From Bacteroides sp. Marseille-P3684 (GTDB taxonomy: Bacteria > Bacteroidota > Bacteroidia > Bacteroidales > Bacteroidaceae): a stretch of 64,000 nucleotides of DNA. The translations under genes and the position numbers were made by a program. How positions within the stretch are numbered: the first letter of the stretch is position 1; each line of letters begins with the position of its first letter. Under the pieces are notes generated by a model. That model searched no databases and was not told where the DNA came from. It was given only the letters and a program-made list of their open reading frames with translations. Where the stretch lies: the NCBI RefSeq assembly GCF_900291465.1, contig NZ_LT985808.1, positions 62,001 through 126,000 of the forward strand, given 5' to 3'. This document shows, piece by piece, positions 1 through 64,000 of the stretch.

Positions 1-207
1 AATACGGAGGGATGACCGGGAAGGGAATTCTCAGGCGATTCGTCCGGTGCACCTTGACGGCATTTTCGTCCGTTTCCTGTCCTCCTGCACTGTTTTTCTC
101 TTCCTTCGTTCCCTTCCGTTGGTCTTTTCACACGGACGGGCACAATTTCACACCTGCGGAATCGTGTCCCTCCGGGCGCTGAAAAATGAAAACAGGTCCC
201 TGTTTTC

Positions 208-269
208 GTACGGACGAACGACTACGACGGTGCGGACACGTCGGTACGGTGGTACGGACGCGTCCGTAC
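208..269. repeat. 22-bp-pitch palindrome array A (3 units)
   Basis: Three 18-bp units start at 208, 230 and 252, exactly 22 bp apart. The unit at 252-269 is a perfect palindrome (gtacggacgcgtccgtac). The other two are degenerate palindromes that keep the GTACGGAC-type left arm and a GTAC or CTAC end. Spacers are 4 bp. The array follows, by 166 bp, an element at 11-42 that is shared with the array C module. Confidence 0.8.
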
Positions 270-520
270 GAAGCCAATCACAGGTGCTTTTGACCGTGTG
301 TATGGGTGCGGAAGATGGTTTTTTCGCGTTAGAAAGAGTGTAATTATACAAACGTATGTTTATTCTGATGTGTTCTGACGGACATCTCTTAAAATATTTA
401 ACGCGCGTTTTTCTAATTGGGACAAATTTGCAGATTTGTGCGTTACCTGAAAACGTTGAATTGGGGAAATGTGATGTTAAAACCGGGAAAACGGTGCCGT
501 TTTGACAAACGGGGAAAAAT

Positions 521-563
521 CCATTGTCCATTGTCCATTGTCCATTGTCAATTGACAATTGTC
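521..563. repeat. Heptamer repeat tract (CCATTGT / CAATTGN)
   Basis: Four copies of CCATTGT in a row (521-548) are followed by CAATTGA and CAATTGT units. The same degenerate 7-bp unit, of the form NNATTGN, builds the tract at 21627-21690. The tract lies upstream of the xusA promoter. Confidence 0.75.
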
Positions 564-640
564 GCCCCTACATTCACTGCCCGATGGGTTCGGGCAGAAA
601 ATCACCATTTTTAGGTATTTCATACCGTCCTGTACGCCTG

Positions 641-648
641 TACCTTTG
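641..648 (+). promoter_or_regulatory. xusA promoter, -7 element TACCTTTG
   Basis: Perfect match to the Bacteroides -7 consensus TAnnTTTG, 42 bp before the ATG at 691. It lies inside the longer open frame that begins at 559, which is why the start at 691 is chosen. Confidence 0.6.
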
Positions 649-690
649 CATCCGCAAAAAAGAACGATTATCAACACACACAAGCTCAAT

Positions 691-2865
691 ATGGACAACG
701 CATTCAAGCGGATGGTTCCTGCGACGTTCGCCGCAGCCCTCTCCCTCTCCGTGTCAGCGCAGACCGACACGCTCATGTTCGGCAACCAGGAGTTGCAAGC
801 CATCGAGATTGTAGCAAAATCGAAAGCACGCAAGCTACAGGAACAGGCTTACGCCATCTCCGTGGTCGACCTGAAGGCGAACCACGCCACCTCCACCCCG
901 ATGAACAAGATTCTCAACACCGTATCCAGCGTCCGCATCCGCGAAGACGGCGGTGTGGGCAGCAATTACACCTTCGCCATGAACGGCTTCTCCGGCAACC
1001 AGGTGAAGTTCTTCCTCGACGGTATCCCCATGGACAACTTCGGCTCCAGCTTCAACCTGGCAAACCTCTCGGCAAACCTCGCCGACCGCGTGGAAGTCTA
1101 CAAGGGCGTGCTGCCCGTCCACCTGGGAGCCGATGCCCTGGGAGGCGCGGTGAACATCGTGTCCCGCATCAACGCCAACTACCTCGACGCCACCTACAGC
1201 GTCGGTTCGTTCAACACCCACAAGGCGAGCGTCAACGGGGCGTACACCAACACACGGACGGGATTCACCCTGCGTGCCAACGCCTTCTTCAACTACTCCA
1301 AGAACGACTATAAGGTCTTTGCCCCCATCGTCGACCTGTCGACGGGACGGAACCTGGGCGACCGCTGGGTGCGCCGTTTCAACGACGACTACCACTCGGC
1401 GGGACTGAAGATGGAGACCGGACTCGTGGGCAGGCCCTGGGCGGACCAGATGCTCGTGGGCGTCATCCTCTCCGAGAACGACAAGCACATCCAGACGGGA
1501 GCGACGATGGACGCCGTGTATGGCAAGGTGAAGTCGAGCAGCTTCAGCCTCATACCTACAATTAGGTATAAGAAGACGAACCTGTTCACGCCGGGACTGG
1601 ACCTGAGCCTCTACGGCACCTACAACGTGGTGAACACGCACAATGTCGACACCGCCGCCGTGGCATACAACTGGCTGGGCGAGTCCGTCCCTGCCACCAG
1701 CCGGGGTGAAGGCTACCTGACCGACGCCCTCATCCAGGAGCGCCAGTGGCAGGGGAACGCCAACCTCAACTACGTCATCAGCGACCACCAGAGCGTGACG
1801 CTCAACCACGTCGTGACCGCCATGCGGCGCAAGCAGGACGACAGGGAGTATCCCGACTACCCGATGAACGGGCAGGCACAGCACCTCACCAAGAACATCA
1901 CCGGACTGGGCTACCAACTCCGCTTCGACCGCTGGAACATGAACATCTTCGGCAAGATGTATGCCCTCTACTCCTCGTCGCACAAGCTGCGCGACCAGTT
2001 CCTGGAGACCGAGCACTGGGAGCAGGTGTCGGAACGCAAGCGGCAGTTCGGCTACGGGGCGGCGGCGACCTACTTCTTCCTCCCCTTCCTCCAGGCAAAG
2101 GTGAGCTTCGAGCAGGCATACCGCATGCCGGAAGCCATCGAGATGTTCGGCGACGGCTTTATCCAGAAGAGCAACCCGGACCTGCAGCCGGAGAACTCGA
2201 AGAATCTCAACATCGGCGTGGGACTGGACAAACGCTTTGAGTCGGGGCACCGCGTCACCGCGGAGGTGAACTACATCTACCGCTACACCAAGGACTTCAT
2301 ACTCAAGGGCGTCAGCCTGACGAGCGACCCGACGACCTCCTACGAGAACATCGGCAAGGCAGTCACCCATGGCATCGAGGCGACCGCCCGCTACGACTAC
2401 GACGACCGCTTCCACGTGGGCGGCAGCCTGACGTACCAGGACATCACCGACCGCGAGAAGACGGCGCGTACCACCGACAGCTACGTCGAACAAGGCTCGA
2501 CGGAGAACGTCTCGTACGGGCAGCGGATGCCGAACATCCCCTACTTCTTCGTCAATGGCGACGCGGGCTACAGCTTCCGCGACGTCCTGGCGCGCGGCAA
2601 CACGCTCTCCATCGACTACTCGTGCGACTATGTCTACAAGTACTACCTGAGCTTTGCCGGTCTGGGACGGCCGACGAGCAAGAAGTATATTCCGACCCAG
2701 TTCGCACACAATGCCTCGGTGAGCTACACGATGCACGACGGACGCTACAGCGTCAGCCTGGAGTGTACCAACCTCACCAACGAGAAGCTCTACGACAACT
2801 ACCGCCTGCAGAAGCCCGGACGCGCCTTCAACGTGAAGTTCCGCCTGTATTTGTCCAACCTCTAA
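691..2865 (+). CDS. xusA: TonB-dependent outer-membrane receptor, XusA-like
   Basis: A 724-residue outer-membrane receptor. The signal peptide runs to about residue 24 (ends SVSAQ), followed by a plug domain (about 35-150, with the NGFSGNQVKFFLDGIPMD stretch) and a 22-strand-type barrel ending in an aromatic-rich C-terminus. It has no carboxypeptidase-like N-terminal extension, so it is a plain TonB receptor rather than a SusC protein. The next two genes encode a DUF4374 lipoprotein and a PepSY membrane protein. That three-gene order is the XusABC xenosiderophore system known from Bacteroides thetaiotaomicron, in which XusA imports ferric siderophores made by other bacteria. The start at 691 lies just after a promoter; an internal ATG at 712 would also leave a signal peptide. 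Iron control is expected from the family, but I did not identify a Fur box. The substrate is inferred from gene order. Confidence 0.85.
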   Translation: MDNAFKRMVPATFAAALSLSVSAQTDTLMFGNQELQAIEIVAKSKARKLQEQAYAISVVDLKANHATSTPMNKILNTVSSVRIREDGGVGSNYTFAMNGFSGNQVKFFLDGIPMDNFGSSFNLANLSANLADRVEVYKGVLPVHLGADALGGAVNIVSRINANYLDATYSVGSFNTHKASVNGAYTNTRTGFTLRANAFFNYSKNDYKVFAPIVDLSTGRNLGDRWVRRFNDDYHSAGLKMETGLVGRPWADQMLVGVILSENDKHIQTGATMDAVYGKVKSSSFSLIPTIRYKKTNLFTPGLDLSLYGTYNVVNTHNVDTAAVAYNWLGESVPATSRGEGYLTDALIQERQWQGNANLNYVISDHQSVTLNHVVTAMRRKQDDREYPDYPMNGQAQHLTKNITGLGYQLRFDRWNMNIFGKMYALYSSSHKLRDQFLETEHWEQVSERKRQFGYGAAATYFFLPFLQAKVSFEQAYRMPEAIEMFGDGFIQKSNPDLQPENSKNLNIGVGLDKRFESGHRVTAEVNYIYRYTKDFILKGVSLTSDPTTSYENIGKAVTHGIEATARYDYDDRFHVGGSLTYQDITDREKTARTTDSYVEQGSTENVSYGQRMPNIPYFFVNGDAGYSFRDVLARGNTLSIDYSCDYVYKYYLSFAGLGRPTSKKYIPTQFAHNASVSYTMHDGRYSVSLECTNLTNEKLYDNYRLQKPGRAFNVKFRLYLSNL

Positions 2866-2881
2866 CCCCCTTTCCACACAC

Positions 2882-4111
2882 ATGAACGCAATGAAACCAT
2901 TCAGACTACAGATAGCCGGCTGGGCACTCGCCTGCACGGCACTCGCCGCAACCTTCACCGCTTGCGACGACGACATGGGGAGCCTCGAAGTCCCCAACGA
3001 ACCCTATGTACTCTCGCTCGGCATCACCTCGGGCAACACGACCACCTACTACGTCGTCACCACCGACGACCTCATGGGCGAGCGGCCCATCAACGCCTAC
3101 AGCAAGGGCATCGAGCAGAACGGCTACCGCGACTACCAGCAGGCGGAGCAGACGGTCTTCTCCATAGGCGGACTGGGTGTGACCAGCGCCACGGGCATTC
3201 AACGGGATGCCGAGGGCTACCTGCAGGAGACGGGCGACTTCGTGTTCGACAACACACCCATCGGCTTCTGTCAGGTGGACGGGGAGAAGATGGCGGCACT
3301 GGAACTGCCCAAGTCACCAGGCAAGGGTCAGAACCTGACGTTCTACACGGTCAACATCCGTACCCTGGAGCTGGAGAGCCGCGTCACCACCACTCCCGTG
3401 GCACCGCTGGACGCAGTTGACTGGCCGTCGGTCACCGGCATGACGTATGCAGGAGGAAACCTCTACGTGAGCTACGTCCCCATGAACCCGAACACGTTTG
3501 CCACCCCGGCGGTGGACACGGCCTACGTGGCGGTGTACAGCTATCCGGACTTCCGCTTCAAGACGCTCATCAAGGACACGCGACTGGGAAACATCGGCAG
3601 CTGGAACGCCTTTAACGGCTTTCAGAAGGACGAGCAGGGCGACGTCATCGCCATGTCGAACACGAGCCTGACGAACGGGTTCTCACAGAGCAACGGCAAG
3701 TCCGGCTTCCTGAAAATCAAGGCGGGCGACACGCAGTTTGCCGACGACTACTTCTTCGACTACGAGGCACTGACGGGCTACAAGGTCGCCCACTGGCTCT
3801 ACGTCGGCGACGGCAAGGTGTATGCCGAGGTGTCGACCAACCAGCAGGCAGGTGCCTGGAGCGATGCCGAGGACCTGAGCGTACTCATCGACCTGAACAA
3901 GAAGAGCCACACCGTCATCCAGGAAATCCCGCTGCACAGCGGACAGGGCGGACGCCGCTTCGTCGCCTACGCGGAAGGAGGCTACGTCTATGCCCCGATA
4001 GCCACCGCGGACGGCGTGTACATCTACCGCACGGAGATTGCCACGGGAAAGGCGGTGCGCGGCGCCAAGATTTCAGCCACCTTCGTAGGCGGACTCTTCC
4101 GCCTCGACTAA
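2882..4111 (+). CDS. xusB: DUF4374 surface lipoprotein, XusB-like siderophore-binding protein
   Basis: A 409-residue lipoprotein. The signal peptide ends at a lipobox (TFTAC, Cys about 28), followed by three Asp residues, an acidic stretch that in Bacteroidetes favours display on the cell surface. The rest reads as a beta-propeller-like DUF4374 domain (regular strands, GNLYVSYVP and VYAPIATADGVYIYR repeats). In the known XusABC system this protein binds iron-loaded siderophores such as enterobactin outside the cell and works with the receptor. It starts 16 bp after xusA and ends 13 bp before xusC, so the three genes form one operon. A second ATG at 2891 is possible. Family assignment is firm; ligand identity is inferred. 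Confidence 0.83.
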   Translation: MNAMKPFRLQIAGWALACTALAATFTACDDDMGSLEVPNEPYVLSLGITSGNTTTYYVVTTDDLMGERPINAYSKGIEQNGYRDYQQAEQTVFSIGGLGVTSATGIQRDAEGYLQETGDFVFDNTPIGFCQVDGEKMAALELPKSPGKGQNLTFYTVNIRTLELESRVTTTPVAPLDAVDWPSVTGMTYAGGNLYVSYVPMNPNTFATPAVDTAYVAVYSYPDFRFKTLIKDTRLGNIGSWNAFNGFQKDEQGDVIAMSNTSLTNGFSQSNGKSGFLKIKAGDTQFADDYFFDYEALTGYKVAHWLYVGDGKVYAEVSTNQQAGAWSDAEDLSVLIDLNKKSHTVIQEIPLHSGQGGRRFVAYAEGGYVYAPIATADGVYIYRTEIATGKAVRGAKISATFVGGLFRLD

Positions 4112-4124
4112 CCGCCTGCCGACC

Positions 4125-5222
4125 ATGAAGAGACTATTCAGCCTTCTGCACCGCTGGCTCGGACTCGTGTCGGGCCTCATCGTGATGGTCGTGTGCCTCA
4201 CGGGCAGTCTCTATGTGTTCAGGGACGAGGTGGAGGCAGTGTGCGAGCCTTGGCGACGGGTGCCCGTCCGCGACGCGGAGATGCTTCCCCCTTCGGCGCT
4301 GCTGAAGGCTGCGGGCGATGCTTCCGCCCTCACGCTGGGCACTGCCGGCGAAGCGGCACGGCTCGACGCCTATGCCCCACAAGGCACGACAACGACCTAT
4401 GCAGACCCCTACACGGGAGAAGTCCTGAAGGTCATCCGGCGCGAGCCGGGCGATGCAGGTTTCTTCGCCTTCCTGCTCGACGGTCACCGTAACCTCTGGC
4501 TGCCGCGCTCCATCGGCGGTCCGTTGGTGTCCTATGCCGTCCTCGTCTTCTTCCTGGCACTGGTCACGGGGCTGGTCGTCTCCTGGCCGAAACGTTGGAA
4601 CCGGAAGGCGGTGCAGAGCCACTTCACCTTCCACCGTCCACTGCGAGCCGCCCGTTTCCGCCTTGACCTGCACAACGTGTTGGGCTTTTATGCCACGCTG
4701 CCCCTGCTCGTCCTCTGCCTGACGGGGCTGCTCTTCGGACTATCATGGTTCTCCGGAGGGCTCTATCGCCTGGTGTCGGGCGGACAGGTCATGCAGGGTT
4801 ACAGCCTGCCGTCGTCCGACAGCACGAACGCCGGAGCGGACACCCCCTCCATCGACCTCCTGCACGCCCGCCTGAAAGCGGAGGAGCCCGATGCCGTGCA
4901 GTTCTACTACGCGCTGCCGCAAACCGCGTCCGGGGTCTACCGTGTGAGCATCGTCCACGAACGGGGCAGCTACTACAAGCAGGACAACCGCTTCTTCGAC
5001 CGGTACACCCTCCGCGAGCTGCAAGGCACCGGCCCGTGGGCAGGCAGATACACCGACGCCTCCCCCGCCGACAAGATGATGCGCATGAACCTCGACATTC
5101 ACGAGGGCCGTATCTGGGGTATATGGGGCAAGATGCTGATGTGTCTGGCATCGCTCGTCGGTGCCAGCCTTCCCGTGACGGGATATATCTTGTGGTGGAA
5201 AAAGAGACGGAGGAAAGCCTAA
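4125..5222 (+). CDS. xusC: PepSY-domain inner-membrane protein, XusC-like reductase candidate
   Basis: A 365-residue membrane protein of the PepSY-associated TM family. There is an N-terminal helix (about 12-32, GLVSGLIVMVVCLTGSLYVF), a periplasmic PepSY-like domain, two helices (about 138-160 and 190-212), a second periplasmic domain, and a last helix (about 335-357) followed by a basic tail WWKKRRRKA. Conserved His residues at the start (LLHRWLG), middle (HNVLGFY) and before the last helix (DIHEGRIWG) fit the haem-ligating pattern of PepSY ferric reductases. As the third xus gene it probably releases iron from siderophores by reduction; that role is an inference from family and position. 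It is followed by a terminator shared with the convergent waaA. Confidence 0.8.
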   Translation: MKRLFSLLHRWLGLVSGLIVMVVCLTGSLYVFRDEVEAVCEPWRRVPVRDAEMLPPSALLKAAGDASALTLGTAGEAARLDAYAPQGTTTTYADPYTGEVLKVIRREPGDAGFFAFLLDGHRNLWLPRSIGGPLVSYAVLVFFLALVTGLVVSWPKRWNRKAVQSHFTFHRPLRAARFRLDLHNVLGFYATLPLLVLCLTGLLFGLSWFSGGLYRLVSGGQVMQGYSLPSSDSTNAGADTPSIDLLHARLKAEEPDAVQFYYALPQTASGVYRVSIVHERGSYYKQDNRFFDRYTLRELQGTGPWAGRYTDASPADKMMRMNLDIHEGRIWGIWGKMLMCLASLVGASLPVTGYILWWKKRRRKA

Positions 5223-5296
5223 GGAACAGTTCTCCCGGCCGTGTATCCTGGAACCGGAAAACACATGGCGGTCACTGCCGCCTCCTGAAACAAACA

Positions 5297-5340
5297 AAGC
5301 GCGGATGATGCCGATTCTCACATCGACATCATCCGCGCTT
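5297..5340. terminator. Bidirectional terminator between xusC and waaA
   Basis: A 14-bp perfect stem (5297-5310 with 5327-5340, arm AAGCGCGGATGATG) with a 16-nt loop sits between two convergent genes. No long U-tract is seen on either side. Confidence 0.6.
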
Positions 5341-5379
5341 GCTATACCTTATATATAAGGTGAATCGGACACCGGCTAC

Positions 5380-6597
5380 TTACAGCCCGACCGCCTGCAG
5401 CACCTTGTCGGACGCCCCGGCACGACTGTGCACGTACTCTCCCGAACGCCTGCCGCAGTCAGACAGGTAGGCGGCGTCGGTCAGGAAGCGGTCCATCCGA
5501 CTGTCGAACGACGCGGCGTCGGTGACCTCAAAGCTACCTCCTGTGGCAAGCAGCTGACGTGCCTCCTGGAAGCGTTGGTTGTTCGGACCGAACAGGACGG
5601 GAACACCGTAGACTGCCGCCTCCAGCACATTGTGGATGCCCACGCCGAAACCGCCGCCCACGTATGCCATCTCGCCGTAACGGTAGATGGACGACAGCAG
5701 GCCGAAGCAGTCGACAATCAGGCAGTCGGCAGCGGCTGCCGTCTCAGGCGTTGCCTGGGTGTAGCGGACGCAGGGACGGCGGAGCTTCCCAATAATCTCC
5801 GTGAGGTGACTCTCCCCGATGACGTGCGGAGCGATGATGAGCTTCATCTCCGGATGCGCGTTGAAGTAGGGGATGAAGATATCCTCGTCGGGGTGCCACG
5901 AACTGCCGGCAACGAGCACGGGACGGCCCTGCTTGAACGCCTCGACGAGGGGAAGCTGCTTCGCCTGCTCGAAAATCTCGATGACGCGGTCAAAGCGCGT
6001 GTCGCCCACGACGGTCACGTTGTGGATGCCGAGTGTGGCAAGAAGCTCCCTGGACACTTCGTTCTGCACGAAGAGATGGGTGAAGCGCGTCAGTACCTTA
6101 TAGTACCGTCCGCCGTACCAGCGGAAGAACACCTGGTTCTTGCGGAAGATGGACGACACGCTGTAGGTGGGGACACCGCGGCGCTGCAGCCCCTTGAGGT
6201 AGTTCTGCCAGAATTCGTACTTGATGAAGAACGCCATGCAGGGATGTGCCAGCTTCAGGAACCGGCGGACGTTGCGCGGCGTGTCAAAGGGCAGGTAGCA
6301 GATGACATCGGCCCCGGCATAGTTCTTGCGCACCTCATACCCCGAGGGGGAAAAGAAGGTGAGCAGAATCTTATACTCCGGATGGTCGCGCCGGATGCGT
6401 TCCATGAGCGGACGCCCCTGCTCGAACTCTCCCAGCGAGGCGGCATGGAACCAGATGTACTGCGCATCCGGCTCAATGTGCTCACGGAGTATCCGGAAGA
6501 CCTGTGCGTGGCCGCGCACCATGAGCCGCACCTTCTTGTTAAAGAGCGACACCAGCTTGACAGCCATCAGATAGATGCAGATAACGAAACTATACAT
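5380..6597 (-). CDS. waaA: 3-deoxy-D-manno-octulosonic acid (Kdo) transferase
   Basis: A 405-residue membrane-anchored glycosyltransferase (GT30 family) that adds Kdo to lipid A precursor at the inner membrane. The N-terminus has one hydrophobic segment (about 2-18). The glycosyltransferase N-domain has the typical WFHAASLGEFEQGRPL motif (about 49-64), and the C-domain has the GGFGVGIHNVLEAAVYGVP signature (about 316-334) that binds CMP-Kdo. Length is normal. It starts 12 bp after gltX and is probably co-transcribed with it. Confidence 0.93.
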   Translation of the reverse strand: MYSFVICIYLMAVKLVSLFNKKVRLMVRGHAQVFRILREHIEPDAQYIWFHAASLGEFEQGRPLMERIRRDHPEYKILLTFFSPSGYEVRKNYAGADVICYLPFDTPRNVRRFLKLAHPCMAFFIKYEFWQNYLKGLQRRGVPTYSVSSIFRKNQVFFRWYGGRYYKVLTRFTHLFVQNEVSRELLATLGIHNVTVVGDTRFDRVIEIFEQAKQLPLVEAFKQGRPVLVAGSSWHPDEDIFIPYFNAHPEMKLIIAPHVIGESHLTEIIGKLRRPCVRYTQATPETAAAADCLIVDCFGLLSSIYRYGEMAYVGGGFGVGIHNVLEAAVYGVPVLFGPNNQRFQEARQLLATGGSFEVTDAASFDSRMDRFLTDAAYLSDCGRRSGEYVHSRAGASDKVLQAVGL

Positions 6598-6609
6598 GGG
6601 CGCGGACGG

Positions 6610-8127
6610 TTATTTCAGGACTTCAATGGCGCGGCGCATGCGGGCGATGGTCTCCTCCTTGCCCAGCACGGAAGAGATGTCGAACATGTGGGGACCCTTG
6701 CCTTCGCCCACGAGCGTGAGCCGGAAGGCGTTCATGATGTTGCCCGTGTGATAGCCGTTGTCTTCAATCCACTTCATGACCACCTGTTCCTGGTGTTCCA
6801 GCGAGAAGTCGTCGAGGCTCTCCAGCAGGTCGGCAAGACGGGTCATCATCTCGGCGGAGTCCTCCTTCCAGCGTTTCTGCACGGTCTTGGGGTCGTATTC
6901 CGTCGGGGCTACGAAGAAGAACTTGCAGGTCTCCCACAGTTCCTTGACGAAGTTGACGCGGCCCTTCATCATGCCGACGATTGTGACCACCTTGTCCATC
7001 GGGGCGTCGATACCGTGCTCGCGGAGGATGGGCATGAACTGTTCCGCCACTTTCTCATCGCTCATCTTCAGGATGTACTCGTGGTTGAACCAGATTCCCT
7101 TGACGTAGTCGAACCGGGCGCCAGCCTTGCTGCAACGGCGGATGTCGAAGAGCTGCACCATCTCGTCGAGCGTCATCAGCTCCTGGTCATTGCCGGGGTT
7201 CCAGCCCAGCAGGGCGAGGAAGTTGAGGACGGCTTCGGGCAGGTAACCGGACTCACGGTAGCCCGAGGAGACTTCGCCGGTCTTGGGGTCGTGCCACTCG
7301 AGCGGGAAGACGGGGAAGCCAAGGCGGTCTCCGTCGCGCTTGCTGAGCTTGCCCTTGCCGTCAGGTTTCAGCAGGAGCGGCAGGTGGGCGAACTCGGGCA
7401 TGGTGTCTGCCCAGCCGAAGGCACGGTAGAGCAGGACGTGGAGCGGGGCGGACGGCAGCCACTCTTCTCCGCGGATGACGTGGGTGACCTCCATCAGGTG
7501 GTCGTCGACAATGTTCGCCAGGTGGTAGGTAGGCAGCTCGTCGGCAGACTTGTAAAGCACCTTGTCGTCTAGGATTGAGGAGTTGATGACTACATCACCG
7601 CGGATGAGGTCATTGACGTGTACGTCTTCATTCGGCTCAATCTTGAAGCGGACGACGTACTGCTGCCCTTCGGCGATGAGTCGGTCCACTTCCTCCTTGG
7701 GCAGGGTCAGGGAGTTGCGCATCGTGCCACGGGTGTGGGCGTCGTATTGGAAATTGGGGATCTCGGCGCGCTTGGCTTCCAGTTCGGCAGGCGTGTCAAA
7801 GGCGATGTAAGCCTTGCCTGCGTCGAGCAGCTGCTGCACGTATTTCTTGTAGATGTCCCGGCGCTCCGACTGGCGGTATGGTCCGTGGCTTCCACCGAAA
7901 CTGACGCCCTCGTCAAACTGGATGCCGAGCCACTTGAATGATTCGATGATATAGTCCTCCGCCCCGGGAACAAAGCGGTTGGAGTCAGTGTCTTCAATGC
8001 GGAAGATGAGGTCGCCCCCGTGTTGACGGGCGAACAAATAGTTGTATAATGCGGTTCGGACACCTCCGATATGCAACGCCCCCGTAGGACTGGGAGCGAA
8101 GCGCACTCTTACTTTTCTTTCTGCCAT
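6610..8127 (-). CDS. gltX: Glutamyl-tRNA synthetase
   Basis: A 505-residue class I aminoacyl-tRNA synthetase that charges tRNA-Glu in the cytoplasm. Both signature motifs are visible: the HIGH-type site [11 protein letters not shown] near residue 12-22 and the KMSKS-type site KLSKRDGDR near residue 258. Length and domain order are normal. Its promoter lies at 8155-8162. It is the first gene of a two-gene transcript with waaA. Confidence 0.97.
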
Positions 8128-8154
8128 GCTATAAGTATTATGTAATTAATGCGG

Positions 8155-8162
8155 CAAAAGTA
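8155..8162 (-). promoter_or_regulatory. gltX promoter, -7 element
   Basis: On the minus strand the sequence reads TACTTTTG, matching TAnnTTTG. It lies 28 bp upstream of the gltX ATG. Confidence 0.55.
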
Positions 8163-8200
8163 CGACATTTTTTTGGAAGAAGGGTAGTAGCAGCGGACGA

Positions 8201-8233
8201 AAAAGCCCCGCCGTGCAGGGAGCAGAGCGGGGC
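8201..8233 (-). terminator. Rho-independent terminator after the zinc-ribbon/DUF2231 gene
   Basis: On the minus strand a GCCCCGC/GCGGGGC stem is followed directly by five T residues (GCGGGGCTTTTTCG), a classic intrinsic terminator 30 bp past the stop at 8264. Confidence 0.75.
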
Positions 8234-8263
8234 GCAATCAGTTCAAGTTGAAGGACGGACCGG

Positions 8264-8881
8264 TCAGCCGGCGACGTACGGCCCGAATTTTCCGGCAAAC
8301 AGGTGGGAACCCATCTTGCCCAGCACACTGGCGAGCACACTGGATGCCACACCCAGGAGCACCACCAGCAGGGCATTGCCGCTGCTCACCCCGTAGGCGT
8401 AGGCGACGTAGCACTGGAGGAGGGTCACGATGAAGTAGAGGACACTCAACACGATCTTCTGCTTCAGGATGGGTGCCTTCACGGTCTTGTAGCGCAGCTT
8501 GCCGCCGACATAGCCGGTCACGGCGCCCAGGATGGACAGCAACGGCAGGACCAGACTGATCATCCAGGTCGCGTCGTACAGACGGTCGTCGAACGTGTCG
8601 GGCAGGAAGGTCAGGAAAGGAACAATCAGTGCCACCACGGGCAGGACAAAGGTCATGACGCTGCCGACGATGGGGAAGTGTACGGCAATGGGGTGAATGT
8701 GCAAGTCGAGCAACTTGCGGCGGGTTTCATTGATCCGTCGGGGTTTGTATTCCATCCATACGGTCTTCGGATAACCGCAGGCGGGGCATACCTGGTCAAT
8801 CTTATCGGCTGTGTCAATATAACCACATACACGACAAATGATGTACCCACTCTTCTTGGCTTCAGGTTTTGGCTCTTCCAT
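8264..8881 (-). CDS. Rubredoxin-like zinc-ribbon protein with four-helix DUF2231-type membrane domain
   Basis: A 205-residue inner-membrane protein. Residues about 12-40 hold a rubredoxin-like knuckle pair (CRVCGY and CPACGY), able to bind iron or zinc. From about residue 58 (DLHIHPIAVHFPIVGS) it continues as a DUF2231-like domain with four hydrophobic helices; the HPIAVHFPI stretch carries the paired His residues typical of that family. A redox or metal-related membrane role is likely but the substrate is unknown. It has its own promoter at 8918-8925 and terminator at 8201-8233, so it is a single-gene unit. Confidence 0.7.
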   Translation of the reverse strand: MEEPKPEAKKSGYIICRVCGYIDTADKIDQVCPACGYPKTVWMEYKPRRINETRRKLLDLHIHPIAVHFPIVGSVMTFVLPVVALIVPFLTFLPDTFDDRLYDATWMISLVLPLLSILGAVTGYVGGKLRYKTVKAPILKQKIVLSVLYFIVTLLQCYVAYAYGVSSGNALLVVLLGVASSVLASVLGKMGSHLFAGKFGPYVAG

Positions 8882-8917
8882 ATGATTCGTTTATTTGTTA
8901 GTTGTTAAGGTTTCGTG

Positions 8918-8925
8918 CAAAAGTA
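8918..8925 (-). promoter_or_regulatory. Promoter of the zinc-ribbon/DUF2231 gene
   Basis: TACTTTTG on the minus strand, matching TAnnTTTG, 37 bp before the ATG at 8881. Confidence 0.5.
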
Positions 8926-9022
8926 CGCTGAATCTGATTCATAGCCAAAGAAGCCACCGACTTTTTATCATCCTTCCGCTCTTCCGGTACCTGCAACGGC
9001 ACGGGGCGAGGGTAATCGGGTT

Positions 9023-11338
9023 CTACATACGCTCGATTTCCGAGTTGCCGGCTCCCTTACCTTTATATTTGTTTTTGGCAGCATTGAACTTATAGCGGAG
9101 GGTGACGGTGCACTGACGGCTGTTGATGCGGTTCAGCTGGTCGACGAACAACCGATCGGCACGGACGACGCTCTTCTCTTCTGACCGGAGCAGGTCCCGT
9201 CCGCGCAACTCCACACTCAGTGCATCCCCCATCCACGACTTCCGGAGCATGAGGTCAATGCCGTAGACGTTACGCCCCGCATGGACGTTCTGGTAGTAGC
9301 CTTTTCCCCGGAAGGAGAGGTCGATGCCCAGCCGCCACTTGCGGGGAAAGGCGAACACATTGCCCCATTGGACGGTAGGCATGAGCTTGTCCATCGCACA
9401 ACGCCCGGTGGAGGTGTCCAGGGTCAGCCATTGCCTGCGGACACCCACCATGATGTTGGGATTCCACCAGCCCACGACGGGAGTAGCACCGATGTATGCC
9501 GCCAGCACGGGAAGGACGGCAATGTTCTTGTTCCTCACCATGGTGACGGCGGAATTGTCGGCGAGCGGCTCGCTCCAGTAAAGGATGTCATCACGCCGCC
9601 GCTGGTAGCTCACCATGGCGGTGAAGAACTTCCACGCTGCCGTGAGCGAGACATCGTGTACCACCGCAGGTTTCAGTGCCGGATTGCCGGTCTGGTAGGT
9701 GAAGCGGTTTATATAGCCCACGTTGTTGCTCAGAGACTGATAGTCGGGACGTTCGGTCTTGGCCGTATAGGATGCCTGCAACTGGAGGTCGCCCAGAGCG
9801 AGGCTATAGGACACGTTGGGGAACCAGTCGTCATAGTTGCGGCACTGGTCATCCATGCGACGACCGTTCTGAAAGTAGTCAAAGCCGACATGCTCGAAAC
9901 GCAGTCCGGCGGTGAGCATGCCGAGGGGAAGGGCGTGGCTGTATTCCACATAGGCAGCCACGTTCTGTTCACGGATACGGCTGCGGGACGTAGGCAACAC
10001 CTCGTTCTCGCTCAGGTAGTCATCGTGCCGGCGTGTGTAGGCATACTCGCCCCCGAAAGCCAGCGTCCCGCCTGCCAGCGGATGGGAAAGTGCCAGCTTC
10101 GTCGCCCAGAGGCGGTTGTCCACGTGATTGGCAGAATTGACATCCCGGTCGTCCTGTGCCTGACTGTCCTCATGGGTCGTGGAGTGGCTGTCGTTCCGGT
10201 TCGTGTAGTAGTCGGCATCCCAGTCGACGGAGAGATTGCCGAACCTGCCGCTATAATAGACGTTCAGGCGGTGAGCGGGTCGGTAGTCTCTTTCGTTACG
10301 CATTTGCGACTTCCACCGGTCGTAAAAGGCATCGTTTTCCCAGACATCGCTGCCTGTCTGCGCATGTGTCCAGGCATGGGGAGTCGCCTGCATACTGTAG
10401 CGCGCACCGGCTGAGTGGTCCTCGGAGAATACGTAATTCAACCCCGTCTCGGCATCAATCCGCTTGTTCCGGTTCGTGATGGTCATATCATTCACCTGCT
10501 GCCACACACTGCCGGAGTGGGTCGTCTGTGCGATGCGGGACTCCTGTACATGGTAAGTGTCACGGAACGTCAGCTTCCCGAACACGTCGAGACCGTCATG
10601 TCGGTAGTTCAGGTTCGCCTGTTCGTGCCACTGGCTGCGGTCGGCATACGTGTACGTGGAACGGAGGTCGAAGCCGAATCCGTCCCCCTTCTGACGACGT
10701 GTACGAATGCGGATGACGGACTTCACCGAGGCGTCGTAACGTGCCCCGGGATTGGTGACCAGCTCCACCCGGCGAATATCGGAGGAGTTAAGCTGCTCCA
10801 GTTCGTCGACGTCGCGCACTTGCCGTCCGTTGATGTAAATCGTCGGCGTCCCTTTGCCAAAGACTTCGAAATTCTCGTCCTTCCGGGTCACAGCCGGGAT
10901 GTGCTCCAGCACGTCGCCTGCCGAACCAGCCTCGGCAAGCAGGGTGCCCTCGACCGTCGTGACAAAGGCGTCGCCCTGAATGCGTGTCTTGGGCAGCCGG
11001 CTCATCACCACCACTTCGTCCAGCAGACGGGCATCATGCACCAGCATCAGGACGCCCAAGTCGGAGTATGACGGCAGACGCCGATACAGAGTCGTATATC
11101 CGACCGACGAGATGCGCAACAGGCTGCCGCGCAACGTGTCTGCCGCCAGAGAGAAACCTCCGTCAGAGCGGGAGACGGTTCCCGTGACAAACGTGGAGTC
11201 GGGAAGGGAGAGCAGGGCTACATTGGCGTAAGGGAGGGGATTATGCCGTTCGTCGACCAGTCGTCCGGTAATGGTTTGCGCCGGCAACGGGAGCGACAAT
11301 GCGGCGCAGAGCAGGGAAAGGATGTGTACGTGTTTCAT
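9023..11338 (-). CDS. Outer-membrane beta-barrel protein with carboxypeptidase-regulatory-like N-domain
   Basis: A 771-residue outer-membrane protein. A signal peptide (ends LPLPAQ, about residue 19) is followed by a carboxypeptidase D regulatory-like beta-sandwich (about 20-105, TITGRLVDERHNPLPYANVAL), a plug-like segment (about 125-220), and a large beta-barrel. The barrel matches the 'outer membrane protein beta-barrel family' (OMP_b-brl_3) found next to, but distinct from, TonB receptors. The substrate is unknown. I moved the start to 11338 because the open frame upstream (to 11593) has no signal peptide and overlaps the control region of the divergent gene at 11596. No partner gene is adjacent on the same strand, so its cargo cannot be inferred from context. 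Confidence 0.8.
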   Translation of the reverse strand: MKHVHILSLLCAALSLPLPAQTITGRLVDERHNPLPYANVALLSLPDSTFVTGTVSRSDGGFSLAADTLRGSLLRISSVGYTTLYRRLPSYSDLGVLMLVHDARLLDEVVVMSRLPKTRIQGDAFVTTVEGTLLAEAGSAGDVLEHIPAVTRKDENFEVFGKGTPTIYINGRQVRDVDELEQLNSSDIRRVELVTNPGARYDASVKSVIRIRTRRQKGDGFGFDLRSTYTYADRSQWHEQANLNYRHDGLDVFGKLTFRDTYHVQESRIAQTTHSGSVWQQVNDMTITNRNKRIDAETGLNYVFSEDHSAGARYSMQATPHAWTHAQTGSDVWENDAFYDRWKSQMRNERDYRPAHRLNVYYSGRFGNLSVDWDADYYTNRNDSHSTTHEDSQAQDDRDVNSANHVDNRLWATKLALSHPLAGGTLAFGGEYAYTRRHDDYLSENEVLPTSRSRIREQNVAAYVEYSHALPLGMLTAGLRFEHVGFDYFQNGRRMDDQCRNYDDWFPNVSYSLALGDLQLQASYTAKTERPDYQSLSNNVGYINRFTYQTGNPALKPAVVHDVSLTAAWKFFTAMVSYQRRRDDILYWSEPLADNSAVTMVRNKNIAVLPVLAAYIGATPVVGWWNPNIMVGVRRQWLTLDTSTGRCAMDKLMPTVQWGNVFAFPRKWRLGIDLSFRGKGYYQNVHAGRNVYGIDLMLRKSWMGDALSVELRGRDLLRSEEKSVVRADRLFVDQLNRINSRQCTVTLRYKFNAAKNKYKGKGAGNSEIERM

Positions 11339-11560
11339 AGATTGTGTTTTAACAGGAGGTTTACAAGCTGTCCGTCGGGTTCTGCTACCCGGTCTGCCTG
11401 ACGGCATCCATACGGGGAAACAGTTGACGGACATTTCTATAGACGGAATAACGGCCCGTTTTGTTGCGTCAAAGCCTCCCAAAAAAGCAAAAGGAGAGCT
11501 TTCCACCGCACATTTCTTCATTCTCTGCGCCTCATCCTTCACCGTGTACGACTTTTTGTC

Positions 11561-11568
11561 TATATTCG
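11561..11568 (+). promoter_or_regulatory. Probable pgpH promoter, TATATTCG
   Basis: One mismatch to TAnnTTTG, 27 bp before the ATG at 11596. Confidence 0.35.
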
Positions 11569-11595
11569 CGCCTACTAACCTACAACTTATCAAGT

Positions 11596-13635
11596 ATGCA
11601 ACTAAAGACCTCTTCGTACAAGGATATCCTCTACAAGTGCATTGTCTACCTTGCCGCCGTCGTCCTCATCGTGTCATTTATGCCAAGCGACGGGCGGTTC
11701 AACTACCAGTTCGACAAAGGGAAGCCCTGGCGATACGGGCAACTGGTGGCAACGTTCGACTTCCCCATCTACAAGGATGAAGCGCGCGTGAAGCAGGAGG
11801 AGGACAGCGTGCTGCGCCAGCTCCAGCCCTACTTTGACCTGGATGCGTCGGTGGCCGACCAGCAGCTGCTGAAGCTGAACTCCAACAACGGCTACGCCTT
11901 CCGCCTGCCCACCACCGCCTACCTGCGCCACATCGAGCGCACACTCCGGGACATCTACCAGCACGGAGTCATCTCCAACGCCGACGCGTCGCGACTCGCC
12001 GAAATGCAGGTCAGTCAGGTGCAACTGGTCGAGAAGAACCTGGCACGTGTCATGGAGGCTGACAGGCTCCTCACCGTCAAGGCGGCGTATGAGTACCTTG
12101 TCAACGCCGACACACTGCGCTACAACAAGTCCGTCCTCCAGCAGTGCAACCTCAACGACTACATTGTCCCCAACCTCACCTACGACGAGGAGAAGTCCGA
12201 GACCGCCCGGCAGGAACTCCTGGGCAGCATATCCGCCGCACAGGGCATGGTGCTCCGCGAGGAGAAAATCGTGGACCGCGGCGAGATTGTGACCGATGAC
12301 ATCTACAACAAGCTGCTCTCCTACGAGAAGGAGTCGCTCAAGCGCAGCGACACGACGAACCAGCAACGGCTCATCTGGCTGGGGCAGTTCCTCTTCGTGG
12401 GCATCTTCATGGGCGCCCTCTTCATCTTCCTGGAACTGTTCCGCCGGGACTACTTCGCCAACCGGCGCAGCCTGCTGCTGCTCATCTCCCTCGTGTCGCT
12501 CTTCCCCATCCTCACCTCGCTGATGATGGAGTACAACCTCCTGAGCGTCTATATCCTCCCCATCGCACTGCTCCCCATCACCATCCGTGTGTTCATGGAC
12601 TCACGGACCGCCTTCATGGCACACATGGTGAGCATCCTGATGTGCTCCATCGTCCTGCGCTATCCCTATGAGTTCCTCCTTCTGCAGACCGTGGCGGGAC
12701 TGACCGCCATCCACAGCCTGCGCGAACTGTCGCAACGCTCGCAGCTCTTCCGCACCGCCTTCTACATCACCCTGCTCTACTGCCTGACGTACTTCTCCTA
12801 TGAACTCATCACGGAGAACGACCTCTCGAAGCTCAATGCGGCGATGTATGTCAACTTCCTCATCAACGGTGTCCTGCTGCTCTTCACCTACCCCTTCCTC
12901 TTCGTGGTGGAGAAGATGTTCGGCTTCACCTCCAACGTCACGCTCGTCGAGCTGTCGAACATCAACCATCCGCTGCTCAGACAGCTGTCCGAGGTGGCGC
13001 CCGGCACGTTCCAGCACACCATGCAGGTGGCAAACCTTGCCGCCGAAGCTGCCAACAAGATTGGCGCCAAGAGCCAGCTCGTGCGTACGGGGGCACTCTA
13101 CCATGACATCGGGAAGATGGGCAACCCGGTCTTCTTCACCGAGAACCAGAACGGTGTGAACCCACACAAGAACCTCACCTACGAACAGAGTGCGCAGGTG
13201 GTCATCAACCACGTGACCTACGGCATGAAGCTCGCCGAGAAGCACAACCTGCCCAAGGTGATACGCGACTTCATCACCACCCACCACGGTGCCGGAAAGA
13301 CGAAGTACTTCTACATATCTTATATGAACGAGCATCCCGGCGAACCCATCGACGAGAGCATCTTCACCTACCCGGGACCGAACCCGTGGACGCGGGAACA
13401 GGCCATCCTGATGATGGCAGACTCCGTCGAGGCGGCGTCACACAGCCTGAAGGAGTACACCGAGGAGAGCATCAACGGACTGGTCGATAAAATCATCGAC
13501 TCCCAGATGGCGGACGGCTTCTTCCGCGAATGCCCCATCACCTTCAAGGACATTGCCACCATCAAGGCGCTCTTCAAGGAGAAGCTGAAGGCGGTCTACC
13601 ACACCCGCATCAGCTACCCCGAGCTCAAGAAATAG
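11596..13635 (+). CDS. pgpH: 7TM-HD family membrane phosphodiesterase, PgpH-like
   Basis: A 679-residue inner-membrane protein with the 7TM-HD layout: one N-terminal helix (about 15-32), a large extracytoplasmic domain (about 40-255), a bundle of about seven helices (about 260-460) and a cytoplasmic HD hydrolase domain (about 465-665). The HD motif is intact (TGALYHDIGKMGNP near residue 498-511), with further metal-site residues in NHVTYG and FITTHHGAG. Family members cleave cyclic di-AMP, which controls osmotic balance and cell-wall stress, so this is the likely function here. The start at 11596 follows a promoter-like element; the open frame back to 11461 has no membrane or signal features. 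It is 99 bp upstream of priA on the same strand. Confidence 0.85.
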   Translation: MQLKTSSYKDILYKCIVYLAAVVLIVSFMPSDGRFNYQFDKGKPWRYGQLVATFDFPIYKDEARVKQEEDSVLRQLQPYFDLDASVADQQLLKLNSNNGYAFRLPTTAYLRHIERTLRDIYQHGVISNADASRLAEMQVSQVQLVEKNLARVMEADRLLTVKAAYEYLVNADTLRYNKSVLQQCNLNDYIVPNLTYDEEKSETARQELLGSISAAQGMVLREEKIVDRGEIVTDDIYNKLLSYEKESLKRSDTTNQQRLIWLGQFLFVGIFMGALFIFLELFRRDYFANRRSLLLLISLVSLFPILTSLMMEYNLLSVYILPIALLPITIRVFMDSRTAFMAHMVSILMCSIVLRYPYEFLLLQTVAGLTAIHSLRELSQRSQLFRTAFYITLLYCLTYFSYELITENDLSKLNAAMYVNFLINGVLLLFTYPFLFVVEKMFGFTSNVTLVELSNINHPLLRQLSEVAPGTFQHTMQVANLAAEAANKIGAKSQLVRTGALYHDIGKMGNPVFFTENQNGVNPHKNLTYEQSAQVVINHVTYGMKLAEKHNLPKVIRDFITTHHGAGKTKYFYISYMNEHPGEPIDESIFTYPGPNPWTREQAILMMADSVEAASHSLKEYTEESINGLVDKIIDSQMADGFFRECPITFKDIATIKALFKEKLKAVYHTRISYPELKK

Positions 13636-13734
13636 GAACGGATGGGGACCGCCTCGCCGACAAGCCACCGGCAGCGGTCCTCCGTCATGCCGTCCGCCTG
13701 TCTCCCCCTTCACAAAAACGATTCCCTTTTGCCC

Positions 13735-16200
13735 ATGCTTTACGTCGATGTCATCCTGCCTTTGCCCCTGGCAAACCGCTACACCTATTCCCTTCCCGAA
13801 GCACTTGAAGGACAAGTCGCCGAGGGCAGCCGCGTCATTGTGCCCTTCGGACGCAAGAAGTTCTACACGGCACTCGTCGCACGCATCCACAGCGACCCGC
13901 CCGCCGGCTATGAGATAAAGGACGTCGTGGAGGTGCTCGACCCCCACCCCATCCTCCTGCCGGGACAGTTCCGTCTGTGGGAGTGGATTGCCTCTTACTA
14001 TCTCTGCACACCCGGCGACGTCTACAAGGCGGCACTTCCGTCGGGCATGAAGCTGGAGAGCGAGACCATCGTGACCCTCAACACCGACTACGAGGCGGAC
14101 ATCCCCCTCTCCGTCCGCGAACAACAGGTGCTCGACCAGCTGACGGCAGACCCCGAACAGTGCATCACCCAGCTGGAGAAACACGCCGAACCGGGGCGCA
14201 ACCTCCTTCCGGTGGTCAACAGCCTGCTTGCCAAAGGGGCGATACACATCAAGGAGGAGCTGAAACGCAGCTACAAGCCCAAGACCGAGGCACGGGTGAA
14301 GCTCGGCAAAGGATTTGACACGGAGGAGCGCATCCGTCCGCTGTTCGACGAACTGGCACGCGCCCCCAAGCAGCTCGCCCTGCTGATGAAGTACCTGGAG
14401 CTGTCGGGCTTCTTCAACAACGCCTCTACCCTCCGCGAGGTCAGCAGGAAGGAGCTGCTGGCACGCGCCGACGCCACCCCTGCCGCCTTTACCGGACTGG
14501 CGGAGAAGGGCATCTTCGAGACGTACCAGTATGAAGTGGGGCGGCTGGACAAGGCGCACACCGCCACCATCGACATCAATCCGCTCAACGAGGCACAGCA
14601 GGCAGCCTTCGACGCCATCACCGCCTGCTTCCGCGAAAAGAACGTCTGCCTGCTCCACGGCGTCACGTCGAGCGGCAAGACGGAAATCTACATCCACCTC
14701 ATCCGCCGCACCATCGAGGCGGGGCGTCAGGTGCTCTACCTCCTGCCCGAAATCGCCCTCACCACCCAGATTACCGAACGCCTACGCCGCGTCTTCGGCA
14801 ATCGCATCGGCATCTATCACTCCAAGTTCCCCGATGCCGAACGGGTGGAAATCTGGCAGAAGCAGCTGAAGCCCGAAGGACACTACGACATCATCCTCGG
14901 CGTCCGCTCGTCGGTCTTCCTCCCGTTCCACAACCTGGGGCTGGTCATCGTCGACGAGGAACATGAGACCACCTACAAGCAGCAGGACCCGGCACCGCGC
15001 TACCACGCCCGCGACACCGCCATTGTCCTTGCCGGGATGCACGGTGCGAAGGTGCTCCTGGGAACTGCCACGCCAAGCATCGACACCTATCACAACGCCC
15101 TCGCCGGGAAATACGGACTGGTGCAACTGGGCGAACGCTACAAGGACATGCAGCTGCCCGACATCCGCATCGTCGACATCAAGGAGCTGGCACGAAAGAA
15201 GATGATGAACGGGCCGTTCTCTCCCGACCTGCTCGCCGAGGTGCGCCGCGCCTTGGAACAGCACGAGCAGGTCATCCTCTTCCAGAACCGCCGCGGCTTT
15301 GCACCGATGGTGGAGTGCCGCGTCTGCGGCTGGGTGCCCAAGTGCAAGAACTGTGACGTCAGCCTGACGTACCACAAGGGACTCAACCAGATGACCTGCC
15401 ACTACTGCGGCGCCACGTATGACGTCCCGCACCTCTGTCCTGCCTGCGGCAGCGTCGAGCTGGTCAACCGGGGCTTCGGCACGGAGAAAATCGAAGACCA
15501 CATCCGCGCCGTCTTCCCCGATGCCAAGGTGGCACGCATGGACCTCGACACGACCCGCAGCCGCTCGGCATACGAGCGCATCATCTCCGACTTCCAGTCG
15601 GGGCGCACCCACATCCTCATCGGCACGCAGATGGTCAGCAAGGGACTGGACTTCGACCACGTCAGTGTCGTGGGCATCCTCAACGCCGACACCATGCTCA
15701 ACTATCCCGACTTCCGTGCCCACGAACGTGCCTTCCAGCTCATGGCGCAGGTGGCAGGGCGCGCCGGCCGGCGGGACAAGCGCGGACTGGTCATTCTCCA
15801 GACGAAGTCACCCGAGCTGCCCGTCATCCGTCAGGTCGTCGCCAACGACTACCGCGCCATGTACGACGAGCAGACCGGCGAGCGCACCGTCTTCCACTAC
15901 CCGCCCTTCTGCCGCCTCATCTACGTCTACCTCAAGCACCGCAAGGAGGAGGTGGCTGCCCAGGCGGCAAACATCCTGGCGGCATGGATCCGCACCGCCT
16001 TTGGCGAACGGGTGCTCGGCCCCGACAAGCCGCCCGTGGGACGGGTCCAGCTGCTCTTCATCAAAAAGATTGTCATCAAGCTTGACCTCGGCATGTCCGG
16101 CAGCAAGGTACGCGACTACCTGCTCACCGCCCAGCAGCGTCTGCTCGCCGACGAGCGTTTCCATTCGCTGACGGTCTACTACGACGTCGACCCCATGTAG
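13735..16200 (+). CDS. priA: Primosomal replication restart helicase PriA
   Basis: An 821-residue superfamily 2 helicase that reloads the replisome at stalled forks. Visible parts: N-terminal 3'-DNA-binding domain (about 1-100); Walker A loop GVTSSGKTE near 309-317; DEEH box (VIVDEEHETTYKQ) near 405-417; and a zinc region with paired Cys motifs (CRVCGW, CKNCDV, CHYCGA, CPACGS) near 528-576. A Q/R-rich helicase motif (QVAGRAGRRDKRG) follows. Length is normal. The start at 13735 gives the family N-terminus MLYVDVILPLPLANRYTY; the upstream open frame is not conserved in character. Confidence 0.96.
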   Translation: MLYVDVILPLPLANRYTYSLPEALEGQVAEGSRVIVPFGRKKFYTALVARIHSDPPAGYEIKDVVEVLDPHPILLPGQFRLWEWIASYYLCTPGDVYKAALPSGMKLESETIVTLNTDYEADIPLSVREQQVLDQLTADPEQCITQLEKHAEPGRNLLPVVNSLLAKGAIHIKEELKRSYKPKTEARVKLGKGFDTEERIRPLFDELARAPKQLALLMKYLELSGFFNNASTLREVSRKELLARADATPAAFTGLAEKGIFETYQYEVGRLDKAHTATIDINPLNEAQQAAFDAITACFREKNVCLLHGVTSSGKTEIYIHLIRRTIEAGRQVLYLLPEIALTTQITERLRRVFGNRIGIYHSKFPDAERVEIWQKQLKPEGHYDIILGVRSSVFLPFHNLGLVIVDEEHETTYKQQDPAPRYHARDTAIVLAGMHGAKVLLGTATPSIDTYHNALAGKYGLVQLGERYKDMQLPDIRIVDIKELARKKMMNGPFSPDLLAEVRRALEQHEQVILFQNRRGFAPMVECRVCGWVPKCKNCDVSLTYHKGLNQMTCHYCGATYDVPHLCPACGSVELVNRGFGTEKIEDHIRAVFPDAKVARMDLDTTRSRSAYERIISDFQSGRTHILIGTQMVSKGLDFDHVSVVGILNADTMLNYPDFRAHERAFQLMAQVAGRAGRRDKRGLVILQTKSPELPVIRQVVANDYRAMYDEQTGERTVFHYPPFCRLIYVYLKHRKEEVAAQAANILAAWIRTAFGERVLGPDKPPVGRVQLLFIKKIVIKLDLGMSGSKVRDYLLTAQQRLLADERFHSLTVYYDVDPM

Positions 16201-16284
16201 GCGCGCGCACCCTTTTCCTCTCCCCTCAGCCGAGCCTTGCCGTACCCATCTTGCCCGACTGACGGACGATGACGCAGGAACAGA

Positions 16285-16310
16285 CAAGTGCCTGACAAAC
16301 CGGGCACTTG
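16285..16310 (+). terminator. Hairpin downstream of priA
   Basis: An 8-bp stem CAAGTGCC/GGCACTTG with a 10-nt loop, 85 bp after the priA stop. There is no clear U-tract, so termination is uncertain. Confidence 0.4.
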
Positions 16311-16367
16311 CCTTCAACGTGCCACCTGCCTGCCTTCAGCGAGCGACAAGCCTGCCCTTAATGGACC

Positions 16368-16426
16368 AAAGTATTATACTTAGGGGGTCTAAGTATTATA
16401 CTTAGGCAGGCAAAGTATTATACTTT
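16368..16426. repeat. 22-bp-pitch palindrome array B (3 units)
   Basis: Three copies of the 15-bp near-palindrome WAAGTATTATACTTW start at 16368, 16390 and 16412, exactly 22 bp apart. The outer flanks GGACCAAAG (from 16363) and CTTTGGTCC (to 16431) are themselves reverse complements, so the whole block is symmetric. Confidence 0.85.
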
Positions 16427-16540
16427 GGTCCCTGTATCCCGTGCTTGTACGTTCAACCGGGCGCAACATTCACGACCTGAACCTTTGTGGAAAAGACGGA
16501 AGTTGATTATTTTCGCCGTCAGAACCAATCCATCACATCC

Positions 16541-17392
16541 ATGAAACCGATTCTATTACCATTGGCTGCGGCAGCGCTCCTGCTGTCCGTGTCTTCCTGT
16601 GTGACAAAAGAGAAATACATGCTTGCCGAGAACGGACGGCTGGAGGCCTTGGCACGTGCCGACCGGCTGGGCAGTGAGTTGAACCTTGCCCGGACGGACA
16701 TCAGCCGTCTGTCTGACCAGGTGACGCGCCTGGTGCAGGACACCACCCGACTGGGGAACAGTCTCCGTGCCTACCAGCAGATGCTTGCCGGCAACGTTGA
16801 TTCACAAGAGAAGCTCACCGCCATGCTCAACAAGAAGATGGAACAGCTCGCCGAACGCGAGAATACCATCAACGAGCTGCAAAGCATGATTAACGCCCAA
16901 CAGGAGAAGGTACAGGCGCTGCTGAACAGCGTGAAGGATGCCCTGCTGGGCTTCAACAGCGACGAACTGACCGTCCGCGAAGAGAACGGCAAGGTATACG
17001 TGGCGATGAGCGACAAGCTGCTCTTCGAGTCGGGCAGCGCCCGGGTGGACAAGCGCGGCAAGGAGGCACTCGCCAAGCTCGCCAACGTGCTCAACCAGCA
17101 GACGAACATCGACGTCTACATCGAGGGGCACACCGACAGCAAGCCCATTCACACCACACAGTTCAAGGACAACTGGGACCTGAGTGTCGTCCGTGCCACA
17201 TCCGTCGTCCGCATCCTGACCGAAGAGTATGAGGTCAATCCCCTGCAGATTCTGCCCTGCGGACGGGGCGAGCACATGCCCGTCGCCGACAACGAGACCG
17301 CCGAGGGACGTGCACGCAACCGCCGCACCGAAATCATCATGGCGCCGAAGCTCGACGAGCTTTACAAACTGCTTAATACCACCGACGAATGA
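16541..17392 (+). CDS. OmpA-like peptidoglycan-binding lipoprotein
   Basis: A 283-residue lipoprotein. The signal peptide ends at a lipobox (SVSSC, Cys about 19). Residues about 35-145 form a long helical, coiled-coil-like stretch. The C-terminal OmpA/MotB domain (about 155-270) has the peptidoglycan-binding pattern EGHTDSKP and the NWDLSVVRATSVVRIL helix, plus the closing RARNRRTEI motif. It anchors the outer membrane to the cell wall. Its stop overlaps the start of the next gene by 4 bp (ATGA), so the two proteins are translationally coupled. That coupling is notable because the partner is a cytoplasmic signalling-like protein. Confidence 0.87.
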   Translation: MKPILLPLAAAALLLSVSSCVTKEKYMLAENGRLEALARADRLGSELNLARTDISRLSDQVTRLVQDTTRLGNSLRAYQQMLAGNVDSQEKLTAMLNKKMEQLAERENTINELQSMINAQQEKVQALLNSVKDALLGFNSDELTVREENGKVYVAMSDKLLFESGSARVDKRGKEALAKLANVLNQQTNIDVYIEGHTDSKPIHTTQFKDNWDLSVVRATSVVRILTEEYEVNPLQILPCGRGEHMPVADNETAEGRARNRRTEIIMAPKLDELYKLLNTTDE

Positions 17393-20343
17393 TAAACAAA
17401 CTCAAACAGCGGCTGAACCAACTCTACTTCAAGGACACTTCGTTCGTCGACCTGATGACGAAGCGCATCTATAACATCCTGTTGGTAGCCAACCCCTACG
17501 ACGCGTTCATGCTCGAAGACGACGGACGCATCGACGAGAAGGTGTTCAACGAGTACATGAACCTGAGCCTCCGCTACCCGCCGCGCTTCACGCAGGTGTC
17601 GACCATGGAGGAGGCGTGGCAGCGGCTCGACAAGATGGGCTACGACCTGGTCATCTGCATGCCGGGCAGCGACAACAGCGACGCGTTCGACATTGCCCAC
17701 AGCATCAAGAAGCGTTACCCGTACATCCCGCTCGTCGTGCTCACCCCGTTCTCGCACGGCATCACCGCCCGCATGGAACATGAGGACCTGAGCATCTTCG
17801 AGTATGTCTTCTGCTGGCTGGGCAATACCGACCTGCTGCTCTCCATCATCAAGCTCATCGAGGACAAGATGAACCTGGCACACGACGTCAAGGAGGTCGG
17901 AGTACAGATGATTCTCGTGGTGGAGGACTCCATCCGCTTCTACTCGTCCGTGCTGCCCAACCTCTACCGCTTCGTGCTGGAGCAGAGCAAGGAGTTCGCC
18001 ACCGAGGCACTCAACGGCCACCAACGGACGCTGCGTATGCGTGGACGTCCGAAAATCGTGCTGGCACGCACCTACGAGGAGGCAATGACCCTCTACGAGC
18101 AGTACCAGGACAACATCCTCGGGGTCATCTCCGACGCCTCCTTCCCCCGTGAGGGAAAGAAAGACCCTCAGGCAGGCGCCCGTCTGCTGGGCGAGATACG
18201 TGCCCGCGACCCGTACATGCCGCTCATCATGGAGTCGTCGGAGACGGCGAACCGTGACGTAGCCCACCTCTGCGGGGCAAGTTTCGTCGACAAGAACTCC
18301 AAGAAGATGGGGGTCGACCTGCGCGACGCCGTCTCACAGAACTTCGGCTTCGGCGACTTCATCTTCCGGGACCCCGCGACGATGAAGGAGATAGCCCGCG
18401 TGCACAACCTGAAAGAGTTGCAGAACATCATCTTCACCATTCCCCGCGAATCGCTCTACTACCACATCACGCGCAACCACATCTCGCGCTGGCTCTACTC
18501 GCGCGCCATGTTCCCCGTGGCGGAGTTCCTGAAGAGCATTACCTGCGACTCCTACGAGGACATCGACGCCCACCGGCAAATCATATTCGACGCCATCGTC
18601 AAGTACCGCCGGATGAAGAACCGGGGCGTCGTGGCGGAGTTCATCAAGGAACGCTTCGACAGCTACTCCAACTTCGCCCGCATCGGGGAAGGCTCGCTGG
18701 GCGGCAAGGGACGCGGACTGGCATTCATCGACAATCTCGTGAAGCGTCACGTGGAGTTCGAGTCGTTCGAGAATGCCACGGTGACCATCCCCAAGACCGT
18801 GGTCCTCTGCACCGACCTCTTCGACGAGTTCATGGACACAAACAACCTGTACCAGCTCGCGCTGAGCGACGTGCCCGACGAGGTCATCCTGCGCCACTTC
18901 CTGCGTGCCAAGCTGCCCGACCGGCTCATCGACGACTTCTTCGCGTTCTTCGAGGCGGTGAAGGCGCCCATTGCCATACGCTCGTCGAGCCTGCTCGAGG
19001 ACTCGCACTACCAGCCCTTTGCAGGCATCTACTCCACCTACATGATACCCTACCTGGACGACAAGTACGAGATGCTGCGCATGCTGAGCGACGCCATCAA
19101 GGGTGTGTACGCGTCAGTCTACTACAAGGACAGCAAGGCGTACATGCAGGCGACGAGCAACGTCATCGACCAGGAGAAGATGGCAGTCATCCTCCAGGAG
19201 GTGGTGGGCACACAGCACGGCGACCGCTACTACCCGACGCTCTCGGGCGTGGCGCGTTCGCTCAACTATTACCCCATCGGGGAGGAAAAGGCGGAAGAGG
19301 GCGTGGTCAGCCTCGCACTGGGACTGGGCAAGTACATCGTCGACGGCGGACTGACCCTGCGCGTCTGTCCCTACCACCCCAACAAGGTGCTTCAGACGAG
19401 CGAGCTGGAACTTGCCCTGCGCGAGACACAGACGCAGTTCTACGCCCTCGACACGAAGAACATCGGCGAGAACTTCTCGGTCGACGACGGGTTCAACATC
19501 CTCAAACTGCCCGTCAAGGAGGCGGAAGCGGACGGTGCGCTCACCTACATCGCGTCGACCTACGACCCGTATGACATGGTTATCCGCGACGGCATCTATC
19601 CGGGCGGACGCAAGGTTATCACCTTCGCCAACGTGTTACAGCACGACGTGTTTCCGCTGGCAGACATCCTGCGTCTGGCACAACAGTACGGTCAGGGCGA
19701 GATGCGCCGTCCGGTGGAAATCGAGTTCGCTGCCAACCTGAACGACGACCGCACGGGCACATTCTACCTGTTGCAGATACGCCCCATCGTCGACTGCAAG
19801 AAGATGCTGGAAGAGGACCTCTCCACCATCCCCGACGAGGACGTCATCATCCGTTCGAACAACTCGCTGGGGCACGGCATCATGGACGAGATGCAGGACC
19901 TGGTCTATGTGAAGACCGACGGCTATTCGGCATCCAACAACCAGCTCATCGCCTACGACATCGAGAAGCTGAACGCGGAGTTCCTGCGCGAAGGGAAGAA
20001 CTACATCCTCGTGGGCCCCGGCCGTTGGGGAAGCAGCGACACGTGGCTGGGCATCCCCGTGAAGTGGCCGCACATCTCGGCAGCGCGCGTCATTGTCGAG
20101 GCAGGTCTGACGAACTACCGCGTCGACCCCAGCCAGGGGACGCACTTCTTCCAGAACCTGACGTCCTTCGGCGTGGGCTACTTCACCGTCAATGCCTACC
20201 GCAACGACGGCATCTACGACCAGGCATACCTCGACTCACTGCCCGCAGTGCACGAGACGAAGTTCCTCCGCCACATCCACTTCGACCGTCCGCTGGTGGT
20301 CAAGATGGACGGCAAGAAGAACATCGGGGTCGTCATGAAGTGA
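17389..20343 (+). CDS. Receiver-like domains fused to PEP synthase-type ATP-grasp domain
   Basis: A 984-residue, apparently cytoplasmic protein with a rare layout. Residues about 25-150 fold-match a response-regulator receiver but lack its acidic pocket (NPYD and CMPGSD in place of the Asp residues). Residues about 174-325 look like a complete receiver: VVED near 177, the phospho-acceptor-like SDAS near 246 and VDKNSKK near 300. From about 430 to 830 there is a pyruvate-phosphate dikinase/PEP synthase nucleotide-binding domain (GEGSLGGKGRGL, IAIRSSSLLEDS, FYLLQIRPI). The phosphohistidine swivel domain and PEP-binding barrel of true PEP synthase are absent; instead a C-terminal segment contains GPGRWGSSDTWLGIPV. 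So the usual PEP synthase reaction is not expected. It could be a phosphorylation-gated kinase or ligase, but the reaction is unknown. It overlaps the OmpA-like gene by 4 bp. Confidence 0.75.
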   Translation: MINKLKQRLNQLYFKDTSFVDLMTKRIYNILLVANPYDAFMLEDDGRIDEKVFNEYMNLSLRYPPRFTQVSTMEEAWQRLDKMGYDLVICMPGSDNSDAFDIAHSIKKRYPYIPLVVLTPFSHGITARMEHEDLSIFEYVFCWLGNTDLLLSIIKLIEDKMNLAHDVKEVGVQMILVVEDSIRFYSSVLPNLYRFVLEQSKEFATEALNGHQRTLRMRGRPKIVLARTYEEAMTLYEQYQDNILGVISDASFPREGKKDPQAGARLLGEIRARDPYMPLIMESSETANRDVAHLCGASFVDKNSKKMGVDLRDAVSQNFGFGDFIFRDPATMKEIARVHNLKELQNIIFTIPRESLYYHITRNHISRWLYSRAMFPVAEFLKSITCDSYEDIDAHRQIIFDAIVKYRRMKNRGVVAEFIKERFDSYSNFARIGEGSLGGKGRGLAFIDNLVKRHVEFESFENATVTIPKTVVLCTDLFDEFMDTNNLYQLALSDVPDEVILRHFLRAKLPDRLIDDFFAFFEAVKAPIAIRSSSLLEDSHYQPFAGIYSTYMIPYLDDKYEMLRMLSDAIKGVYASVYYKDSKAYMQATSNVIDQEKMAVILQEVVGTQHGDRYYPTLSGVARSLNYYPIGEEKAEEGVVSLALGLGKYIVDGGLTLRVCPYHPNKVLQTSELELALRETQTQFYALDTKNIGENFSVDDGFNILKLPVKEAEADGALTYIASTYDPYDMVIRDGIYPGGRKVITFANVLQHDVFPLADILRLAQQYGQGEMRRPVEIEFAANLNDDRTGTFYLLQIRPIVDCKKMLEEDLSTIPDEDVIIRSNNSLGHGIMDEMQDLVYVKTDGYSASNNQLIAYDIEKLNAEFLREGKNYILVGPGRWGSSDTWLGIPVKWPHISAARVIVEAGLTNYRVDPSQGTHFFQNLTSFGVGYFTVNAYRNDGIYDQAYLDSLPAVHETKFLRHIHFDRPLVVKMDGKKNIGVVMK

Positions 20344-20379
20344 GCCGGAGCACCCGTCCTCCAGGACAGGTCCCTACAT

Positions 20380-20429
20380 AAAGACACGGAAGCACAGCCT
20401 TTCAAAGCAGCCTGCGCTTCCGTGTCTTT
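20380..20429 (+). terminator. Terminator after the ATP-grasp gene
   Basis: A 14-bp perfect stem (20380-20393 with 20416-20429, arm AAAGACACGGAAGC) whose right arm ends in TCTTTCTATT. It lies 37 bp past the stop. Confidence 0.7.
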
Positions 20430-20450
20430 CTATTCATTGTTGTAAGGCTC

Positions 20451-20514
20451 TGACGTGAATAAGCAAGCTATTCGCGTCAAAATATGACGAGAATAGAACC
20501 GCTAATCTCGTCAT
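20451..20514. repeat. Two hairpins with alternating TGACG/CGTCA motifs
   Basis: Arms TGACGTGAATA (20451-20461) and TATTCGCGTCA (20469-20479) form one stem; ATGACGAGAATAG (20484-20496) and CTAATCTCGTCAT (20502-20514) form a second with one mismatch. The inner CGTCA/TGACG pair makes a third centre midway, so symmetry centres fall every 17 bp. This is unlike the 22-bp arrays. It lies in the 342-bp gap before the dispanin-like gene, which otherwise shows only a terminator and promoter. Confidence 0.55.
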
Positions 20515-20628
20515 GGCTTCCTCCGGACAACCGGACCGGACCATCCATGGATACGTGACGATGAAAGAAAAATGCGACCATGCACGCAAATTCCTTTCCC
20601 TGCATGACGCATTGTTCGCTCAAATCCC

Positions 20629-20636
20629 TATATTTG
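20629..20636 (+). promoter_or_regulatory. Promoter of the dispanin-like gene, TATATTTG
   Basis: Perfect TAnnTTTG match 49 bp before the ATG at 20686, with a TTG about 19 bp upstream in the -33 region. Confidence 0.6.
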
Positions 20637-20685
20637 CGAAGAGATTAATATTTACCAATTCCTAACCCTTAATCACATCATCACC

Positions 20686-20973
20686 ATGGATTACAATCCC
20701 CTAGATTCTAAACCCGAGTGTCCGAAAACATGGATGGTCGAATCCGTCCTTGCCACCATCTTCTGTTGCCTTCCCTTTGGTATTGTCGGCATCATCAATG
20801 CCTCCAAGGTAAGCTCACTCTACGCCTCCGGTCGTTACGACGAGGCTCAACAAGCCAGCAAGGACGCCGGCAAATGGACCAAGATTGCAGCAGGAGTCGG
20901 CATCGTAGGCGGCATCCTGTATCTGCTCTTTCTCCTGATTTTCGGCTTCAGCGGCATGGCAGACCAACTCTGA
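20686..20973 (+). CDS. CD225/dispanin-family small membrane protein
   Basis: A 95-residue protein of the CD225/dispanin superfamily, the family of animal interferon-induced transmembrane proteins. It has a short N-terminal tail, a hydrophobic segment (about 20-40, SVLATIFCCLPFGIVGIINA), a short loop with the family-typical pattern ASKVSSLYASGRYDEAQQASKDAGKW, and a second helix (about 68-90). Such proteins sit in the inner membrane; bacterial functions are largely unassigned. It is a single-gene unit with its own promoter and a hairpin after the stop. Confidence 0.8.
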   Translation: MDYNPLDSKPECPKTWMVESVLATIFCCLPFGIVGIINASKVSSLYASGRYDEAQQASKDAGKWTKIAAGVGIVGGILYLLFLLIFGFSGMADQL

Positions 20974-21011
20974 CCTGTCTGAAACAGACTGTGCCTGCAT
21001 CGGTTCACATA

Positions 21012-21085
21012 CAGAGGCACAAACCTACAGGACGGATATTCCCGGGAAACGACCGGGGACTCCATTCTGTATGTTTGTGCCTCTG
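21012..21085. terminator. Long inverted repeat between convergent genes
   Basis: A 13-bp perfect stem (CAGAGGCACAAAC at 21012-21024, GTTTGTGCCTCTG at 21073-21085) encloses a 48-nt loop. It lies between the dispanin-like gene and the convergent phosphatase gene and may terminate both. Confidence 0.5.
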
Positions 21086-21097
21086 CTGTTGTTTATG

Positions 21098-21571
21098 CTA
21101 GCGCACCTTTCCTTCCCGGATTGCCTCCAGCAGTCCGGCACAGGCATCCTCCAGGATGTCGAGCACGTTCTCGAAACCGGATGCTCCGCCATAGTACGGG
21201 TCAGGCACGTAGTCCACCACCTTATGGACACAGTAGTCAGCCATGCGGCGTATCTTGGCTTCTTCCTCCACGCCGGGAGCACGTTCGCGCAAGTCATCCA
21301 CGTTGCGATCGTCCATCCCGATAATCAGGTCGAAGTCATAGAAATCGTCCGTCGTCACCGGACGCGAACGGTGCGTCAGCGTGTAACCGCGCCGTGCGGC
21401 ATGCGCCCGCATCCGTGGGTCGGGCAGTTCGCCCTGATGATAACTCAGGATACCTGCCGAGTCGACAGCAATCTCCTTTTCCATTCCTGCACGGCGCACC
21501 AAGGTGCGCATAATCTCTTCTGCCGACGACGAGCGGCAGATGTTCCCTAAACAAACGAATAACAGTTTCAT
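21098..21571 (-). CDS. Low-molecular-weight protein tyrosine phosphatase
   Basis: A 157-residue cytoplasmic phosphatase. The catalytic loop C-X5-R is at the extreme N-terminus (CLGNICRS, Cys7 to Arg13), and the acid/base Asp is in the DPYYGG loop near residue 125. Length is normal. In bacteria the family often controls capsule and exopolysaccharide tyrosine kinases, though none is encoded nearby. The start is fixed at 21571 because the next Met lies beyond the catalytic loop. The -7 promoter element lies only 4 bp upstream of this ATG, which suggests a leaderless or nearly leaderless mRNA. Confidence 0.93.
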   Translation of the reverse strand: MKLLFVCLGNICRSSSAEEIMRTLVRRAGMEKEIAVDSAGILSYHQGELPDPRMRAHAARRGYTLTHRSRPVTTDDFYDFDLIIGMDDRNVDDLRERAPGVEEEAKIRRMADYCVHKVVDYVPDPYYGGASGFENVLDILEDACAGLLEAIREGKVR

Positions 21572-21575
21572 GCCG

Positions 21576-21583
21576 CAAAGATA
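21576..21583 (-). promoter_or_regulatory. Phosphatase promoter, -7 element abutting the start codon
   Basis: TATCTTTG on the minus strand is a perfect TAnnTTTG match. It ends 4 bp before the ATG, so transcription would begin at or next to the start codon. Confidence 0.5.
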
Positions 21584-21626
21584 AACAAGCAACGGACAAC
21601 TGGCAATGCCCGGAAGGTCTCATTGC

Positions 21627-21690
21627 CCAATTGCCCATTGCTTATTGCTCATTGTCAATCGTCAATTGTCAATTGTCAATTGTCAATTGA
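21627..21690. repeat. Heptamer repeat tract running into the copA stop codon
   Basis: About nine 7-bp units of the form NNATTGN in a row (CAATTGC, CCATTGC, TTATTGC, TCATTGT, CAATCGT, then CAATTGT/CAATTGA). The last unit contains the copA stop codon on the minus strand, so the copA C-terminal Ile-Asn-stop is written by the repeat. The unit matches the tract at 521-563. Confidence 0.8.
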
Positions 21691-24127
21691 TAGAGTATCC
21701 CGCTTCCTCCACTGCCTTGCGCAGTGTCTCCAGCGGAAGTTCCTCACCGGCAAACTCTACCGTGGCAACGGGAGGGTCAAGTGTGACGGTAGCCGTCACG
21801 CCGGGGATGCTGTTCAGTGCTTTCTCTACGTGCATGCGGCAGTGGTTGCACATCATGCCGCCAATGGTGTATTGCTTCTTCATAACTTCTGGTTGTTTTA
21901 TAGGTTCAACATCATTTGTTTCCATCAATTTCTTTCCCTTCAGCCGCAGGCTGTTCGTCACGACACTGACACTGCTCATCGCCATCGCTGCTCCGGCAAT
22001 CATCGGGTTCAGCAAGAATCCCGTGAAAGGATAGAGCACGCCGGCAGCCACGGGCACCCCGATGAGGTTGTAGATGAATGCCCAGAACAGGTTCTGACGG
22101 ATGGTGCGCACGGTCTGTGCCGACAGTCGGATGGCTGCGGGCAACTTGAGCAAGTCCGACGAGATGATGGTCATCTTCGCCACGTCCATCGCGATGTCAC
22201 TGCCCTGTCCCATGGCAATGCCCAGGTCTGCCTGTGCCAACGCCGCACTGTCGTTGATGCCGTCGCCCACCATTGCCACCCGGTGACCTTCCGTCTGCAA
22301 CTGCTTCACGAACGCTGCCTTCCGGTCGGGAAGCACCCCGGCACGGTAATGACTGATGCCTGCCTGACGTGCCACGGCGGCTGCCGTGCTCTCGTTGTCA
22401 CCGGTGAGCATGTATACGGTCACGCCCAGCTTCTCCAACTCCTGCACTGCTTTCGGCGACGAAGCCTTCAGCCGGTCTGCCACGGCAAGCACAGCCCACA
22501 CGCGCTCCTCGTCGGCAAACCAGACTACGGTCTTCGCCTCGGCTGCGTATGCCTCGGCACGCTGCAACAGCTCTGCGGGGATGTCCACCCGGTGCTCATC
22601 GAGCAGGCGGCGGTTGCCTGCCAGGTAGAGCCTGCCGTCGACACGTCCCTTCACACCTCGTCCCGTCAGGCTCTCGAAGCCTTCCACCGGACGGACCGCC
22701 TCATCGACCGACGCCGCCACTGCCTCAGCCAGCGGATGTTCGGACAATGCCTCCAGACTACGCAGGGCTGCACGCACCCGTTCATAACCCAGCTGTGCAC
22801 TGACGTCGGTCACCACCGGACGCCCTTCGGTAAGCGTTCCCGTCTTGTCTAACACCACGGCATCCACCCGTCGTGCCACCTCCAGGCTCTCGGCGTCCTT
22901 GATGAGGATGCCGTGTTCAGCCCCCTTGCCGATGCCCACCATGATTGCCGTCGGTGTGGCAAGCCCCAGCGCACAGGGGCAGGCGATGATGAGCACCGTG
23001 ACGGCTGCCAGCAGTCCGTGTGTAAATCCGTCGCCAGGAGCCAGTCCCCACCAAAGCAGGAACGCCAGCAGGGCAAGGCTCATGATGGTAGGCACGAAGA
23101 TGGCGGCAATACGGTCGACCAGCTTCTGCACGGGAGCCTTGCTGCCCTGTGCGTCCTGCACGAGCCGGATGATGTGCGACAGCATCGTGTCGGCTCCCAC
23201 CTTCTCGGCTGTGAAACGGAAGCTGCCCCGCTGGTTGACCGTCCCGGCATACACCTTCGCTCCGGCTTCCTTGCGCACCGCCATCGGCTCTCCGCTGAGC
23301 ATGCTCTCGTCCACGTAAGAGCTGCCTTCAGCCACTGTCCCGTCGACGGCAATCCGTTCGCCGGGCTTCACCAGCAGGACATGCCCGGGCAGCACGTCGG
23401 CAATGGGGCACTCACGCAGGCTTCCGTCCGTCATCACCCGGGTGACCTGACGGGGTTGCAGCCCCATGAGCTTGCGGATGGCGGTCGAGGTGTTGCCCTT
23501 CGCCCGTTCCTCCAGCAGACGCCCCAGCAAGATGAAGGCGATGATGACGCTCGACGCCTCAAAGTAGACATGAGGCTCCAGTCCGCGTGACAACCAGAAC
23601 GAGGGGAAGAGCATGTTGAAAAGGCTGAACACGTAAGCGATGCCCGTGCTCACTGCCACCAGCGTATCCATGTTTGCCGTACGGTGACGGAACTGCCTCC
23701 AGGCATTGACGTAGAAGTCACGTCCCAACCAGCCGACGACCGGGGTGGCAAACGCCCACATGAGAACGTTGGCATAAGGCATGTCCATGAAGAACATCCC
23801 GATGACAGCGACGGGGAGTGACAGCACGACCGCCCATGTGGTGCGGAACTTCAGCCGGCGGTACTTCGCCTCGTGGGCATCCTCCACCAGCCGGTCACGG
23901 TCTGCACTCTTGTCGACCAGCAGGTCATATCCCTCCTCCACCACTGCCTGCTTCAACTCCTGGGGCGAACACTCGTCCGCGTCATACTCCACCGTAGCCG
24001 TAGCTGCGGCATAGTTCACCCCGACGTCTTTCACTCCATGCTGCCGACGCAGGGTCTTGTCAACCCGTGCCGCGCAGGCAGCGCAACTCATCCCCAGCAC
24101 GGGGAACGTATCTTTCTGCATACTCAT
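21683..24127 (-). CDS. copA: Copper-type P1B ATPase with metal-binding domains at both ends
   Basis: An 814-residue copper-exporting P-type ATPase of the inner membrane. The N-terminal HMA domain has MSCAACA (Cys15, Cys18). Eight helices surround the CPC metal site (CPCALGLATP, near residue 382); the phosphorylated Asp is in DKTGTLTEG near 426 and the hinge GDGINDSAAL follows. Unusually, a second HMA domain with MMCNHC (near 757-762) forms the C-terminus, after a linker. It starts with its own Met, so it looks like a fused CopZ chaperone. The start at 24127 (or 24121) follows a promoter at 24160-24167; the longer open frame to 24367 crosses the divergent promoter. Copper rather than another soft metal is inferred from CPC. 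Confidence 0.9.
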   Translation of the reverse strand: MSMQKDTFPVLGMSCAACAARVDKTLRRQHGVKDVGVNYAAATATVEYDADECSPQELKQAVVEEGYDLLVDKSADRDRLVEDAHEAKYRRLKFRTTWAVVLSLPVAVIGMFFMDMPYANVLMWAFATPVVGWLGRDFYVNAWRQFRHRTANMDTLVAVSTGIAYVFSLFNMLFPSFWLSRGLEPHVYFEASSVIIAFILLGRLLEERAKGNTSTAIRKLMGLQPRQVTRVMTDGSLRECPIADVLPGHVLLVKPGERIAVDGTVAEGSSYVDESMLSGEPMAVRKEAGAKVYAGTVNQRGSFRFTAEKVGADTMLSHIIRLVQDAQGSKAPVQKLVDRIAAIFVPTIMSLALLAFLLWWGLAPGDGFTHGLLAAVTVLIIACPCALGLATPTAIMVGIGKGAEHGILIKDAESLEVARRVDAVVLDKTGTLTEGRPVVTDVSAQLGYERVRAALRSLEALSEHPLAEAVAASVDEAVRPVEGFESLTGRGVKGRVDGRLYLAGNRRLLDEHRVDIPAELLQRAEAYAAEAKTVVWFADEERVWAVLAVADRLKASSPKAVQELEKLGVTVYMLTGDNESTAAAVARQAGISHYRAGVLPDRKAAFVKQLQTEGHRVAMVGDGINDSAALAQADLGIAMGQGSDIAMDVAKMTIISSDLLKLPAAIRLSAQTVRTIRQNLFWAFIYNLIGVPVAAGVLYPFTGFLLNPMIAGAAMAMSSVSVVTNSLRLKGKKLMETNDVEPIKQPEVMKKQYTIGGMMCNHCRMHVEKALNSIPGVTATVTLDPPVATVEFAGEELPLETLRKAVEEAGYSIN

Positions 24128-24159
24128 AGCTTGATTCTCCTGTTTTAGGTTTACGGAGG

Positions 24160-24167
24160 CAAAGGTA
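24160..24167 (-). promoter_or_regulatory. copA promoter, -7 element TACCTTTG
   Basis: Perfect minus-strand TAnnTTTG match, 33 bp before the copA ATG, about 70 bp from the divergent promoter at 24236. Confidence 0.55.
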
Positions 24168-24235
24168 CGGGGTTTTCCCGTCGTCCGCGTTACAGAATTA
24201 TGGATGGGAGTTATAAGATTTCCGTTGCAAACCGC

Positions 24236-24243
24236 TAACTTTG
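24236..24243 (+). promoter_or_regulatory. Promoter of the DUF2752 gene, TAACTTTG
   Basis: Perfect TAnnTTTG match, 42 bp before the ATG at 24285. Confidence 0.55.
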
Positions 24244-24284
24244 GAGCGGCAGATGAGGCCAACAACTGAAGCAACGACCTGAAC

Positions 24285-24686
24285 ATGAAAACGAACCACA
24301 AACCATTCCTGTCCATCCGCCTGCGGACGGTCCTCCTCGGCGGCATCGTCGTCCTGCTGGCAGGCATCCTCTATTTCGCCTACAATCCTGCCACGTCCGC
24401 CTTCTTTCCCCGCTGTCCGTTTCTGATGGCTACCGGACTGAAATGTCCGGGTTGCGGCTCCCAACGGGCATTGCACAGCCTGCTTCATCTGGACTTCATG
24501 CAGGCTTTCCACTACAATGCCTTCCTGGTGCTTTCCCTTCCCCTGCTCCTCCTGTTGCTCTTTGCGGAAGCCATCCGCACCCGTTACCCCGCCTTCTATG
24601 CAGCCGTCCAACGTCCGGCATACCTCCTGACCTACCTGGCACTGGTCATCAGTTGGACCATCGTCCGCAATCTCTTCGGCTTCTGA
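24285..24686 (+). CDS. DUF2752 membrane protein
   Basis: A 133-residue inner-membrane protein of the DUF2752 family. A first helix lies at about 14-33, then the family signature CPFLMATGLKCPGCGSQRALHSLL with its Cys residues (near 44-67), then two more helices (about 80-97 and 112-130). The CPGCG motif resembles a metal or redox site but no function is established. It has its own promoter and is divergent from copA. Confidence 0.8.
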   Translation: MKTNHKPFLSIRLRTVLLGGIVVLLAGILYFAYNPATSAFFPRCPFLMATGLKCPGCGSQRALHSLLHLDFMQAFHYNAFLVLSLPLLLLLLFAEAIRTRYPAFYAAVQRPAYLLTYLALVISWTIVRNLFGF

Positions 24687-24797
24687 TGCACGGACGGGAG
24701 GTTAAGAAATGATTTTTGCAAGAAATTTGCCAAAGTGCAGGAAAAAGACAGGCAACTTACCATGTTCCAATTCATCTTGAACTCACGTTATATTATC

Positions 24798-26330
24798 TTA
24801 TTGCATCTTGGTATGGGCAGAATTACCCTTTTTCCATGCTATAGCCGATTCTGTTAGTCTATATCTTTGCTTTGGATGATTGGGCTGTTCAGGATACATT
24901 GGCTCAATTGCACCATCTTCCAACGTTGGCTGAAAATAGTTTTTCCGGAATGATGTACGATGTTTGAAGCCCATATTTGACATTATTTCATTCATAGTCA
25001 TATAGTCTTCACTCATTGAAAGAATCATTTCTTGAACTTGAGGAGTACTTGGTCGGTAGTTGAGCGGTACTTGGTCAGTAGTTGAGCGGTACTTGGCCTC
25101 TTTGGTTGCTTGCTTATCCTCCTTGTCTGTCTTTATTGTGCCGTATGCGAAATCGGGGCGCTTGAACGTGATAGTTACAAAACCACCATTGGAAGACCAT
25201 GTAGGAGCTTCCACTCCTTGTACCTGACAAGCATCCATGATACGCTTTGCACCGCTCCCCCAGTTTTCCAGATAAGTCATCCGATAAAGAGCTTCCGCCA
25301 CTTTCAGGTTATGTGGATACGACTCATGAGGTTCCTTGATGTTCTCTGGAGTTATCTGTGGTGGGAACATACCGGGACTTGCTATTTCTATGCGGTCGTC
25401 ATAAATTGCAAGACTGATTGTCAAATTATATTTCTCCCAATGGCGATGACAAAGCGCATTGACAAGAGCTTCCCTTAACGCATGATAAGGCACTTCAAGC
25501 TGTTCCTCCCGCTCCAAACTATGATTCGTGATTCTACCACTGAGAGAAAGATGCTTGAAACAGAACGCAACTCCGGCATCTAAAAGTTGGAAGAAATTAC
25601 CCTCAGCACGTTGATTGTCTCGGAACATGTTTTTATTCGTACCCACAAACCGCGCCATTCTTAGCGCAAATTGTGGATACTCGTCTATGTTATTGGAGAA
25701 TAACAATACCGCACCATTAGTCGGCACGCCATTCTTAAGCAACTTCCATTTTGAAAGAATATCTCCGGTCGGTTCATACAATGCCGACTCAGGAATACGT
25801 CCACCGTCAATACCTCGACGGATGCAGTTGCGAATCAGGTTTTCATCAAGATCTGCCAATGCTACACCGTCAGCTACCAACCTTTCCCACGCATACATCT
25901 GTGGTTGATGAGCGCGGATTCGTTCATCATACATGTCCTGTGGCATGACTTTCGTGGTACTTTCAACTTTGTAATACGGACAGCCATGGAATGTATGCGG
26001 ACGCTCACCCCACACCCATCCGTCAAAGTGCATGGCAATAACCTTATGTCCGGCATACTCCGGCACATCAACATATACCACTTTTACATCTACAGCAGGT
26101 TCCAATCCTGCCAAAGCCTGAGCAATCTCCTGCTGTGTCCTGTCGGTTACTTCCTGTCCGATTATTTTTAGCGATTTCGGTGCAACACCAAAAATCAGCC
26201 AACCGCCTTCTGTATTTAGAAACGCACACGCTGAGTGCATAGCGTCTTTCAATTCGCCGGTACTCTTCTTCAGCTCTAAAGTCCGAGACTCATCGACTGA
26301 GACAAGATTCTTTATATCTTCAATTGTCAT
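24798..26330 (-). CDS. AlbA_2 DNA-binding domain / GHKL-type ATPase protein
   Basis: A 510-residue protein of the AlbA_2 (Schlafen-like) plus HATPase_c_4 type, often annotated as a putative transcriptional regulator. The N-domain (about 10-135) contains ESRTLELKKSTGELKDAM and the LNTEGGWLIFGV strand typical of AlbA_2. The ATPase part (about 255-400) has the N-box EALVNALCHR and G-boxes IEIASPG and ENWGSGAKRI. A winged-helix-like C-terminus (about 425-505) follows a linker built on a 22-bp DNA repeat (25045-25096). GC content is clearly lower than the neighbours, and a repeat-rich gap of 1.1 kb lies upstream, consistent with horizontal arrival. A defence or accessory role is possible for this family, but the context does not show one. 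The start at 26330 gives the usual N-terminus MTIEDIKNLV. Confidence 0.8.
   Translation of the reverse strand: MTIEDIKNLVSVDESRTLELKKSTGELKDAMHSACAFLNTEGGWLIFGVAPKSLKIIGQEVTDRTQQEIAQALAGLEPAVDVKVVYVDVPEYAGHKVIAMHFDGWVWGERPHTFHGCPYYKVESTTKVMPQDMYDERIRAHQPQMYAWERLVADGVALADLDENLIRNCIRRGIDGGRIPESALYEPTGDILSKWKLLKNGVPTNGAVLLFSNNIDEYPQFALRMARFVGTNKNMFRDNQRAEGNFFQLLDAGVAFCFKHLSLSGRITNHSLEREEQLEVPYHALREALVNALCHRHWEKYNLTISLAIYDDRIEIASPGMFPPQITPENIKEPHESYPHNLKVAEALYRMTYLENWGSGAKRIMDACQVQGVEAPTWSSNGGFVTITFKRPDFAYGTIKTDKEDKQATKEAKYRSTTDQVPLNYRPSTPQVQEMILSMSEDYMTMNEIMSNMGFKHRTSFRKNYFQPTLEDGAIEPMYPEQPNHPKQRYRLTESAIAWKKGNSAHTKMQ
25045..25096. repeat. Intragenic 22-bp direct repeat
   Basis: Units starting at 25045 and 25067 are each 22 bp and differ at one base (gtacttggtcRgtagttgagcg); a partial third unit starts at 25089. 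Since 22 is not a multiple of three, successive units are read in different frames, giving the linker peptides STTDQVPLNYRPSTPQV. Confidence 0.8.
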
Positions 26331-26644
26331 TATCTCATTACTTTTTAGTGTAATCGTTATCAATCTACGCAGAAAGGCAATATTCAAGAGTGCCCAAGCC
26401 TCACAAGCATATCAAGAGAGTAAACAACCTTCAATCCATTGATTTTTTTTTAATTCCAGATCTCTTAAATTGCCTGTTAATCACAACACTTTGATTTATA
26501 ATGCAAATCTAGCCATAATATTTGGGAATATCGCTTTAGCCTGCAGAAAAAAGAACAGAAGGAAACTTCAATGCACATGACATCAATTATGCATTATATT
26601 ATAGTCAAAAGAATCCTCCACTAACAAAATGACAAAACGTCAAA

Positions 26645-26719
26645 CGAATCGCCTGAGAAGGGCCTTCCTTGGAATAAAACATGAGTTGGTGACCGGGAAG
26701 GGCCTTCTCAGGCGATTCG
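26645..26719. repeat. Long-armed hairpin with arm shared with position 11-42
   Basis: Arms of 24 bp (26645-26668, 26696-26719) are reverse complements except at one position in the run of G and C, with a 27-nt loop. The right arm and 8 bp before it recur at 11-42 with few differences (gaccgggaaggg, then ttctcaggcgattcg). Confidence 0.8.
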
Positions 26720-26929
26720 CAAAATACATGATGACACTCTTCTGACCATTCTTATATCCTTCTGCCTTGATTCGAAGAAAAAGCAGTTCTTTCATCCACT
26801 AAAACGAAGGAGAAGCCTGCAATTTCATAATTTGAGAAACGAACACTGCACACGCAAACTAGAGGTAAAAGAAGGTGAAATTCGGTATATTGTTGTTATC
26901 TGTCGAGAAAATCAAATGTTCGACTCGCG

Positions 26930-27031
26930 AAACAATATTGTTTGGCGAGTCAAACAATATTGTTGGAGATGGCAAACACAAGTGTTTGATGCGTGAAACA
27001 ATATTGTTTGAAGGTATAAACATGCAAGTTT
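26930..27031. repeat. 22-bp-pitch palindrome array C (5 units)
   Basis: Fourteen-bp palindromes start at 26930 (AAACAATATTGTTT), 26952 (same, last base changed), 26974 (AAACACAAGTGTTT), 26996 (AAACAATATTGTTT) and 27018 (AAACATGCAAGTTT), each exactly 22 bp apart. In the unit at 26974 both arms changed together so that most of the symmetry is kept. Units outside this range fade. Confidence 0.88.
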
Positions 27032-27419
27032 CAGCGTTAAATGGAATGTTTATGCGTCCAAAAGCGCATATCTATTCCTAAAAAAACCTACTTTACCCGT
27101 TTTTCCCAAAATACACGTTAGCCGGAAAAGGCAGAAATGCCAATTCTGTCAAGCAAATCCCATCTTTTGCTTTCTTTCCGTTTTGTGGAATCTTTACATC
27201 AGGGGAGAGGCTGTTCGCTCATCTCTCCTATTGCTTTTTTCCAAAAAGGAAAATAACTTCCGGTTATCTTTACCAGACACGGAAGAGAACTCGTACATTT
27301 ACAAAATATCCCTGTGAAGAATACGGAAATTTATGCAATTCCAATCCTGTTTCCTTCACGATTCATTCTCAATTCATAAAGACTTTATCCGGCGCGATAC
27401 AGTGTAATCTATTTTTATT

Positions 27420-27427
27420 TATATTTG
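27420..27427 (+). promoter_or_regulatory. Promoter of the small lipoprotein gene, TATATTTG
   Basis: Perfect TAnnTTTG match, 32 bp before the ATG at 27459. Confidence 0.6.
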
Positions 27428-27458
27428 CGGACAAGATAACCATTCACAATTCATCATC

Positions 27459-27884
27459 ATGAAAATCTTATCACAAATCACCCTGTTGCTTTGCCTTCTT
27501 TTCGCTGTAGGGTGCAGCGATGACGATCCCCAATACTCTATTCGTCCGTATCACCTCGATGAGGATGTCCGTCTGCAAGCCGTTCAAAAGGAACTGGTGA
27601 CCATCAACGATGAAGCTTCCTTCAAGGCGCTGTTTGAGTCCAATGCTCCGGAATCCGGCATTGACTTCAGCAATTCTTCCCTTGTATTCGTGTGGGGAGA
27701 GACCTCGGGTGAACTGGTTGATGTGTTCAAGGAAGTGCTTCCGCGTGCCGAAAACTACCTCCTGAATGTATCCGTAACGACCAGCAGCCATGTTTCTGCA
27801 ACACGCACCTGGTTCGTCGGCTACATCGTCCCGAAATTCAAGGCTGCCAACTTCACACTGCAGCTGTCTGAACACAGCCTCTGA
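27459..27884 (+). CDS. Small lipoprotein of unknown function
   Basis: A 141-residue lipoprotein. The signal peptide ends at the lipobox (FAVGC, Cys about 19) followed by Ser-Asp-Asp-Asp, an acidic stretch suggesting display on the cell surface. The mature part is short with alternating strands and no motif I recognise. It has its own promoter and two stem-loops after the stop (27908-27932 and 27944-27997), so it is a single-gene unit. It is real by codon use, promoter and lipobox. Confidence 0.7.
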   Translation: MKILSQITLLLCLLFAVGCSDDDPQYSIRPYHLDEDVRLQAVQKELVTINDEASFKALFESNAPESGIDFSNSSLVFVWGETSGELVDVFKEVLPRAENYLLNVSVTTSSHVSATRTWFVGYIVPKFKAANFTLQLSEHSL

Positions 27885-27907
27885 GAATGTGACGGACGGC
27901 TGACAAG

Positions 27908-27932
27908 GGAACAAGTTCCGCCAACTTGTTCC
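27908..27932. other. Stem-loop just after the lipoprotein gene
   Basis: A 10-bp perfect stem GGAACAAGTT/AACTTGTTCC with a 5-nt loop, 23 bp past the stop. Confidence 0.5.
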
Positions 27933-27943
27933 GATTCATAATA

Positions 27944-27997
27944 AAAGAAGAAGGAAGTACCTGAGCCCCTGTGGCATCCGGTTCTTCCTTCTTCTTT
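27944..27997. terminator. Terminator between convergent lipoprotein and AraC genes
   Basis: A 13-bp stem (AAAGAAGAAGGAA, TTCCTTCTTCTTT) followed on the plus strand by further T residues. It can serve both strands. Confidence 0.65.
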
Positions 27998-28041
27998 TTT
28001 TGCACATCTGCTTCCATCAACTGACGGCAAGTGAATCGTCA

Positions 28042-28611
28042 TCAGACTGCATCCAACGGCTTGCGCAGGTTCTTCTTCTCCTGTTTGAAGCGGCTGGGAG
28101 TCATTCCCGTGACACTCTTGAACTGTGCACTCAGGTGGGCAGTGCTCGAATAGTTCAGCAGGTCGGCAATCTGACTAAGCGACAGTTCGTCATAGACCAG
28201 CAGCTCCTTCACGCGCTCGATTTTCTGGGCGATGAAATATTTCTCGATGGTCGTCCCTGTCACCTCCGAAAAGAGCTTGCTCAAGGCACTGTAATCATGG
28301 TGCAGATGCTCCGTCAGGTAGTCTGACAGGTTGGTGCGGAGTGCACTGTTCTTGTGATGCACCAGGTCAATGACCAGATGGCGCACCTGCTCGATGAGCT
28401 GCATCCGTCGGTCATCCAGCAACTCGAAGCCCAATGTCTCCAGCTCCCGACGCAACTGTTCCACCGATGTCTCGTCGGGCATCTCGCCAACCACCGCCTT
28501 CCCCAGTTCCACATGGAGCACGGTGAAGTGCAACCGTCCCAACAGCTGTTCCACAGCCATGATGCAACGGTTGCACACCATATTCTTTATGTAAAAGGTT
28601 GTTCCCTGCAT
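28042..28611 (-). CDS. AraC-type regulator with HMA-like metal-binding N-domain
   Basis: A 189-residue regulator. Residues about 1-65 look like a heavy-metal-associated (HMA) fold: the strand FYIKNMVCNRCIMAVEQLL carries a CxxC pair (Cys13, Cys16), as in CopZ. A linker helix is followed by an AraC-family double helix-turn-helix (about 90-185), ending SSTAHLSAQFKSVTGMTPSRFKQEK. A one-protein metal sensor and regulator is the natural reading, with copA at 21683-24127 a possible target. It also lies 40 bp downstream of the esterase gene on the same strand with no promoter visible between them, so it may be transcribed with it. Confidence 0.8.
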   Translation of the reverse strand: MQGTTFYIKNMVCNRCIMAVEQLLGRLHFTVLHVELGKAVVGEMPDETSVEQLRRELETLGFELLDDRRMQLIEQVRHLVIDLVHHKNSALRTNLSDYLTEHLHHDYSALSKLFSEVTGTTIEKYFIAQKIERVKELLVYDELSLSQIADLLNYSSTAHLSAQFKSVTGMTPSRFKQEKKNLRKPLDAV

Positions 28612-28651
28612 ACGCTTTCTGTCCGGAGAGGTTGTGCCTCTGCCGCCTTTC

Positions 28652-29965
28652 CTATTTCAAGTGTTTCTTTATCCAGTCCAGGTGTCCGCGCTCAGTGGCG
28701 TCGGAGGTCCAATGTTCGTTGATGGGTGTGACGAGTGCCTCCTTGGGAGCCGTGATGACGTTGTAGACCGCATAGCTGGTAGTCGGCGGACAGGTGTTGT
28801 CGTTGTATCCCCACGTCATGTAGGTCGGCACGGTCAGCAGACGGGCAAAGTTCACCACGTCGTAGTAAGCCATGGTCTTCTCCTTCTCCGGCGTGTCCAT
28901 GCCTGTGAATTTGGTCTTGAAGTGCGGATACCCTCCGGTGCGTCCGGCTCGGTAGCCTGCCATGTCGCTCAGTGCCGGATGGTTTGCCACACAGGCAGTC
29001 ACCTTCTTGTTCAGGGCAGCCGTCACGATGGCAAGTGCGCCACCCTGACTGCCTCCCTGGAGGACAGCGTTCTTGCCGTCCCACTGTGGCAGCGACGTCA
29101 GGAAGTCAATGCAGCGCGAACAAGCCAGATAGACCCGTTTCATGTAGTAGCTGTCGCGGTCGTCCAGCCCGTTGCAGAGGTAGCTGTTGTTCTTGGAGCC
29201 GAAGGCATTGCTGACTTCCTTGTAGGCATCGGCGCCCAGGTCGGGGCGTATGCCGTGAATCTCAATCTCCAGGCGGATGCAACCCTCCTCGGCATAGTAA
29301 CGGTGGCGCGTCGGGTCCTTGATGGGTTTGATACCTGCCCCCGGCGGACAGAGCACCACGGGGTATTTGCCTTCCGCCTTCGGAATGAACAGGTAGCCGT
29401 AAACGTAGTTCCCCGGACGGACACACTGTAGCTTCAGGAGGTAACAGTCCACCTTGTCGTTGGCATACTCGGGTGCAGGAGTCAGCGAATGAACCATCGG
29501 ACAACGCTCCGCCTCGTCCAGTGCCTGCTGCCAGAACTCACGGAAGTCGGCAGGCAGCTGGGTGTACGGCTCAATCTTCTCGGGGGAAAAACCCACCTTG
29601 ACATGATGACGGTAAGTCACTCCGTCCACCTTCGCCGTGAGACGGCAGTCACGGAAGCCGGGAGTCTTCATGGTGCCCATGTCGATGGTGGCACGACCGT
29701 TCTTCAGCGTGACGGTCCCTGTCTTGTCGGCAGGCATAAGGTCGCCTCCCAACTCATATTCCACCACCACGCCATCCCGGGGAATGCCGTACTTGTAAAA
29801 CTGCACCTCTACCTTCGCCTTTTCCCCCGTCCGGTATACCCAGTCGGCATGGTCGGGGACCGTGACCCAAAGGACATCGCTACGATAAGGATAATTCTCT
29901 GCTCTCAGCGCCGGAGCGCACCAGAACGCGATGGAGAGCAACACCGCAAACAAGATTTTCGTCAT
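28652..29965 (-). CDS. Acetylxylan esterase, CE7 family
   Basis: A 437-residue secreted alpha/beta-hydrolase. The signal peptide ends near residue 22 (APALRA). An N-terminal beta-sandwich (about 25-125) precedes the CE7 domain: the nucleophile elbow GGSQGGALA (Ser near 299), the Asp in YNDNTCPP and the His in INEHWTS. CE7 enzymes remove acetyl groups from xylan and xylo-oligosaccharides, so it probably acts in the periplasm. It starts 12 bp after the stop of the hybrid two-component regulator, which probably controls it. No SusC/SusD pair or xylanase is adjacent, so it is not part of a complete xylan locus here. Confidence 0.87.
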   Translation of the reverse strand: MTKILFAVLLSIAFWCAPALRAENYPYRSDVLWVTVPDHADWVYRTGEKAKVEVQFYKYGIPRDGVVVEYELGGDLMPADKTGTVTLKNGRATIDMGTMKTPGFRDCRLTAKVDGVTYRHHVKVGFSPEKIEPYTQLPADFREFWQQALDEAERCPMVHSLTPAPEYANDKVDCYLLKLQCVRPGNYVYGYLFIPKAEGKYPVVLCPPGAGIKPIKDPTRHRYYAEEGCIRLEIEIHGIRPDLGADAYKEVSNAFGSKNNSYLCNGLDDRDSYYMKRVYLACSRCIDFLTSLPQWDGKNAVLQGGSQGGALAIVTAALNKKVTACVANHPALSDMAGYRAGRTGGYPHFKTKFTGMDTPEKEKTMAYYDVVNFARLLTVPTYMTWGYNDNTCPPTTSYAVYNVITAPKEALVTPINEHWTSDATERGHLDWIKKHLK

Positions 29966-29977
29966 AATAGTGTGTGT

Positions 29978-32900
29978 TTATTTAGTTAGATTGGGTTGTA
30001 TCCGTTCCCTGTACTCGGTCGGTGAGCAGTCCATGATTTTGCGGAAGGTCCGACTGAAGAACTTCGGGTCTTTGAAGCCGGTCATGAACGCCACCTGCTG
30101 GATGGTGTAACTCCCCGACTCAATCAGCTGACAGGCACGCTTGATGCGTATGTCGCGGAGGAAGTCGATGGGCGACAGCCCCGCAATGGTCTTCAGCTTG
30201 TTGTAGAATGCCGCACGGCTCAGATTCATCGAGTCGGCTATCTGTTCCACCTTCAGGTCCGTGTTGCTCATGTTCGTCTCGATGAACGCCATCAGGCGTT
30301 CCATGAAGTCGCGGTCATAGGAGGTCAGGTGCAGCTCCGACGGCTGGAAGTCCGCCTGCTCTCTCTTCATCAACTCCGTACGCACCAGCTCCTGCCACTG
30401 CTTCCGCTTAAGCAGGAGGTTCTGTATTTTTGCCTTCAGGTAAGAGGCGCTGAATGGTTTTGTCACATAGTCGTCGATGCCCTGCTCCAGTCCCGTGATG
30501 CAGTCCTCCGGAGCAGACTTCGCCGTGAGCAGGATGATGGGTGTGTGACAGAGCGACGGGTCCTCCTTGATGTGACGCACCATCTCCATGCCATCCATGA
30601 CAGGCATCATCACATCGCTCACAATCAGGTCGGGCGACTGGGCACGTGTCTGCTCCAGTCCTTCACGTCCGTCGGCTGCCAGCCAGACCCGGTAGTTCTC
30701 CGAGAGGATGCTGTTCAGGAACAGACGGAGTTCTTCGTTATCCTCGACCACCAACACCGACAGGGTGTCGTCCTCGGATTGCCCTTCCGGTTCTTCCTTT
30801 TCAGCCGACGCCTCCTCACCGGCAGGTGTCACTGCACGGTCCGGCAGGCTGTCCGTCAGGAGGAACTCGGTGTGCCCGTCCTTCTCCAGATGGGCCCGTC
30901 CCTTCAGCAGGTGGACAGTAAACACCGACCCTTCGCCCGGCTTACTCTTCACCTCGATGGTCCCGTGATGCAACTCCACGAACTCCTTGACCAGCGACAG
31001 CCCGATGCCCGACGAAGGTTGCGACCAGCTGCGACTCGCCAAGGTCTCGAAGCGTTCGAATAGATGGGACAGCTTTTCTTCCGAGATGCCTGTCCCGGTA
31101 TCGCTCACCGAGAGGTCCACGGTCTTTTGTGTCTCCGTCAGCCGAAGCACGACAGTGCCTCCATCGTCCGTGTACTTGAACGCATTCGACAGAAGGTTGT
31201 AGCATATCTTCTCCAGCTTGTCACGGTCCACCCACAGACGCAGTCCGGGCATGTCGTGCTCGAAGCGGTACGTCATCCGGTGTTCTCCTGCCAGCAGACG
31301 GAACGAGTCGGCAACCCGTGCGAGCAGGGAGACCACGTCCGTCTCCTCGACCACCAGCTTCATCTTCCGGCTCTGAATCTTGCGGAAGTCCAGCAACTGG
31401 TTCACGAGCCTCAACATGCGCTTCACGTTCCGCTGCACCAGTTCCAGGTGGGCACGTGAAGTGGCGGACAAGCCGTCTTCATGCTCCAGCACCTCATCCA
31501 CCGGACTGACAATGAGTGTGAGCGGTGTACGCAGTTCATGGGAAATGTCTGTGAAGAATCGCAGCTTCACCTCCGCCAGCTGTTGCTCCACGTCGACCTT
31601 ATGCCGCAGGCGGTAGATGTAGAACAGGATATAGGCCACCAGCAAGGCAGCCAGGATAAACAGCACCACATACAGCACCATCGCCCAGGGAGTCTCCCAG
31701 AACGTCGGTTCGATGATGACCTCCAGACGTTTCACCTGCGACGTCCATACCCCGTCGCTGTTGGTGGAGCGGAGTTCGAACACATAGTTGCCCGGCGGCA
31801 GGTTGTTGTAGTTTGCCGAACGGAGTGTCCCACAGTAGTTCCAGTCCTTGTCCAGCCCATCAAGGCGGTAAGCATACTGGATGTCGGAAGCGTTTGCATA
31901 GTCCAAAGCTGCAAAATAGAAGGTCAGCGAACGTTCGTCGGGGGACAGGCGGATGTGGTTGATGTTGTCGAGGGATATGGACTTGGACTGTCCCCGGATG
32001 CGCAGTCCCGTAAAGACCAGCGGCGGTGTATAGGTCTGTTCACGCAGACGGTCGGGAGCTATCACCAGCACGCCGTAGTCGGTAGTGCCAAAGAGCAGGC
32101 GTCCGTCGGACAAACAGACCGGTGCCGCCTCGGAAAAGAACACCTCGTTGTGGAAGAACGAACTGCCGTAATACTCCTGCTGTCCACTCCCGCGATTGCT
32201 GCGTATGAGGTAGTTCTCGGTGACAAACCAGGTGTCGCCTCCGGGCACGCCCAACGACGAGAGTGCCAGGTCGGACATCCACCCGTCGCGTACTCCCATC
32301 GCACGGAAACGGAGTGTATCTGCCAGCAACTGTCCCGACATCACCCGGTTGAAGCCTCCGGTAGAAGTGGCGATGTAGACACTGTCACCGGAGGCACCGA
32401 CCTGCATCACTTCGGTACAGGTCATTCCGTCGGTACGGTCATACTCGGCGGTATGCAGACGGAACTTGATGGCCTCGGGACGGTCAAAGTCCGACGAGAA
32501 TGCCAGCAGTCCTTCGGAAGCTCCTGCAAGCAGGACGCCACCCGGCATTTCGGTAATGGAACGAATCTTGGACTTTGCATACGGATAGGGATAGTTGCGC
32601 AGGCGGTTGCCTCCGTGGATGAAACGATAGCGGTCGCCATCCTGTTCCAACAGATTCAGTCCGCCCTGGTAGGCTCCCGCCCAGATATGTCCCTTCCGGT
32701 CCTGACAGAGCGCATAGATATCATTGCTGCTCAAGCTGTATTCGTCATCGGGACGGGACAGGAAACGCCGCAAGGCATAAGCTTCCCCTGCGGGGACTGC
32801 ACGCACCAGTCCCTGTCCTCGCGTACCCAGCCACAGCGTTCCACCGGCATCCTGCATCATGCAGTAGACATTGCCGATGAACTTGGACGGAGCTGTGGTC

Positions 32901-34312
32901 AACCGTCCGGTCGTCGTCAGGTAGAGAGGCGGAAGGTCCAGCCGTTCCCCACGATACATACGCAGGTAACCGTCCTTGGTGCCGACCCACAGGTTCCGTT
33001 CCCGGTCAGTAAAGAGGCAACGTGCCTCGACTGTCCCCAAGCCAGGCAGATAGTCCACGTTGTCATGGAAGAAAGTCACGTGATACAGGTTACGCGGTCC
33101 CCCGTACCAGATGTTTTTCTGACGGTCGACGAGGTACACACGGACTGTATTGGTCAATAAAGAGCCATCGGGATTGGTATAAGGTCTGAGTTGCCGGGCC
33201 TCCGGGTCATAACAGGACAGATAGCCTCCCCGGGGATATACACGCACCAGTCCCCTCTCATCCTCATAGACAAAAGGATGCGCAGTCTCGGACAAGTCCC
33301 GGGACACGGACGGAAGCAGGGTCGTACAGCGTCCGTCGGTCAGCTCATACATCACCACGCCGGCTGAAGGGGTGAACATCCACAACCGCCTGGAGGAGTC
33401 CTTGAACACCGACAGAACGTCAGCGACGGGCTGAGCCGCCGAACGGATGTCGACCATCTTCATCTTCCCGTCGGGAATACGTACGAGCAGTAGCCCGGCA
33501 TCCGTTCCCACCGTCAGCAGGGTGTCGGAGATGGCTTTCATCTGATACACACGGCTCACTCCCGGAGCACGGTCCATGAAGCGCACTCCCTTTGCCGTGA
33601 ACTCTGCAAGCTGACCATCGGACGAGATGAGCCATTTGCGCCCGATCTTCTCGGTCATGTAGCGGAAGGGGAAATCGCATTCAATCCGTTTCTTGCCAAT
33701 CAGGTTGATGCCCTTGTCCGTGAGCACCCACTCATCACCGTCGCTGTCGGCCTTCACTTGCGAGACAGCACCGGCATGCCACCCCTTGGTATCGGCATCA
33801 TAGACACGGATGGCCTGTTCCGTCCCCAACTGTTTTTCATCCACCCGCACACACACTTCCCCGTCGCCCGAAAGCAACCAGGTGACGCCGGTAGGCAGGC
33901 AGACAATCTTATCGAAATGCAGCGAGGGGATATCTTTCAGGTAGGGACCCAGCACGTCGATGAACGTCGAAGTCTGGATGTCGAACAAATAAGCACAATG
34001 TTCCTGCGTCAGGCACCAGATGTCACCCGACGCGCTCTCCTTCAGCTCCACGAAACGGTTGCTGGACAACACGGCTCCCTCCCCCGGATGCGACTTAAAG
34101 GAGGTGAACACATACCCGTCATACTTGTTCAATCCGTTCCAGGTGGAAAACCAGATGTATCCGTTGCGGTCCTGGATAATGTCCTGCACAATGCCCTGCG
34201 ACAGTCCGTCGTTGACCGAGAAACAACGCTCGCTCATGTTGTCCTGCGCCCGAACAGCTGCCGCAACAAAAAGACACCACACATATATTATATAAGGTAG
34301 GAGTCGGTTCAT
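29978..34312 (-). CDS. Hybrid two-component system (HTCS) sensor/regulator
   Basis: A 1444-residue one-protein sensor and regulator of the Bacteroides HTCS type. After a signal peptide (to about 22) come two seven-bladed propellers of periplasmic sensor repeats (about 23-790), a Y_Y_Y domain (about 797-864) and one membrane helix (about 877-902). The cytoplasmic part has a HisKA domain (phospho-His near 925 in DISHELRTPLTL), a HATPase domain (about 980-1100), a receiver (phospho-Asp near 1233 in SDVMMPVMDG) and an AraC-type DNA-binding domain (about 1335-1435). HTCS proteins sense oligosaccharides and switch on polysaccharide-use genes. The CE7 esterase 12 bp downstream is the obvious target and hints at an acetylated xylan-type signal; the ligand itself is unproven. 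Confidence 0.93.
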   Translation of the reverse strand: MNRLLPYIIYVWCLFVAAAVRAQDNMSERCFSVNDGLSQGIVQDIIQDRNGYIWFSTWNGLNKYDGYVFTSFKSHPGEGAVLSSNRFVELKESASGDIWCLTQEHCAYLFDIQTSTFIDVLGPYLKDIPSLHFDKIVCLPTGVTWLLSGDGEVCVRVDEKQLGTEQAIRVYDADTKGWHAGAVSQVKADSDGDEWVLTDKGINLIGKKRIECDFPFRYMTEKIGRKWLISSDGQLAEFTAKGVRFMDRAPGVSRVYQMKAISDTLLTVGTDAGLLLVRIPDGKMKMVDIRSAAQPVADVLSVFKDSSRRLWMFTPSAGVVMYELTDGRCTTLLPSVSRDLSETAHPFVYEDERGLVRVYPRGGYLSCYDPEARQLRPYTNPDGSLLTNTVRVYLVDRQKNIWYGGPRNLYHVTFFHDNVDYLPGLGTVEARCLFTDRERNLWVGTKDGYLRMYRGERLDLPPLYLTTTGRLTTAPSKFIGNVYCMMQDAGGTLWLGTRGQGLVRAVPAGEAYALRRFLSRPDDEYSLSSNDIYALCQDRKGHIWAGAYQGGLNLLEQDGDRYRFIHGGNRLRNYPYPYAKSKIRSITEMPGGVLLAGASEGLLAFSSDFDRPEAIKFRLHTAEYDRTDGMTCTEVMQVGASGDSVYIATSTGGFNRVMSGQLLADTLRFRAMGVRDGWMSDLALSSLGVPGGDTWFVTENYLIRSNRGSGQQEYYGSSFFHNEVFFSEAAPVCLSDGRLLFGTTDYGVLVIAPDRLREQTYTPPLVFTGLRIRGQSKSISLDNINHIRLSPDERSLTFYFAALDYANASDIQYAYRLDGLDKDWNYCGTLRSANYNNLPPGNYVFELRSTNSDGVWTSQVKRLEVIIEPTFWETPWAMVLYVVLFILAALLVAYILFYIYRLRHKVDVEQQLAEVKLRFFTDISHELRTPLTLIVSPVDEVLEHEDGLSATSRAHLELVQRNVKRMLRLVNQLLDFRKIQSRKMKLVVEETDVVSLLARVADSFRLLAGEHRMTYRFEHDMPGLRLWVDRDKLEKICYNLLSNAFKYTDDGGTVVLRLTETQKTVDLSVSDTGTGISEEKLSHLFERFETLASRSWSQPSSGIGLSLVKEFVELHHGTIEVKSKPGEGSVFTVHLLKGRAHLEKDGHTEFLLTDSLPDRAVTPAGEEASAEKEEPEGQSEDDTLSVLVVEDNEELRLFLNSILSENYRVWLAADGREGLEQTRAQSPDLIVSDVMMPVMDGMEMVRHIKEDPSLCHTPIILLTAKSAPEDCITGLEQGIDDYVTKPFSASYLKAKIQNLLLKRKQWQELVRTELMKREQADFQPSELHLTSYDRDFMERLMAFIETNMSNTDLKVEQIADSMNLSRAAFYNKLKTIAGLSPIDFLRDIRIKRACQLIESGSYTIQQVAFMTGFKDPKFFSRTFRKIMDCSPTEYRERIQPNLTK

Positions 34313-34336
34313 GCTATACTCTTTATGTTAAGAGCA

Positions 34337-34344
34337 CAAATTTA
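34337..34344 (-). promoter_or_regulatory. HTCS promoter, -7 element TAAATTTG
   Basis: Perfect minus-strand TAnnTTTG match, 25 bp before the ATG at 34312. Confidence 0.5.
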
Positions 34345-34607
34345 AGAAAGATTCTCGGTGCGGGTATTTCTTTCCTCCAAAAACTTCCGGAGGAGATACA
34401 CTGCTCCTCAGCCGCGAATCAGGACAGGCAGCTTCCGGCACATCGGCTGACAAAGAAATGAGCCGAATGAAGCCCTCGCTTCAGTGCTCCCTGTACACCC
34501 ATTCCACCGGAAACGCGGAAATCCATTTATAAAACAGTGTTATAAAACAGCTTTATCGACCCAAACTAACATTTTATCAAAAAAGAGAGAAATTTCAGGC
34601 AAAAAGT

Positions 34608-34638
34608 TTTGGTTCATTCCCAACAAGCCCTATATTTG
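34608..34638 (+). promoter_or_regulatory. gdhA promoter (TTTG, 19 bp, TATATTTG)
   Basis: The best promoter in the window: -33 TTTG at 34608-34611, a 19-bp spacer and -7 TATATTTG at 34631-34638, 47 bp before the ATG. Confidence 0.75.
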
Positions 34639-34685
34639 CAGACGTAATGATTACATTTTATCATTAACCTATAAACAGAACTACC

Positions 34686-36023
34686 ATGAATATTGAAAAC
34701 ATCATGGCTTCCTTGGAAGCCAAACACCCGGGCGAATTGGAATATCTGCAAGCCGTGAGAGAAGTGCTCATGTCTATCGAAGATATCTACAACCAACATC
34801 CTGAATTTGAAAAAGTGAGCCTTATCGAACGCTTAGTGGAACCCGATCGCATTTTCACCTTCAGAGTTCCTTGGGTAGACGATAATGGTAAAGTTCAAGT
34901 AAACCTCGGTTACCGCGTTCAGTTCAACAACGCCATTGGCCCGTACAAAGGCGGTATCCGTTTCCACGCATCTGTCAATTTGTCAATTCTGAAGTTCTTG
35001 GGCTTCGAACAAACCTTCAAGAATGCCTTGACCACATTGCCTATGGGCGGTGGCAAGGGTGGCTCAGACTTCTCTCCGCGCGGTAAGAGCGACGCTGAAG
35101 TAATGCGTTTCTGCCAAGCCTTCATCCTCGAATTGTGGCGTCACCTCGGTCCTGACATGGACGTTCCCGCCGGCGACATCGGCGTAGGCGGTCGCGAAGT
35201 GGGCTATATGTTCGGTATGTACAAGAAGCTGACCCGCGAATTTACAGGTACATTCACCGGTAAGGGATTGGAATTCGGTGGTTCGCTGATTCGTCCTGAA
35301 GCAACCGGTTTCGGCGGCTTGTATTTCGTAAACCACATGCTGCAAACCAAAGGCATTGACATCAAAGGCAAGACTGTTGCCATCTCCGGTTTCGGTAACG
35401 TGGCTTGGGGTGCTGCAACCAAGGCAACCCAACTCGGTGCCAAAGTAGTCACCATCTCCGGTCCTGACGGTTATGTATATGACCCGGACGGCATCAGTGG
35501 CGAAAAGATTGACTATATGCTCGAACTCCGTGCTTCGGGTAACGATATCGTAGCTCCCTACGCAGAGAAATATCCGAATGCCAAATTCGTAGCCGGACGT
35601 CGTCCTTGGGAAGTGAAAGTGGACATCGCTCTGCCTTGCGCAACCCAGAACGAACTGAATGGAGAAGACGCCAAAGCCTTAATCAATAACAATGTGACTT
35701 GTGTAGGTGAGATTTCCAACATGGGATGTACGCCGGAAGCTATCGACGCTTTCATCGAGCATAAGATCCTCTACGCTCCGGGTAAGGCAGTCAATGCCGG
35801 TGGTGTTGCCACCTCGGGCTTGGAAATGAGCCAAAACGCAATGCATATCAGCTGGACTGCTGAAGAAGTAGACCGCAGACTTCACGAAATTATGGGTAAC
35901 ATCCACGCACAGTGCGTGAAGTATGGTACACAACCTGACGGTTACATTAATTACGTGAAGGGTGCAAACATTGCAGGCTTCATGAAAGTGGCTCATGCAA
36001 TGATGGCACAAGGAATCGTTTAA
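34686..36023 (+). CDS. gdhA: Glutamate dehydrogenase
   Basis: A 445-residue cytoplasmic enzyme making glutamate from 2-oxoglutarate and ammonia. The N-domain includes YKGGIRFHASVNLSILKFLGFEQ and the catalytic Lys motif PMGGGKGGSDF (near 119-129). The nucleotide-binding domain has GFGNVAWGA (near 236-244). Length matches the hexameric family. Codon use is more selective and AT-leaning than in the neighbours, as expected for a highly expressed gene, and it has a consensus promoter and a strong terminator. Coenzyme preference is not decided from sequence here. Confidence 0.96.
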   Translation: MNIENIMASLEAKHPGELEYLQAVREVLMSIEDIYNQHPEFEKVSLIERLVEPDRIFTFRVPWVDDNGKVQVNLGYRVQFNNAIGPYKGGIRFHASVNLSILKFLGFEQTFKNALTTLPMGGGKGGSDFSPRGKSDAEVMRFCQAFILELWRHLGPDMDVPAGDIGVGGREVGYMFGMYKKLTREFTGTFTGKGLEFGGSLIRPEATGFGGLYFVNHMLQTKGIDIKGKTVAISGFGNVAWGAATKATQLGAKVVTISGPDGYVYDPDGISGEKIDYMLELRASGNDIVAPYAEKYPNAKFVAGRRPWEVKVDIALPCATQNELNGEDAKALINNNVTCVGEISNMGCTPEAIDAFIEHKILYAPGKAVNAGGVATSGLEMSQNAMHISWTAEEVDRRLHEIMGNIHAQCVKYGTQPDGYINYVKGANIAGFMKVAHAMMAQGIV

Positions 36024-36066
36024 TAATAGAATCTCGTTTAGTTGTATTTGTATTTTGTATTGTAAC

Positions 36067-36107
36067 ATGCTGCCCATCGCCTGCGAAGGTCATGGGCAGC
36101 ATTTTTT
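36067..36107 (+). terminator. gdhA terminator
   Basis: An 11-bp perfect stem ATGCTGCCCAT/ATGGGCAGCAT followed by a run of T, 43 bp past the stop. Confidence 0.85.
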
Positions 36108-36110
36108 ATG

Positions 36111-36138
36111 TTCATCATTCACTGCTCATCGTTCATCG
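36111..36138. repeat. Heptamer repeat tract covering the thioesterase stop codon
   Basis: Four 7-bp units TTCATCA, TTCACTG, CTCATCG, TTCATCG in a row. Read on the minus strand they are GATGAAC-type units and contain the stop codon and last residues of the thioesterase, the same placement as the tract at copA. Confidence 0.65.
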
Positions 36139-36557
36139 GACAACGCCTCTACCGTCGTCCCCTCAAAACGGGCAATCGCCTCCTTCCATGCCTGCGGAAT
36201 GGGGATGGCCTGCTGCGTCTCGACATCGAAAGCGACCATCACCGTGCGGCATTCGCATTTCACTTCCCCACTGTCTTCACATACGGCACGTTGCCACAAC
36301 ACAAAGCTCTTGTTGCCCAGATGGACCGTCGAGGTTTCAATCGCCAGCCGGTCGGTAAAGAATACGGGAGCAAAGAAGTTGGCATTCAGGTTGGCAACGA
36401 CCATCGACGTACGGCGATAATCCACACGTTCGCCCAGGACATCGCGCATATAGGCAGTCTTGCCCAAATCATACAGGGAGAAATAAACGGAATTGTTCAC
36501 GTGCCCCAGCTGGTCCACATCACTGAAGCGGAGTTGTACGGGATAAGTATGTTTCAT
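36126..36557 (-). CDS. Acyl-CoA thioesterase, hotdog fold (YbgC/FadM-like)
   Basis: A 143-residue hotdog-fold protein. The active-site pattern RFSDVDQLGHVNNSVYFSLYD (near 10-30) places the catalytic Asp and the His-Val-Asn of the 4-hydroxybenzoyl-CoA thioesterase family. It probably hydrolyses an acyl-CoA; the chain is unknown. It starts 39 bp after the amidase gene on the same strand and may share its transcript. Confidence 0.88.
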   Translation of the reverse strand: MKHTYPVQLRFSDVDQLGHVNNSVYFSLYDLGKTAYMRDVLGERVDYRRTSMVVANLNANFFAPVFFTDRLAIETSTVHLGNKSFVLWQRAVCEDSGEVKCECRTVMVAFDVETQQAIPIPQAWKEAIARFEGTTVEALSDER

Positions 36558-36596
36558 TGTTCTTTTCTTTAATCAGAAGTGAGGAGTTGCAGGAGG

Positions 36597-37610
36597 CTAT
36601 TGCTTCACGTCTTTCACAAATCCGTCCTTCAACCACTTGGCAAGGGCTTCCCGGTTGGAACTGTCAATCAGACGGCGCAAGTCAAACTGGTTCTGTATGT
36701 TTCCCAGTTCCACAAAGACAGAGACCGGCGTGGTGTTCCGCAGCACATACAGTCCGCGTTCACTCACCGTCCCCGTAAATCCGCGGTTCGGCTGATGGAT
36801 GCCATACTTGGTCTTGAACGTGGAACGCATGGACGTGGCCAGCCGTTTGCCCAACTTGCTTCCAGCGGAATGATAGAAATAGACATCCATCTGCTTGCCC
36901 TTTCCCTGACTGTCGACATGGATGAAGATGGCACGGCAATAGCTGTACTTCTTACGGTCGCGGGCATAGAGTGCATTGATTTTGTCACAACGCTGTTGCA
37001 ACCGGCGCACCTGGTTGAGAGGAATCGGGTCGCCCATGCACGTCTCCCGTTTGCTGTTCGACAAGTAGGCATCGTTGCGTATGCCGTCCTTCGCATCGCG
37101 GATGATGATACGCACGTCCGCCCCTTCCTGCAACAGGTAACGCGCCAGACGCAGAGCGATGTCGTAGGCATATTCATCCTCATGGAGTTCATGTTTCCCT
37201 ACGCGTCCGATGGCACCGGGGTCAGGACCGCCATGACCGCTCACCACATAGAAACAGCAGCCTGCCAGGCGGTTGGAAGTGACCTTCACGTCATCAAAAC
37301 GCTTGCCGAACAACGGCTCGTTGACATACGAACGGCGCGACTTCCGCTTCCCTTCCGCTGCACTCTCCAACGGAGGAATGACATAAGAGACACCCAGACG
37401 AAGCTCCCGGCTGCGCCCCAGCTTGTCGCGGTTCAGTTCTATAAAAGCAGCATAATACTTGCGAGGCGAACGCCCGTGACGCTGGAGAAAAGTGGTGATG
37501 CCTTCCCCCCGACGGGGCACATCCTTCTGTTGCGCCTGCACGGTCATCGCCGGAAAGCACAGCAACAGCAGGAAAAGGGCACGGACGAGATAACGGTTCA
37601 AAGCTTCCAT
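36597..37610 (-). CDS. N-acetylmuramoyl-L-alanine amidase (Amidase_3)
   Basis: A 337-residue cell-wall hydrolase. The signal peptide ends near residue 27 (TVQAQ). Residues 30-100 are an N-terminal segment resembling a LysM-like wall-binding part (GITTFLQRHGRS, LGVSYVIPP). The amidase domain (about 120-330) has the zinc ligands SGHGGPDPGA, the Glu/His pair near HEDEYAYD, the IHVDSQ strand and the final ELGNIQN motif. It cleaves peptidoglycan stem peptides in the periplasm during cell separation. The true ATG is at 37610; a TTG codon precedes it. Confidence 0.9.
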   Translation of the reverse strand: MEALNRYLVRALFLLLLCFPAMTVQAQQKDVPRRGEGITTFLQRHGRSPRKYYAAFIELNRDKLGRSRELRLGVSYVIPPLESAAEGKRKSRRSYVNEPLFGKRFDDVKVTSNRLAGCCFYVVSGHGGPDPGAIGRVGKHELHEDEYAYDIALRLARYLLQEGADVRIIIRDAKDGIRNDAYLSNSKRETCMGDPIPLNQVRRLQQRCDKINALYARDRKKYSYCRAIFIHVDSQGKGKQMDVYFYHSAGSKLGKRLATSMRSTFKTKYGIHQPNRGFTGTVSERGLYVLRNTTPVSVFVELGNIQNQFDLRRLIDSSNREALAKWLKDGFVKDVKQ

Positions 37611-37649
37611 CAACTAAGGTTTTCGGTGTCTTTTAAATTTATACCGCGG

Positions 37650-37677
37650 CAAAATTACAATATTTTCCCTACTTTTG
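37650..37677. promoter_or_regulatory. Face-to-face promoters for the amidase and metY
   Basis: Minus-strand TAATTTTG at 37650-37657 serves the amidase; plus-strand TACTTTTG at 37670-37677 serves metY. Only 12 bp separate the two -7 elements, so simultaneous use is probably limited. Confidence 0.5.
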
Positions 37678-37725
37678 CACCATTCAACTTCATTTAGAGA
37701 GTCAAAATATAAAACCGATAACATT

Positions 37726-39006
37726 ATGACAAAGCAAACTAAACGCGGCACACTGTGTGTCCAGGCAGGATGGACACCCAAGAACGGAGAGCCTCGTGTA
37801 CTCCCCATCTACCAAAGCACCACCTTCAAATATAGCAGCAGCGAAGAGATGGCACGCCTCTTCGACCTGGAAGAGAACGGCTATTTCTATACCCGTCTGC
37901 AGAACCCTACCAACGACGCCGTGGCAGCCAAGATTGCCGCACTCGAAGGCGGAGTGGGCGCCATGCTGACCTCCTCGGGACAGGCAGCCAACTTCTATGC
38001 CGTCTACAACATCTGTGAAGCCGGCGACCACCTCGTCTGTGCCACGGCAATCTATGGCGGCACGTTCAACCTCTTCGGTGTCACTCTCAAAAAGATGGGC
38101 ATCGACTGCACCTTCATCGACGCTGATGCCAGCGAAGAGGAAATCAGCAAGGCCTTCCGTCCGAACACCAAAGCCCTCTTCGGCGAGACCATCTCCAACC
38201 CGGGCATACAGGTGCTCGACATCGAGAAGTTCGCACGCATCGCCCACAGCCACGGGGTACCCCTGATTGTCGACAACACGTTCGCTACCCCGATCAACTG
38301 CCGTCCGTTTGAATGGGGAGCCGACATCGTGACCCACTCCACGACCAAGTATATGGATGGACACGCCGTGTGTGTGGGCGGAGCAGTCGTCGACAGCGGC
38401 AATTTCGACTGGGACGCACATGCCGACAAGTTCCCCGGACTGACCCAACCCGACCCCTCGTACCACGGGCTGGCCTACACGAAGGCATTCGGCAAGATGG
38501 CATACATCACCAAGGCTACGGCACAGCTGATGCGCGACCTCGGTTCCATCCAGTCGCCGCAAAACGCGTTCCTGCTCAATCTCGGACTGGAGACCCTCCA
38601 TCTGCGTGTCCCCCAGCACTGCCGCAACGCCCAGACGGTGGCTGAATATCTGGAGAAGCATCCGCGTGTAGCCTGGGTACACTATTGCGGGCTAAAGAGC
38701 AACAAGTACTACGAACTGGCGCAGAAATACCTCCCCAACGGCTCGTGCGGCGTCATTGCCTTCGGACTGAAAGGCACACGCGAGGATGCCATCCACTTCA
38801 TGGACAGCCTGAAGATGATCAGCATCGTGACGCACGTGGCGGACGCGCGCACCTGTGTGCTCCACCCTGCCAGCCACACGCACCGTCAGCTGAGCGACGA
38901 GCAACTGAAGGAGGCAGGCATCGCTCCGGACCTGATACGCCTCTCCGTCGGCATCGAAGATGTGGAAGACATCCTGGCGGACATCGAGCAGGCGCTGACA
39001 CGCTAA
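37726..39006 (+). CDS. metY: O-acetylhomoserine sulfhydrylase (PLP enzyme)
   Basis: A 426-residue Cys/Met-metabolism PLP-dependent enzyme. The PLP lysine lies in VTHSTTKYMDGH (near 208); SSGQAAN, NPTNDA and VDNTFATP are also family motifs. Sequence type fits O-acetylhomoserine aminocarboxypropyltransferase, which makes homocysteine from sulfide; methionine gamma-lyase is the main alternative. The start at 37726 follows the promoter at 37670. A terminator-like hairpin follows at 39019-39063. Confidence 0.9.
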   Translation: MTKQTKRGTLCVQAGWTPKNGEPRVLPIYQSTTFKYSSSEEMARLFDLEENGYFYTRLQNPTNDAVAAKIAALEGGVGAMLTSSGQAANFYAVYNICEAGDHLVCATAIYGGTFNLFGVTLKKMGIDCTFIDADASEEEISKAFRPNTKALFGETISNPGIQVLDIEKFARIAHSHGVPLIVDNTFATPINCRPFEWGADIVTHSTTKYMDGHAVCVGGAVVDSGNFDWDAHADKFPGLTQPDPSYHGLAYTKAFGKMAYITKATAQLMRDLGSIQSPQNAFLLNLGLETLHLRVPQHCRNAQTVAEYLEKHPRVAWVHYCGLKSNKYYELAQKYLPNGSCGVIAFGLKGTREDAIHFMDSLKMISIVTHVADARTCVLHPASHTHRQLSDEQLKEAGIAPDLIRLSVGIEDVEDILADIEQALTR

Positions 39007-39018
39007 ACAGATAAAGAA

Positions 39019-39063
39019 CAGGAGGATGCATCCGTTCCACAAAGAGCCGGATACATCCTCCTG
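39019..39063. terminator. Terminator between metY and the convergent cupin gene
   Basis: A 10-bp stem CAGGAGGATG/CATCCTCCTG that extends inward imperfectly, between convergent genes. Confidence 0.55.
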
Positions 39064-39082
39064 AACATGTCGGGCACTTCTG

Positions 39083-39538
39083 TCAGTCGCCCCACTCCAC
39101 GCGTTCGGACAGGATATTGCCATCCTGGGCATCGTCCGCCGTGAAGGTTCCACCCCGGTATTGCACACAGAGCATCACGAGCGGAGCAGTCCCGTTGTTA
39201 CGCACGGAACGGCGTCCTGCCGGAGCGACACGGACCACGCTCCCCTCTCCTACGGGGAACACCTGTCCGTCCACCTGAAATTCCCCTTTTCCGCTGAGGA
39301 AGAAGTAGAGCTCCTCATGCTGCTTGTGCGTATGCAGGAAACCGGTCTCAGTCCCGGGCTGGAACAGCTGGAAAGAGAACTCTCCGCCGGTGGCATGCAC
39401 CGCCGCGCCTCCGAAAACCTTGCCGGGAACCTTGACATCCGGTCCCAGTTCCAGCACATAGTCACTCAGTTCACTCAACTTGCCAACCTCTACAGCCGTG
39501 AAGTTGGCAGCTTCTGCAATTTGCTTCATCTGTTTCAT
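39083..39538 (-). CDS. Cupin-domain protein
   Basis: A 151-residue single-domain cupin. The metal-binding motif is present: HTHKQHEELYFFLSGKGE near residues 67-84 (His, His, Glu ligands), with the second cupin motif near 115. The substrate is unknown. It is divergent from an HxlR-type regulator that probably controls it. The start is uncertain: Met codons at 39574, 39538 and 39529 are all in frame; 39538 is chosen because the conserved-looking sequence starts around there. Confidence 0.8.
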   Translation of the reverse strand: MKQMKQIAEAANFTAVEVGKLSELSDYVLELGPDVKVPGKVFGGAAVHATGGEFSFQLFQPGTETGFLHTHKQHEELYFFLSGKGEFQVDGQVFPVGEGSVVRVAPAGRRSVRNNGTAPLVMLCVQYRGGTFTADDAQDGNILSERVEWGD

Positions 39539-39587
39539 ACGTCTACTGTTTTTTCTTGTCTGTGGTTGTTTCATGCCGATGATTCAC

Positions 39588-39683
39588 TACCTTTGCAGCG
39601 TCTGAAGTTCCCTCATCGACAGTGCAAAGGTAACAGTCATTCCGCTTACAGACAATACGTTACCTGAAGGGAAGCTAGTTACC
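39588..39683. promoter_or_regulatory. Shared control region of the cupin and HxlR genes
   Basis: Contains a plus-strand -7 element TACCTTTG (39588-39595) and a minus-strand one TACCTTTG (39625-39632). Three GGTAAC/GTTACC hexamers lie at 39629-39634, 39659-39664 and 39678-39683; the first overlaps the minus-strand promoter. They are candidate operator half-sites for the HxlR protein. Confidence 0.45.
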
Positions 39684-39718
39684 TCCAACTCACTTTTACT
39701 GTAAAACAAACCTTTGTC

Positions 39719-40099
39719 ATGGCAAAAAATCTAGAAAAATATTCCATCATCGAGATTTGCCCCATCCGCAACGTGGTGTCACGGTTCGGCAACAAGTGGT
39801 CTTTCCTCATCATCCTGTTGCTCAGTGAAAACGGAAGCACCCGTTTCGGGCAGCTGGGCAAGCTCATCCCCGACATTTCCACCAAGGTGTTGTCGAACAC
39901 GTTGCGCGTTCTCGAAGCGGACGGTCTGCTGAAGCGGACGGTCTTCCCGGAAGTTCCCGTCCGGGTAGAGTATGAGCTGACGGACACCGGGCGCAGCCTG
40001 GTCCCCATCATTCTTTCCCTGACGGAATGGGCGCAGAGCCACATGGCATCCATCATGCAGCACCGGAAGGATTTTGAGGGCAAAGAGGGACAAAGCTGA
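39719..40099 (+). CDS. HxlR-family winged-helix regulator
   Basis: A 126-residue DNA-binding protein. The HxlR pattern is clear: CPIRNVVSRFGNKWSFLIILLL (Cys14 near the start), then the recognition helix STKVLSNTLRVLEADGL and the wing PVRVEYELTDTGRSL. In this family the N-terminal Cys often senses electrophiles such as aldehydes or quinones. It is divergent from the cupin gene and likely controls it. Confidence 0.9.
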   Translation: MAKNLEKYSIIEICPIRNVVSRFGNKWSFLIILLLSENGSTRFGQLGKLIPDISTKVLSNTLRVLEADGLLKRTVFPEVPVRVEYELTDTGRSLVPIILSLTEWAQSHMASIMQHRKDFEGKEGQS

Positions 40100-40131
40100 T
40101 GCCCGACGGATGACATGCCGATGGGAATTTC

Positions 40132-40263
40132 AGTTCCACGCCGTGGGAATGACAGTTCCACGCCGTGGGACTCATAGTCCCAGGCTTTGGGACTCACAGT
40201 TCCACGCTTTGGGACTCGCAGTCCCAAGCCCTGGAACTCGAAGTCCCAAGCCGTATAGGACTA
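40132..40263. repeat. 22-bp-pitch palindrome array D (6 units)
   Basis: Six 22-bp units start at 40132, 40154, 40176, 40198, 40220 and 40242. Each has arms AGTTCCA or AGTCCCA on the left and TGGGACT, TGGGAAT or TGGAACT on the right around a 5-bp centre such as cgccg or ggctt. Unit 3 has perfect arms; most others carry one mismatch. A faded half unit precedes the first. Confidence 0.9.
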
Positions 40264-40374
40264 AATGCCTTGCTGAAGGGACGGAAAGGGCTCAAGCAAG
40301 AAGGGGGATGTCTGAACGGCTTGCGGGTGTGAACGAGGTGGAAAAGAAACAAAGATGTGACACGCATCTACACA

Positions 40375-40406
40375 GCAAGTCCCGGAGCCAAAGCCCCGGG
40401 ACTTGC
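40375..40406 (-). terminator. Hairpin downstream of ddh
   Basis: An 11-bp perfect stem GCAAGTCCCGG/CCGGGACTTGC with a 10-nt loop, 32 bp past the ddh stop. No U-tract follows. Confidence 0.55.
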
Positions 40407-40437
40407 CCTATACTCATACATTCTAATAGCCGTATGC

Positions 40438-41337
40438 TTATACCAGATGAGCGATCAGCTCTTCACGGTCACCCGGCAACATGTCGATGACAGGAATCTC
40501 AATCATCGTGTAGCAACCCGGTTGCTGCTTCATGGCGGCACGCGCCACATTCACCAGTACCTGAGCGGTCAACGCCGGATTGTTGATGTGCATGTTGAAC
40601 TCGAAGAGCTGGTTCTGTGTCTTGCCCGACACGCCCTTGCGCACCAGGTTCACACCGTGACCCATATCCTTCAAATCGTCCACACAGGCAACCTGCATCA
40701 CGTGTGTCTCATCATGGGCGAAATACGGGTCGGCCTTGATGGCAGCTGTCACTTCGGCGAGCGTATGTCCGTCCTCGATTTCCACATAAACCATGCGGCG
40801 GTGGATACCGGTACCGACGGGAATGGTCATTGACAGGGCAGCCTTCACACCCTTGATGGCTTTCACTGCCACGGTGTGCCCCATGCTCATGCCCGGACCG
40901 AAATTGGTATAGCTGATTCCCTTGGGAGCAAGGCTCTGCATCAAGGTGCGGACGATGGAGTCGCTTCCCGGATCCCATCCGGCAGAAATGATGGAGACTG
41001 CCTGATGCTCCTTAGCCACCTTGTCAAGCGAACGGCGGAGGTCGACAATCTGCGTATGAATGTCAAAGCTGTCCACCGTATTGATGCCCAACGCCAGGCA
41101 CTCCTTGGCATGCTCCTCGACGCTGCGGGTCGGTGTTGCCAGAATAGCCACATCCACATCGGAAAGTTCCTTAATGCTCTTCACTACCGGATAGGGTTCC
41201 AACTCTGCCGGCTTGTTTTCTGCACCATGACGACGGACGATGCCTGCGATCTCAAAATCGGGAGCCACTTGCAGTGCTTCCAACGTAAAATGTCCGATAT
41301 TTCCATATCCGACAATGGCAGCTCTAATCTTTTTCAT
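40438..41337 (-). CDS. ddh: meso-Diaminopimelate dehydrogenase
   Basis: A 299-residue NADPH-dependent enzyme making meso-diaminopimelate, the cross-linking residue of peptidoglycan and precursor of lysine, in one step. The Rossmann motif VGYGNIGHF is at residues 9-17, and the substrate region includes SAGWDPGSDSIVR and NFGPGMSMGHT. Length is normal. The start at 41337 follows a promoter at 41376-41383; the longer frame crosses it. Confidence 0.93.
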   Translation of the reverse strand: MKKIRAAIVGYGNIGHFTLEALQVAPDFEIAGIVRRHGAENKPAELEPYPVVKSIKELSDVDVAILATPTRSVEEHAKECLALGINTVDSFDIHTQIVDLRRSLDKVAKEHQAVSIISAGWDPGSDSIVRTLMQSLAPKGISYTNFGPGMSMGHTVAVKAIKGVKAALSMTIPVGTGIHRRMVYVEIEDGHTLAEVTAAIKADPYFAHDETHVMQVACVDDLKDMGHGVNLVRKGVSGKTQNQLFEFNMHINNPALTAQVLVNVARAAMKQQPGCYTMIEIPVIDMLPGDREELIAHLV

Positions 41338-41375
41338 TTTTCTTTCCTGATTACAATTTTCTACTAAATGTGGTG

Positions 41376-41403
41376 CAAAAGTAGACAAAGCTCACTATAT
41401 TTG
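41376..41403. promoter_or_regulatory. Divergent promoters for ddh and ruvA
   Basis: Minus-strand TACTTTTG at 41376-41383 for ddh and plus-strand TATATTTG at 41396-41403 for ruvA, 12 bp apart. Confidence 0.6.
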
Positions 41404-41434
41404 CAATGAACATCTAGCAAATAAGTCAAAAAAG

Positions 41435-42031
41435 ATGATAGAATACATCAAAGGTGATATTACGGAACTGACGCCTGCCACCGCAGTCATCGAGTGTGGA
41501 GGCGTAGGCTATGAAGCCAACATCTCCCTCAACACGTTCTCGGCGATACAGAACCTGAGCCGCACGAAACTCTACATTTATGAGGCCATCCGCGAAGATG
41601 CACACGTGCTCTACGGGTTTGCCGACAAGCAGGAGCGCGAACTGTTCCTGCTGCTCATCTCCGTGTCGGGCATCGGCGGAAACACCGCACGCATGATTCT
41701 CTCCGCACTGACGCCCGCGGAGCTGTGCAACGTAATCAGCAGCGGGAACGACAAGCTGCTCAAGACGGTGAAAGGCATCGGCCTGAAAACCGCCCAACGT
41801 ATCATCGTCGACCTGAAAGACAAGATTGCCGCGCTCGGTCTGGGCAATGCGTCCGGAGCGGCAGAGCTTCCGATGAACCTGCAAAACGAGATTGTGGACG
41901 AAGCGGTAGCTGCATTGACCATGCTCGGATTCCCGGCCGCCGCCTCGCAGAAGGTAGTCCACGCCATCCTGAAAGAGGAACCGGACAGCCCCGTGGAGAA
42001 AGTCATCAAGCTTGCCTTGAAGCGGCTCTGA
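41435..42031 (+). CDS. ruvA: Holliday junction DNA helicase subunit RuvA
   Basis: A 198-residue junction-binding protein that recruits RuvB for branch migration. It has the N-terminal OB fold (about 1-63, [23 protein letters not shown]), two helix-hairpin-helix motifs ([10 protein letters not shown] and [13 protein letters not shown]), and the C-terminal RuvB-binding domain (about 148-198). ruvB is not adjacent, as is common in this phylum. Confidence 0.96.
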
Positions 42032-42041
42032 AGATTCCCGT

Positions 42042-42617
42042 TCACACCATCCCCAGGTCGGCAAACATCGCCGCATAGAACACCGCCTTCTTCTCCAGCG
42101 ACAACGGATAGGCGCGTGAAGACGACGGCATGCGGTAGAGCCTCATCGGACGTTCCTCCAACTGAAAAGGCGAATAACTGCCTACCGTCGGCGCCTGTAC
42201 GTCAAAGGTCTCGCACAGGGTGTCGGTGGCTTTCTGTCCCGTCGTGACAATTGCCCGGCAATGGGGAATCTGCCGCAACAGTCCTCTCACGTCGGTAGAT
42301 TCCACCACTTCCAGGTATTTATCGGAAGCGTTGTCCTGCAGACGGCGTATGCTGGTGGCTGTATCGTACAGTGCGATGCCGCGTTCGTTCAGGAAGTCCA
42401 CAATCATCTCTTTCCTGAAGCGTTTCGCCGCCACATCCACGAAGTGATTGCGGTCACCGAAAAAGACTTGCCCCACGATGCGCCACATGTCGTTGATGAA
42501 ATTGGGGTAATAGAAGTCCATGCACCAACGTTTCTGTTGGGGCGGAAAGCTGCCTAGCATCAGCAGACGGGCATTAGCCGGAAGGAAAGGTTTCAGCGGG
42601 TGTTGTTCTACATTCAT
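42042..42617 (-). CDS. Uracil-DNA glycosylase-family protein
   Basis: A 191-residue protein of the uracil-DNA glycosylase superfamily, of the type annotated as mismatch or deoxyinosine glycosylase. The N-terminal active-site strand reads LLMLGSFPP, followed by DFYYPNFINDMWRIVGQVF; the C-terminal catalytic-loop region is RLYRMPSSSRAYPLS. It likely removes damaged bases such as uracil or hypoxanthine. It is convergent with ruvA with a 10-bp gap. The start at 42617 follows a promoter at 42649. Confidence 0.8.
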   Translation of the reverse strand: MNVEQHPLKPFLPANARLLMLGSFPPQQKRWCMDFYYPNFINDMWRIVGQVFFGDRNHFVDVAAKRFRKEMIVDFLNERGIALYDTATSIRRLQDNASDKYLEVVESTDVRGLLRQIPHCRAIVTTGQKATDTLCETFDVQAPTVGSYSPFQLEERPMRLYRMPSSSRAYPLSLEKKAVFYAAMFADLGMV

Positions 42618-42648
42618 AATTCTCCTGTATCCAATGGTTCTGTGCGTG

Positions 42649-42656
42649 CAAAGGTA
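42649..42656 (-). promoter_or_regulatory. Glycosylase promoter, TACCTTTG
   Basis: Perfect minus-strand TAnnTTTG match, 32 bp before the ATG at 42617. Confidence 0.55.
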
Positions 42657-42726
42657 AGGAGAATACCGGCAAACTGGGAGGAATGAGGATAGGAAAATGG
42701 GATACTCCTCTCTTATCAAACGCTGA

Positions 42727-42749
42727 AGGCGGCCCCAAAGAGGTCGCCT
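42727..42749 (-). terminator. Hairpin at the end of the fimbrial operon
   Basis: Stem AGGCGGCC/GGTCGCCT with one G-T type mismatch, about 104 bp past the stop of the tip gene. Weak. Confidence 0.35.
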
Positions 42750-42852
42750 CCAGACATTCGTGATAAATTATCAAATAAAGTTCGTCATCCCGACGAATAT
42801 GTTCTCTGCTCAGTTCGTCACATCACGGACGCAACCAGATCATCCAACTCTC

Positions 42853-45800
42853 TTACCAAGCTCTTGCTTCCTGTAAGTCAGCCTCTGTTGCATCCCTAAC
42901 ACAACGGACATAGCCTCTTCCAAGTTCATTATCACTTGCTGTTATTATTTTTGATGTATTAAAATAGAAGCCCTTTCGTACGTTAGTATTGGAGAATTGA
43001 GTCCTCGAATAAGAATTTGTCTTCATGTTAATCTGATCGTTCGCAGTGGACATAACCATCAATTCATTCAAACTTGGCGTTCTCCAATATCCTCTGTCGC
43101 TACGATCGCTCTTCTCATAATAAGAAGAACAGGGATCATCTCCATAACTCCAAACACCATTCGTATAAATACCAAAGGCTATCTGATAATTTGAGACCTC
43201 AATATCCTTACTTGCAACCACAAAAGCTCCTGGCAGCATCATCTGATCTACATCTTCTTCGTTATGAGGTTCGTAAGGTTCTCGCTGAGGAGTCTCACTC
43301 GGTCTAAAAATAGACTCGACCAACCTGTCACCGAAATCAAAAACAGCATTTTTAGTATTTCCCTGACCAATTGCCTTCAATTCGCCATAGACAGGTTCAG
43401 CCAAAGCTTCAGTACCCACAAGCCTCTCTTCATCCATACCGGCATCATTAACAAGAGTCTTCTTGGGCAAGTTACGTACACATCGTATCATCGCCTTACC
43501 ACCCATCGTTGGAGAACCATAGGCTCCAACCTCAACAGCCCAATATAATGTATAGTCATAGTCATTATTGGGTGGATTGCTCGTATTGACATAATATAAA
43601 GCTCCATCTTCCAAATAATTGTCCGGATATGATGCACCTATCATTGTTGACTTGTCACCAACATACAGCCGTGTTTCACTGGGTAAAGCCTTTACTCCAA
43701 TGCCAATCCGCAGATACTGGGACAAAGCCGGTAAATACCAACGGACTTCATCCTTATCTATTTTTCCATCACCATTCAAGTCACGGTTACGTGCCATACA
43801 GGCTTTTACAGCTGCATTATATTTTAAACCGGAATAGTTCCAAACATTGCCCGAACTTGAATTATCATCGGTGTACCCGACCTGTGTAAAGTCTATATAA
43901 GAACGCCAGTCCTGCACACCTGACGACACTATACCCAAATTGGTCAACATATTATCACGACCATTAGACCAGTCATCAGAACTTCTGTTAGGATCTCCAA
44001 ATCCCTGAATCACACCATTCTCATTGTATGTTTCCAATCCCAAAGCATTGGTTGTTCCAGAGGCTTCCGGCTTATAGAACGTTGCAATCGAATGTTGCGT
44101 AATATAAGTCTGTGCTGTAGAATATGTACTATTATGGTCTTCGCTGATTTGCATATTGCTTGCAATCATCATCGTACGTGCTTCTTTACCTGTAAAAGCA
44201 TCCCATGCCACAAGTTGATGCGCCAGATTCTCCCTATAAAAATACTCATCAATAAATATCGTAAAACGAGCTTTCCAATCACCGTTCTCTTGTATCAAGA
44301 TCAAGCCGTTATCCGAAGATGGCTGCTGTTTCATGTAAAGCTGATAAATGGCATCTCCCATCATCCGGCATATTTCGTAAGGAGAATAAAGTTCGTCACT
44401 ATTCTCTCCCGGATAGAGAGATATGGTTTCATCCTCTTTCTGTGGATAAAATTCAATCCATCTATAATCAATTCCAGCCATATCCTTTTCTTCATATCCT
44501 GAATTATCCGGGTCATAAGGCAGTCGTAGTTCTTCAGTTGAAGAAACAGTGTTCATTGGCGAATGAATCGCCAAAAGGAAATGGTTGGCAATGTTTTTTT
44601 TTACCTTGTTTTCTGTAGCACTCTCAGAGTTTGGATTAAGTTCTTGTACCTTACGCAAAATATCAGACAAGTTATATTCTACAAATACTTGCTCATAATG
44701 GGCATCCAGACTGAAGATTTTTGAAGCATCTCCCATTTCTATGACATTCCCTTCGGCTCCATTCTGGTATTCCTCCGGAGTCTTCTCTGCTTCTACTTTA
44801 ATCTTTTCCAATCCATGCACCTTTACCGTATATGTGTAGATATTATTACGCTCAACAGAAAAATTATCCATACTACCTGTTTTTTCGCTGAAATCTCCCA
44901 GATGAATCGTATATTCCACATCACCATAACGTGTCAACTTACCATCAGTGATTTCCTTACAAATACCTTTCAGGACCACGTAAGTAGCCTTATCCGGCGC
45001 ATAAACCCACTTCTTATCAGAGCCTGTACCCTCGAAACTTTCACGGTCATCATAATCACCACACCCTTCAACCTTCACACTCTGCAGGTTTTCCGGGATA
45101 TGTACATCAAATTCCGCAATATGGTCATCACCTGCGCTTGCAATATTTACCGGATTTGCATGATAGACGTCCTTAGCAACATCAGCTGTCTCCGTATTCA
45201 ACACAGAAGATTGTGCTGCTATATTATAAAATGCATAGCTACTTGGTTCAAACGTAACCTCTTTATTTCCTTCTTTATAGGATGTATAAATCACAAATTT
45301 AATTTGTGCAACCAGACGCTTTAATTTTACATTACCCTCCGGCTGACCATCCTGAACCTTCACTTTACCATAACCAGACAATGGCATATAGCCACTGGCA
45401 AAATTAGGATATGTCTTACCGTCCACTATAACATTGGATAACGTATACAAGACTTCTTCAAATCTGTCACGCCCTTCCTTGGCTGCATTCTCCAATTTTG
45501 TCAGTGTATCATTTTCCCACAAGCCCGTTGATGTATTACCCACAGCATAAACATATTGCTCACCTTCATAGAGGGTTAGGTTTTTCACAGTGTAATACTG
45601 TCCATCTTCGCCTCTTCCTCCTTTCACCAAGGTGGCATCATCTGTAGATACCGTTTGGGAAGATAAAAAGTCATTTTCAGAAAATACGTAAATTTGAGCA
45701 TTATACATACCTGAGCGCGTATTATCCGCCCTCGTGACTTCCACCTGCATGGAGTTTGGAACAGCAAATTTCAGGTCTACCTGAACTGGCTTATTCACGT

Positions 45801-45897
45801 CGGCACCTTCTGACGTACGGTTCATCAAGTCATCTTGACAAGCCGTGATGCCCATGACGCAAAGCATCGTGTATATAATATATCTTATCGTTTTCAT
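42853..45897 (-). CDS. Large DUF4906-type fimbrial protein, probable tip
   Basis: A 1014-residue lipoprotein (lipobox GITAC, Cys about 20, then QDD) at the end of the fimbrial operon. The N-terminal half (about 35-380) resembles a fimbrillin-type beta-sandwich. The C-terminal part contains a formylglycine/lectin-like region with NRDLNGDGKIDKDEVRWYLPALSQY, RCVRNLP, and a final GYVRCVRDAT motif typical of DUF4906-type proteins. The NGDGKIDKDE stretch looks like a calcium-binding loop. By position and size it is probably the tip adhesin. GC content is clearly lower than in the first operon genes. It starts 16 bp after the previous stop. Confidence 0.8.
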   Translation of the reverse strand: MKTIRYIIYTMLCVMGITACQDDLMNRTSEGADVNKPVQVDLKFAVPNSMQVEVTRADNTRSGMYNAQIYVFSENDFLSSQTVSTDDATLVKGGRGEDGQYYTVKNLTLYEGEQYVYAVGNTSTGLWENDTLTKLENAAKEGRDRFEEVLYTLSNVIVDGKTYPNFASGYMPLSGYGKVKVQDGQPEGNVKLKRLVAQIKFVIYTSYKEGNKEVTFEPSSYAFYNIAAQSSVLNTETADVAKDVYHANPVNIASAGDDHIAEFDVHIPENLQSVKVEGCGDYDDRESFEGTGSDKKWVYAPDKATYVVLKGICKEITDGKLTRYGDVEYTIHLGDFSEKTGSMDNFSVERNNIYTYTVKVHGLEKIKVEAEKTPEEYQNGAEGNVIEMGDASKIFSLDAHYEQVFVEYNLSDILRKVQELNPNSESATENKVKKNIANHFLLAIHSPMNTVSSTEELRLPYDPDNSGYEEKDMAGIDYRWIEFYPQKEDETISLYPGENSDELYSPYEICRMMGDAIYQLYMKQQPSSDNGLILIQENGDWKARFTIFIDEYFYRENLAHQLVAWDAFTGKEARTMMIASNMQISEDHNSTYSTAQTYITQHSIATFYKPEASGTTNALGLETYNENGVIQGFGDPNRSSDDWSNGRDNMLTNLGIVSSGVQDWRSYIDFTQVGYTDDNSSSGNVWNYSGLKYNAAVKACMARNRDLNGDGKIDKDEVRWYLPALSQYLRIGIGVKALPSETRLYVGDKSTMIGASYPDNYLEDGALYYVNTSNPPNNDYDYTLYWAVEVGAYGSPTMGGKAMIRCVRNLPKKTLVNDAGMDEERLVGTEALAEPVYGELKAIGQGNTKNAVFDFGDRLVESIFRPSETPQREPYEPHNEEDVDQMMLPGAFVVASKDIEVSNYQIAFGIYTNGVWSYGDDPCSSYYEKSDRSDRGYWRTPSLNELMVMSTANDQINMKTNSYSRTQFSNTNVRKGFYFNTSKIITASDNELGRGYVRCVRDATEADLQEARAW

Positions 45898-45913
45898 AAT
45901 GACTGCTTTTTAA

Positions 45914-46915
45914 TCAAATGAACGGTGGAACTTCTATATTCTTTACACCCCAGGGAACAACCAAGATATCAAGGTCTGTCTCCACTTCTTTGTGGATGTT
46001 TACAGTAGCACGGATTTCTACCTGGTCATTCCGATTGATGTAATTCCTTCCTGCTTCATCGAAATGGATAGTAACCGGAGTCGCCAATGCTTCAAATCCT
46101 GTCGTATTGGACATCAGCGAGAGTGTGAAACAGTTAGTCTTCTGTACTCCTGTTTCGTAAATATAGCCGGTAAATACCGCTTCATCCTTGTCCGGTGTAA
46201 CTTTAACATTTTCAGCATCCAGTGATATTTCATTGAATTGCACGCCAACAGGCAATTGCTGGGACTTGTCAAAGAGATAAGTACGGTCGGCAATAAACGG
46301 ACCGAACTTCACTTGTTGCAAAGTAAAAGGTTCACCCGACTGGTTGTCGACATAAAGTACCACCTTCGCCACTGCATGCACGATTTCAATCTCGATTTGC
46401 TGATTCTCCTCTCCCTTAACCTGTACACCTTCTTTCATGCCTGTGATGGGCAGACCGGAGGTACTGATCTGGCTGCGCGTCTTCGGGAAATAGGGAGCAT
46501 CGGACGGATTGGTGATGACCCGGTTCAGGAAATTCTCGTCAACCGTACTGACGTCATCCAGGTCAGTCAAGCCTACGCTCGCCTCGTTGGCAATGACATA
46601 GAAGTTCTTTGTTCCTACGGGGACGCCGAGGATGGTCAGTGTTGTTTGCGAAACATCATTAAAATTTTGGACTGTATTGATTTCCACCTTATCTTTATCA
46701 TCGGTAATCAATACGCGGAGTGTCTTGATGCCTTCATTCTCATCAACATCGGCTGTACCCTGTCCGTCGGCACGGGTACTGAACACGAGATTGACCGTTG
46801 CGGTCTCGTCGGTGGAGCCTGCATAGTCTTCCTTGATACAGGAGGACAGAAGAAACGTGAGCCACACGAGTGGCAGCAGGCATCTATATAATCGGTTCGT
46901 CTTTTTCATACGCAT
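45914..46915 (-). CDS. Fimbrillin-like accessory lipoprotein
   Basis: A 333-residue lipoprotein (lipobox LLSSC, Cys about 26, followed by IKEDY, like the anchor gene upstream). The fold reads as an N-terminal FimA/Mfa-like domain (TVNLVFSTRADGQ, LRVLITDDK) and a C-terminal strand-rich domain ending VVPWGVKNIEVPPFI. It is most likely a minor shaft or tip-complex subunit. Gaps of about 15 bp on each side place it tightly in the operon. A Met at 46909 may be the true start. Confidence 0.8.
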   Translation of the reverse strand: MRMKKTNRLYRCLLPLVWLTFLLSSCIKEDYAGSTDETATVNLVFSTRADGQGTADVDENEGIKTLRVLITDDKDKVEINTVQNFNDVSQTTLTILGVPVGTKNFYVIANEASVGLTDLDDVSTVDENFLNRVITNPSDAPYFPKTRSQISTSGLPITGMKEGVQVKGEENQQIEIEIVHAVAKVVLYVDNQSGEPFTLQQVKFGPFIADRTYLFDKSQQLPVGVQFNEISLDAENVKVTPDKDEAVFTGYIYETGVQKTNCFTLSLMSNTTGFEALATPVTIHFDEAGRNYINRNDQVEIRATVNIHKEVETDLDILVVPWGVKNIEVPPFI

Positions 46916-46930
46916 TGGTTTTCATGTCAG

Positions 46931-47869
46931 TTAATTCCATTCGGGCTTGCCGTCCACGATAACCCATTCGGGCAGTTCGATGGAGACGTTCACGCCGTGG
47001 AAAGTGATGGATATCGGCAGTGCTGCCTCTTGAAGAGTCACATCAATTTCATCGTCGTAGTACTGCAGGTAGTTGTAGATATTGCCACGCACGAGCTCTT
47101 TGCCGGTGGCTTTCTCGGTCAATACCAGCGTATGTTCGCAACAGTCTTCCGACAGGATACCGTCGCAGTCCATGCGGAACACCGCCAGGTCGTCCGTGCG
47201 ATAACACTGCTCCGTGTCATCCCACACGAGGTCGGGATAGAGCGTTCCCTTCTCGTCCTGATTGACAGCATTATTGAACGACGTCTGTGCGTTGGAGTTT
47301 TCAAGGCTCAACTGATAAGCGATGCCATCGGCACGTGTTCCCGGTGCAGGCAGTCCGTGTATTTCCACCTGCATGTCGATGTGCGAACTGTAGAGGGTCA
47401 CTGTGTCGCGATACATCACCCCTTCGCCTCCGGGAAGGAAAAATTCCTTCTGACCCATGTAGTTGTGGTCATGCGACGTCACCGGATCGCCGCTTCCCCA
47501 GTTGGGATGCTGGATAAAGATGTCATCGAAGCTGGTAGCCTGCAGGTTCACCACCTCCGTTGCATCGTAGGCATTGCCAACCGCCACCACCTTATAACGT
47601 TTTCCGACAGGCAACTTAAACGACGGTTTGGCTGCAAAGTGTGAGAGTTCGTCCTGGTTGTAATGGCCGACGCCGAGGATGTGTCCGCCTTCATCGAAAA
47701 CATACAGGTCTACCTTACTCATGTATTGATAAAGTACATCCGTATCGCCGTCCGCCAGATATTGGAAGTAGATGGTCACGTTGTCGCAATCATCATAGTC
47801 TTCTTTGATGCAGCCGGTAGCCAGGACGAGTGCCACCAGCATCAGCATTATGTTTCTTATTTGTTTCAT
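46931..47869 (-). CDS. mfa2: FimB/Mfa2-family fimbrial anchor lipoprotein
   Basis: A 312-residue lipoprotein (lipobox LATGC, Cys about 20, then IKEDYDDC). The mature protein shows the FimB/Mfa2 pattern of two beta-sandwich domains (VTIYFQYLADGDTDVLYQYMSKVDLYVFDEGG; SHIDMQVEIHGLP). In Porphyromonas Mfa2 anchors the fimbria in the outer membrane and limits its length. It is separated from the major subunit gene by 135 bp containing a terminator-like hairpin, so it is probably made in lower amount. Confidence 0.87.
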   Translation of the reverse strand: MKQIRNIMLMLVALVLATGCIKEDYDDCDNVTIYFQYLADGDTDVLYQYMSKVDLYVFDEGGHILGVGHYNQDELSHFAAKPSFKLPVGKRYKVVAVGNAYDATEVVNLQATSFDDIFIQHPNWGSGDPVTSHDHNYMGQKEFFLPGGEGVMYRDTVTLYSSHIDMQVEIHGLPAPGTRADGIAYQLSLENSNAQTSFNNAVNQDEKGTLYPDLVWDDTEQCYRTDDLAVFRMDCDGILSEDCCEHTLVLTEKATGKELVRGNIYNYLQYYDDEIDVTLQEAALPISITFHGVNVSIELPEWVIVDGKPEWN

Positions 47870-47941
47870 ATACTCATCCGTGTTTATTTGTTGACAAGGA
47901 TCAAACTGTATGTTTATTCCGTAAGAGGGAGGGAAAAGAGA

Positions 47942-47975
47942 GCAAGGCGGAGCGGTTTGCAGTGCTCCGCCTTGC
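47942..47975 (-). terminator. Intra-operon terminator between mfa1 and mfa2
   Basis: A 12-bp perfect GC-rich stem (GCAAGGCGGAGC/GCTCCGCCTTGC) with a 10-nt loop, 29 bp past the mfa1 stop, followed on the minus strand by a pyrimidine-rich CTCTCTTTTCCC stretch. It probably terminates part of the transcripts so that the major subunit exceeds the minor ones. Confidence 0.65.
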
Positions 47976-48004
47976 CATGATACGTGTTTATGATTATTGG
48001 GGGA

Positions 48005-49114
48005 TTAGTTCCACTCTACACTACCGGTCGCAATGGTCCAAGCTTTCACAGTGACAACGGCATAGATATGCACATCTTCACCTCCCTGCCAGCCTTGGCC
48101 GATAGCCTCATCAGGAATTTCAAGCGACTCCACCTTATAGATGTATCCTGCCGGGAATTTGGTAATCACATTGTCATCACCTGCACCAAATGCTTCTTTA
48201 TAAGCAGCAGATGCCTCATCCAGTTTGTAGTTTTTCACCGTAGCGTATCCAAAACCATTTGTCGGCCAGATGGTTCCAGCGTAATCGGTCGTATTGATGG
48301 AGATGTTGCTAAAGCATACCTTCAATGTCGGCAATTCACCACTGGTGACGGGAGCTATATTGAAGGCATAGCATTGGTTATTTGCAGGCCATACAGGGGA
48401 CTGTATCTCTTCATTGTATTTCGCAAAGTCCTCATTGATTGCAGGGCTACTCATCAGGTTGTTGACATCCCAAGCTTCTGCCTCAGCCACCCCTGCAACT
48501 CCATCGAGCATCACGCCATCAATCTTGATGGTATTGAACATACACTTCTTACCAGCTGTGTCCACGTGTTTGATGCCACCGAATTCCAGACGGGCCATTG
48601 TGTGCTCAGGCTCCAGTGCCACTTCATATTCCGTGATACCATCCTCGTCCTTATCACCCTTATTCACAAATTTTGTGGCAACTTCCGAATCATACAACGG
48701 TTCTGCCAGACCAGCATTGACAAATTCTTCGGGCGTCCAACCGCTGGACTTTTCAGTATTGATAAAGACCTCCATTTTTGACGGGTTACGTACGCCGGTG
48801 AACTGGAACTCCTTAACAGCCTCCAACATGGCTTGACGGGGATTCTCCTCTTCTGCAAAATCAGCAAGGTTGAACACCTTGTCTGTACCACCCTGTTGAG
48901 CAGTCAGCACCAGCTTGATAGAGTTCAAGGTCACCTCTTCGGAAGTAGTATAATCTGCTACCGGAATGGCTCTGCTCAATGCCGGTTCGGCAATATTCAC
49001 ACGAATGGTTGCTTCTCCTTCAATGGCTGCACTTGTGCCAAAATCTTCTTCATTACTGCAAGCAGCAAATGCCAGTGCTGCTGCTGAGAACATAATAAAA
49101 CTTCTTAGTTTCAT
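48005..49114 (-). CDS. mfa1: Mfa1-type major fimbrial subunit
   Basis: A 369-residue fimbrillin. The signal peptide ends at a lipobox (AFAAC, Cys about 18). After the mature N-terminus comes ATIRVNIAEPALSRAIPV; the Arg in LSRA is a candidate site for the Rgp-like protease cleavage that activates fimbrillins for donor-strand polymerisation. Two beta-sandwich domains follow, ending AWTIATGSVEWN, as in Mfa1 proteins. The start at 49114 gives a normal signal peptide. Confidence 0.87.
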   Translation of the reverse strand: MKLRSFIMFSAAALAFAACSNEEDFGTSAAIEGEATIRVNIAEPALSRAIPVADYTTSEEVTLNSIKLVLTAQQGGTDKVFNLADFAEEENPRQAMLEAVKEFQFTGVRNPSKMEVFINTEKSSGWTPEEFVNAGLAEPLYDSEVATKFVNKGDKDEDGITEYEVALEPEHTMARLEFGGIKHVDTAGKKCMFNTIKIDGVMLDGVAGVAEAEAWDVNNLMSSPAINEDFAKYNEEIQSPVWPANNQCYAFNIAPVTSGELPTLKVCFSNISINTTDYAGTIWPTNGFGYATVKNYKLDEASAAYKEAFGAGDDNVITKFPAGYIYKVESLEIPDEAIGQGWQGGEDVHIYAVVTVKAWTIATGSVEWN

Positions 49115-49171
49115 ACTCTTTAATTTTAAATTAAACAATCAGTTAATATGTAGGTTCTTACACTTCGTGAC

Positions 49172-50626
49172 TTACAGTTGCTCCATCACCTTCAGCAGTT
49201 GTTCCAGGTTGGTGCGTGCGTCGGTGTTGCCCTCATTTGTCGACGCTTCAAGCAGGGCTTTTGCCTTGGCATACTCACCGGCTTTGGCGTATGCCACACC
49301 CAGGGTGTTTTTTGCGGAAGCATCGAGTTGCTTGCCTTCCAGCAGGGCAATGGCGGCACGCACCTCGTTCTGCTCCAGCTTCGTCACTGCCGCATTGCCT
49401 AGTGCCACGGGATTCTCGGGATAGGTGCGGGCGGCAATGTCCATCGCCTCATTGTATTCCGCCGTTCCCTTGCCGTAGCTGCCGGCAACCTGATACATCT
49501 CATTTAGGCTCAGGAGCTTCGGACTTTTCCGGAGGAGTTGCCGCGCTTCCTCCAGGTTGAAGTTGCGCACGTTGTACTCGATGCGGTATTCGTTGCGGCG
49601 CAACGGACCGTACATCTCATTGAGCAACCGCTCGTAAATCTGTGGCGGAACCAATGCCTTCAGCTGTTCCTCGCAGGCATCCCGGTCACCGTCGCAACCG
49701 TCGATGATGGCAAGTACTTCATCTATTTTCAACAGACGGGGATGCTTCTGCACTTCTTCGCGCAGCCCTTCCCAGTCTTCTCCCTTCCAGTCTACGTGCC
49801 ACAGCGAAGCGGGGATACCGGTGTTCTGTTTCTTCACATAATCTGTAAAGGTCTTTGCCCGTCGTTCGGAGAGCTTCAGGTTGTAAGCCACCGTACCTTC
49901 GGGAGAGGCATATCCCGTGACGTAGATACCCGTTATGGTGAGGTCCTTATTGTCCTTCACGGCATCGATGGAGGCTTGCACGTCGGCGAGTTCACGGGCA
50001 TTGTCCTTGAACTTCGGGTCAGTCGTGTAGCTGTCCTGACGGTATTGCAGACGGGCACTGCGCACCTCGTCACGCCGTTTCACCGGTTCGGGCACCGGCT
50101 CTTGCAAGGTCAGCCGATAGTCGGGTACAAAACGTGCCAATACCAGCGGATCGAGCGTCGATGTCTCACCGCCCTCGCCACAGTCGGCACAACCCGTCAC
50201 CGCCTCGCGCACCTCCAGCCGGCTGTCATACATCCAGCGTGCAAAGGGTGCCGTGGCTTCATAACTGACGGTCTGCGCCTCGCCGTTCTTCCGACGGACG
50301 GTAGTCTGTACATGCTCATACACAGGCTTTCCCGTCAGTGCCTCCTGACGCCGGATGGCGCGGTTGCGGATGCGTCCGTTGACCACCACCGACGGGAGTT
50401 CCAGTTCGTTGCGTCCGTCTTTTGACACCAGTACAGGCACCAGCTGTGTGGTGTGCTGACGCTTCATCTTCACGTCGCTCAGGTCGAAGCGCATCGTCAC
50501 ACGCACCTCGTCGCCCACACGCCGCACCTCGCGGCCGCTCACCTCGATGTCCTTCATATAGCCCGTCTGGGCAAAGGCGCTCATGCCCGCCAGGAGCATG
50601 GTTGCCAGGAGAATATGTCTTTTCAT
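49172..50626 (-). CDS. DUF3868 / OmpA-domain fimbrial-locus protein
   Basis: A 484-residue protein with a signal peptide (ends SAFAQ, near 20), an N-terminal DUF3868 beta-domain (about 22-140), an OmpA-like domain (about 175-300, ITGIYVTGYASPEGTVAYNLKLSERRAKTFTDYV), and tetratricopeptide-like helices at the C-terminus (about 380-484). In related loci it precedes the fimbrillin gene and is thought to help assemble or secure fimbriae at the outer membrane. It begins 14 bp after the DUF3575 gene. Confidence 0.82.
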   Translation of the reverse strand: MKRHILLATMLLAGMSAFAQTGYMKDIEVSGREVRRVGDEVRVTMRFDLSDVKMKRQHTTQLVPVLVSKDGRNELELPSVVVNGRIRNRAIRRQEALTGKPVYEHVQTTVRRKNGEAQTVSYEATAPFARWMYDSRLEVREAVTGCADCGEGGETSTLDPLVLARFVPDYRLTLQEPVPEPVKRRDEVRSARLQYRQDSYTTDPKFKDNARELADVQASIDAVKDNKDLTITGIYVTGYASPEGTVAYNLKLSERRAKTFTDYVKKQNTGIPASLWHVDWKGEDWEGLREEVQKHPRLLKIDEVLAIIDGCDGDRDACEEQLKALVPPQIYERLLNEMYGPLRRNEYRIEYNVRNFNLEEARQLLRKSPKLLSLNEMYQVAGSYGKGTAEYNEAMDIAARTYPENPVALGNAAVTKLEQNEVRAAIALLEGKQLDASAKNTLGVAYAKAGEYAKAKALLEASTNEGNTDARTNLEQLLKVMEQL

Positions 50627-50640
50627 AGTTGCCCTCCTCG

Positions 50641-51219
50641 TTACTTGATGATGTAGATGATTGACAGAGCCGCCTTCGTCAGCCCCAGGTAGTTCTTGTG
50701 TCCGCGCCCCAGCATTTCTCCGCAGTGGCCGCACTCATAACGCTTGTAGTTGGCATGGATGAACCCTAATCCCAGTTCGGCCTCCAGGCTCCAGCGGTTG
50801 CCGAGTATCCAGTGATAGCCGTAGCCCACACCGCCTCCGGCAAACCAGCCTTGTGCGCGTGAGTTTTCCAGTGCGCTGAACGTGCCGAAGGGCAAGTCAA
50901 GGTTCGAGAGGTTGAACTCTCCGCCCAGGGCATGGAGTGCAAAGAAGTGTCCGTTGAAGCGCTCGCAGAGCCAGTAGCGTCCTTCGGGCTGCACCATCCA
51001 GTGCTTCAGCTTCTTGTCGTCAGAGAAAGTCCAGGGATTGTAGTTGCCGGACACATCGAGTGTCCATTTCGGCGCCAAGCCGACTTCCACGCCCAGATTG
51101 AGTGTCGTGGTGGCATCATAGAGCAGGTTGCTCTTGACCGCCCACCTTTGGGCGTGCAGCGGAGCTGCGAATAGGAGGAAAAGCCCCGCCGTCAACAGAT
51201 ACAGGAGTCTGCGTTTCAT
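50641..51219 (-). CDS. DUF3575 outer-membrane protein
   Basis: A 192-residue outer-membrane barrel of the DUF3575 family, first gene of the fimbrial operon. The signal peptide ends near residue 24 (PLHAQ); the family start WAVKSNLLYDATTTLNLGVE follows, and short aromatic strands build a small barrel. A Cys pair (YECGHCGEM) near 162-167 is notable. The family always sits with fimbrial or DUF3868 genes; its exact role is unknown. Confidence 0.82.
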   Translation of the reverse strand: MKRRLLYLLTAGLFLLFAAPLHAQRWAVKSNLLYDATTTLNLGVEVGLAPKWTLDVSGNYNPWTFSDDKKLKHWMVQPEGRYWLCERFNGHFFALHALGGEFNLSNLDLPFGTFSALENSRAQGWFAGGGVGYGYHWILGNRWSLEAELGLGFIHANYKRYECGHCGEMLGRGHKNYLGLTKAALSIIYIIK

Positions 51220-51349
51220 ATTGTAGATATTTAGTAGTTATCATTGTCTCTTTTCCACTCAGGGGAGCCGGATTCTGACAAAGGATCGCTCTCTTTAATG
51301 ACCCTCGACTCCGGGTGCTCCGGCAACATCCGGTTGATTATCTCGTCTG

Positions 51350-51357
51350 CAAATATA
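51350..51357 (-). promoter_or_regulatory. Fimbrial operon promoter, TATATTTG
   Basis: Perfect minus-strand TAnnTTTG match, 131 bp before the DUF3575 ATG, leaving a leader of about 125 nt. I found no clear inverted repeats flanking it of the kind seen at invertible promoters. Confidence 0.5.
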
Positions 51358-52112
51358 AATTATTTTTCCAATAGATTGTATCCAAATTTTATTCCTGTTT
51401 TTACAATACAGGACTATCTGCACATTTGCTCCCGACGGCAAGAATCTCCAGAATTGAGACCGCATCGTCCTTCATTCAGCCTTCAAAATATAAATATTTA
51501 TTACCTATCTGTTTCCTCATGTACCTTACAGACCCGTTTACCACACGCCATTTACTAAAATACTCATTTTCAAAATTTAAAATTCAGGACAATTTAGACC
51601 AAAAGAAACGAATAAATATCCGACATTTATCCGCCCTGCACCTTTAATTATATACGCAACTTGCTTTACCATCAAAACGTATATATTTATTACCTGCATC
51701 CGGAATCCTTCACCACACTTATCCCTACAGCAAACCCAACAAAACGCCTTCTTATTTTCCCAAAATTCATTTACATTTCCGATAATAATTTAACCCTTTC
51801 ATTAACTTTTTTAACCCTCATCTTCCAGTCTTCTTTCCAGGCATGCAACTGGAAATCCGCTTCGGTTGGAACAGGAACGGACGGGATTCAAACCTGGAAA
51901 GGAAGGCTCAGCCAAACCCAATAAGGACGTGAGAGTACAGGAAAAGTACTTGTTCCTTTCTATCCTATTGATACCAAAAACGCCTCTATCGCTGACACAT
52001 TTACGCAAATCAAGGTTTTCAGCTAACGCACACTTTGAGAAAATCGGGCAAAGCAGGTTATTTTAAGAATATCCATGCAGTTCAAAGCGCATAGTTATCC
52101 AAAAGCAGGGGT

Positions 52113-52258
52113 AAAAGCGAATATTTATACCGCGAAACAATATTGTTTGAGAGGTCAAACACTTGTGTTTGGTGCGTGAAACAATATTGTTTGACGACCC
52201 AAACAATATTGTTTCGTCCGTCGAACAAAAGTGTCAGCACTGCGAAATACTCATTTTT
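52113..52258. repeat. 22-bp-pitch palindrome array E (4 strong plus fading units)
   Basis: Fourteen-bp palindromes start at 52135 (AAACAATATTGTTT), 52157 (AAACACTTGTGTTT), 52179 and 52201 (both AAACAATATTGTTT), exactly 22 bp apart. Degenerate units in phase occur at 52113 (AAAAGCGAATATTT), 52223 and 52245. Unit type matches array C. Confidence 0.88.
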
Positions 52259-52530
52259 AAGTTCATAAACACTATTTCAGCTTCATTCACCTCTAGTTTG
52301 TTCGGGAGAGTGTTCAATCAGGAAGTATCACGATGCACATTCTCTTGCACTTTCAGCATTCAGACAGCTTCCATACGCTCCCCAATACATCCAAAAGCAT
52401 CCATAATCTGCCCTCATTCTGACAATGTGTATTTCACCAAACGGCTGAGAATGCAAAAAAACGGAGGTTGCCCGTCCTTGGATGCAAAGAAGGGCATTCT
52501 GGAGGGCTTCGTTTGACGTTTTGTCATTTT
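52113..52530 (-). repeat. Non-coding repeat module, copy 2 (inverted)
   Basis: Read on the minus strand: the 23-bp element (52530 to 52508, identical to 26626-26648), a hairpin-like block with TTCTCAG, CG and AAATACA matching the same place in copy 1, then caaactagaggt with a GAAGCTGAAAT stretch, then palindrome array E. Order and spacing match the module at 26626-27031, with the rest well diverged. Confidence 0.7.
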
Positions 52531-53321
52531 GACAGACGTCGTTCGACAGCCAGACACGGCTTCCTGCAACAGGATGCAGGGCTTCTCCGACAAAAATATC
52601 CGGGAAATCTTTGTAGTTTTCGGAATTTATCCTTTCCTTTGTGAACGAACCAAAAAAGATATCAGCAAGAGACAGACACAAGGATTTAAAGACATATTTC
52701 AAGCGACTTGTAGACAAGTTATTTGGCTTTAGTAAATCTGGAAAATTGAAAAGAGCCCCAAATAATAAGTCGAAAGGTAGGTTTGTACCCTGCAAAGGGC
52801 ACAGCCTGCTTTTCCTCATTTGGGCCAAAGGTTTTACCAGAACCTACTAAAGCAAATGAACGAAAAGACAAGGCAGTGTCCTTTTTTCTTTTGCTTCTTG
52901 CAGAATGGGTCTAAACCTTAAAAGCACAAATATGGATTACCAAATGAATTGCCTGAAACGTCCGTCAGCCTATCCAGGCTGGCACCGACACCGACAGCAC
53001 AGCAACCTCGCGAACGTTGCTGACCGACCTGCTACCGGACAAACACCGGGTGAGCGTGTCCACGTACTTTTCACTCATCCCCTCCTCTACATCTTCAGGA
53101 ACATCCCCGAACCCTTTCATCACTAATTGCACCTCCCGGTGTCCTGCCGCGGACTTCCGTGTAACAGCTTTGAACAGGTTTTGCGCGCGAGTACCTTATA
53201 TAAAAGGAACCGTTGCGACAGAAAGGCTGCATCCCTCTGCTCGGATATTTCAAATGTTAAAAGCGTTTGTGCTCCCTTAGATTCTTCTAAGTATTATTTG
53301 CAGTTTTCACACACTTATACG

Positions 53322-53329
53322 TATCTTTG
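53322..53329 (+). promoter_or_regulatory. Promoter of the SusC/SusD operon, TATCTTTG
   Basis: Perfect -7 match with a TTTG at 53297-53300 in the -33 region (21-bp spacer). The leader to the first ATG at 53606 is about 270 nt, long enough for leader control, though I see no known riboswitch. Confidence 0.55.
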
Positions 53330-53605
53330 GGCACTTCAATTAAATCATACATTGGAGTACGATCCATTAAAGAATTATCTTTACTAAATGGAACGGCACA
53401 AACACAACAATCTAAACACAGCGACTCATGAAAAAGTGCGCTTTGACAACATACGAATCCGAGAGAGTTCCTGCGCCTCCTCTTCTCCGCGCACATGGAA
53501 GCGCCCCTGCACGCAGCCACCCCAAGGAGGCGGCTCTTACGGGGCGGGATACTTCCCCCTACAAACTTGACTAATTCTCTAAACCACACTCAAACCATTA
53601 CATCC

Positions 53606-54589
53606 ATGAACAAAAGATTCCTGTTATTTGTTCTCTTCACACTGCCCTTGCTGGTCATTCGGGCAGGAGAGAAAATGAAGACCACCTTGAGCTGTCAGAT
53701 TTACGACTTCAGGGGAGAGATGATTTACTTCGACTGTGTGCAGTCTCCCTTCTTCCGGGCAGAATTTCACACCAACCCGGGCGAAAACCACATCTACAAC
53801 TTTGAGACTGACCGCCTGGTGACCATGCTCGTCAACAGCCGTGTACAGCTCGTCCTCGAACCGGGCGACAGCCTGCATGCCGTAATCCGCTATGGCAGCA
53901 ACGGACGTCCGGAACGTATCGAACTGAGCGGAACCGAACGTGCAGTCCGCCAGAACAACCTAAAACGGGACATCTCCCAAATCCAGGCTTCCATGCGCTA
54001 CAAGACCCAGCTGCTCGCTTGTGTGGCTGTCGACACCAAGCCGGCTGACCGCCTCCGTGACACCCGGACGTTCCTGGAAAAGACCGACAAGCTCATCAAG
54101 CTGGAGTCGTCGCACTGTTCGCCGGAGTTCATCAACTACATCCGTGCCGAGGTGGAAGCCATCGCCTACGGTTCGATGGTGGAGTATCCTGCCATGTATG
54201 CTTCGGTGCGCCACGTCCCCATCGAGCAACAGGGCATCGGCGACTACTGGACCATCGTCGACGACTACACTCCGCGGGATGACCAGGCTTCGCTGCGCTG
54301 CATGCCTTACAACGAGTTTCTCTGCCAGTATTGTGTCTACCAACGTACGAAGGAGGCACATGCGGCCGGAAAGACCTACAAACGTCCACAGACCCTGGAA
54401 GAGCACTACCGGGAACTGACCTCCTTCTTCAAAGGCAACCAGCTGGACGCCACGCTCTTCCTCGTGCTGTCGAACTACATCCGCAACGGAAAAGACATCG
54501 AGCGGGTGGAGCCTTTCCTGAAGGAATACAAAGAGAAGTATAACGTCGACAAGAGCTACGCCGAAATCCTCGACTCGCTCATGCAGTGA
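53606..54589 (+). CDS. Secreted protein of unknown function, first gene of SusC/SusD operon
   Basis: A 327-residue protein with a signal peptide (ends VIRAG, about residue 21). The N-terminal part (about 25-110) has the strand pattern CQIYDFRGEMIYFDCV and VLEPGDSLHAVI, like the DUF4369-type domain of thioredoxin-like proteins such as the one at 62809; the rest is helical. No CxxC thioredoxin motif is present; the two CxxC-like Cys groups (LCQYC) are not in a thioredoxin context. It may be a thioredoxin-family relative that lost the catalytic domain. The start at 53606 gives the signal peptide. It is followed by a 197-bp gap with a small hairpin (54622-54640). Confidence 0.65.
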   Translation: MNKRFLLFVLFTLPLLVIRAGEKMKTTLSCQIYDFRGEMIYFDCVQSPFFRAEFHTNPGENHIYNFETDRLVTMLVNSRVQLVLEPGDSLHAVIRYGSNGRPERIELSGTERAVRQNNLKRDISQIQASMRYKTQLLACVAVDTKPADRLRDTRTFLEKTDKLIKLESSHCSPEFINYIRAEVEAIAYGSMVEYPAMYASVRHVPIEQQGIGDYWTIVDDYTPRDDQASLRCMPYNEFLCQYCVYQRTKEAHAAGKTYKRPQTLEEHYRELTSFFKGNQLDATLFLVLSNYIRNGKDIERVEPFLKEYKEKYNVDKSYAEILDSLMQ

Positions 54590-54786
54590 GGAATCCCTCC
54601 ACACAAAGGACTGCGTGCATACACACGGACGTACCGTGTGCAGGGTGCACCTTGTCCTCCTTCACCGAAAACACTTACTACAACGCGCGTGCAACCGTCT
54701 CAGTGGAAGGGTGTCAAGCCTGCTTATCCATCCACCGCAACAGTCTGCACCTGCGAAAATTGAACCATCCAATAAAACGCTGAGAG

Positions 54787-57700
54787 ATGAGAAAGTTCAG
54801 ACGATTAGTCCCCATCCTGAGTCTTGCCCTGTGCACCAGCCTCGGCATGACCTACACCGTGTCAGCCCAAGACATTGATAGAGAGAGGGCTTACAAGAAT
54901 GAGAGAATCAGTGTGCGCATCAGCAACGAACCGCTGAGCACCATCATCGAACGAGTGGCTGCACAAGCCAAAGTGAAAATCTACCTGCAAGGGGTGACCC
55001 TGATCGGCATCGACCGTCCCACGACCGTCAACGAGAACGACAAGACGCTCGATGAAATCCTGCGCGAGCTGCTGAAAGGACAGAACGTGCGGCTGCGCTA
55101 TGAGATCGGGCGCACCATCTATGTGGAACCTGCCGGCGAGGAAGACGGCGAGTTTGCCATGATGCCCGTGCAGGGCTTCGTCCGGGGTTCCGATGCTCCG
55201 GAGGGCCTCATCGGCGCTACCGTGGTCATCACGGACGGAAGTGGCAACAGCACGGGCATGGGTTGTGTGACCAATGCCGACGGCAAGTTCTCCATCAACG
55301 TGCCGCGCAAGCAGTCCATCAAGGTGTCGTTCATCGGCTACAAGAGCAAGTCCGTCCAGATTCTCAAGCCGGAGACAGCACTGGAAATCACGCTGAATGC
55401 CAACACCGTCGACATGGACCAGGTGGTGGTGACCGGTATCAGCAAACGAAGCAAGAGCAGCTTCACCGGAAACTATGTCACCGTGAAGGGCGACGAGCTG
55501 CGCCGTGTCAGCCCGACGAACATCCTGCGCGGCTTGCAGTTCTACGACCCGAGCTTCCGCATCGTGGAGAACAACCAAACGGGTTCAGACCCGAATGCCC
55601 AGATGGACTTCCGCATCCGTGGTGACCAGAGCCTGGGCATCAACACCGAAGCCAACAGCATGGACCTCATGCTCGACAACGTCTCGAGCCGTCCGAACGT
55701 GCCGCTCTTCGTCCTCAACGGATTCACCGTGCCCATCAGCCGCATCCTGAGCCTTGACCCGGAACGTGTGGAGAGCATCACCATCCTGAAGGATGCCGCC
55801 GCTACCGCCATCTATGGTTCAAACGCAGCCAACGGCGTCATCGTCGTAGAGACCAAGGTTGCCCCCGACGGCGCCCTGTCAGTATCCTACAGCGGCAACT
55901 TCACCGTACAGGCTCCCGACCTGACGGACTACAACCTCTGTAATGCGGAAGAGAAGCTTCAACTGGAGTGGATGGCAGGCATCTACGACCCGTCGAACAA
56001 CACGGAGATGAACCTCTACAACCGCTACAAGCGCAACGTCCTTGCCGGCGTCAACACCTACTGGCTCTCGCAACCGCTGCGCACAGCCTTCATCCAGAAC
56101 CTTCGCTCACGGCAGCCGGCGGTACGGACGTGTTCCGCTATACGTTGGGCGTGAACGCGGGCTTCACCCCCGGTGTGATGAAAGGCTCGTCGAACAACAA
56201 CAAGAGCGTGAACCTGAACATGTCGTACACCAAGAACCGGATTGTCGTAGGTGCCGACATCACGCTGACCGAGACGCAGGGCGAGAACTCCCCCTACGGC
56301 AGCTTCTCCAGCTACACCGAAGCCAACCCCTACTATCAGATAAGGAACGCCGAGGGTGAGTATGACAAGATTCTCGACACGAAGGGACTGGGAGCCGGTT
56401 ACGCCAACCAGGACATCTACAACCCGCTCTACGACTCACAGTTCAACGCCCGCAACGAGACGAATAACCTCAACATCACCGCCCAGCTGAACGCCGAGTA
56501 CATGTTGCTGAACAACCTGCGCCTCACCGCCCAGCTGTCCTACATGCGTGGCATGGCACGCACGGAAGCCTTCTCACCGGCAGGCATGACCACGTTCGAC
56601 CAGGTGCAGGACCTGACGCAACGCGGCTCGTATGCCAAGAGCACGGGTGAGCTGACCTCATGGTCGAGCAACCTGGGTATCAACTACAACCTGCAAATCA
56701 ACAAGCACCTCATCAGCCTCTTCGGCAACTGGACCGTCAACGAGGACACTAACAACCAGGTGAACATGAGCGCTACGGGATACCCCGACGAACACATGGA
56801 CGACTTCATCTTCGGTTTCCAGACCTCCAACCGCCCGACAGGTACGGAAGAGACCTCGCGCGCCATGGGTCTGACGGGACAGTTCTCCTACAGCTATGAC
56901 AACAAATACTCCTTCGACTTCAACGTACGTGCCGACATGTCGTCGCGCTTCGGTGAAGACAACCGCATGGAACCGTTCTGGTCAGCCGGTGTGCGCTGGA
57001 ATGCCTACCGTGAGAAGTGGCTGGAGGGTCGTCTGTCGAACCTCGTGTTCCGTGCCTCGTACGGTGTGACCGGTTCGCAGAACTACGACCCCTATCAGGC
57101 CATCGAGTTCTACACGTTCAGCAACTCGATGAAGCCCTACCAGTCGTTCAACGTGCTGGGTGCGCTCCTTCAGGGACTCAACAACTCCAGCCTCGGCTGG
57201 TCAAAGACGGGCAACCTGAGCCTTGCCGTCGACCTGGGCTTCTGGCGGAACCGTGTGAACATGACCTTCAACTACTACAACAACATCACCCGTGAGATGC
57301 TGGTCAACTTCGACCTGGCTCCCTCCACAGGCTTCGCCTCGCAGATGCTCAACGCCGGAGAGTTGCAGAACCGCGGTTTCGATGCTTCGCTGAACGTCAT
57401 CGCCTTCCAGGACCTCCGCCGCCAGCTCTACTGGACCATCGGCGTGAATGCCAACCGCAACAAGAACAAGATACGCAAGATCTCCAACGAGCTCCAGGCG
57501 CTCAACGAAAAACAGCTCGCGAGCGAGGATGCGCCCCTGCCGATGTATCAGGAAGGACAGTCGACCACGACCCTCTTCACCGTGCCGTCGCTGGGCATCG
57601 ACCCGTCATCGGGCCAGGAGGTCTACCTGAAGCGCAACGGCGAGAAGACCTTCAAGTGGGACCCCGTCGACAAGGTGCCTGTGGGTGACACGAACCCGAA

Positions 57701-58160
57701 GGTGAGCGGTGCCATCAACTCGTCGCTCAACTGGCAGGACTTCTCCTTCTCGGTGAACATGACCTACCGCTACGGTGGCATCACCTACAACTCGACCCTC
57801 GTCGACAAGCTGGAGAACCGCAACGTCGCCTTCAACACAGACCGCCGTGCACTGACCAACCGCTGGCTGAAGCCGGGTGACGTGGCACGCTACAAGGCAC
57901 TCGACCGCCAAGGTTCCGAGACACCGCAGAGCAGCCGTTTCATCATGGACGACAACGAGCTGAACCTCGCCAGCATCGCTGTGGGCTACCGTTTCCGCGA
58001 CGACCAGTTCGCCTTCCTGCGCAAGTGCAGCATCCAGGCACTGAACCTCAACTTCACCACCAGTGACCTTGTGCGCTGGTCGACCGTGAAGATGGAACGC
58101 GGACTCGACTATCCGTTCGCCCGTTCCTACACCATGTCGCTCTCCATCATCTTCAAATAA
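54787..58160 (+). pseudogene. SusC/RagA-type TonB receptor split by a one-base frameshift
   Basis: A SusC-like outer-membrane receptor of about 1124 codons whose frame breaks near 56101. Frame 1 (54787-56154) holds the signal peptide, an STN domain (about 35-110), a carboxypeptidase-like sandwich (about 120-205) and the plug (about 210-345), then reads NLRSRQPAVRTCSAIRWA and stops. The matching frame resumes with SLTAAGGTDVFRYTLGVN, the normal family continuation, and runs to 58160 with the whole barrel. Between QN (ending at 56100) and SLTAAGG (from 56103) only two bases remain where a codon is expected, so one base is missing. There is no homopolymer at the site. The STN domain suggests control by an anti-sigma/sigma pair not in this window. 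If the deletion is real the receptor is inactive; if it is an assembly error the gene is intact. Confidence 0.85.
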
Positions 58161-58187
58161 CACCAATCCTCACAAGATATACGCATT

Positions 58188-59624
58188 ATGAAACACAACA
58201 AACTGCATATAGCCGTCTGCGCGGTGGCTGCCGCCCTGCTCAGCTCGTGCTCCGACTGGTTTGACATCAGTCCGAAGACCGACGTGAAAGCCGAAGACCT
58301 GTTCGAGACCGAGACCGGCTTCCAGAGTGCACTTGCCGGCATCTACATCGGCATGACCGACCAGTCGGCATACGGCGCCAACTTCACCTTCGGGCAACTC
58401 GACAAGATGGTGCAATACTACGACCGCCTGCCGAGCAACGAGAACGACCCCGCCGTCATCTTCCAGTATGACGTGGAGAACGAGACCTACAACAGCAAGT
58501 CCGTCCTCGCCTCCATGTGGGCCAAGTCATACAACCTCATCGCCAACACCAACAACTTCCTCTCCTGGCTGGACCGCAACGGCGAACGTGTCATTCGCCA
58601 GGAACAGGACCGCAAGATGATGCGGGGTGAAGCCCTTGCCCTGCGCGGTTTCCTCCACTTCGACCTGCTGCGTCTGTGGGGACCGATGTACCGCTCCGAC
58701 TCCACCGCCCTGTCCATCCCCTACCGCGTTGTCGCCGATGCCAGCCGTCAGCCGCTGCTCCCTGCCAACCAGGTGATGACCCGCATCATGGCAGACCTCT
58801 CGGCAGCCCGCGAACTGATGAGCTACGAGAAAGGTACCTCCCTGGAGGAAAGTACACGACGCTTCCGCCTGAACTATTATGCCATCACCGCTCTCATGGC
58901 ACGTGTATGCAACTTCCGGGGCGACAAGGCAGAAGCACTGGCTTACGCCGACGAGGTCATCAACGACTGCGGCATCGGTCTGATGGACAACAGCCGCAAT
59001 GACCCCGCCCTCTTCGGCGAGACACTCTTTGCACTCAACATCTACGAGATGTCCGAGAACTACCAGAGTCTCTGGGCTGTGGGACCGACCTTCAACACCC
59101 AGCTCTCGTGCACACAGACCAAGCTGGACCAGATTTTCGAGACCAACGGTGTGGGCAACAACGACATGCGTGCCCGTCGCAACGAAGCCTTCCTGATGTA
59201 CGACGACACCAACGAAGCCATCTCGCGCAAGTATATCAAGAACGACAAGGAAGTGCTCCCGCTCATCCGCCTGTCAGAGATGTACTACATCATGTGTGAA
59301 AGCTCCCCGCTCGACCAGGCAGCCGAATACATCAACGAGGTACGGCAGAAACGGGGTATCTCGCGCACGAACGACTACACCTTCACTTCGAACGAGCAAC
59401 GCCTCGACGCGCTCAACCTCGAATACCGCAAGGACTTCTACGCCGAAGGACAGTATTTCCACTTCCTGAAGCTGCACGAGATGACCACCTTCCTCAACTG
59501 CCCCCTCACCGGCGGCATGACCGCAGAGCAGTATGTCTTCCCCCTGCCTGACGCCGAGCGCGAATATGGCTGGACCGACAGCATGTCCGGGACGACAGGC
59601 AGCGACAGTGAAGAAGCACAGTAA
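58188..59624 (+). CDS. SusD/RagB-family surface lipoprotein
   Basis: A 478-residue SusD-like lipoprotein (lipobox LLSSC, Cys about 21, then SDWFD). It is helical with tetratricopeptide-like repeats; NNFLSWLDRN, EALALRGFLHFDLLRLWGP and the closing YRKDFYAEGQYFHFLK are family motifs. It forms the lid on the SusC receptor and binds the incoming nutrient. It begins 27 bp after susC. The ligand is unknown; the neighbouring DUF4843 and PKD-like genes differ from glycan-use loci, which leaves peptide or another substrate open. Confidence 0.93.
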   Translation: MKHNKLHIAVCAVAAALLSSCSDWFDISPKTDVKAEDLFETETGFQSALAGIYIGMTDQSAYGANFTFGQLDKMVQYYDRLPSNENDPAVIFQYDVENETYNSKSVLASMWAKSYNLIANTNNFLSWLDRNGERVIRQEQDRKMMRGEALALRGFLHFDLLRLWGPMYRSDSTALSIPYRVVADASRQPLLPANQVMTRIMADLSAARELMSYEKGTSLEESTRRFRLNYYAITALMARVCNFRGDKAEALAYADEVINDCGIGLMDNSRNDPALFGETLFALNIYEMSENYQSLWAVGPTFNTQLSCTQTKLDQIFETNGVGNNDMRARRNEAFLMYDDTNEAISRKYIKNDKEVLPLIRLSEMYYIMCESSPLDQAAEYINEVRQKRGISRTNDYTFTSNEQRLDALNLEYRKDFYAEGQYFHFLKLHEMTTFLNCPLTGGMTAEQYVFPLPDAEREYGWTDSMSGTTGSDSEEAQ

Positions 59625-59651
59625 AATGACCTACTAAACAAGTAAAGAACA

Positions 59652-61019
59652 ATGAAGAAAGTATATACCCTCCTCGCCTTGGCGGCTGCCCTGTGCGCCA
59701 CTTCGTGCAACGAGAACGAAGTGCCTTTCTACGCAGCCGGTTCCGACGGCATCTATTTCAACTATGAGGACGAAAACCAAGCCAACTTCGAGGCTTCGGT
59801 GAACTTTGCCGACTACATCGTGGGCGACTCTGCCTTCCTGAGCGTACCCGTCAAACTGAAGACCCTGGGATACCTTGCCGATCATGACCGTCGCGTGGTG
59901 CTGAAGGAGAATCCCGTGGAGTCCTACCAGCAGGCAACCATCGAGATACCGGAAATCATCATGCCTGCCGGAGAGACCGAGCTGGACGTAGTCATCAAGG
60001 TGCTCCGTCCGGCTGAAATCAACACCCGCTATGCCGTACGGCTCACCATCGACGGTAACTCGTCGGAGAGCCAGATAGGCTCAGGCGTCACCGAGAAGGC
60101 TGCCTTCACCATCTACTCGGAGGAGACTTACAGCCAGCCTGCCAACTGGAACAACGTCACCCGCTTCTTCGGCACGTGGACACCCGAGAAGCATATCTTC
60201 CTGGCACGGGTGACCGGCAACGACCAGTACACCTCCGATGCCTCGATGGGCGAAAGCTACAACGTGGCTGCCGTCGACTCCATCCGCACCTACTACGCCG
60301 AACACCCCGAAGCGGAGAAGACCATCGACATCCCCCTGCTCGCCATCAGCATGTGGAGTCCGTACCAGTACGCACAGCCTCCCTATTGGAATGCCCTGCA
60401 CGACCGCTACCTGGGAAGCTACAACCCCACCATGTTCGGCAACTACTGCCAGTCCTACAACATCAACACCATCAATGAGTATGACGAGTTCACCGGCACG
60501 GAAGACAACCTGAGGGAGGTCAACAAGAAAGCGGTCTACGCCATGACCAGCTACATCAACCAGCAGTTCCAGATGGGCTCCTCGGTATCCAACGCCTCGA
60601 CCGGCTTCCGCGTACCGTTCCTCGACGAGCTCTTCGACGAATACCAGTTCGCCGAACCCTACTGGTGGGTCAACTTCCCGACCAATACCCCGGCAGGCGG
60701 TACACCCACAGGCATCTACATCGACGACTACTATGGCACCTACTCGGAGAGCAAGTACCGCTTCATGCTCAAGACCATGCTGGCTGTACGCGGCAACGAC
60801 GGCTTCTCGTGGGGCGACATGTTCCCCGTGTGCGACAACTTCATGGGTGGACTCGGCTGGGACTACATGCTCATGCCTGCCGACGCACAGCAGCTCATCC
60901 GCACCTGCCATGAGATGTTCCTCTCGGAGTATGACAAGAACCCCGATGCCTACGACTTCACTTTCCCGCGCACCCTCGTCTTCCCCGACGACAGCGGCTC
61001 AGGAAAAGACAAAAAGTAA
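59652..61019 (+). CDS. DUF4843 lipoprotein
   Basis: A 455-residue lipoprotein (lipobox CATSC, Cys about 19, then NENE). The N-terminal DUF4843 region (about 25-155) is beta-rich (GIYFNYEDEN, LKTLGYLADHDRRVVLKEN, EIIMPAGETELDVVIKVLRP); the C-terminal half (about 165-455) is rich in Tyr and Trp. It follows susD by 27 bp, as such genes usually do, and probably binds substrate at the surface. Confidence 0.85.
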   Translation: MKKVYTLLALAAALCATSCNENEVPFYAAGSDGIYFNYEDENQANFEASVNFADYIVGDSAFLSVPVKLKTLGYLADHDRRVVLKENPVESYQQATIEIPEIIMPAGETELDVVIKVLRPAEINTRYAVRLTIDGNSSESQIGSGVTEKAAFTIYSEETYSQPANWNNVTRFFGTWTPEKHIFLARVTGNDQYTSDASMGESYNVAAVDSIRTYYAEHPEAEKTIDIPLLAISMWSPYQYAQPPYWNALHDRYLGSYNPTMFGNYCQSYNINTINEYDEFTGTEDNLREVNKKAVYAMTSYINQQFQMGSSVSNASTGFRVPFLDELFDEYQFAEPYWWVNFPTNTPAGGTPTGIYIDDYYGTYSESKYRFMLKTMLAVRGNDGFSWGDMFPVCDNFMGGLGWDYMLMPADAQQLIRTCHEMFLSEYDKNPDAYDFTFPRTLVFPDDSGSGKDKK

Positions 61020-61043
61020 CCCTCACCGAAAAACGAACAACGT

Positions 61044-62729
61044 ATGAAAAAGATATTATTCGGACTGCTGACCCTCGGCACCGTCGTCCTGGGCGGATGC
61101 TATGAAGACAAGGGCAACTACAGCTACAACTTCGGAGACATCAACAGTGTGGACACCCTCAGATTCACACCCGAAGCTTACTCCGGTCTCAACGGCTGGA
61201 TCATCGACTTCATGAAGAGTGGCGAAGCCGACACCGTGACCGAACGCGTCACGGTGAACCCCACGTTCTCGGCTCCCGACAAGGCGGACCAGATGGACTA
61301 CTACTGGTACCGGCAATACACGTGGAACGGGCAAACCGTGAAAGACACGCTCACCACACCCGGATACATGGACGTGCTCATCCCCGAGAACGGCAATGTG
61401 AGCTACAGAGTCATCCTCGAACTGCGCGACCGCGAAACGGAAATCTCCTACTTCACCCAGCTGACCGTGAAGACCCGCGAATGGTACACCAACAGCCTCT
61501 TCGTGCTCCACGGCAACTCCACACAGAACCAACGGCTGGGCAACGTTGAGTTCCTCGGCGACGAACCGACCATCACCCTCGATGCCTTCGAGCGCTCGAA
61601 CACCGACCCGAACCTGCACGAGCCTTTCAAGAATGCCCGCGTACTGGGCTTCCGCATGAACCGGATGGACCCCGAAATGGTGGTCTTCAAGACCAACGGC
61701 GAGGCGGAAGTCTACAACCCCTTCGGCTTGAAACGCCTCCAGGACACCTACTTCGTGATGCCTCCCGTCGCCGTTGGTTCCAACCTCTTCGTCGCCAAAA
61801 CACTCATCAACGAAGACCCGGCAGGGGCATCCAACGACTTCCGTTGCGTCCTGAGCAACGACGGACGGTTCTACATCTCGCGCGGCTCGTTCCGCTTCTA
61901 TGAACCGGGACTCAACACCGAGAACACCGAGCATCTCACCACCGACCAGTACCGCGTCAGCATCGGCACACGGACGGGAGACTACTACGTCTTCTGGGAC
62001 GACCAGGGCAAGCGGTTCATCCACAACAGCATCGGTGGCAACAACTTCCCGCGCTTCGACACCGACGGACGGGAGACGGCAAGCCTCATCACCCCCGTGC
62101 TCGACTCACACATTGACGCCGGCATCCTGGCGAAGCTCTCCGGCATGCAGCCCGTCTATGCCTATGTGAACAACTTCAACTACTTCCAGTCTGCCGACGA
62201 GATGCGCTTCCTCTTCTACGACCCTGCCACGGAAAGCAACATGATGTGCATGCTCACGGTGGACGGAGGAGGCGGCAAGACCAAGGCTGTCACCCGTGCC
62301 GACAAGGACGAGGAAAGCACCGCCATGTTCGCAGCCGATACCCTCAGCCTGGACGGTCTCCACATCGAACCGGGGACTCCGATAGTCTACACGGGTGCCT
62401 ACTCGCTTGACTTCTTCTTCTACGCCGACGGCTCCACCCTCTACCGTTACAATGTGCAGAGCGGCGACCAGGACATCATCTACGAGGCACCTGCCGGCTA
62501 TGAGATTGTCCTCCTGAAGTTCCGGCAGAATATAGACTACCTGTACTGGGGCAACCTGTACCGCTACCTCTCCATCGGTCTGAACCGGAACAACGAAGGC
62601 GCCGTAGCGGAAATCAAGCTGACGGCAGCGGGTGACCTGGACGAATCCTTCGAGCCTCAACTCTACGAAGGCTTTGACCGCATCACCGACGTGCAGTTCT
62701 GCAACGAACTCATGTACACCGCCGAATAA
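61044..62729 (+). CDS. PKD-like-family surface lipoprotein
   Basis: A 561-residue lipoprotein (lipobox VLGGC, Cys about 19, then YEDKGNYSYN). PKD-like beta domains at the N-terminus (about 25-150) are followed by a six- or seven-bladed propeller-like region with repeats such as FVMPPVAVGSNLFVAK and DSHIDAGILAKLSG. The CYEDKGNY start is typical of the PKD-like family found with SusC/SusD pairs and DUF4843. Probably part of the surface binding complex. Confidence 0.85.
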   Translation: MKKILFGLLTLGTVVLGGCYEDKGNYSYNFGDINSVDTLRFTPEAYSGLNGWIIDFMKSGEADTVTERVTVNPTFSAPDKADQMDYYWYRQYTWNGQTVKDTLTTPGYMDVLIPENGNVSYRVILELRDRETEISYFTQLTVKTREWYTNSLFVLHGNSTQNQRLGNVEFLGDEPTITLDAFERSNTDPNLHEPFKNARVLGFRMNRMDPEMVVFKTNGEAEVYNPFGLKRLQDTYFVMPPVAVGSNLFVAKTLINEDPAGASNDFRCVLSNDGRFYISRGSFRFYEPGLNTENTEHLTTDQYRVSIGTRTGDYYVFWDDQGKRFIHNSIGGNNFPRFDTDGRETASLITPVLDSHIDAGILAKLSGMQPVYAYVNNFNYFQSADEMRFLFYDPATESNMMCMLTVDGGGGKTKAVTRADKDEESTAMFAADTLSLDGLHIEPGTPIVYTGAYSLDFFFYADGSTLYRYNVQSGDQDIIYEAPAGYEIVLLKFRQNIDYLYWGNLYRYLSIGLNRNNEGAVAEIKLTAAGDLDESFEPQLYEGFDRITDVQFCNELMYTAE

Positions 62730-62750
62730 ACCTTTCAATCACATTCGCAG

Positions 62751-62778
62751 GCTCAACCGTCCACCCGGACGGTTGAGC
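62751..62778 (+). other. Strong intercistronic hairpin
   Basis: A 12-bp perfect stem GCTCAACCGTCC/GGACGGTTGAGC with a 4-nt loop between the PKD-like and thioredoxin-like genes. There is no U-tract, so it may stabilise or process the mRNA rather than end it. Confidence 0.6.
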
Positions 62779-62808
62779 GTACGCGAAGCCTAAAAACCTT
62801 ACATAAAC

Positions 62809-63909
62809 ATGTTACACCTACGAACTCTTTTCAGCGCCCTGGGACTGTGCGGCTGCCTCTGCCTGCAAGCCCAGCAACCCGTGACCGTCAGCGGGACCAT
62901 CGAGGGAGTCAGCTCCGGCAGACTGCTGCTCGTTGTCCCTGTCGGCGAAACACAGACAGACACCCTTGCCACCGCGGACATCACACCGCAGGGCAACTTC
63001 ACCCTGAAAGCCACACTCACTGAACCGACGGGTGCGCACATCATGCTGGAGAACTACCTGGGAGGCTTCTTCTTCTTTGCCGAACCGGGCAAGACCTACG
63101 AGGCACGCCTGAGCAACGGCGAGGGCTCTCACATCCGCGGCGAAGGACTGCAAGTAGAATGGTTGCGCTACCAGGCGGACGTACAGTCCATCAACGCCCG
63201 TCGCGACTCCATGCAGCAGGCCTTCGACAACCTCCGCGCACAAGCCAAGTTCCGCAGCGCCAGCGAGGCAAACAAACGGCTGGAAGCCTACACGCAGGAG
63301 AGTGGCGACCAGGTGCGCCGCTTCCTTGCCGCACACGACGACGTGCTCAACGCCTACATCACCTACACCTATGCCTGTCAGCGTGAACTGGACGGAGCAG
63401 CCAGCCGGGCACAGTACAACCGCCTGGGCGAAAATGCACGCCGGAGCATCTACGGACGCATGCTCGCCCAACGTGCCGACCGGCTCGAAGCTGCCACCAG
63501 CGGCAAGCCTGCCCCTGACTTCACTCTTCCCACCCCTGACGGAAAGAACATCACCCTGAGCAGCGTGAAGGCGAAACTCCGCATCGTCGACTTCTGGGCA
63601 TCGTGGTGCGGCCCCTGCCGGCTGAACAACCCGAAGCTCAAGGAGCTTTATGCCGCCTACAAGGACAAGGGACTGGAAATCATCGGCGTGTCGCTGGACA
63701 CGGATACCCGCCGCTGGACGGACGCCATCGCCAAGGACGGACTGCCCTGGATTCAGGTGTCGTCGCTCAAAGGGTGGAAGTGCCCCGTGGCAAGCCTCTA
63801 CGGCGTGAGTGTCGTCCCTGCCATGTTCGTCATCGACGCCAACGGCAACATCATCGCCACCGAACTGCGGGGCGATGCCTTGAAAGAATTCATTGCAAAA
63901 CACCTTTAA
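62809..63909 (+). CDS. TlpA-like thioredoxin-fold protein with DUF4369 N-domain
   Basis: A 366-residue secreted thiol-disulfide oxidoreductase. The signal peptide ends near residue 23 (CLQAQ). A DUF4369-type beta domain (about 25-120) and a helical linker (about 120-225) precede a thioredoxin domain with the active site WASWCGPCRLNNPKL (near 263-277) and the cis-Pro loop VVPAMFVID. It likely keeps periplasmic or surface proteins of this operon in the correct redox state. Confidence 0.9.
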   Translation: MLHLRTLFSALGLCGCLCLQAQQPVTVSGTIEGVSSGRLLLVVPVGETQTDTLATADITPQGNFTLKATLTEPTGAHIMLENYLGGFFFFAEPGKTYEARLSNGEGSHIRGEGLQVEWLRYQADVQSINARRDSMQQAFDNLRAQAKFRSASEANKRLEAYTQESGDQVRRFLAAHDDVLNAYITYTYACQRELDGAASRAQYNRLGENARRSIYGRMLAQRADRLEAATSGKPAPDFTLPTPDGKNITLSSVKAKLRIVDFWASWCGPCRLNNPKLKELYAAYKDKGLEIIGVSLDTDTRRWTDAIAKDGLPWIQVSSLKGWKCPVASLYGVSVVPAMFVIDANGNIIATELRGDALKEFIAKHL

Positions 63910-63921
63910 CACCAACCATTT

Positions 63922-64000
63922 ATGAAAGCATTCACCATCCTGCTCTTCGCCTGTAGCCTTGCCGCGAGTACGTACGCCCAAGATACCTACAAGCTGACCG
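63922..64000 (+). CDS. Start of a further secreted protein (cut by window end)
   Basis: An ATG 12 bp after the thioredoxin-like gene opens a frame with a clear signal peptide (MKAFTILLFACSLAASTYAQ) and then DTYKLT before the window ends. The start of the mature part fits a second DUF4369/thioredoxin-like protein but the fragment is too short to decide. Confidence 0.6.
   Translation, partial: MKAFTILLFACSLAASTYAQDTYKLT

Follow-up and report, generated by a model that had tools for sequence, protein, structure and literature searches.

Palindrome rows at a fixed pitch in a Bacteroides genome: proposed operators and scattered platforms for HU-like paralogs, each with its own unit

We propose that the rows of short palindromes dispersed over this Bacteroides chromosome serve HU-like proteins of the HU-HIG family, some as operators and others as scattered platforms, each specific to one paralog. 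Binding is predicted in this reading, to which we assign a probability of roughly two in three. A single HU-HIG (HU_rel) protein would occupy each array as a row of dimers, with one dimer per palindrome. HU acts as a dimer, and one dimer per palindrome, at a spacing of two helical turns, agrees with the sequences. At a pitch of 21–24 bp, successive dimers would line up along roughly one side of the helix, where they could contact each other and bind cooperatively. Many Bacteroidota carry HU-HIG proteins as diverged paralogs, and every paralog would read a unit of its own. A sizeable part of the paralogs would have one array about 100–300 bp upstream of their own gene, and from this operator position autoregulation appears likely. 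Further copies would be mainly intergenic, carried in the genome studied here by putative MITE-like elements (unit families A and C) and by short GACC...GGTC elements (family B). Protein bound at these dispersed copies would probably compact, bridge or silence the DNA; alternatively, the copies may have been spread passively by the elements. HU-type proteins are textbook DNA packagers with little sequence preference. The preliminary description of this DNA had suggested that the arrays are platforms to which dimeric proteins of one family bind, a suggestion that is well supported by the results below and for which candidate proteins, HU-HIG / HU_rel, can now be named.

The window, meaning the whole stretch of 64,000 nt, was analysed together with 800 kb of the same chromosome (C1), giving an own-genome sample of 864 kb out of 3.708 Mb. 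Dyad symmetry was scored at every position, and a row required at least three palindromes at a given pitch. Arrays had been described at 208–269, 16368–16426, 26930–27031, 40132–40263 and 52113–52258, and each of the five is present where claimed. The first is a family C array (208..271) with partly decayed units of the GTACGGACG-CGTCCGTAC type at 22-bp pitch, recognised from the sequence and by TRF, which reports period 22 there; a conserved box, TCTCAGGCGATTCG, stands about 200 bp before it on the plus strand (29..42). The family B array (16364..16430) has a priA gene on one side and an OmpA-family gene on the other and comprises three odd-centred palindromes AAGTATTATACTT at 22 bp, beginning with GACC and ending with GGTC. 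When this priA-ompA intergene was compared with congeners, the flank could not be aligned by eye and an empty site was not visible in the loci read. On the minus strand, a family A array (26926..27031) contains four core palindromes, three times AAACAATATTGTTT (one with a mismatch) and once AAACACAAGTGTTT, plus one decayed unit, and belongs to a dispersed A element extending approximately over 26463..27223 (minus strand). The box of this element is found at 26706..26719 (plus strand), with a second, inverted copy at 26645..26658 (minus strand). Array D (40131..40260) consists of half-sites TGGGACT in alternating orientation with steps of 10 and 12 bp, which sum to 22; it is flanked on one side by an HxlR-type gene and on the other by one that encodes a diaminopimelate dehydrogenase C-terminal domain. 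A second family A array (52131..52240, plus strand) shows the order AATATT, CACTTGTG, AATATT, AATATT, with the outer unit decayed.

The pitch of these rows stands out. Requiring at least three units with at least 7 of 9 paired positions, we counted six starts at pitch 22.0 in the window, where 20 shuffles gave 0.05 on average; among other pitches from 14 to 40 bp none was prominent at 7/9, and 33 bp, corresponding to three half-pitches, became prominent at the looser 6/9. The 864-kb sample yielded 35 loci at 22.0, 10 at 33.0, one at 33.5 and three at 44.0, with zero loci at the remaining pitches among the 66 tested (12 to 44.5). Comparison with shuffled DNA gave 0 loci at 22.0 in three shuffled copies of the 864 kb, one of which produced a single locus at 40.0. 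The claim of a pitch of exactly 22 bp holds as a fixed value in the part of the own genome examined, and relaxes to 21–24 bp among relatives. CRISPR is an unlikely identity for the arrays, given spacers of 8–9 nt and dispersed copies.

The units are specific to families instead of loci, contrary to what had been noted before: types A, B and C recur at many loci, and D alone was found once in the 864-kb sample. Family A, with the unit AAACAATATTGTTT and one AAACACTTGTGTTT unit at a fixed place, gives 110 pattern matches per strand in the genome, and family B, with the unit AAGTATNATACTT, gives 113, corresponding to at least about 44 loci for A and at least about 48 for B. Family C occupies 11 places in 800 kb. 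Exact A and B patterns are absent from all 60 relatives searched, 14 of them congeners, so that of the 61 genomes covered only that of this species has these two families. Within the 864-kb sample, a similar site follows or precedes within 70 bp at all 40 AAACAATATTGTTT sites and at all 62 family B sites. Units without such a neighbour are hence 0/40 and 0/62, and single transcription-factor sites are an unlikely reading for A and B; for the looser A-type pattern AAACANNNNTGTTT, 10 of 71 sites stand without a like neighbour; most of these belong to decayed rows, and two or more seem to be isolated. Beyond the clear units, diverged ones remain palindromic in register for about 3–4 more pitches in B and about 2 in A. 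Many family B arrays start with GACC and end with GGTC, and one at C1:1443811 has grown by plain duplication to 17 near-identical units. Earlier, changes in one arm had been said to be matched in the other; this proved partly right, with the qualifications that the AATATT and CACTTGTG units of family A hold a fixed order by descent and that the arms in one congener array read as varying independently.

Two of the five HU-HIG genes of the own genome have an array directly upstream. A B array at C1:1959803–1959869 ends 156 bp before the HU-HIG ATG at 1960026 (TIGR01201 97 bits, PF18291 65 bits), and a C array at about C1:440530–440619, one of the 11 C places mentioned above, precedes the ATG of gene 440866 (PF18291 63.8 bits) by about 250 bp. 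For a third gene, C1:1555705, the nearest A array is found about 640 bp upstream with the box TCTCAGGCGATTCG in between, which may be a chance placement. At the remaining two genes an upstream array was not visible, and array D has no HU-HIG neighbour and no partner was found for it. For the window's arrays of families B and C there are accordingly good candidate partners, for those of A there is a weak one, and for D none.

Rows with other units are found, at named loci and in longer stretches, in Parabacteroides, Reichenbachiella agariperforans, Prevotella ihumii and others, where A-like units at named loci are an ascertainment effect, since the family A pattern had been used to find those loci. 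In 100 kb of Parabacteroides PF5-6 we detected at least four unit families, every one at 22 bp. Stretches of 100–180 kb from Parabacteroides massiliensis, Reichenbachiella and the congener G003 contained one row each, those of P. ihumii and G010 contained zero rows at 22 bp, and G009 and G006 showed nothing above the stricter thresholds. Rows with a 23-bp pitch occur in G003 and G008, both of them congeners. Three Parabacteroides share an orthologous array with diverged spacers upstream of a PF18291 (HU-HIG) gene, and the corresponding locus of a fourth, P. massiliensis, likewise carries an array; in a Bacteroidales MAG, an array lies about 110–140 bp upstream of an HU-like gene. These neighbourhoods led to a systematic test of the regions upstream of HU-HIG genes.

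Partner genes were placed in HU-HIG / HU_rel by PF18291 or TIGR01201 matches above the curated cut-off; the gene at locus L135, for instance, scores 103 bits with PF18291 and 92 bits with TIGR01201. One HU-HIG member matches HU of the solved structure 1b8z (E 4e-6), whereas structure prediction failed, at pLDDT 45. Eight genomes yielded 92 PF18291 matches; we dropped 26 that were short, weak or broken and scored the 66 full-length genes, where the row score considered three palindromes at a pitch of 20–26 within 450 bp and z > 4 was taken as positive. Positive rows were found upstream of 22/66 HU-HIG genes, with units that vary between genes, and downstream of 1/61, whereas among the other predicted ORFs of these eight genomes 19/703 had one upstream (Fisher p = 7e-15 versus 22/66). 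None of five canonical HU genes in these genomes had a positive upstream row. The other 44 HU-HIG genes did not exceed z 4 upstream; in genome G009, none of five exceeded even z 2.5, and one hit counted as positive (G061:C1:746408, AT-rich, pitch 24) is doubtful by eye. The enrichment holds for HU-HIG as a group and for a minority of single genes.

Because arrays were already known in several of these eight genomes, the test had to be repeated on independent ones. We searched 60 genomes of the order and picked those rich in HU-HIG without looking for arrays. Seven of them contain at least 63 intact HU-HIG genes, of which 46 were scored and 17 excluded (eight of the fragmented G047, seven within about 600 bp of a contig end, two lacking room). 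Upstream rows above z 4 were present at 9/46 and not at the other 37, compared with 0/37 upstream controls from 60 kb of three of the seven genomes (p = 0.004) and with the 703 discovery controls (p = 1.6e-5); none of 19 canonical HU-like genes exceeded z 2.3. In genome G059, four paralogs above z 4 have a common pitch of 21 bp. Downstream regions were positive almost as frequently, which counts against the proposal, for 7/44 HU-HIG genes versus 2/44 controls (p = 0.16), some of these beside short HU-HIG genes of G070 and others resembling GC-rich terminators.

If each paralog reads its own unit, the unit upstream of its gene, here called the operator unit, could recur elsewhere in the same genome, and for several families it does. 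We used 26 operators with z ≥ 3.5 to search sequenced stretches of their own and seven other genomes. Matches were obtained in the genome of origin for 10/26, two of which found only themselves, and not for the other 16; in other genomes, matches were obtained for 2/26. The B operator unit occurs at 15 places in its own genome and the C unit at 11, including the operator itself, and neither was found in the stretches of the seven other genomes. In G008, the unit of gene C15:12702 appears twice more, also at 23-bp pitch. In the held-out genome G070, a pitch-23 row in an arbitrary 10-kb stretch with zero HU-HIG genes has the operator unit of the HU-HIG gene C92:401. The eight PF5-6 operators above z 3 all have different units, two pairs of which are alike, and two dispersed families of that genome, one of them the commonest there, are without a matching HU-HIG operator among those scored.

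Similar proteins also tend to have similar arrays. At a cut-off of 45% protein identity, chosen after the all-pairs unit test had been seen, the units of pairs at or above it resemble each other more closely, with p = 0.004 for arrays above z 3 and p = 0.0008 for those above z 4. Their pitch is equal in 15/20 cases versus 332/841 (p = 0.007, z > 3) and in 13/16 versus 155/449 (p = 0.002, z > 4), and between genomes in 6/8 versus 127/405 (p = 0.019). Dyad parity shows less of an effect, with p = 0.04 above z 3 and p = 0.13 above z 4. Arrays above z 3 of a YPQ-motif subclade of ten genes, defined after looking at the data, are odd-centred in 5/5 cases versus 8/37 of the others (p = 0.0015). Over all pairs the correlations are weak: Mantel tests give p = 0.19 for unit similarity, no significance for parity, and for pitch p = 0.11 (z > 3) or p = 0.04 (z > 4).

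The proposal of a replicating or recombining element was partly borne out by family A, whose arrays reside inside dispersed elements of up to about 600–760 bp. Array included, these elements align with each other at 67–82% identity over up to about 600 bp, the best pair, the window copy at 26930 and a copy at C1:2.199 Mb, reaching 90% over 762 bp. The box TCTCAGGCGATTCG, allowing at most two mismatches, occurs 28 times in the own DNA examined. At 17 of these boxes an A, A2 or C array lies 201–303 bp ahead, at eight an array lies behind at 275–364 bp, and at three there is none within 500 bp; no family B array was found near any of the 28. Among 15 box-anchored elements selected without regard to palindromes, 13 have a 22-bp palindrome row scoring 21–27 of 28; one of the other two is of C type and scores 16, and the second scores 14 and is without a row. 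Mean pairwise identity among 13 A arrays is 0.968 for palindromes, 0.503 for spacers and 0.331 for distant flanks, where the first value is biased upward because the arrays were picked for their palindromes. As the palindromes are conserved while spacers and flanks diverge, this sequence comparison suggests selection on the palindromes after insertion and spread of the elements. A search of viral contigs with a gene next to array A returned two relatives and no lead.

The rows could instead be selfish REP- or MITE-like repeats moved in trans by a transposase, with the palindromes as transposase sites or by-products of spread and the nearness to HU-HIG genes secondary. This would account for A arrays aligning together with their elements, for the common box at a similar distance from many arrays, for the lack of families A and B in congeners and for a layout resembling REP-RAYT and the BrickBuilt MITE. 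However, it leaves unexplained why arrays stand beside HU-HIG genes and why similar proteins have a common pitch, and the 97% identity of A palindromes within copies whose spacers and flanks have diverged again points to selection after insertion. The Y1 transposase (PF01797), the only transposase type searched, has 0 matches in the own genome and was found in 5/14 control genomes, so that RAYT-driven REPs were rejected. Overall, we consider the selfish account unlikely.

Operators and platforms of HU-HIG proteins might form part of a chromosomal address system of Bacteroidota, in which each paralog of a large, fast-diverging HU-like family would write its private code of palindrome and pitch as genome-wide rows and so mark or fold chromosome regions. 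Families A and B do differ in chromosomal spread (circular two-sample permutation test, p = 0.0015), with 1/44 A loci and 21/48 B loci, among the loci listed, in the interval 1.88–2.91 Mb. Against this count the unevenness of A alone, which is not significant (Rayleigh p = 0.26), and three copies in the same interval of the A2 subfamily, which was excluded from the A/B count; such an address system is a speculative and rather improbable extension. A likeness of the spacer-centred TGTTT-N8-AAACA to parS was followed without result, and 0 parS-like sites were found in the 864-kb sample.

A further account takes the arrays as operators of another regulator that controls HU-HIG genes together with other loci, HU-HIG itself not being the reader. 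Their location in the promoter region of HU-HIG genes would be expected on this account too, but unit and pitch being common to similar HU-HIG proteins would not, and since the PF5-6 operators above z 3 all have different units, a single regulator can hardly serve them all, which makes this account distinctly improbable.

Arrays of RNA hairpins or terminators at gene ends are more improbable still. They would agree with the position of 34/39 arrays outside ORFs of at least 150 aa, with some downstream arrays resembling terminators, and with 11 of the 32 arrays between two such ORFs lying between convergent pairs, where 6.1 are expected; at p = 0.07 this excess is weak, and a gene-end preference was not adopted. 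Judged by eye, however, the stems look short and rich in A and U, with no room for an unpaired loop in several palindromes, the window has zero Rfam matches at gathering score, the arms in the congener array described above vary independently, and a rigid pitch has no obvious RNA reason. Chance or neutral tandem repeats can practically be dismissed, because in spite of plain duplication in some arrays, such as the long B array, shuffles gave 0 loci at 22 bp, neighbouring pitches gave 0, and palindromes are conserved over spacers.

If every HU-HIG paralog does recognise its own palindrome at a set pitch, there would be predicted targets, testable at once, for a protein family that is common in Bacteroidota but has received little study. 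The evolution of DNA-binding specificity and of spacing could then be followed in matched proteins and arrays, and a class of dispersed intergenic repeats in Bacteroidota genomes would be explained. In the open-licence literature of PubMed Central, outside which most subscription papers lie, we found no description of such arrays or of a link to HU-HIG, and the association, as it appears from the sequences, would be a new link.

Dimeric proteins with dispersed palindromic sites on the chromosome are familiar from MatP-matS and ParB/Noc, where the sites are single rather than in rows. The likeness ends there: those proteins are unrelated to HU-HIG, and here we observe rows at 21–24 bp and many paralogs with predicted private sites. 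HU-HIG is reportedly the subject of a 2017 paper by Burroughs and colleagues. The proteins beside the arrays belong to the HU-HIG branch of the HU/IHF superfamily (PF18291, TIGR01201), in which, according to Pfam, the HU domain is joined to a winged helix, an Ig or a glycine-rich part (PF18291). The nearest published layout that we found is the BrickBuilt MITE of Porphyromonas gingivalis, likewise a dispersed intergenic element of Bacteroidales with a tandem core, in that case of 23-nt repeats, and with IS5-like terminal repeats, as given in the passages compared (PMC4596501). An identity with BrickBuilt was rejected: the units here differ and are palindromic, whereas its consensus unit is no more palindromic than shuffles, 36% of which reach its score, and the passages compared contain no link to HU-HIG (PMC4596501). 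Nearest in logic is the REP-RAYT system, which comprises REP / BIME, short species-private palindromes in many intergenic copies, and a cognate RAYT (Y1) gene flanked by its own repeats (compare PMC3733652, PMC6006769). Our arrays share with it both the private intergenic palindromes and a candidate cognate gene flanked by its own repeats, and differ from it in that there is no Y1 transposase, that mostly three to five palindromes are set in rows at 22 bp, and that the neighbouring gene is HU-like.

The A and C arrays, two of the dispersed families of palindromes repeated at 22-bp pitch in this genome, are accompanied by a conserved box, TCTCAGGCGATTCG, which lies in the window at 29–42, 26645–26658 and 26706–26719. 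Within 26645–26719 the box is present twice, with the two copies inverted and 61 bp apart. At C1:1443811–1444254, on the chromosome of the same genome, 17 near-identical units constitute an array of the B family and are followed by decayed A-like units, in which the 22-bp register is kept. Spacing of 22 bp was also observed in Parabacteroides PF5-6, where a large inverted repeat with a short gap in its middle (L201:3441–3610) carries two GC-rich palindromes at this distance on each side of the gap.

Around genes of the HU-like HU-HIG family (PF18291/TIGR01201), whose products are candidate partners of the arrays, further motifs were found. Reading by eye, we observed AACGCAA half-sites (GTGAACGCAA and similar) in upstream motifs common to three HU-HIG genes of the same genome, located 5' of these genes in regions L231, L239 and C1:1556000–1556200. 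In Prevotella ihumii (locus L227), an HU-HIG gene is flanked on both sides by rows of 9-bp repeats with the core TCGGAC.

The window additionally contains short tandem repeats of 7 to 8 bp, of the type TCCATTG, ATTGTCA or TGTCAATT, at 520–563, 21619–21689 and 34973–34988, as well as a 22-bp (11-bp) tandem repeat at 25036–25096, which lies within an open gene whose product carries Schlafen AlbA_2, RecG-C-like and Fic-like domains. The stretch 35154–36117 is matched over ~960 bp at 80% identity by MT836172, an unannotated phage record from human faeces.
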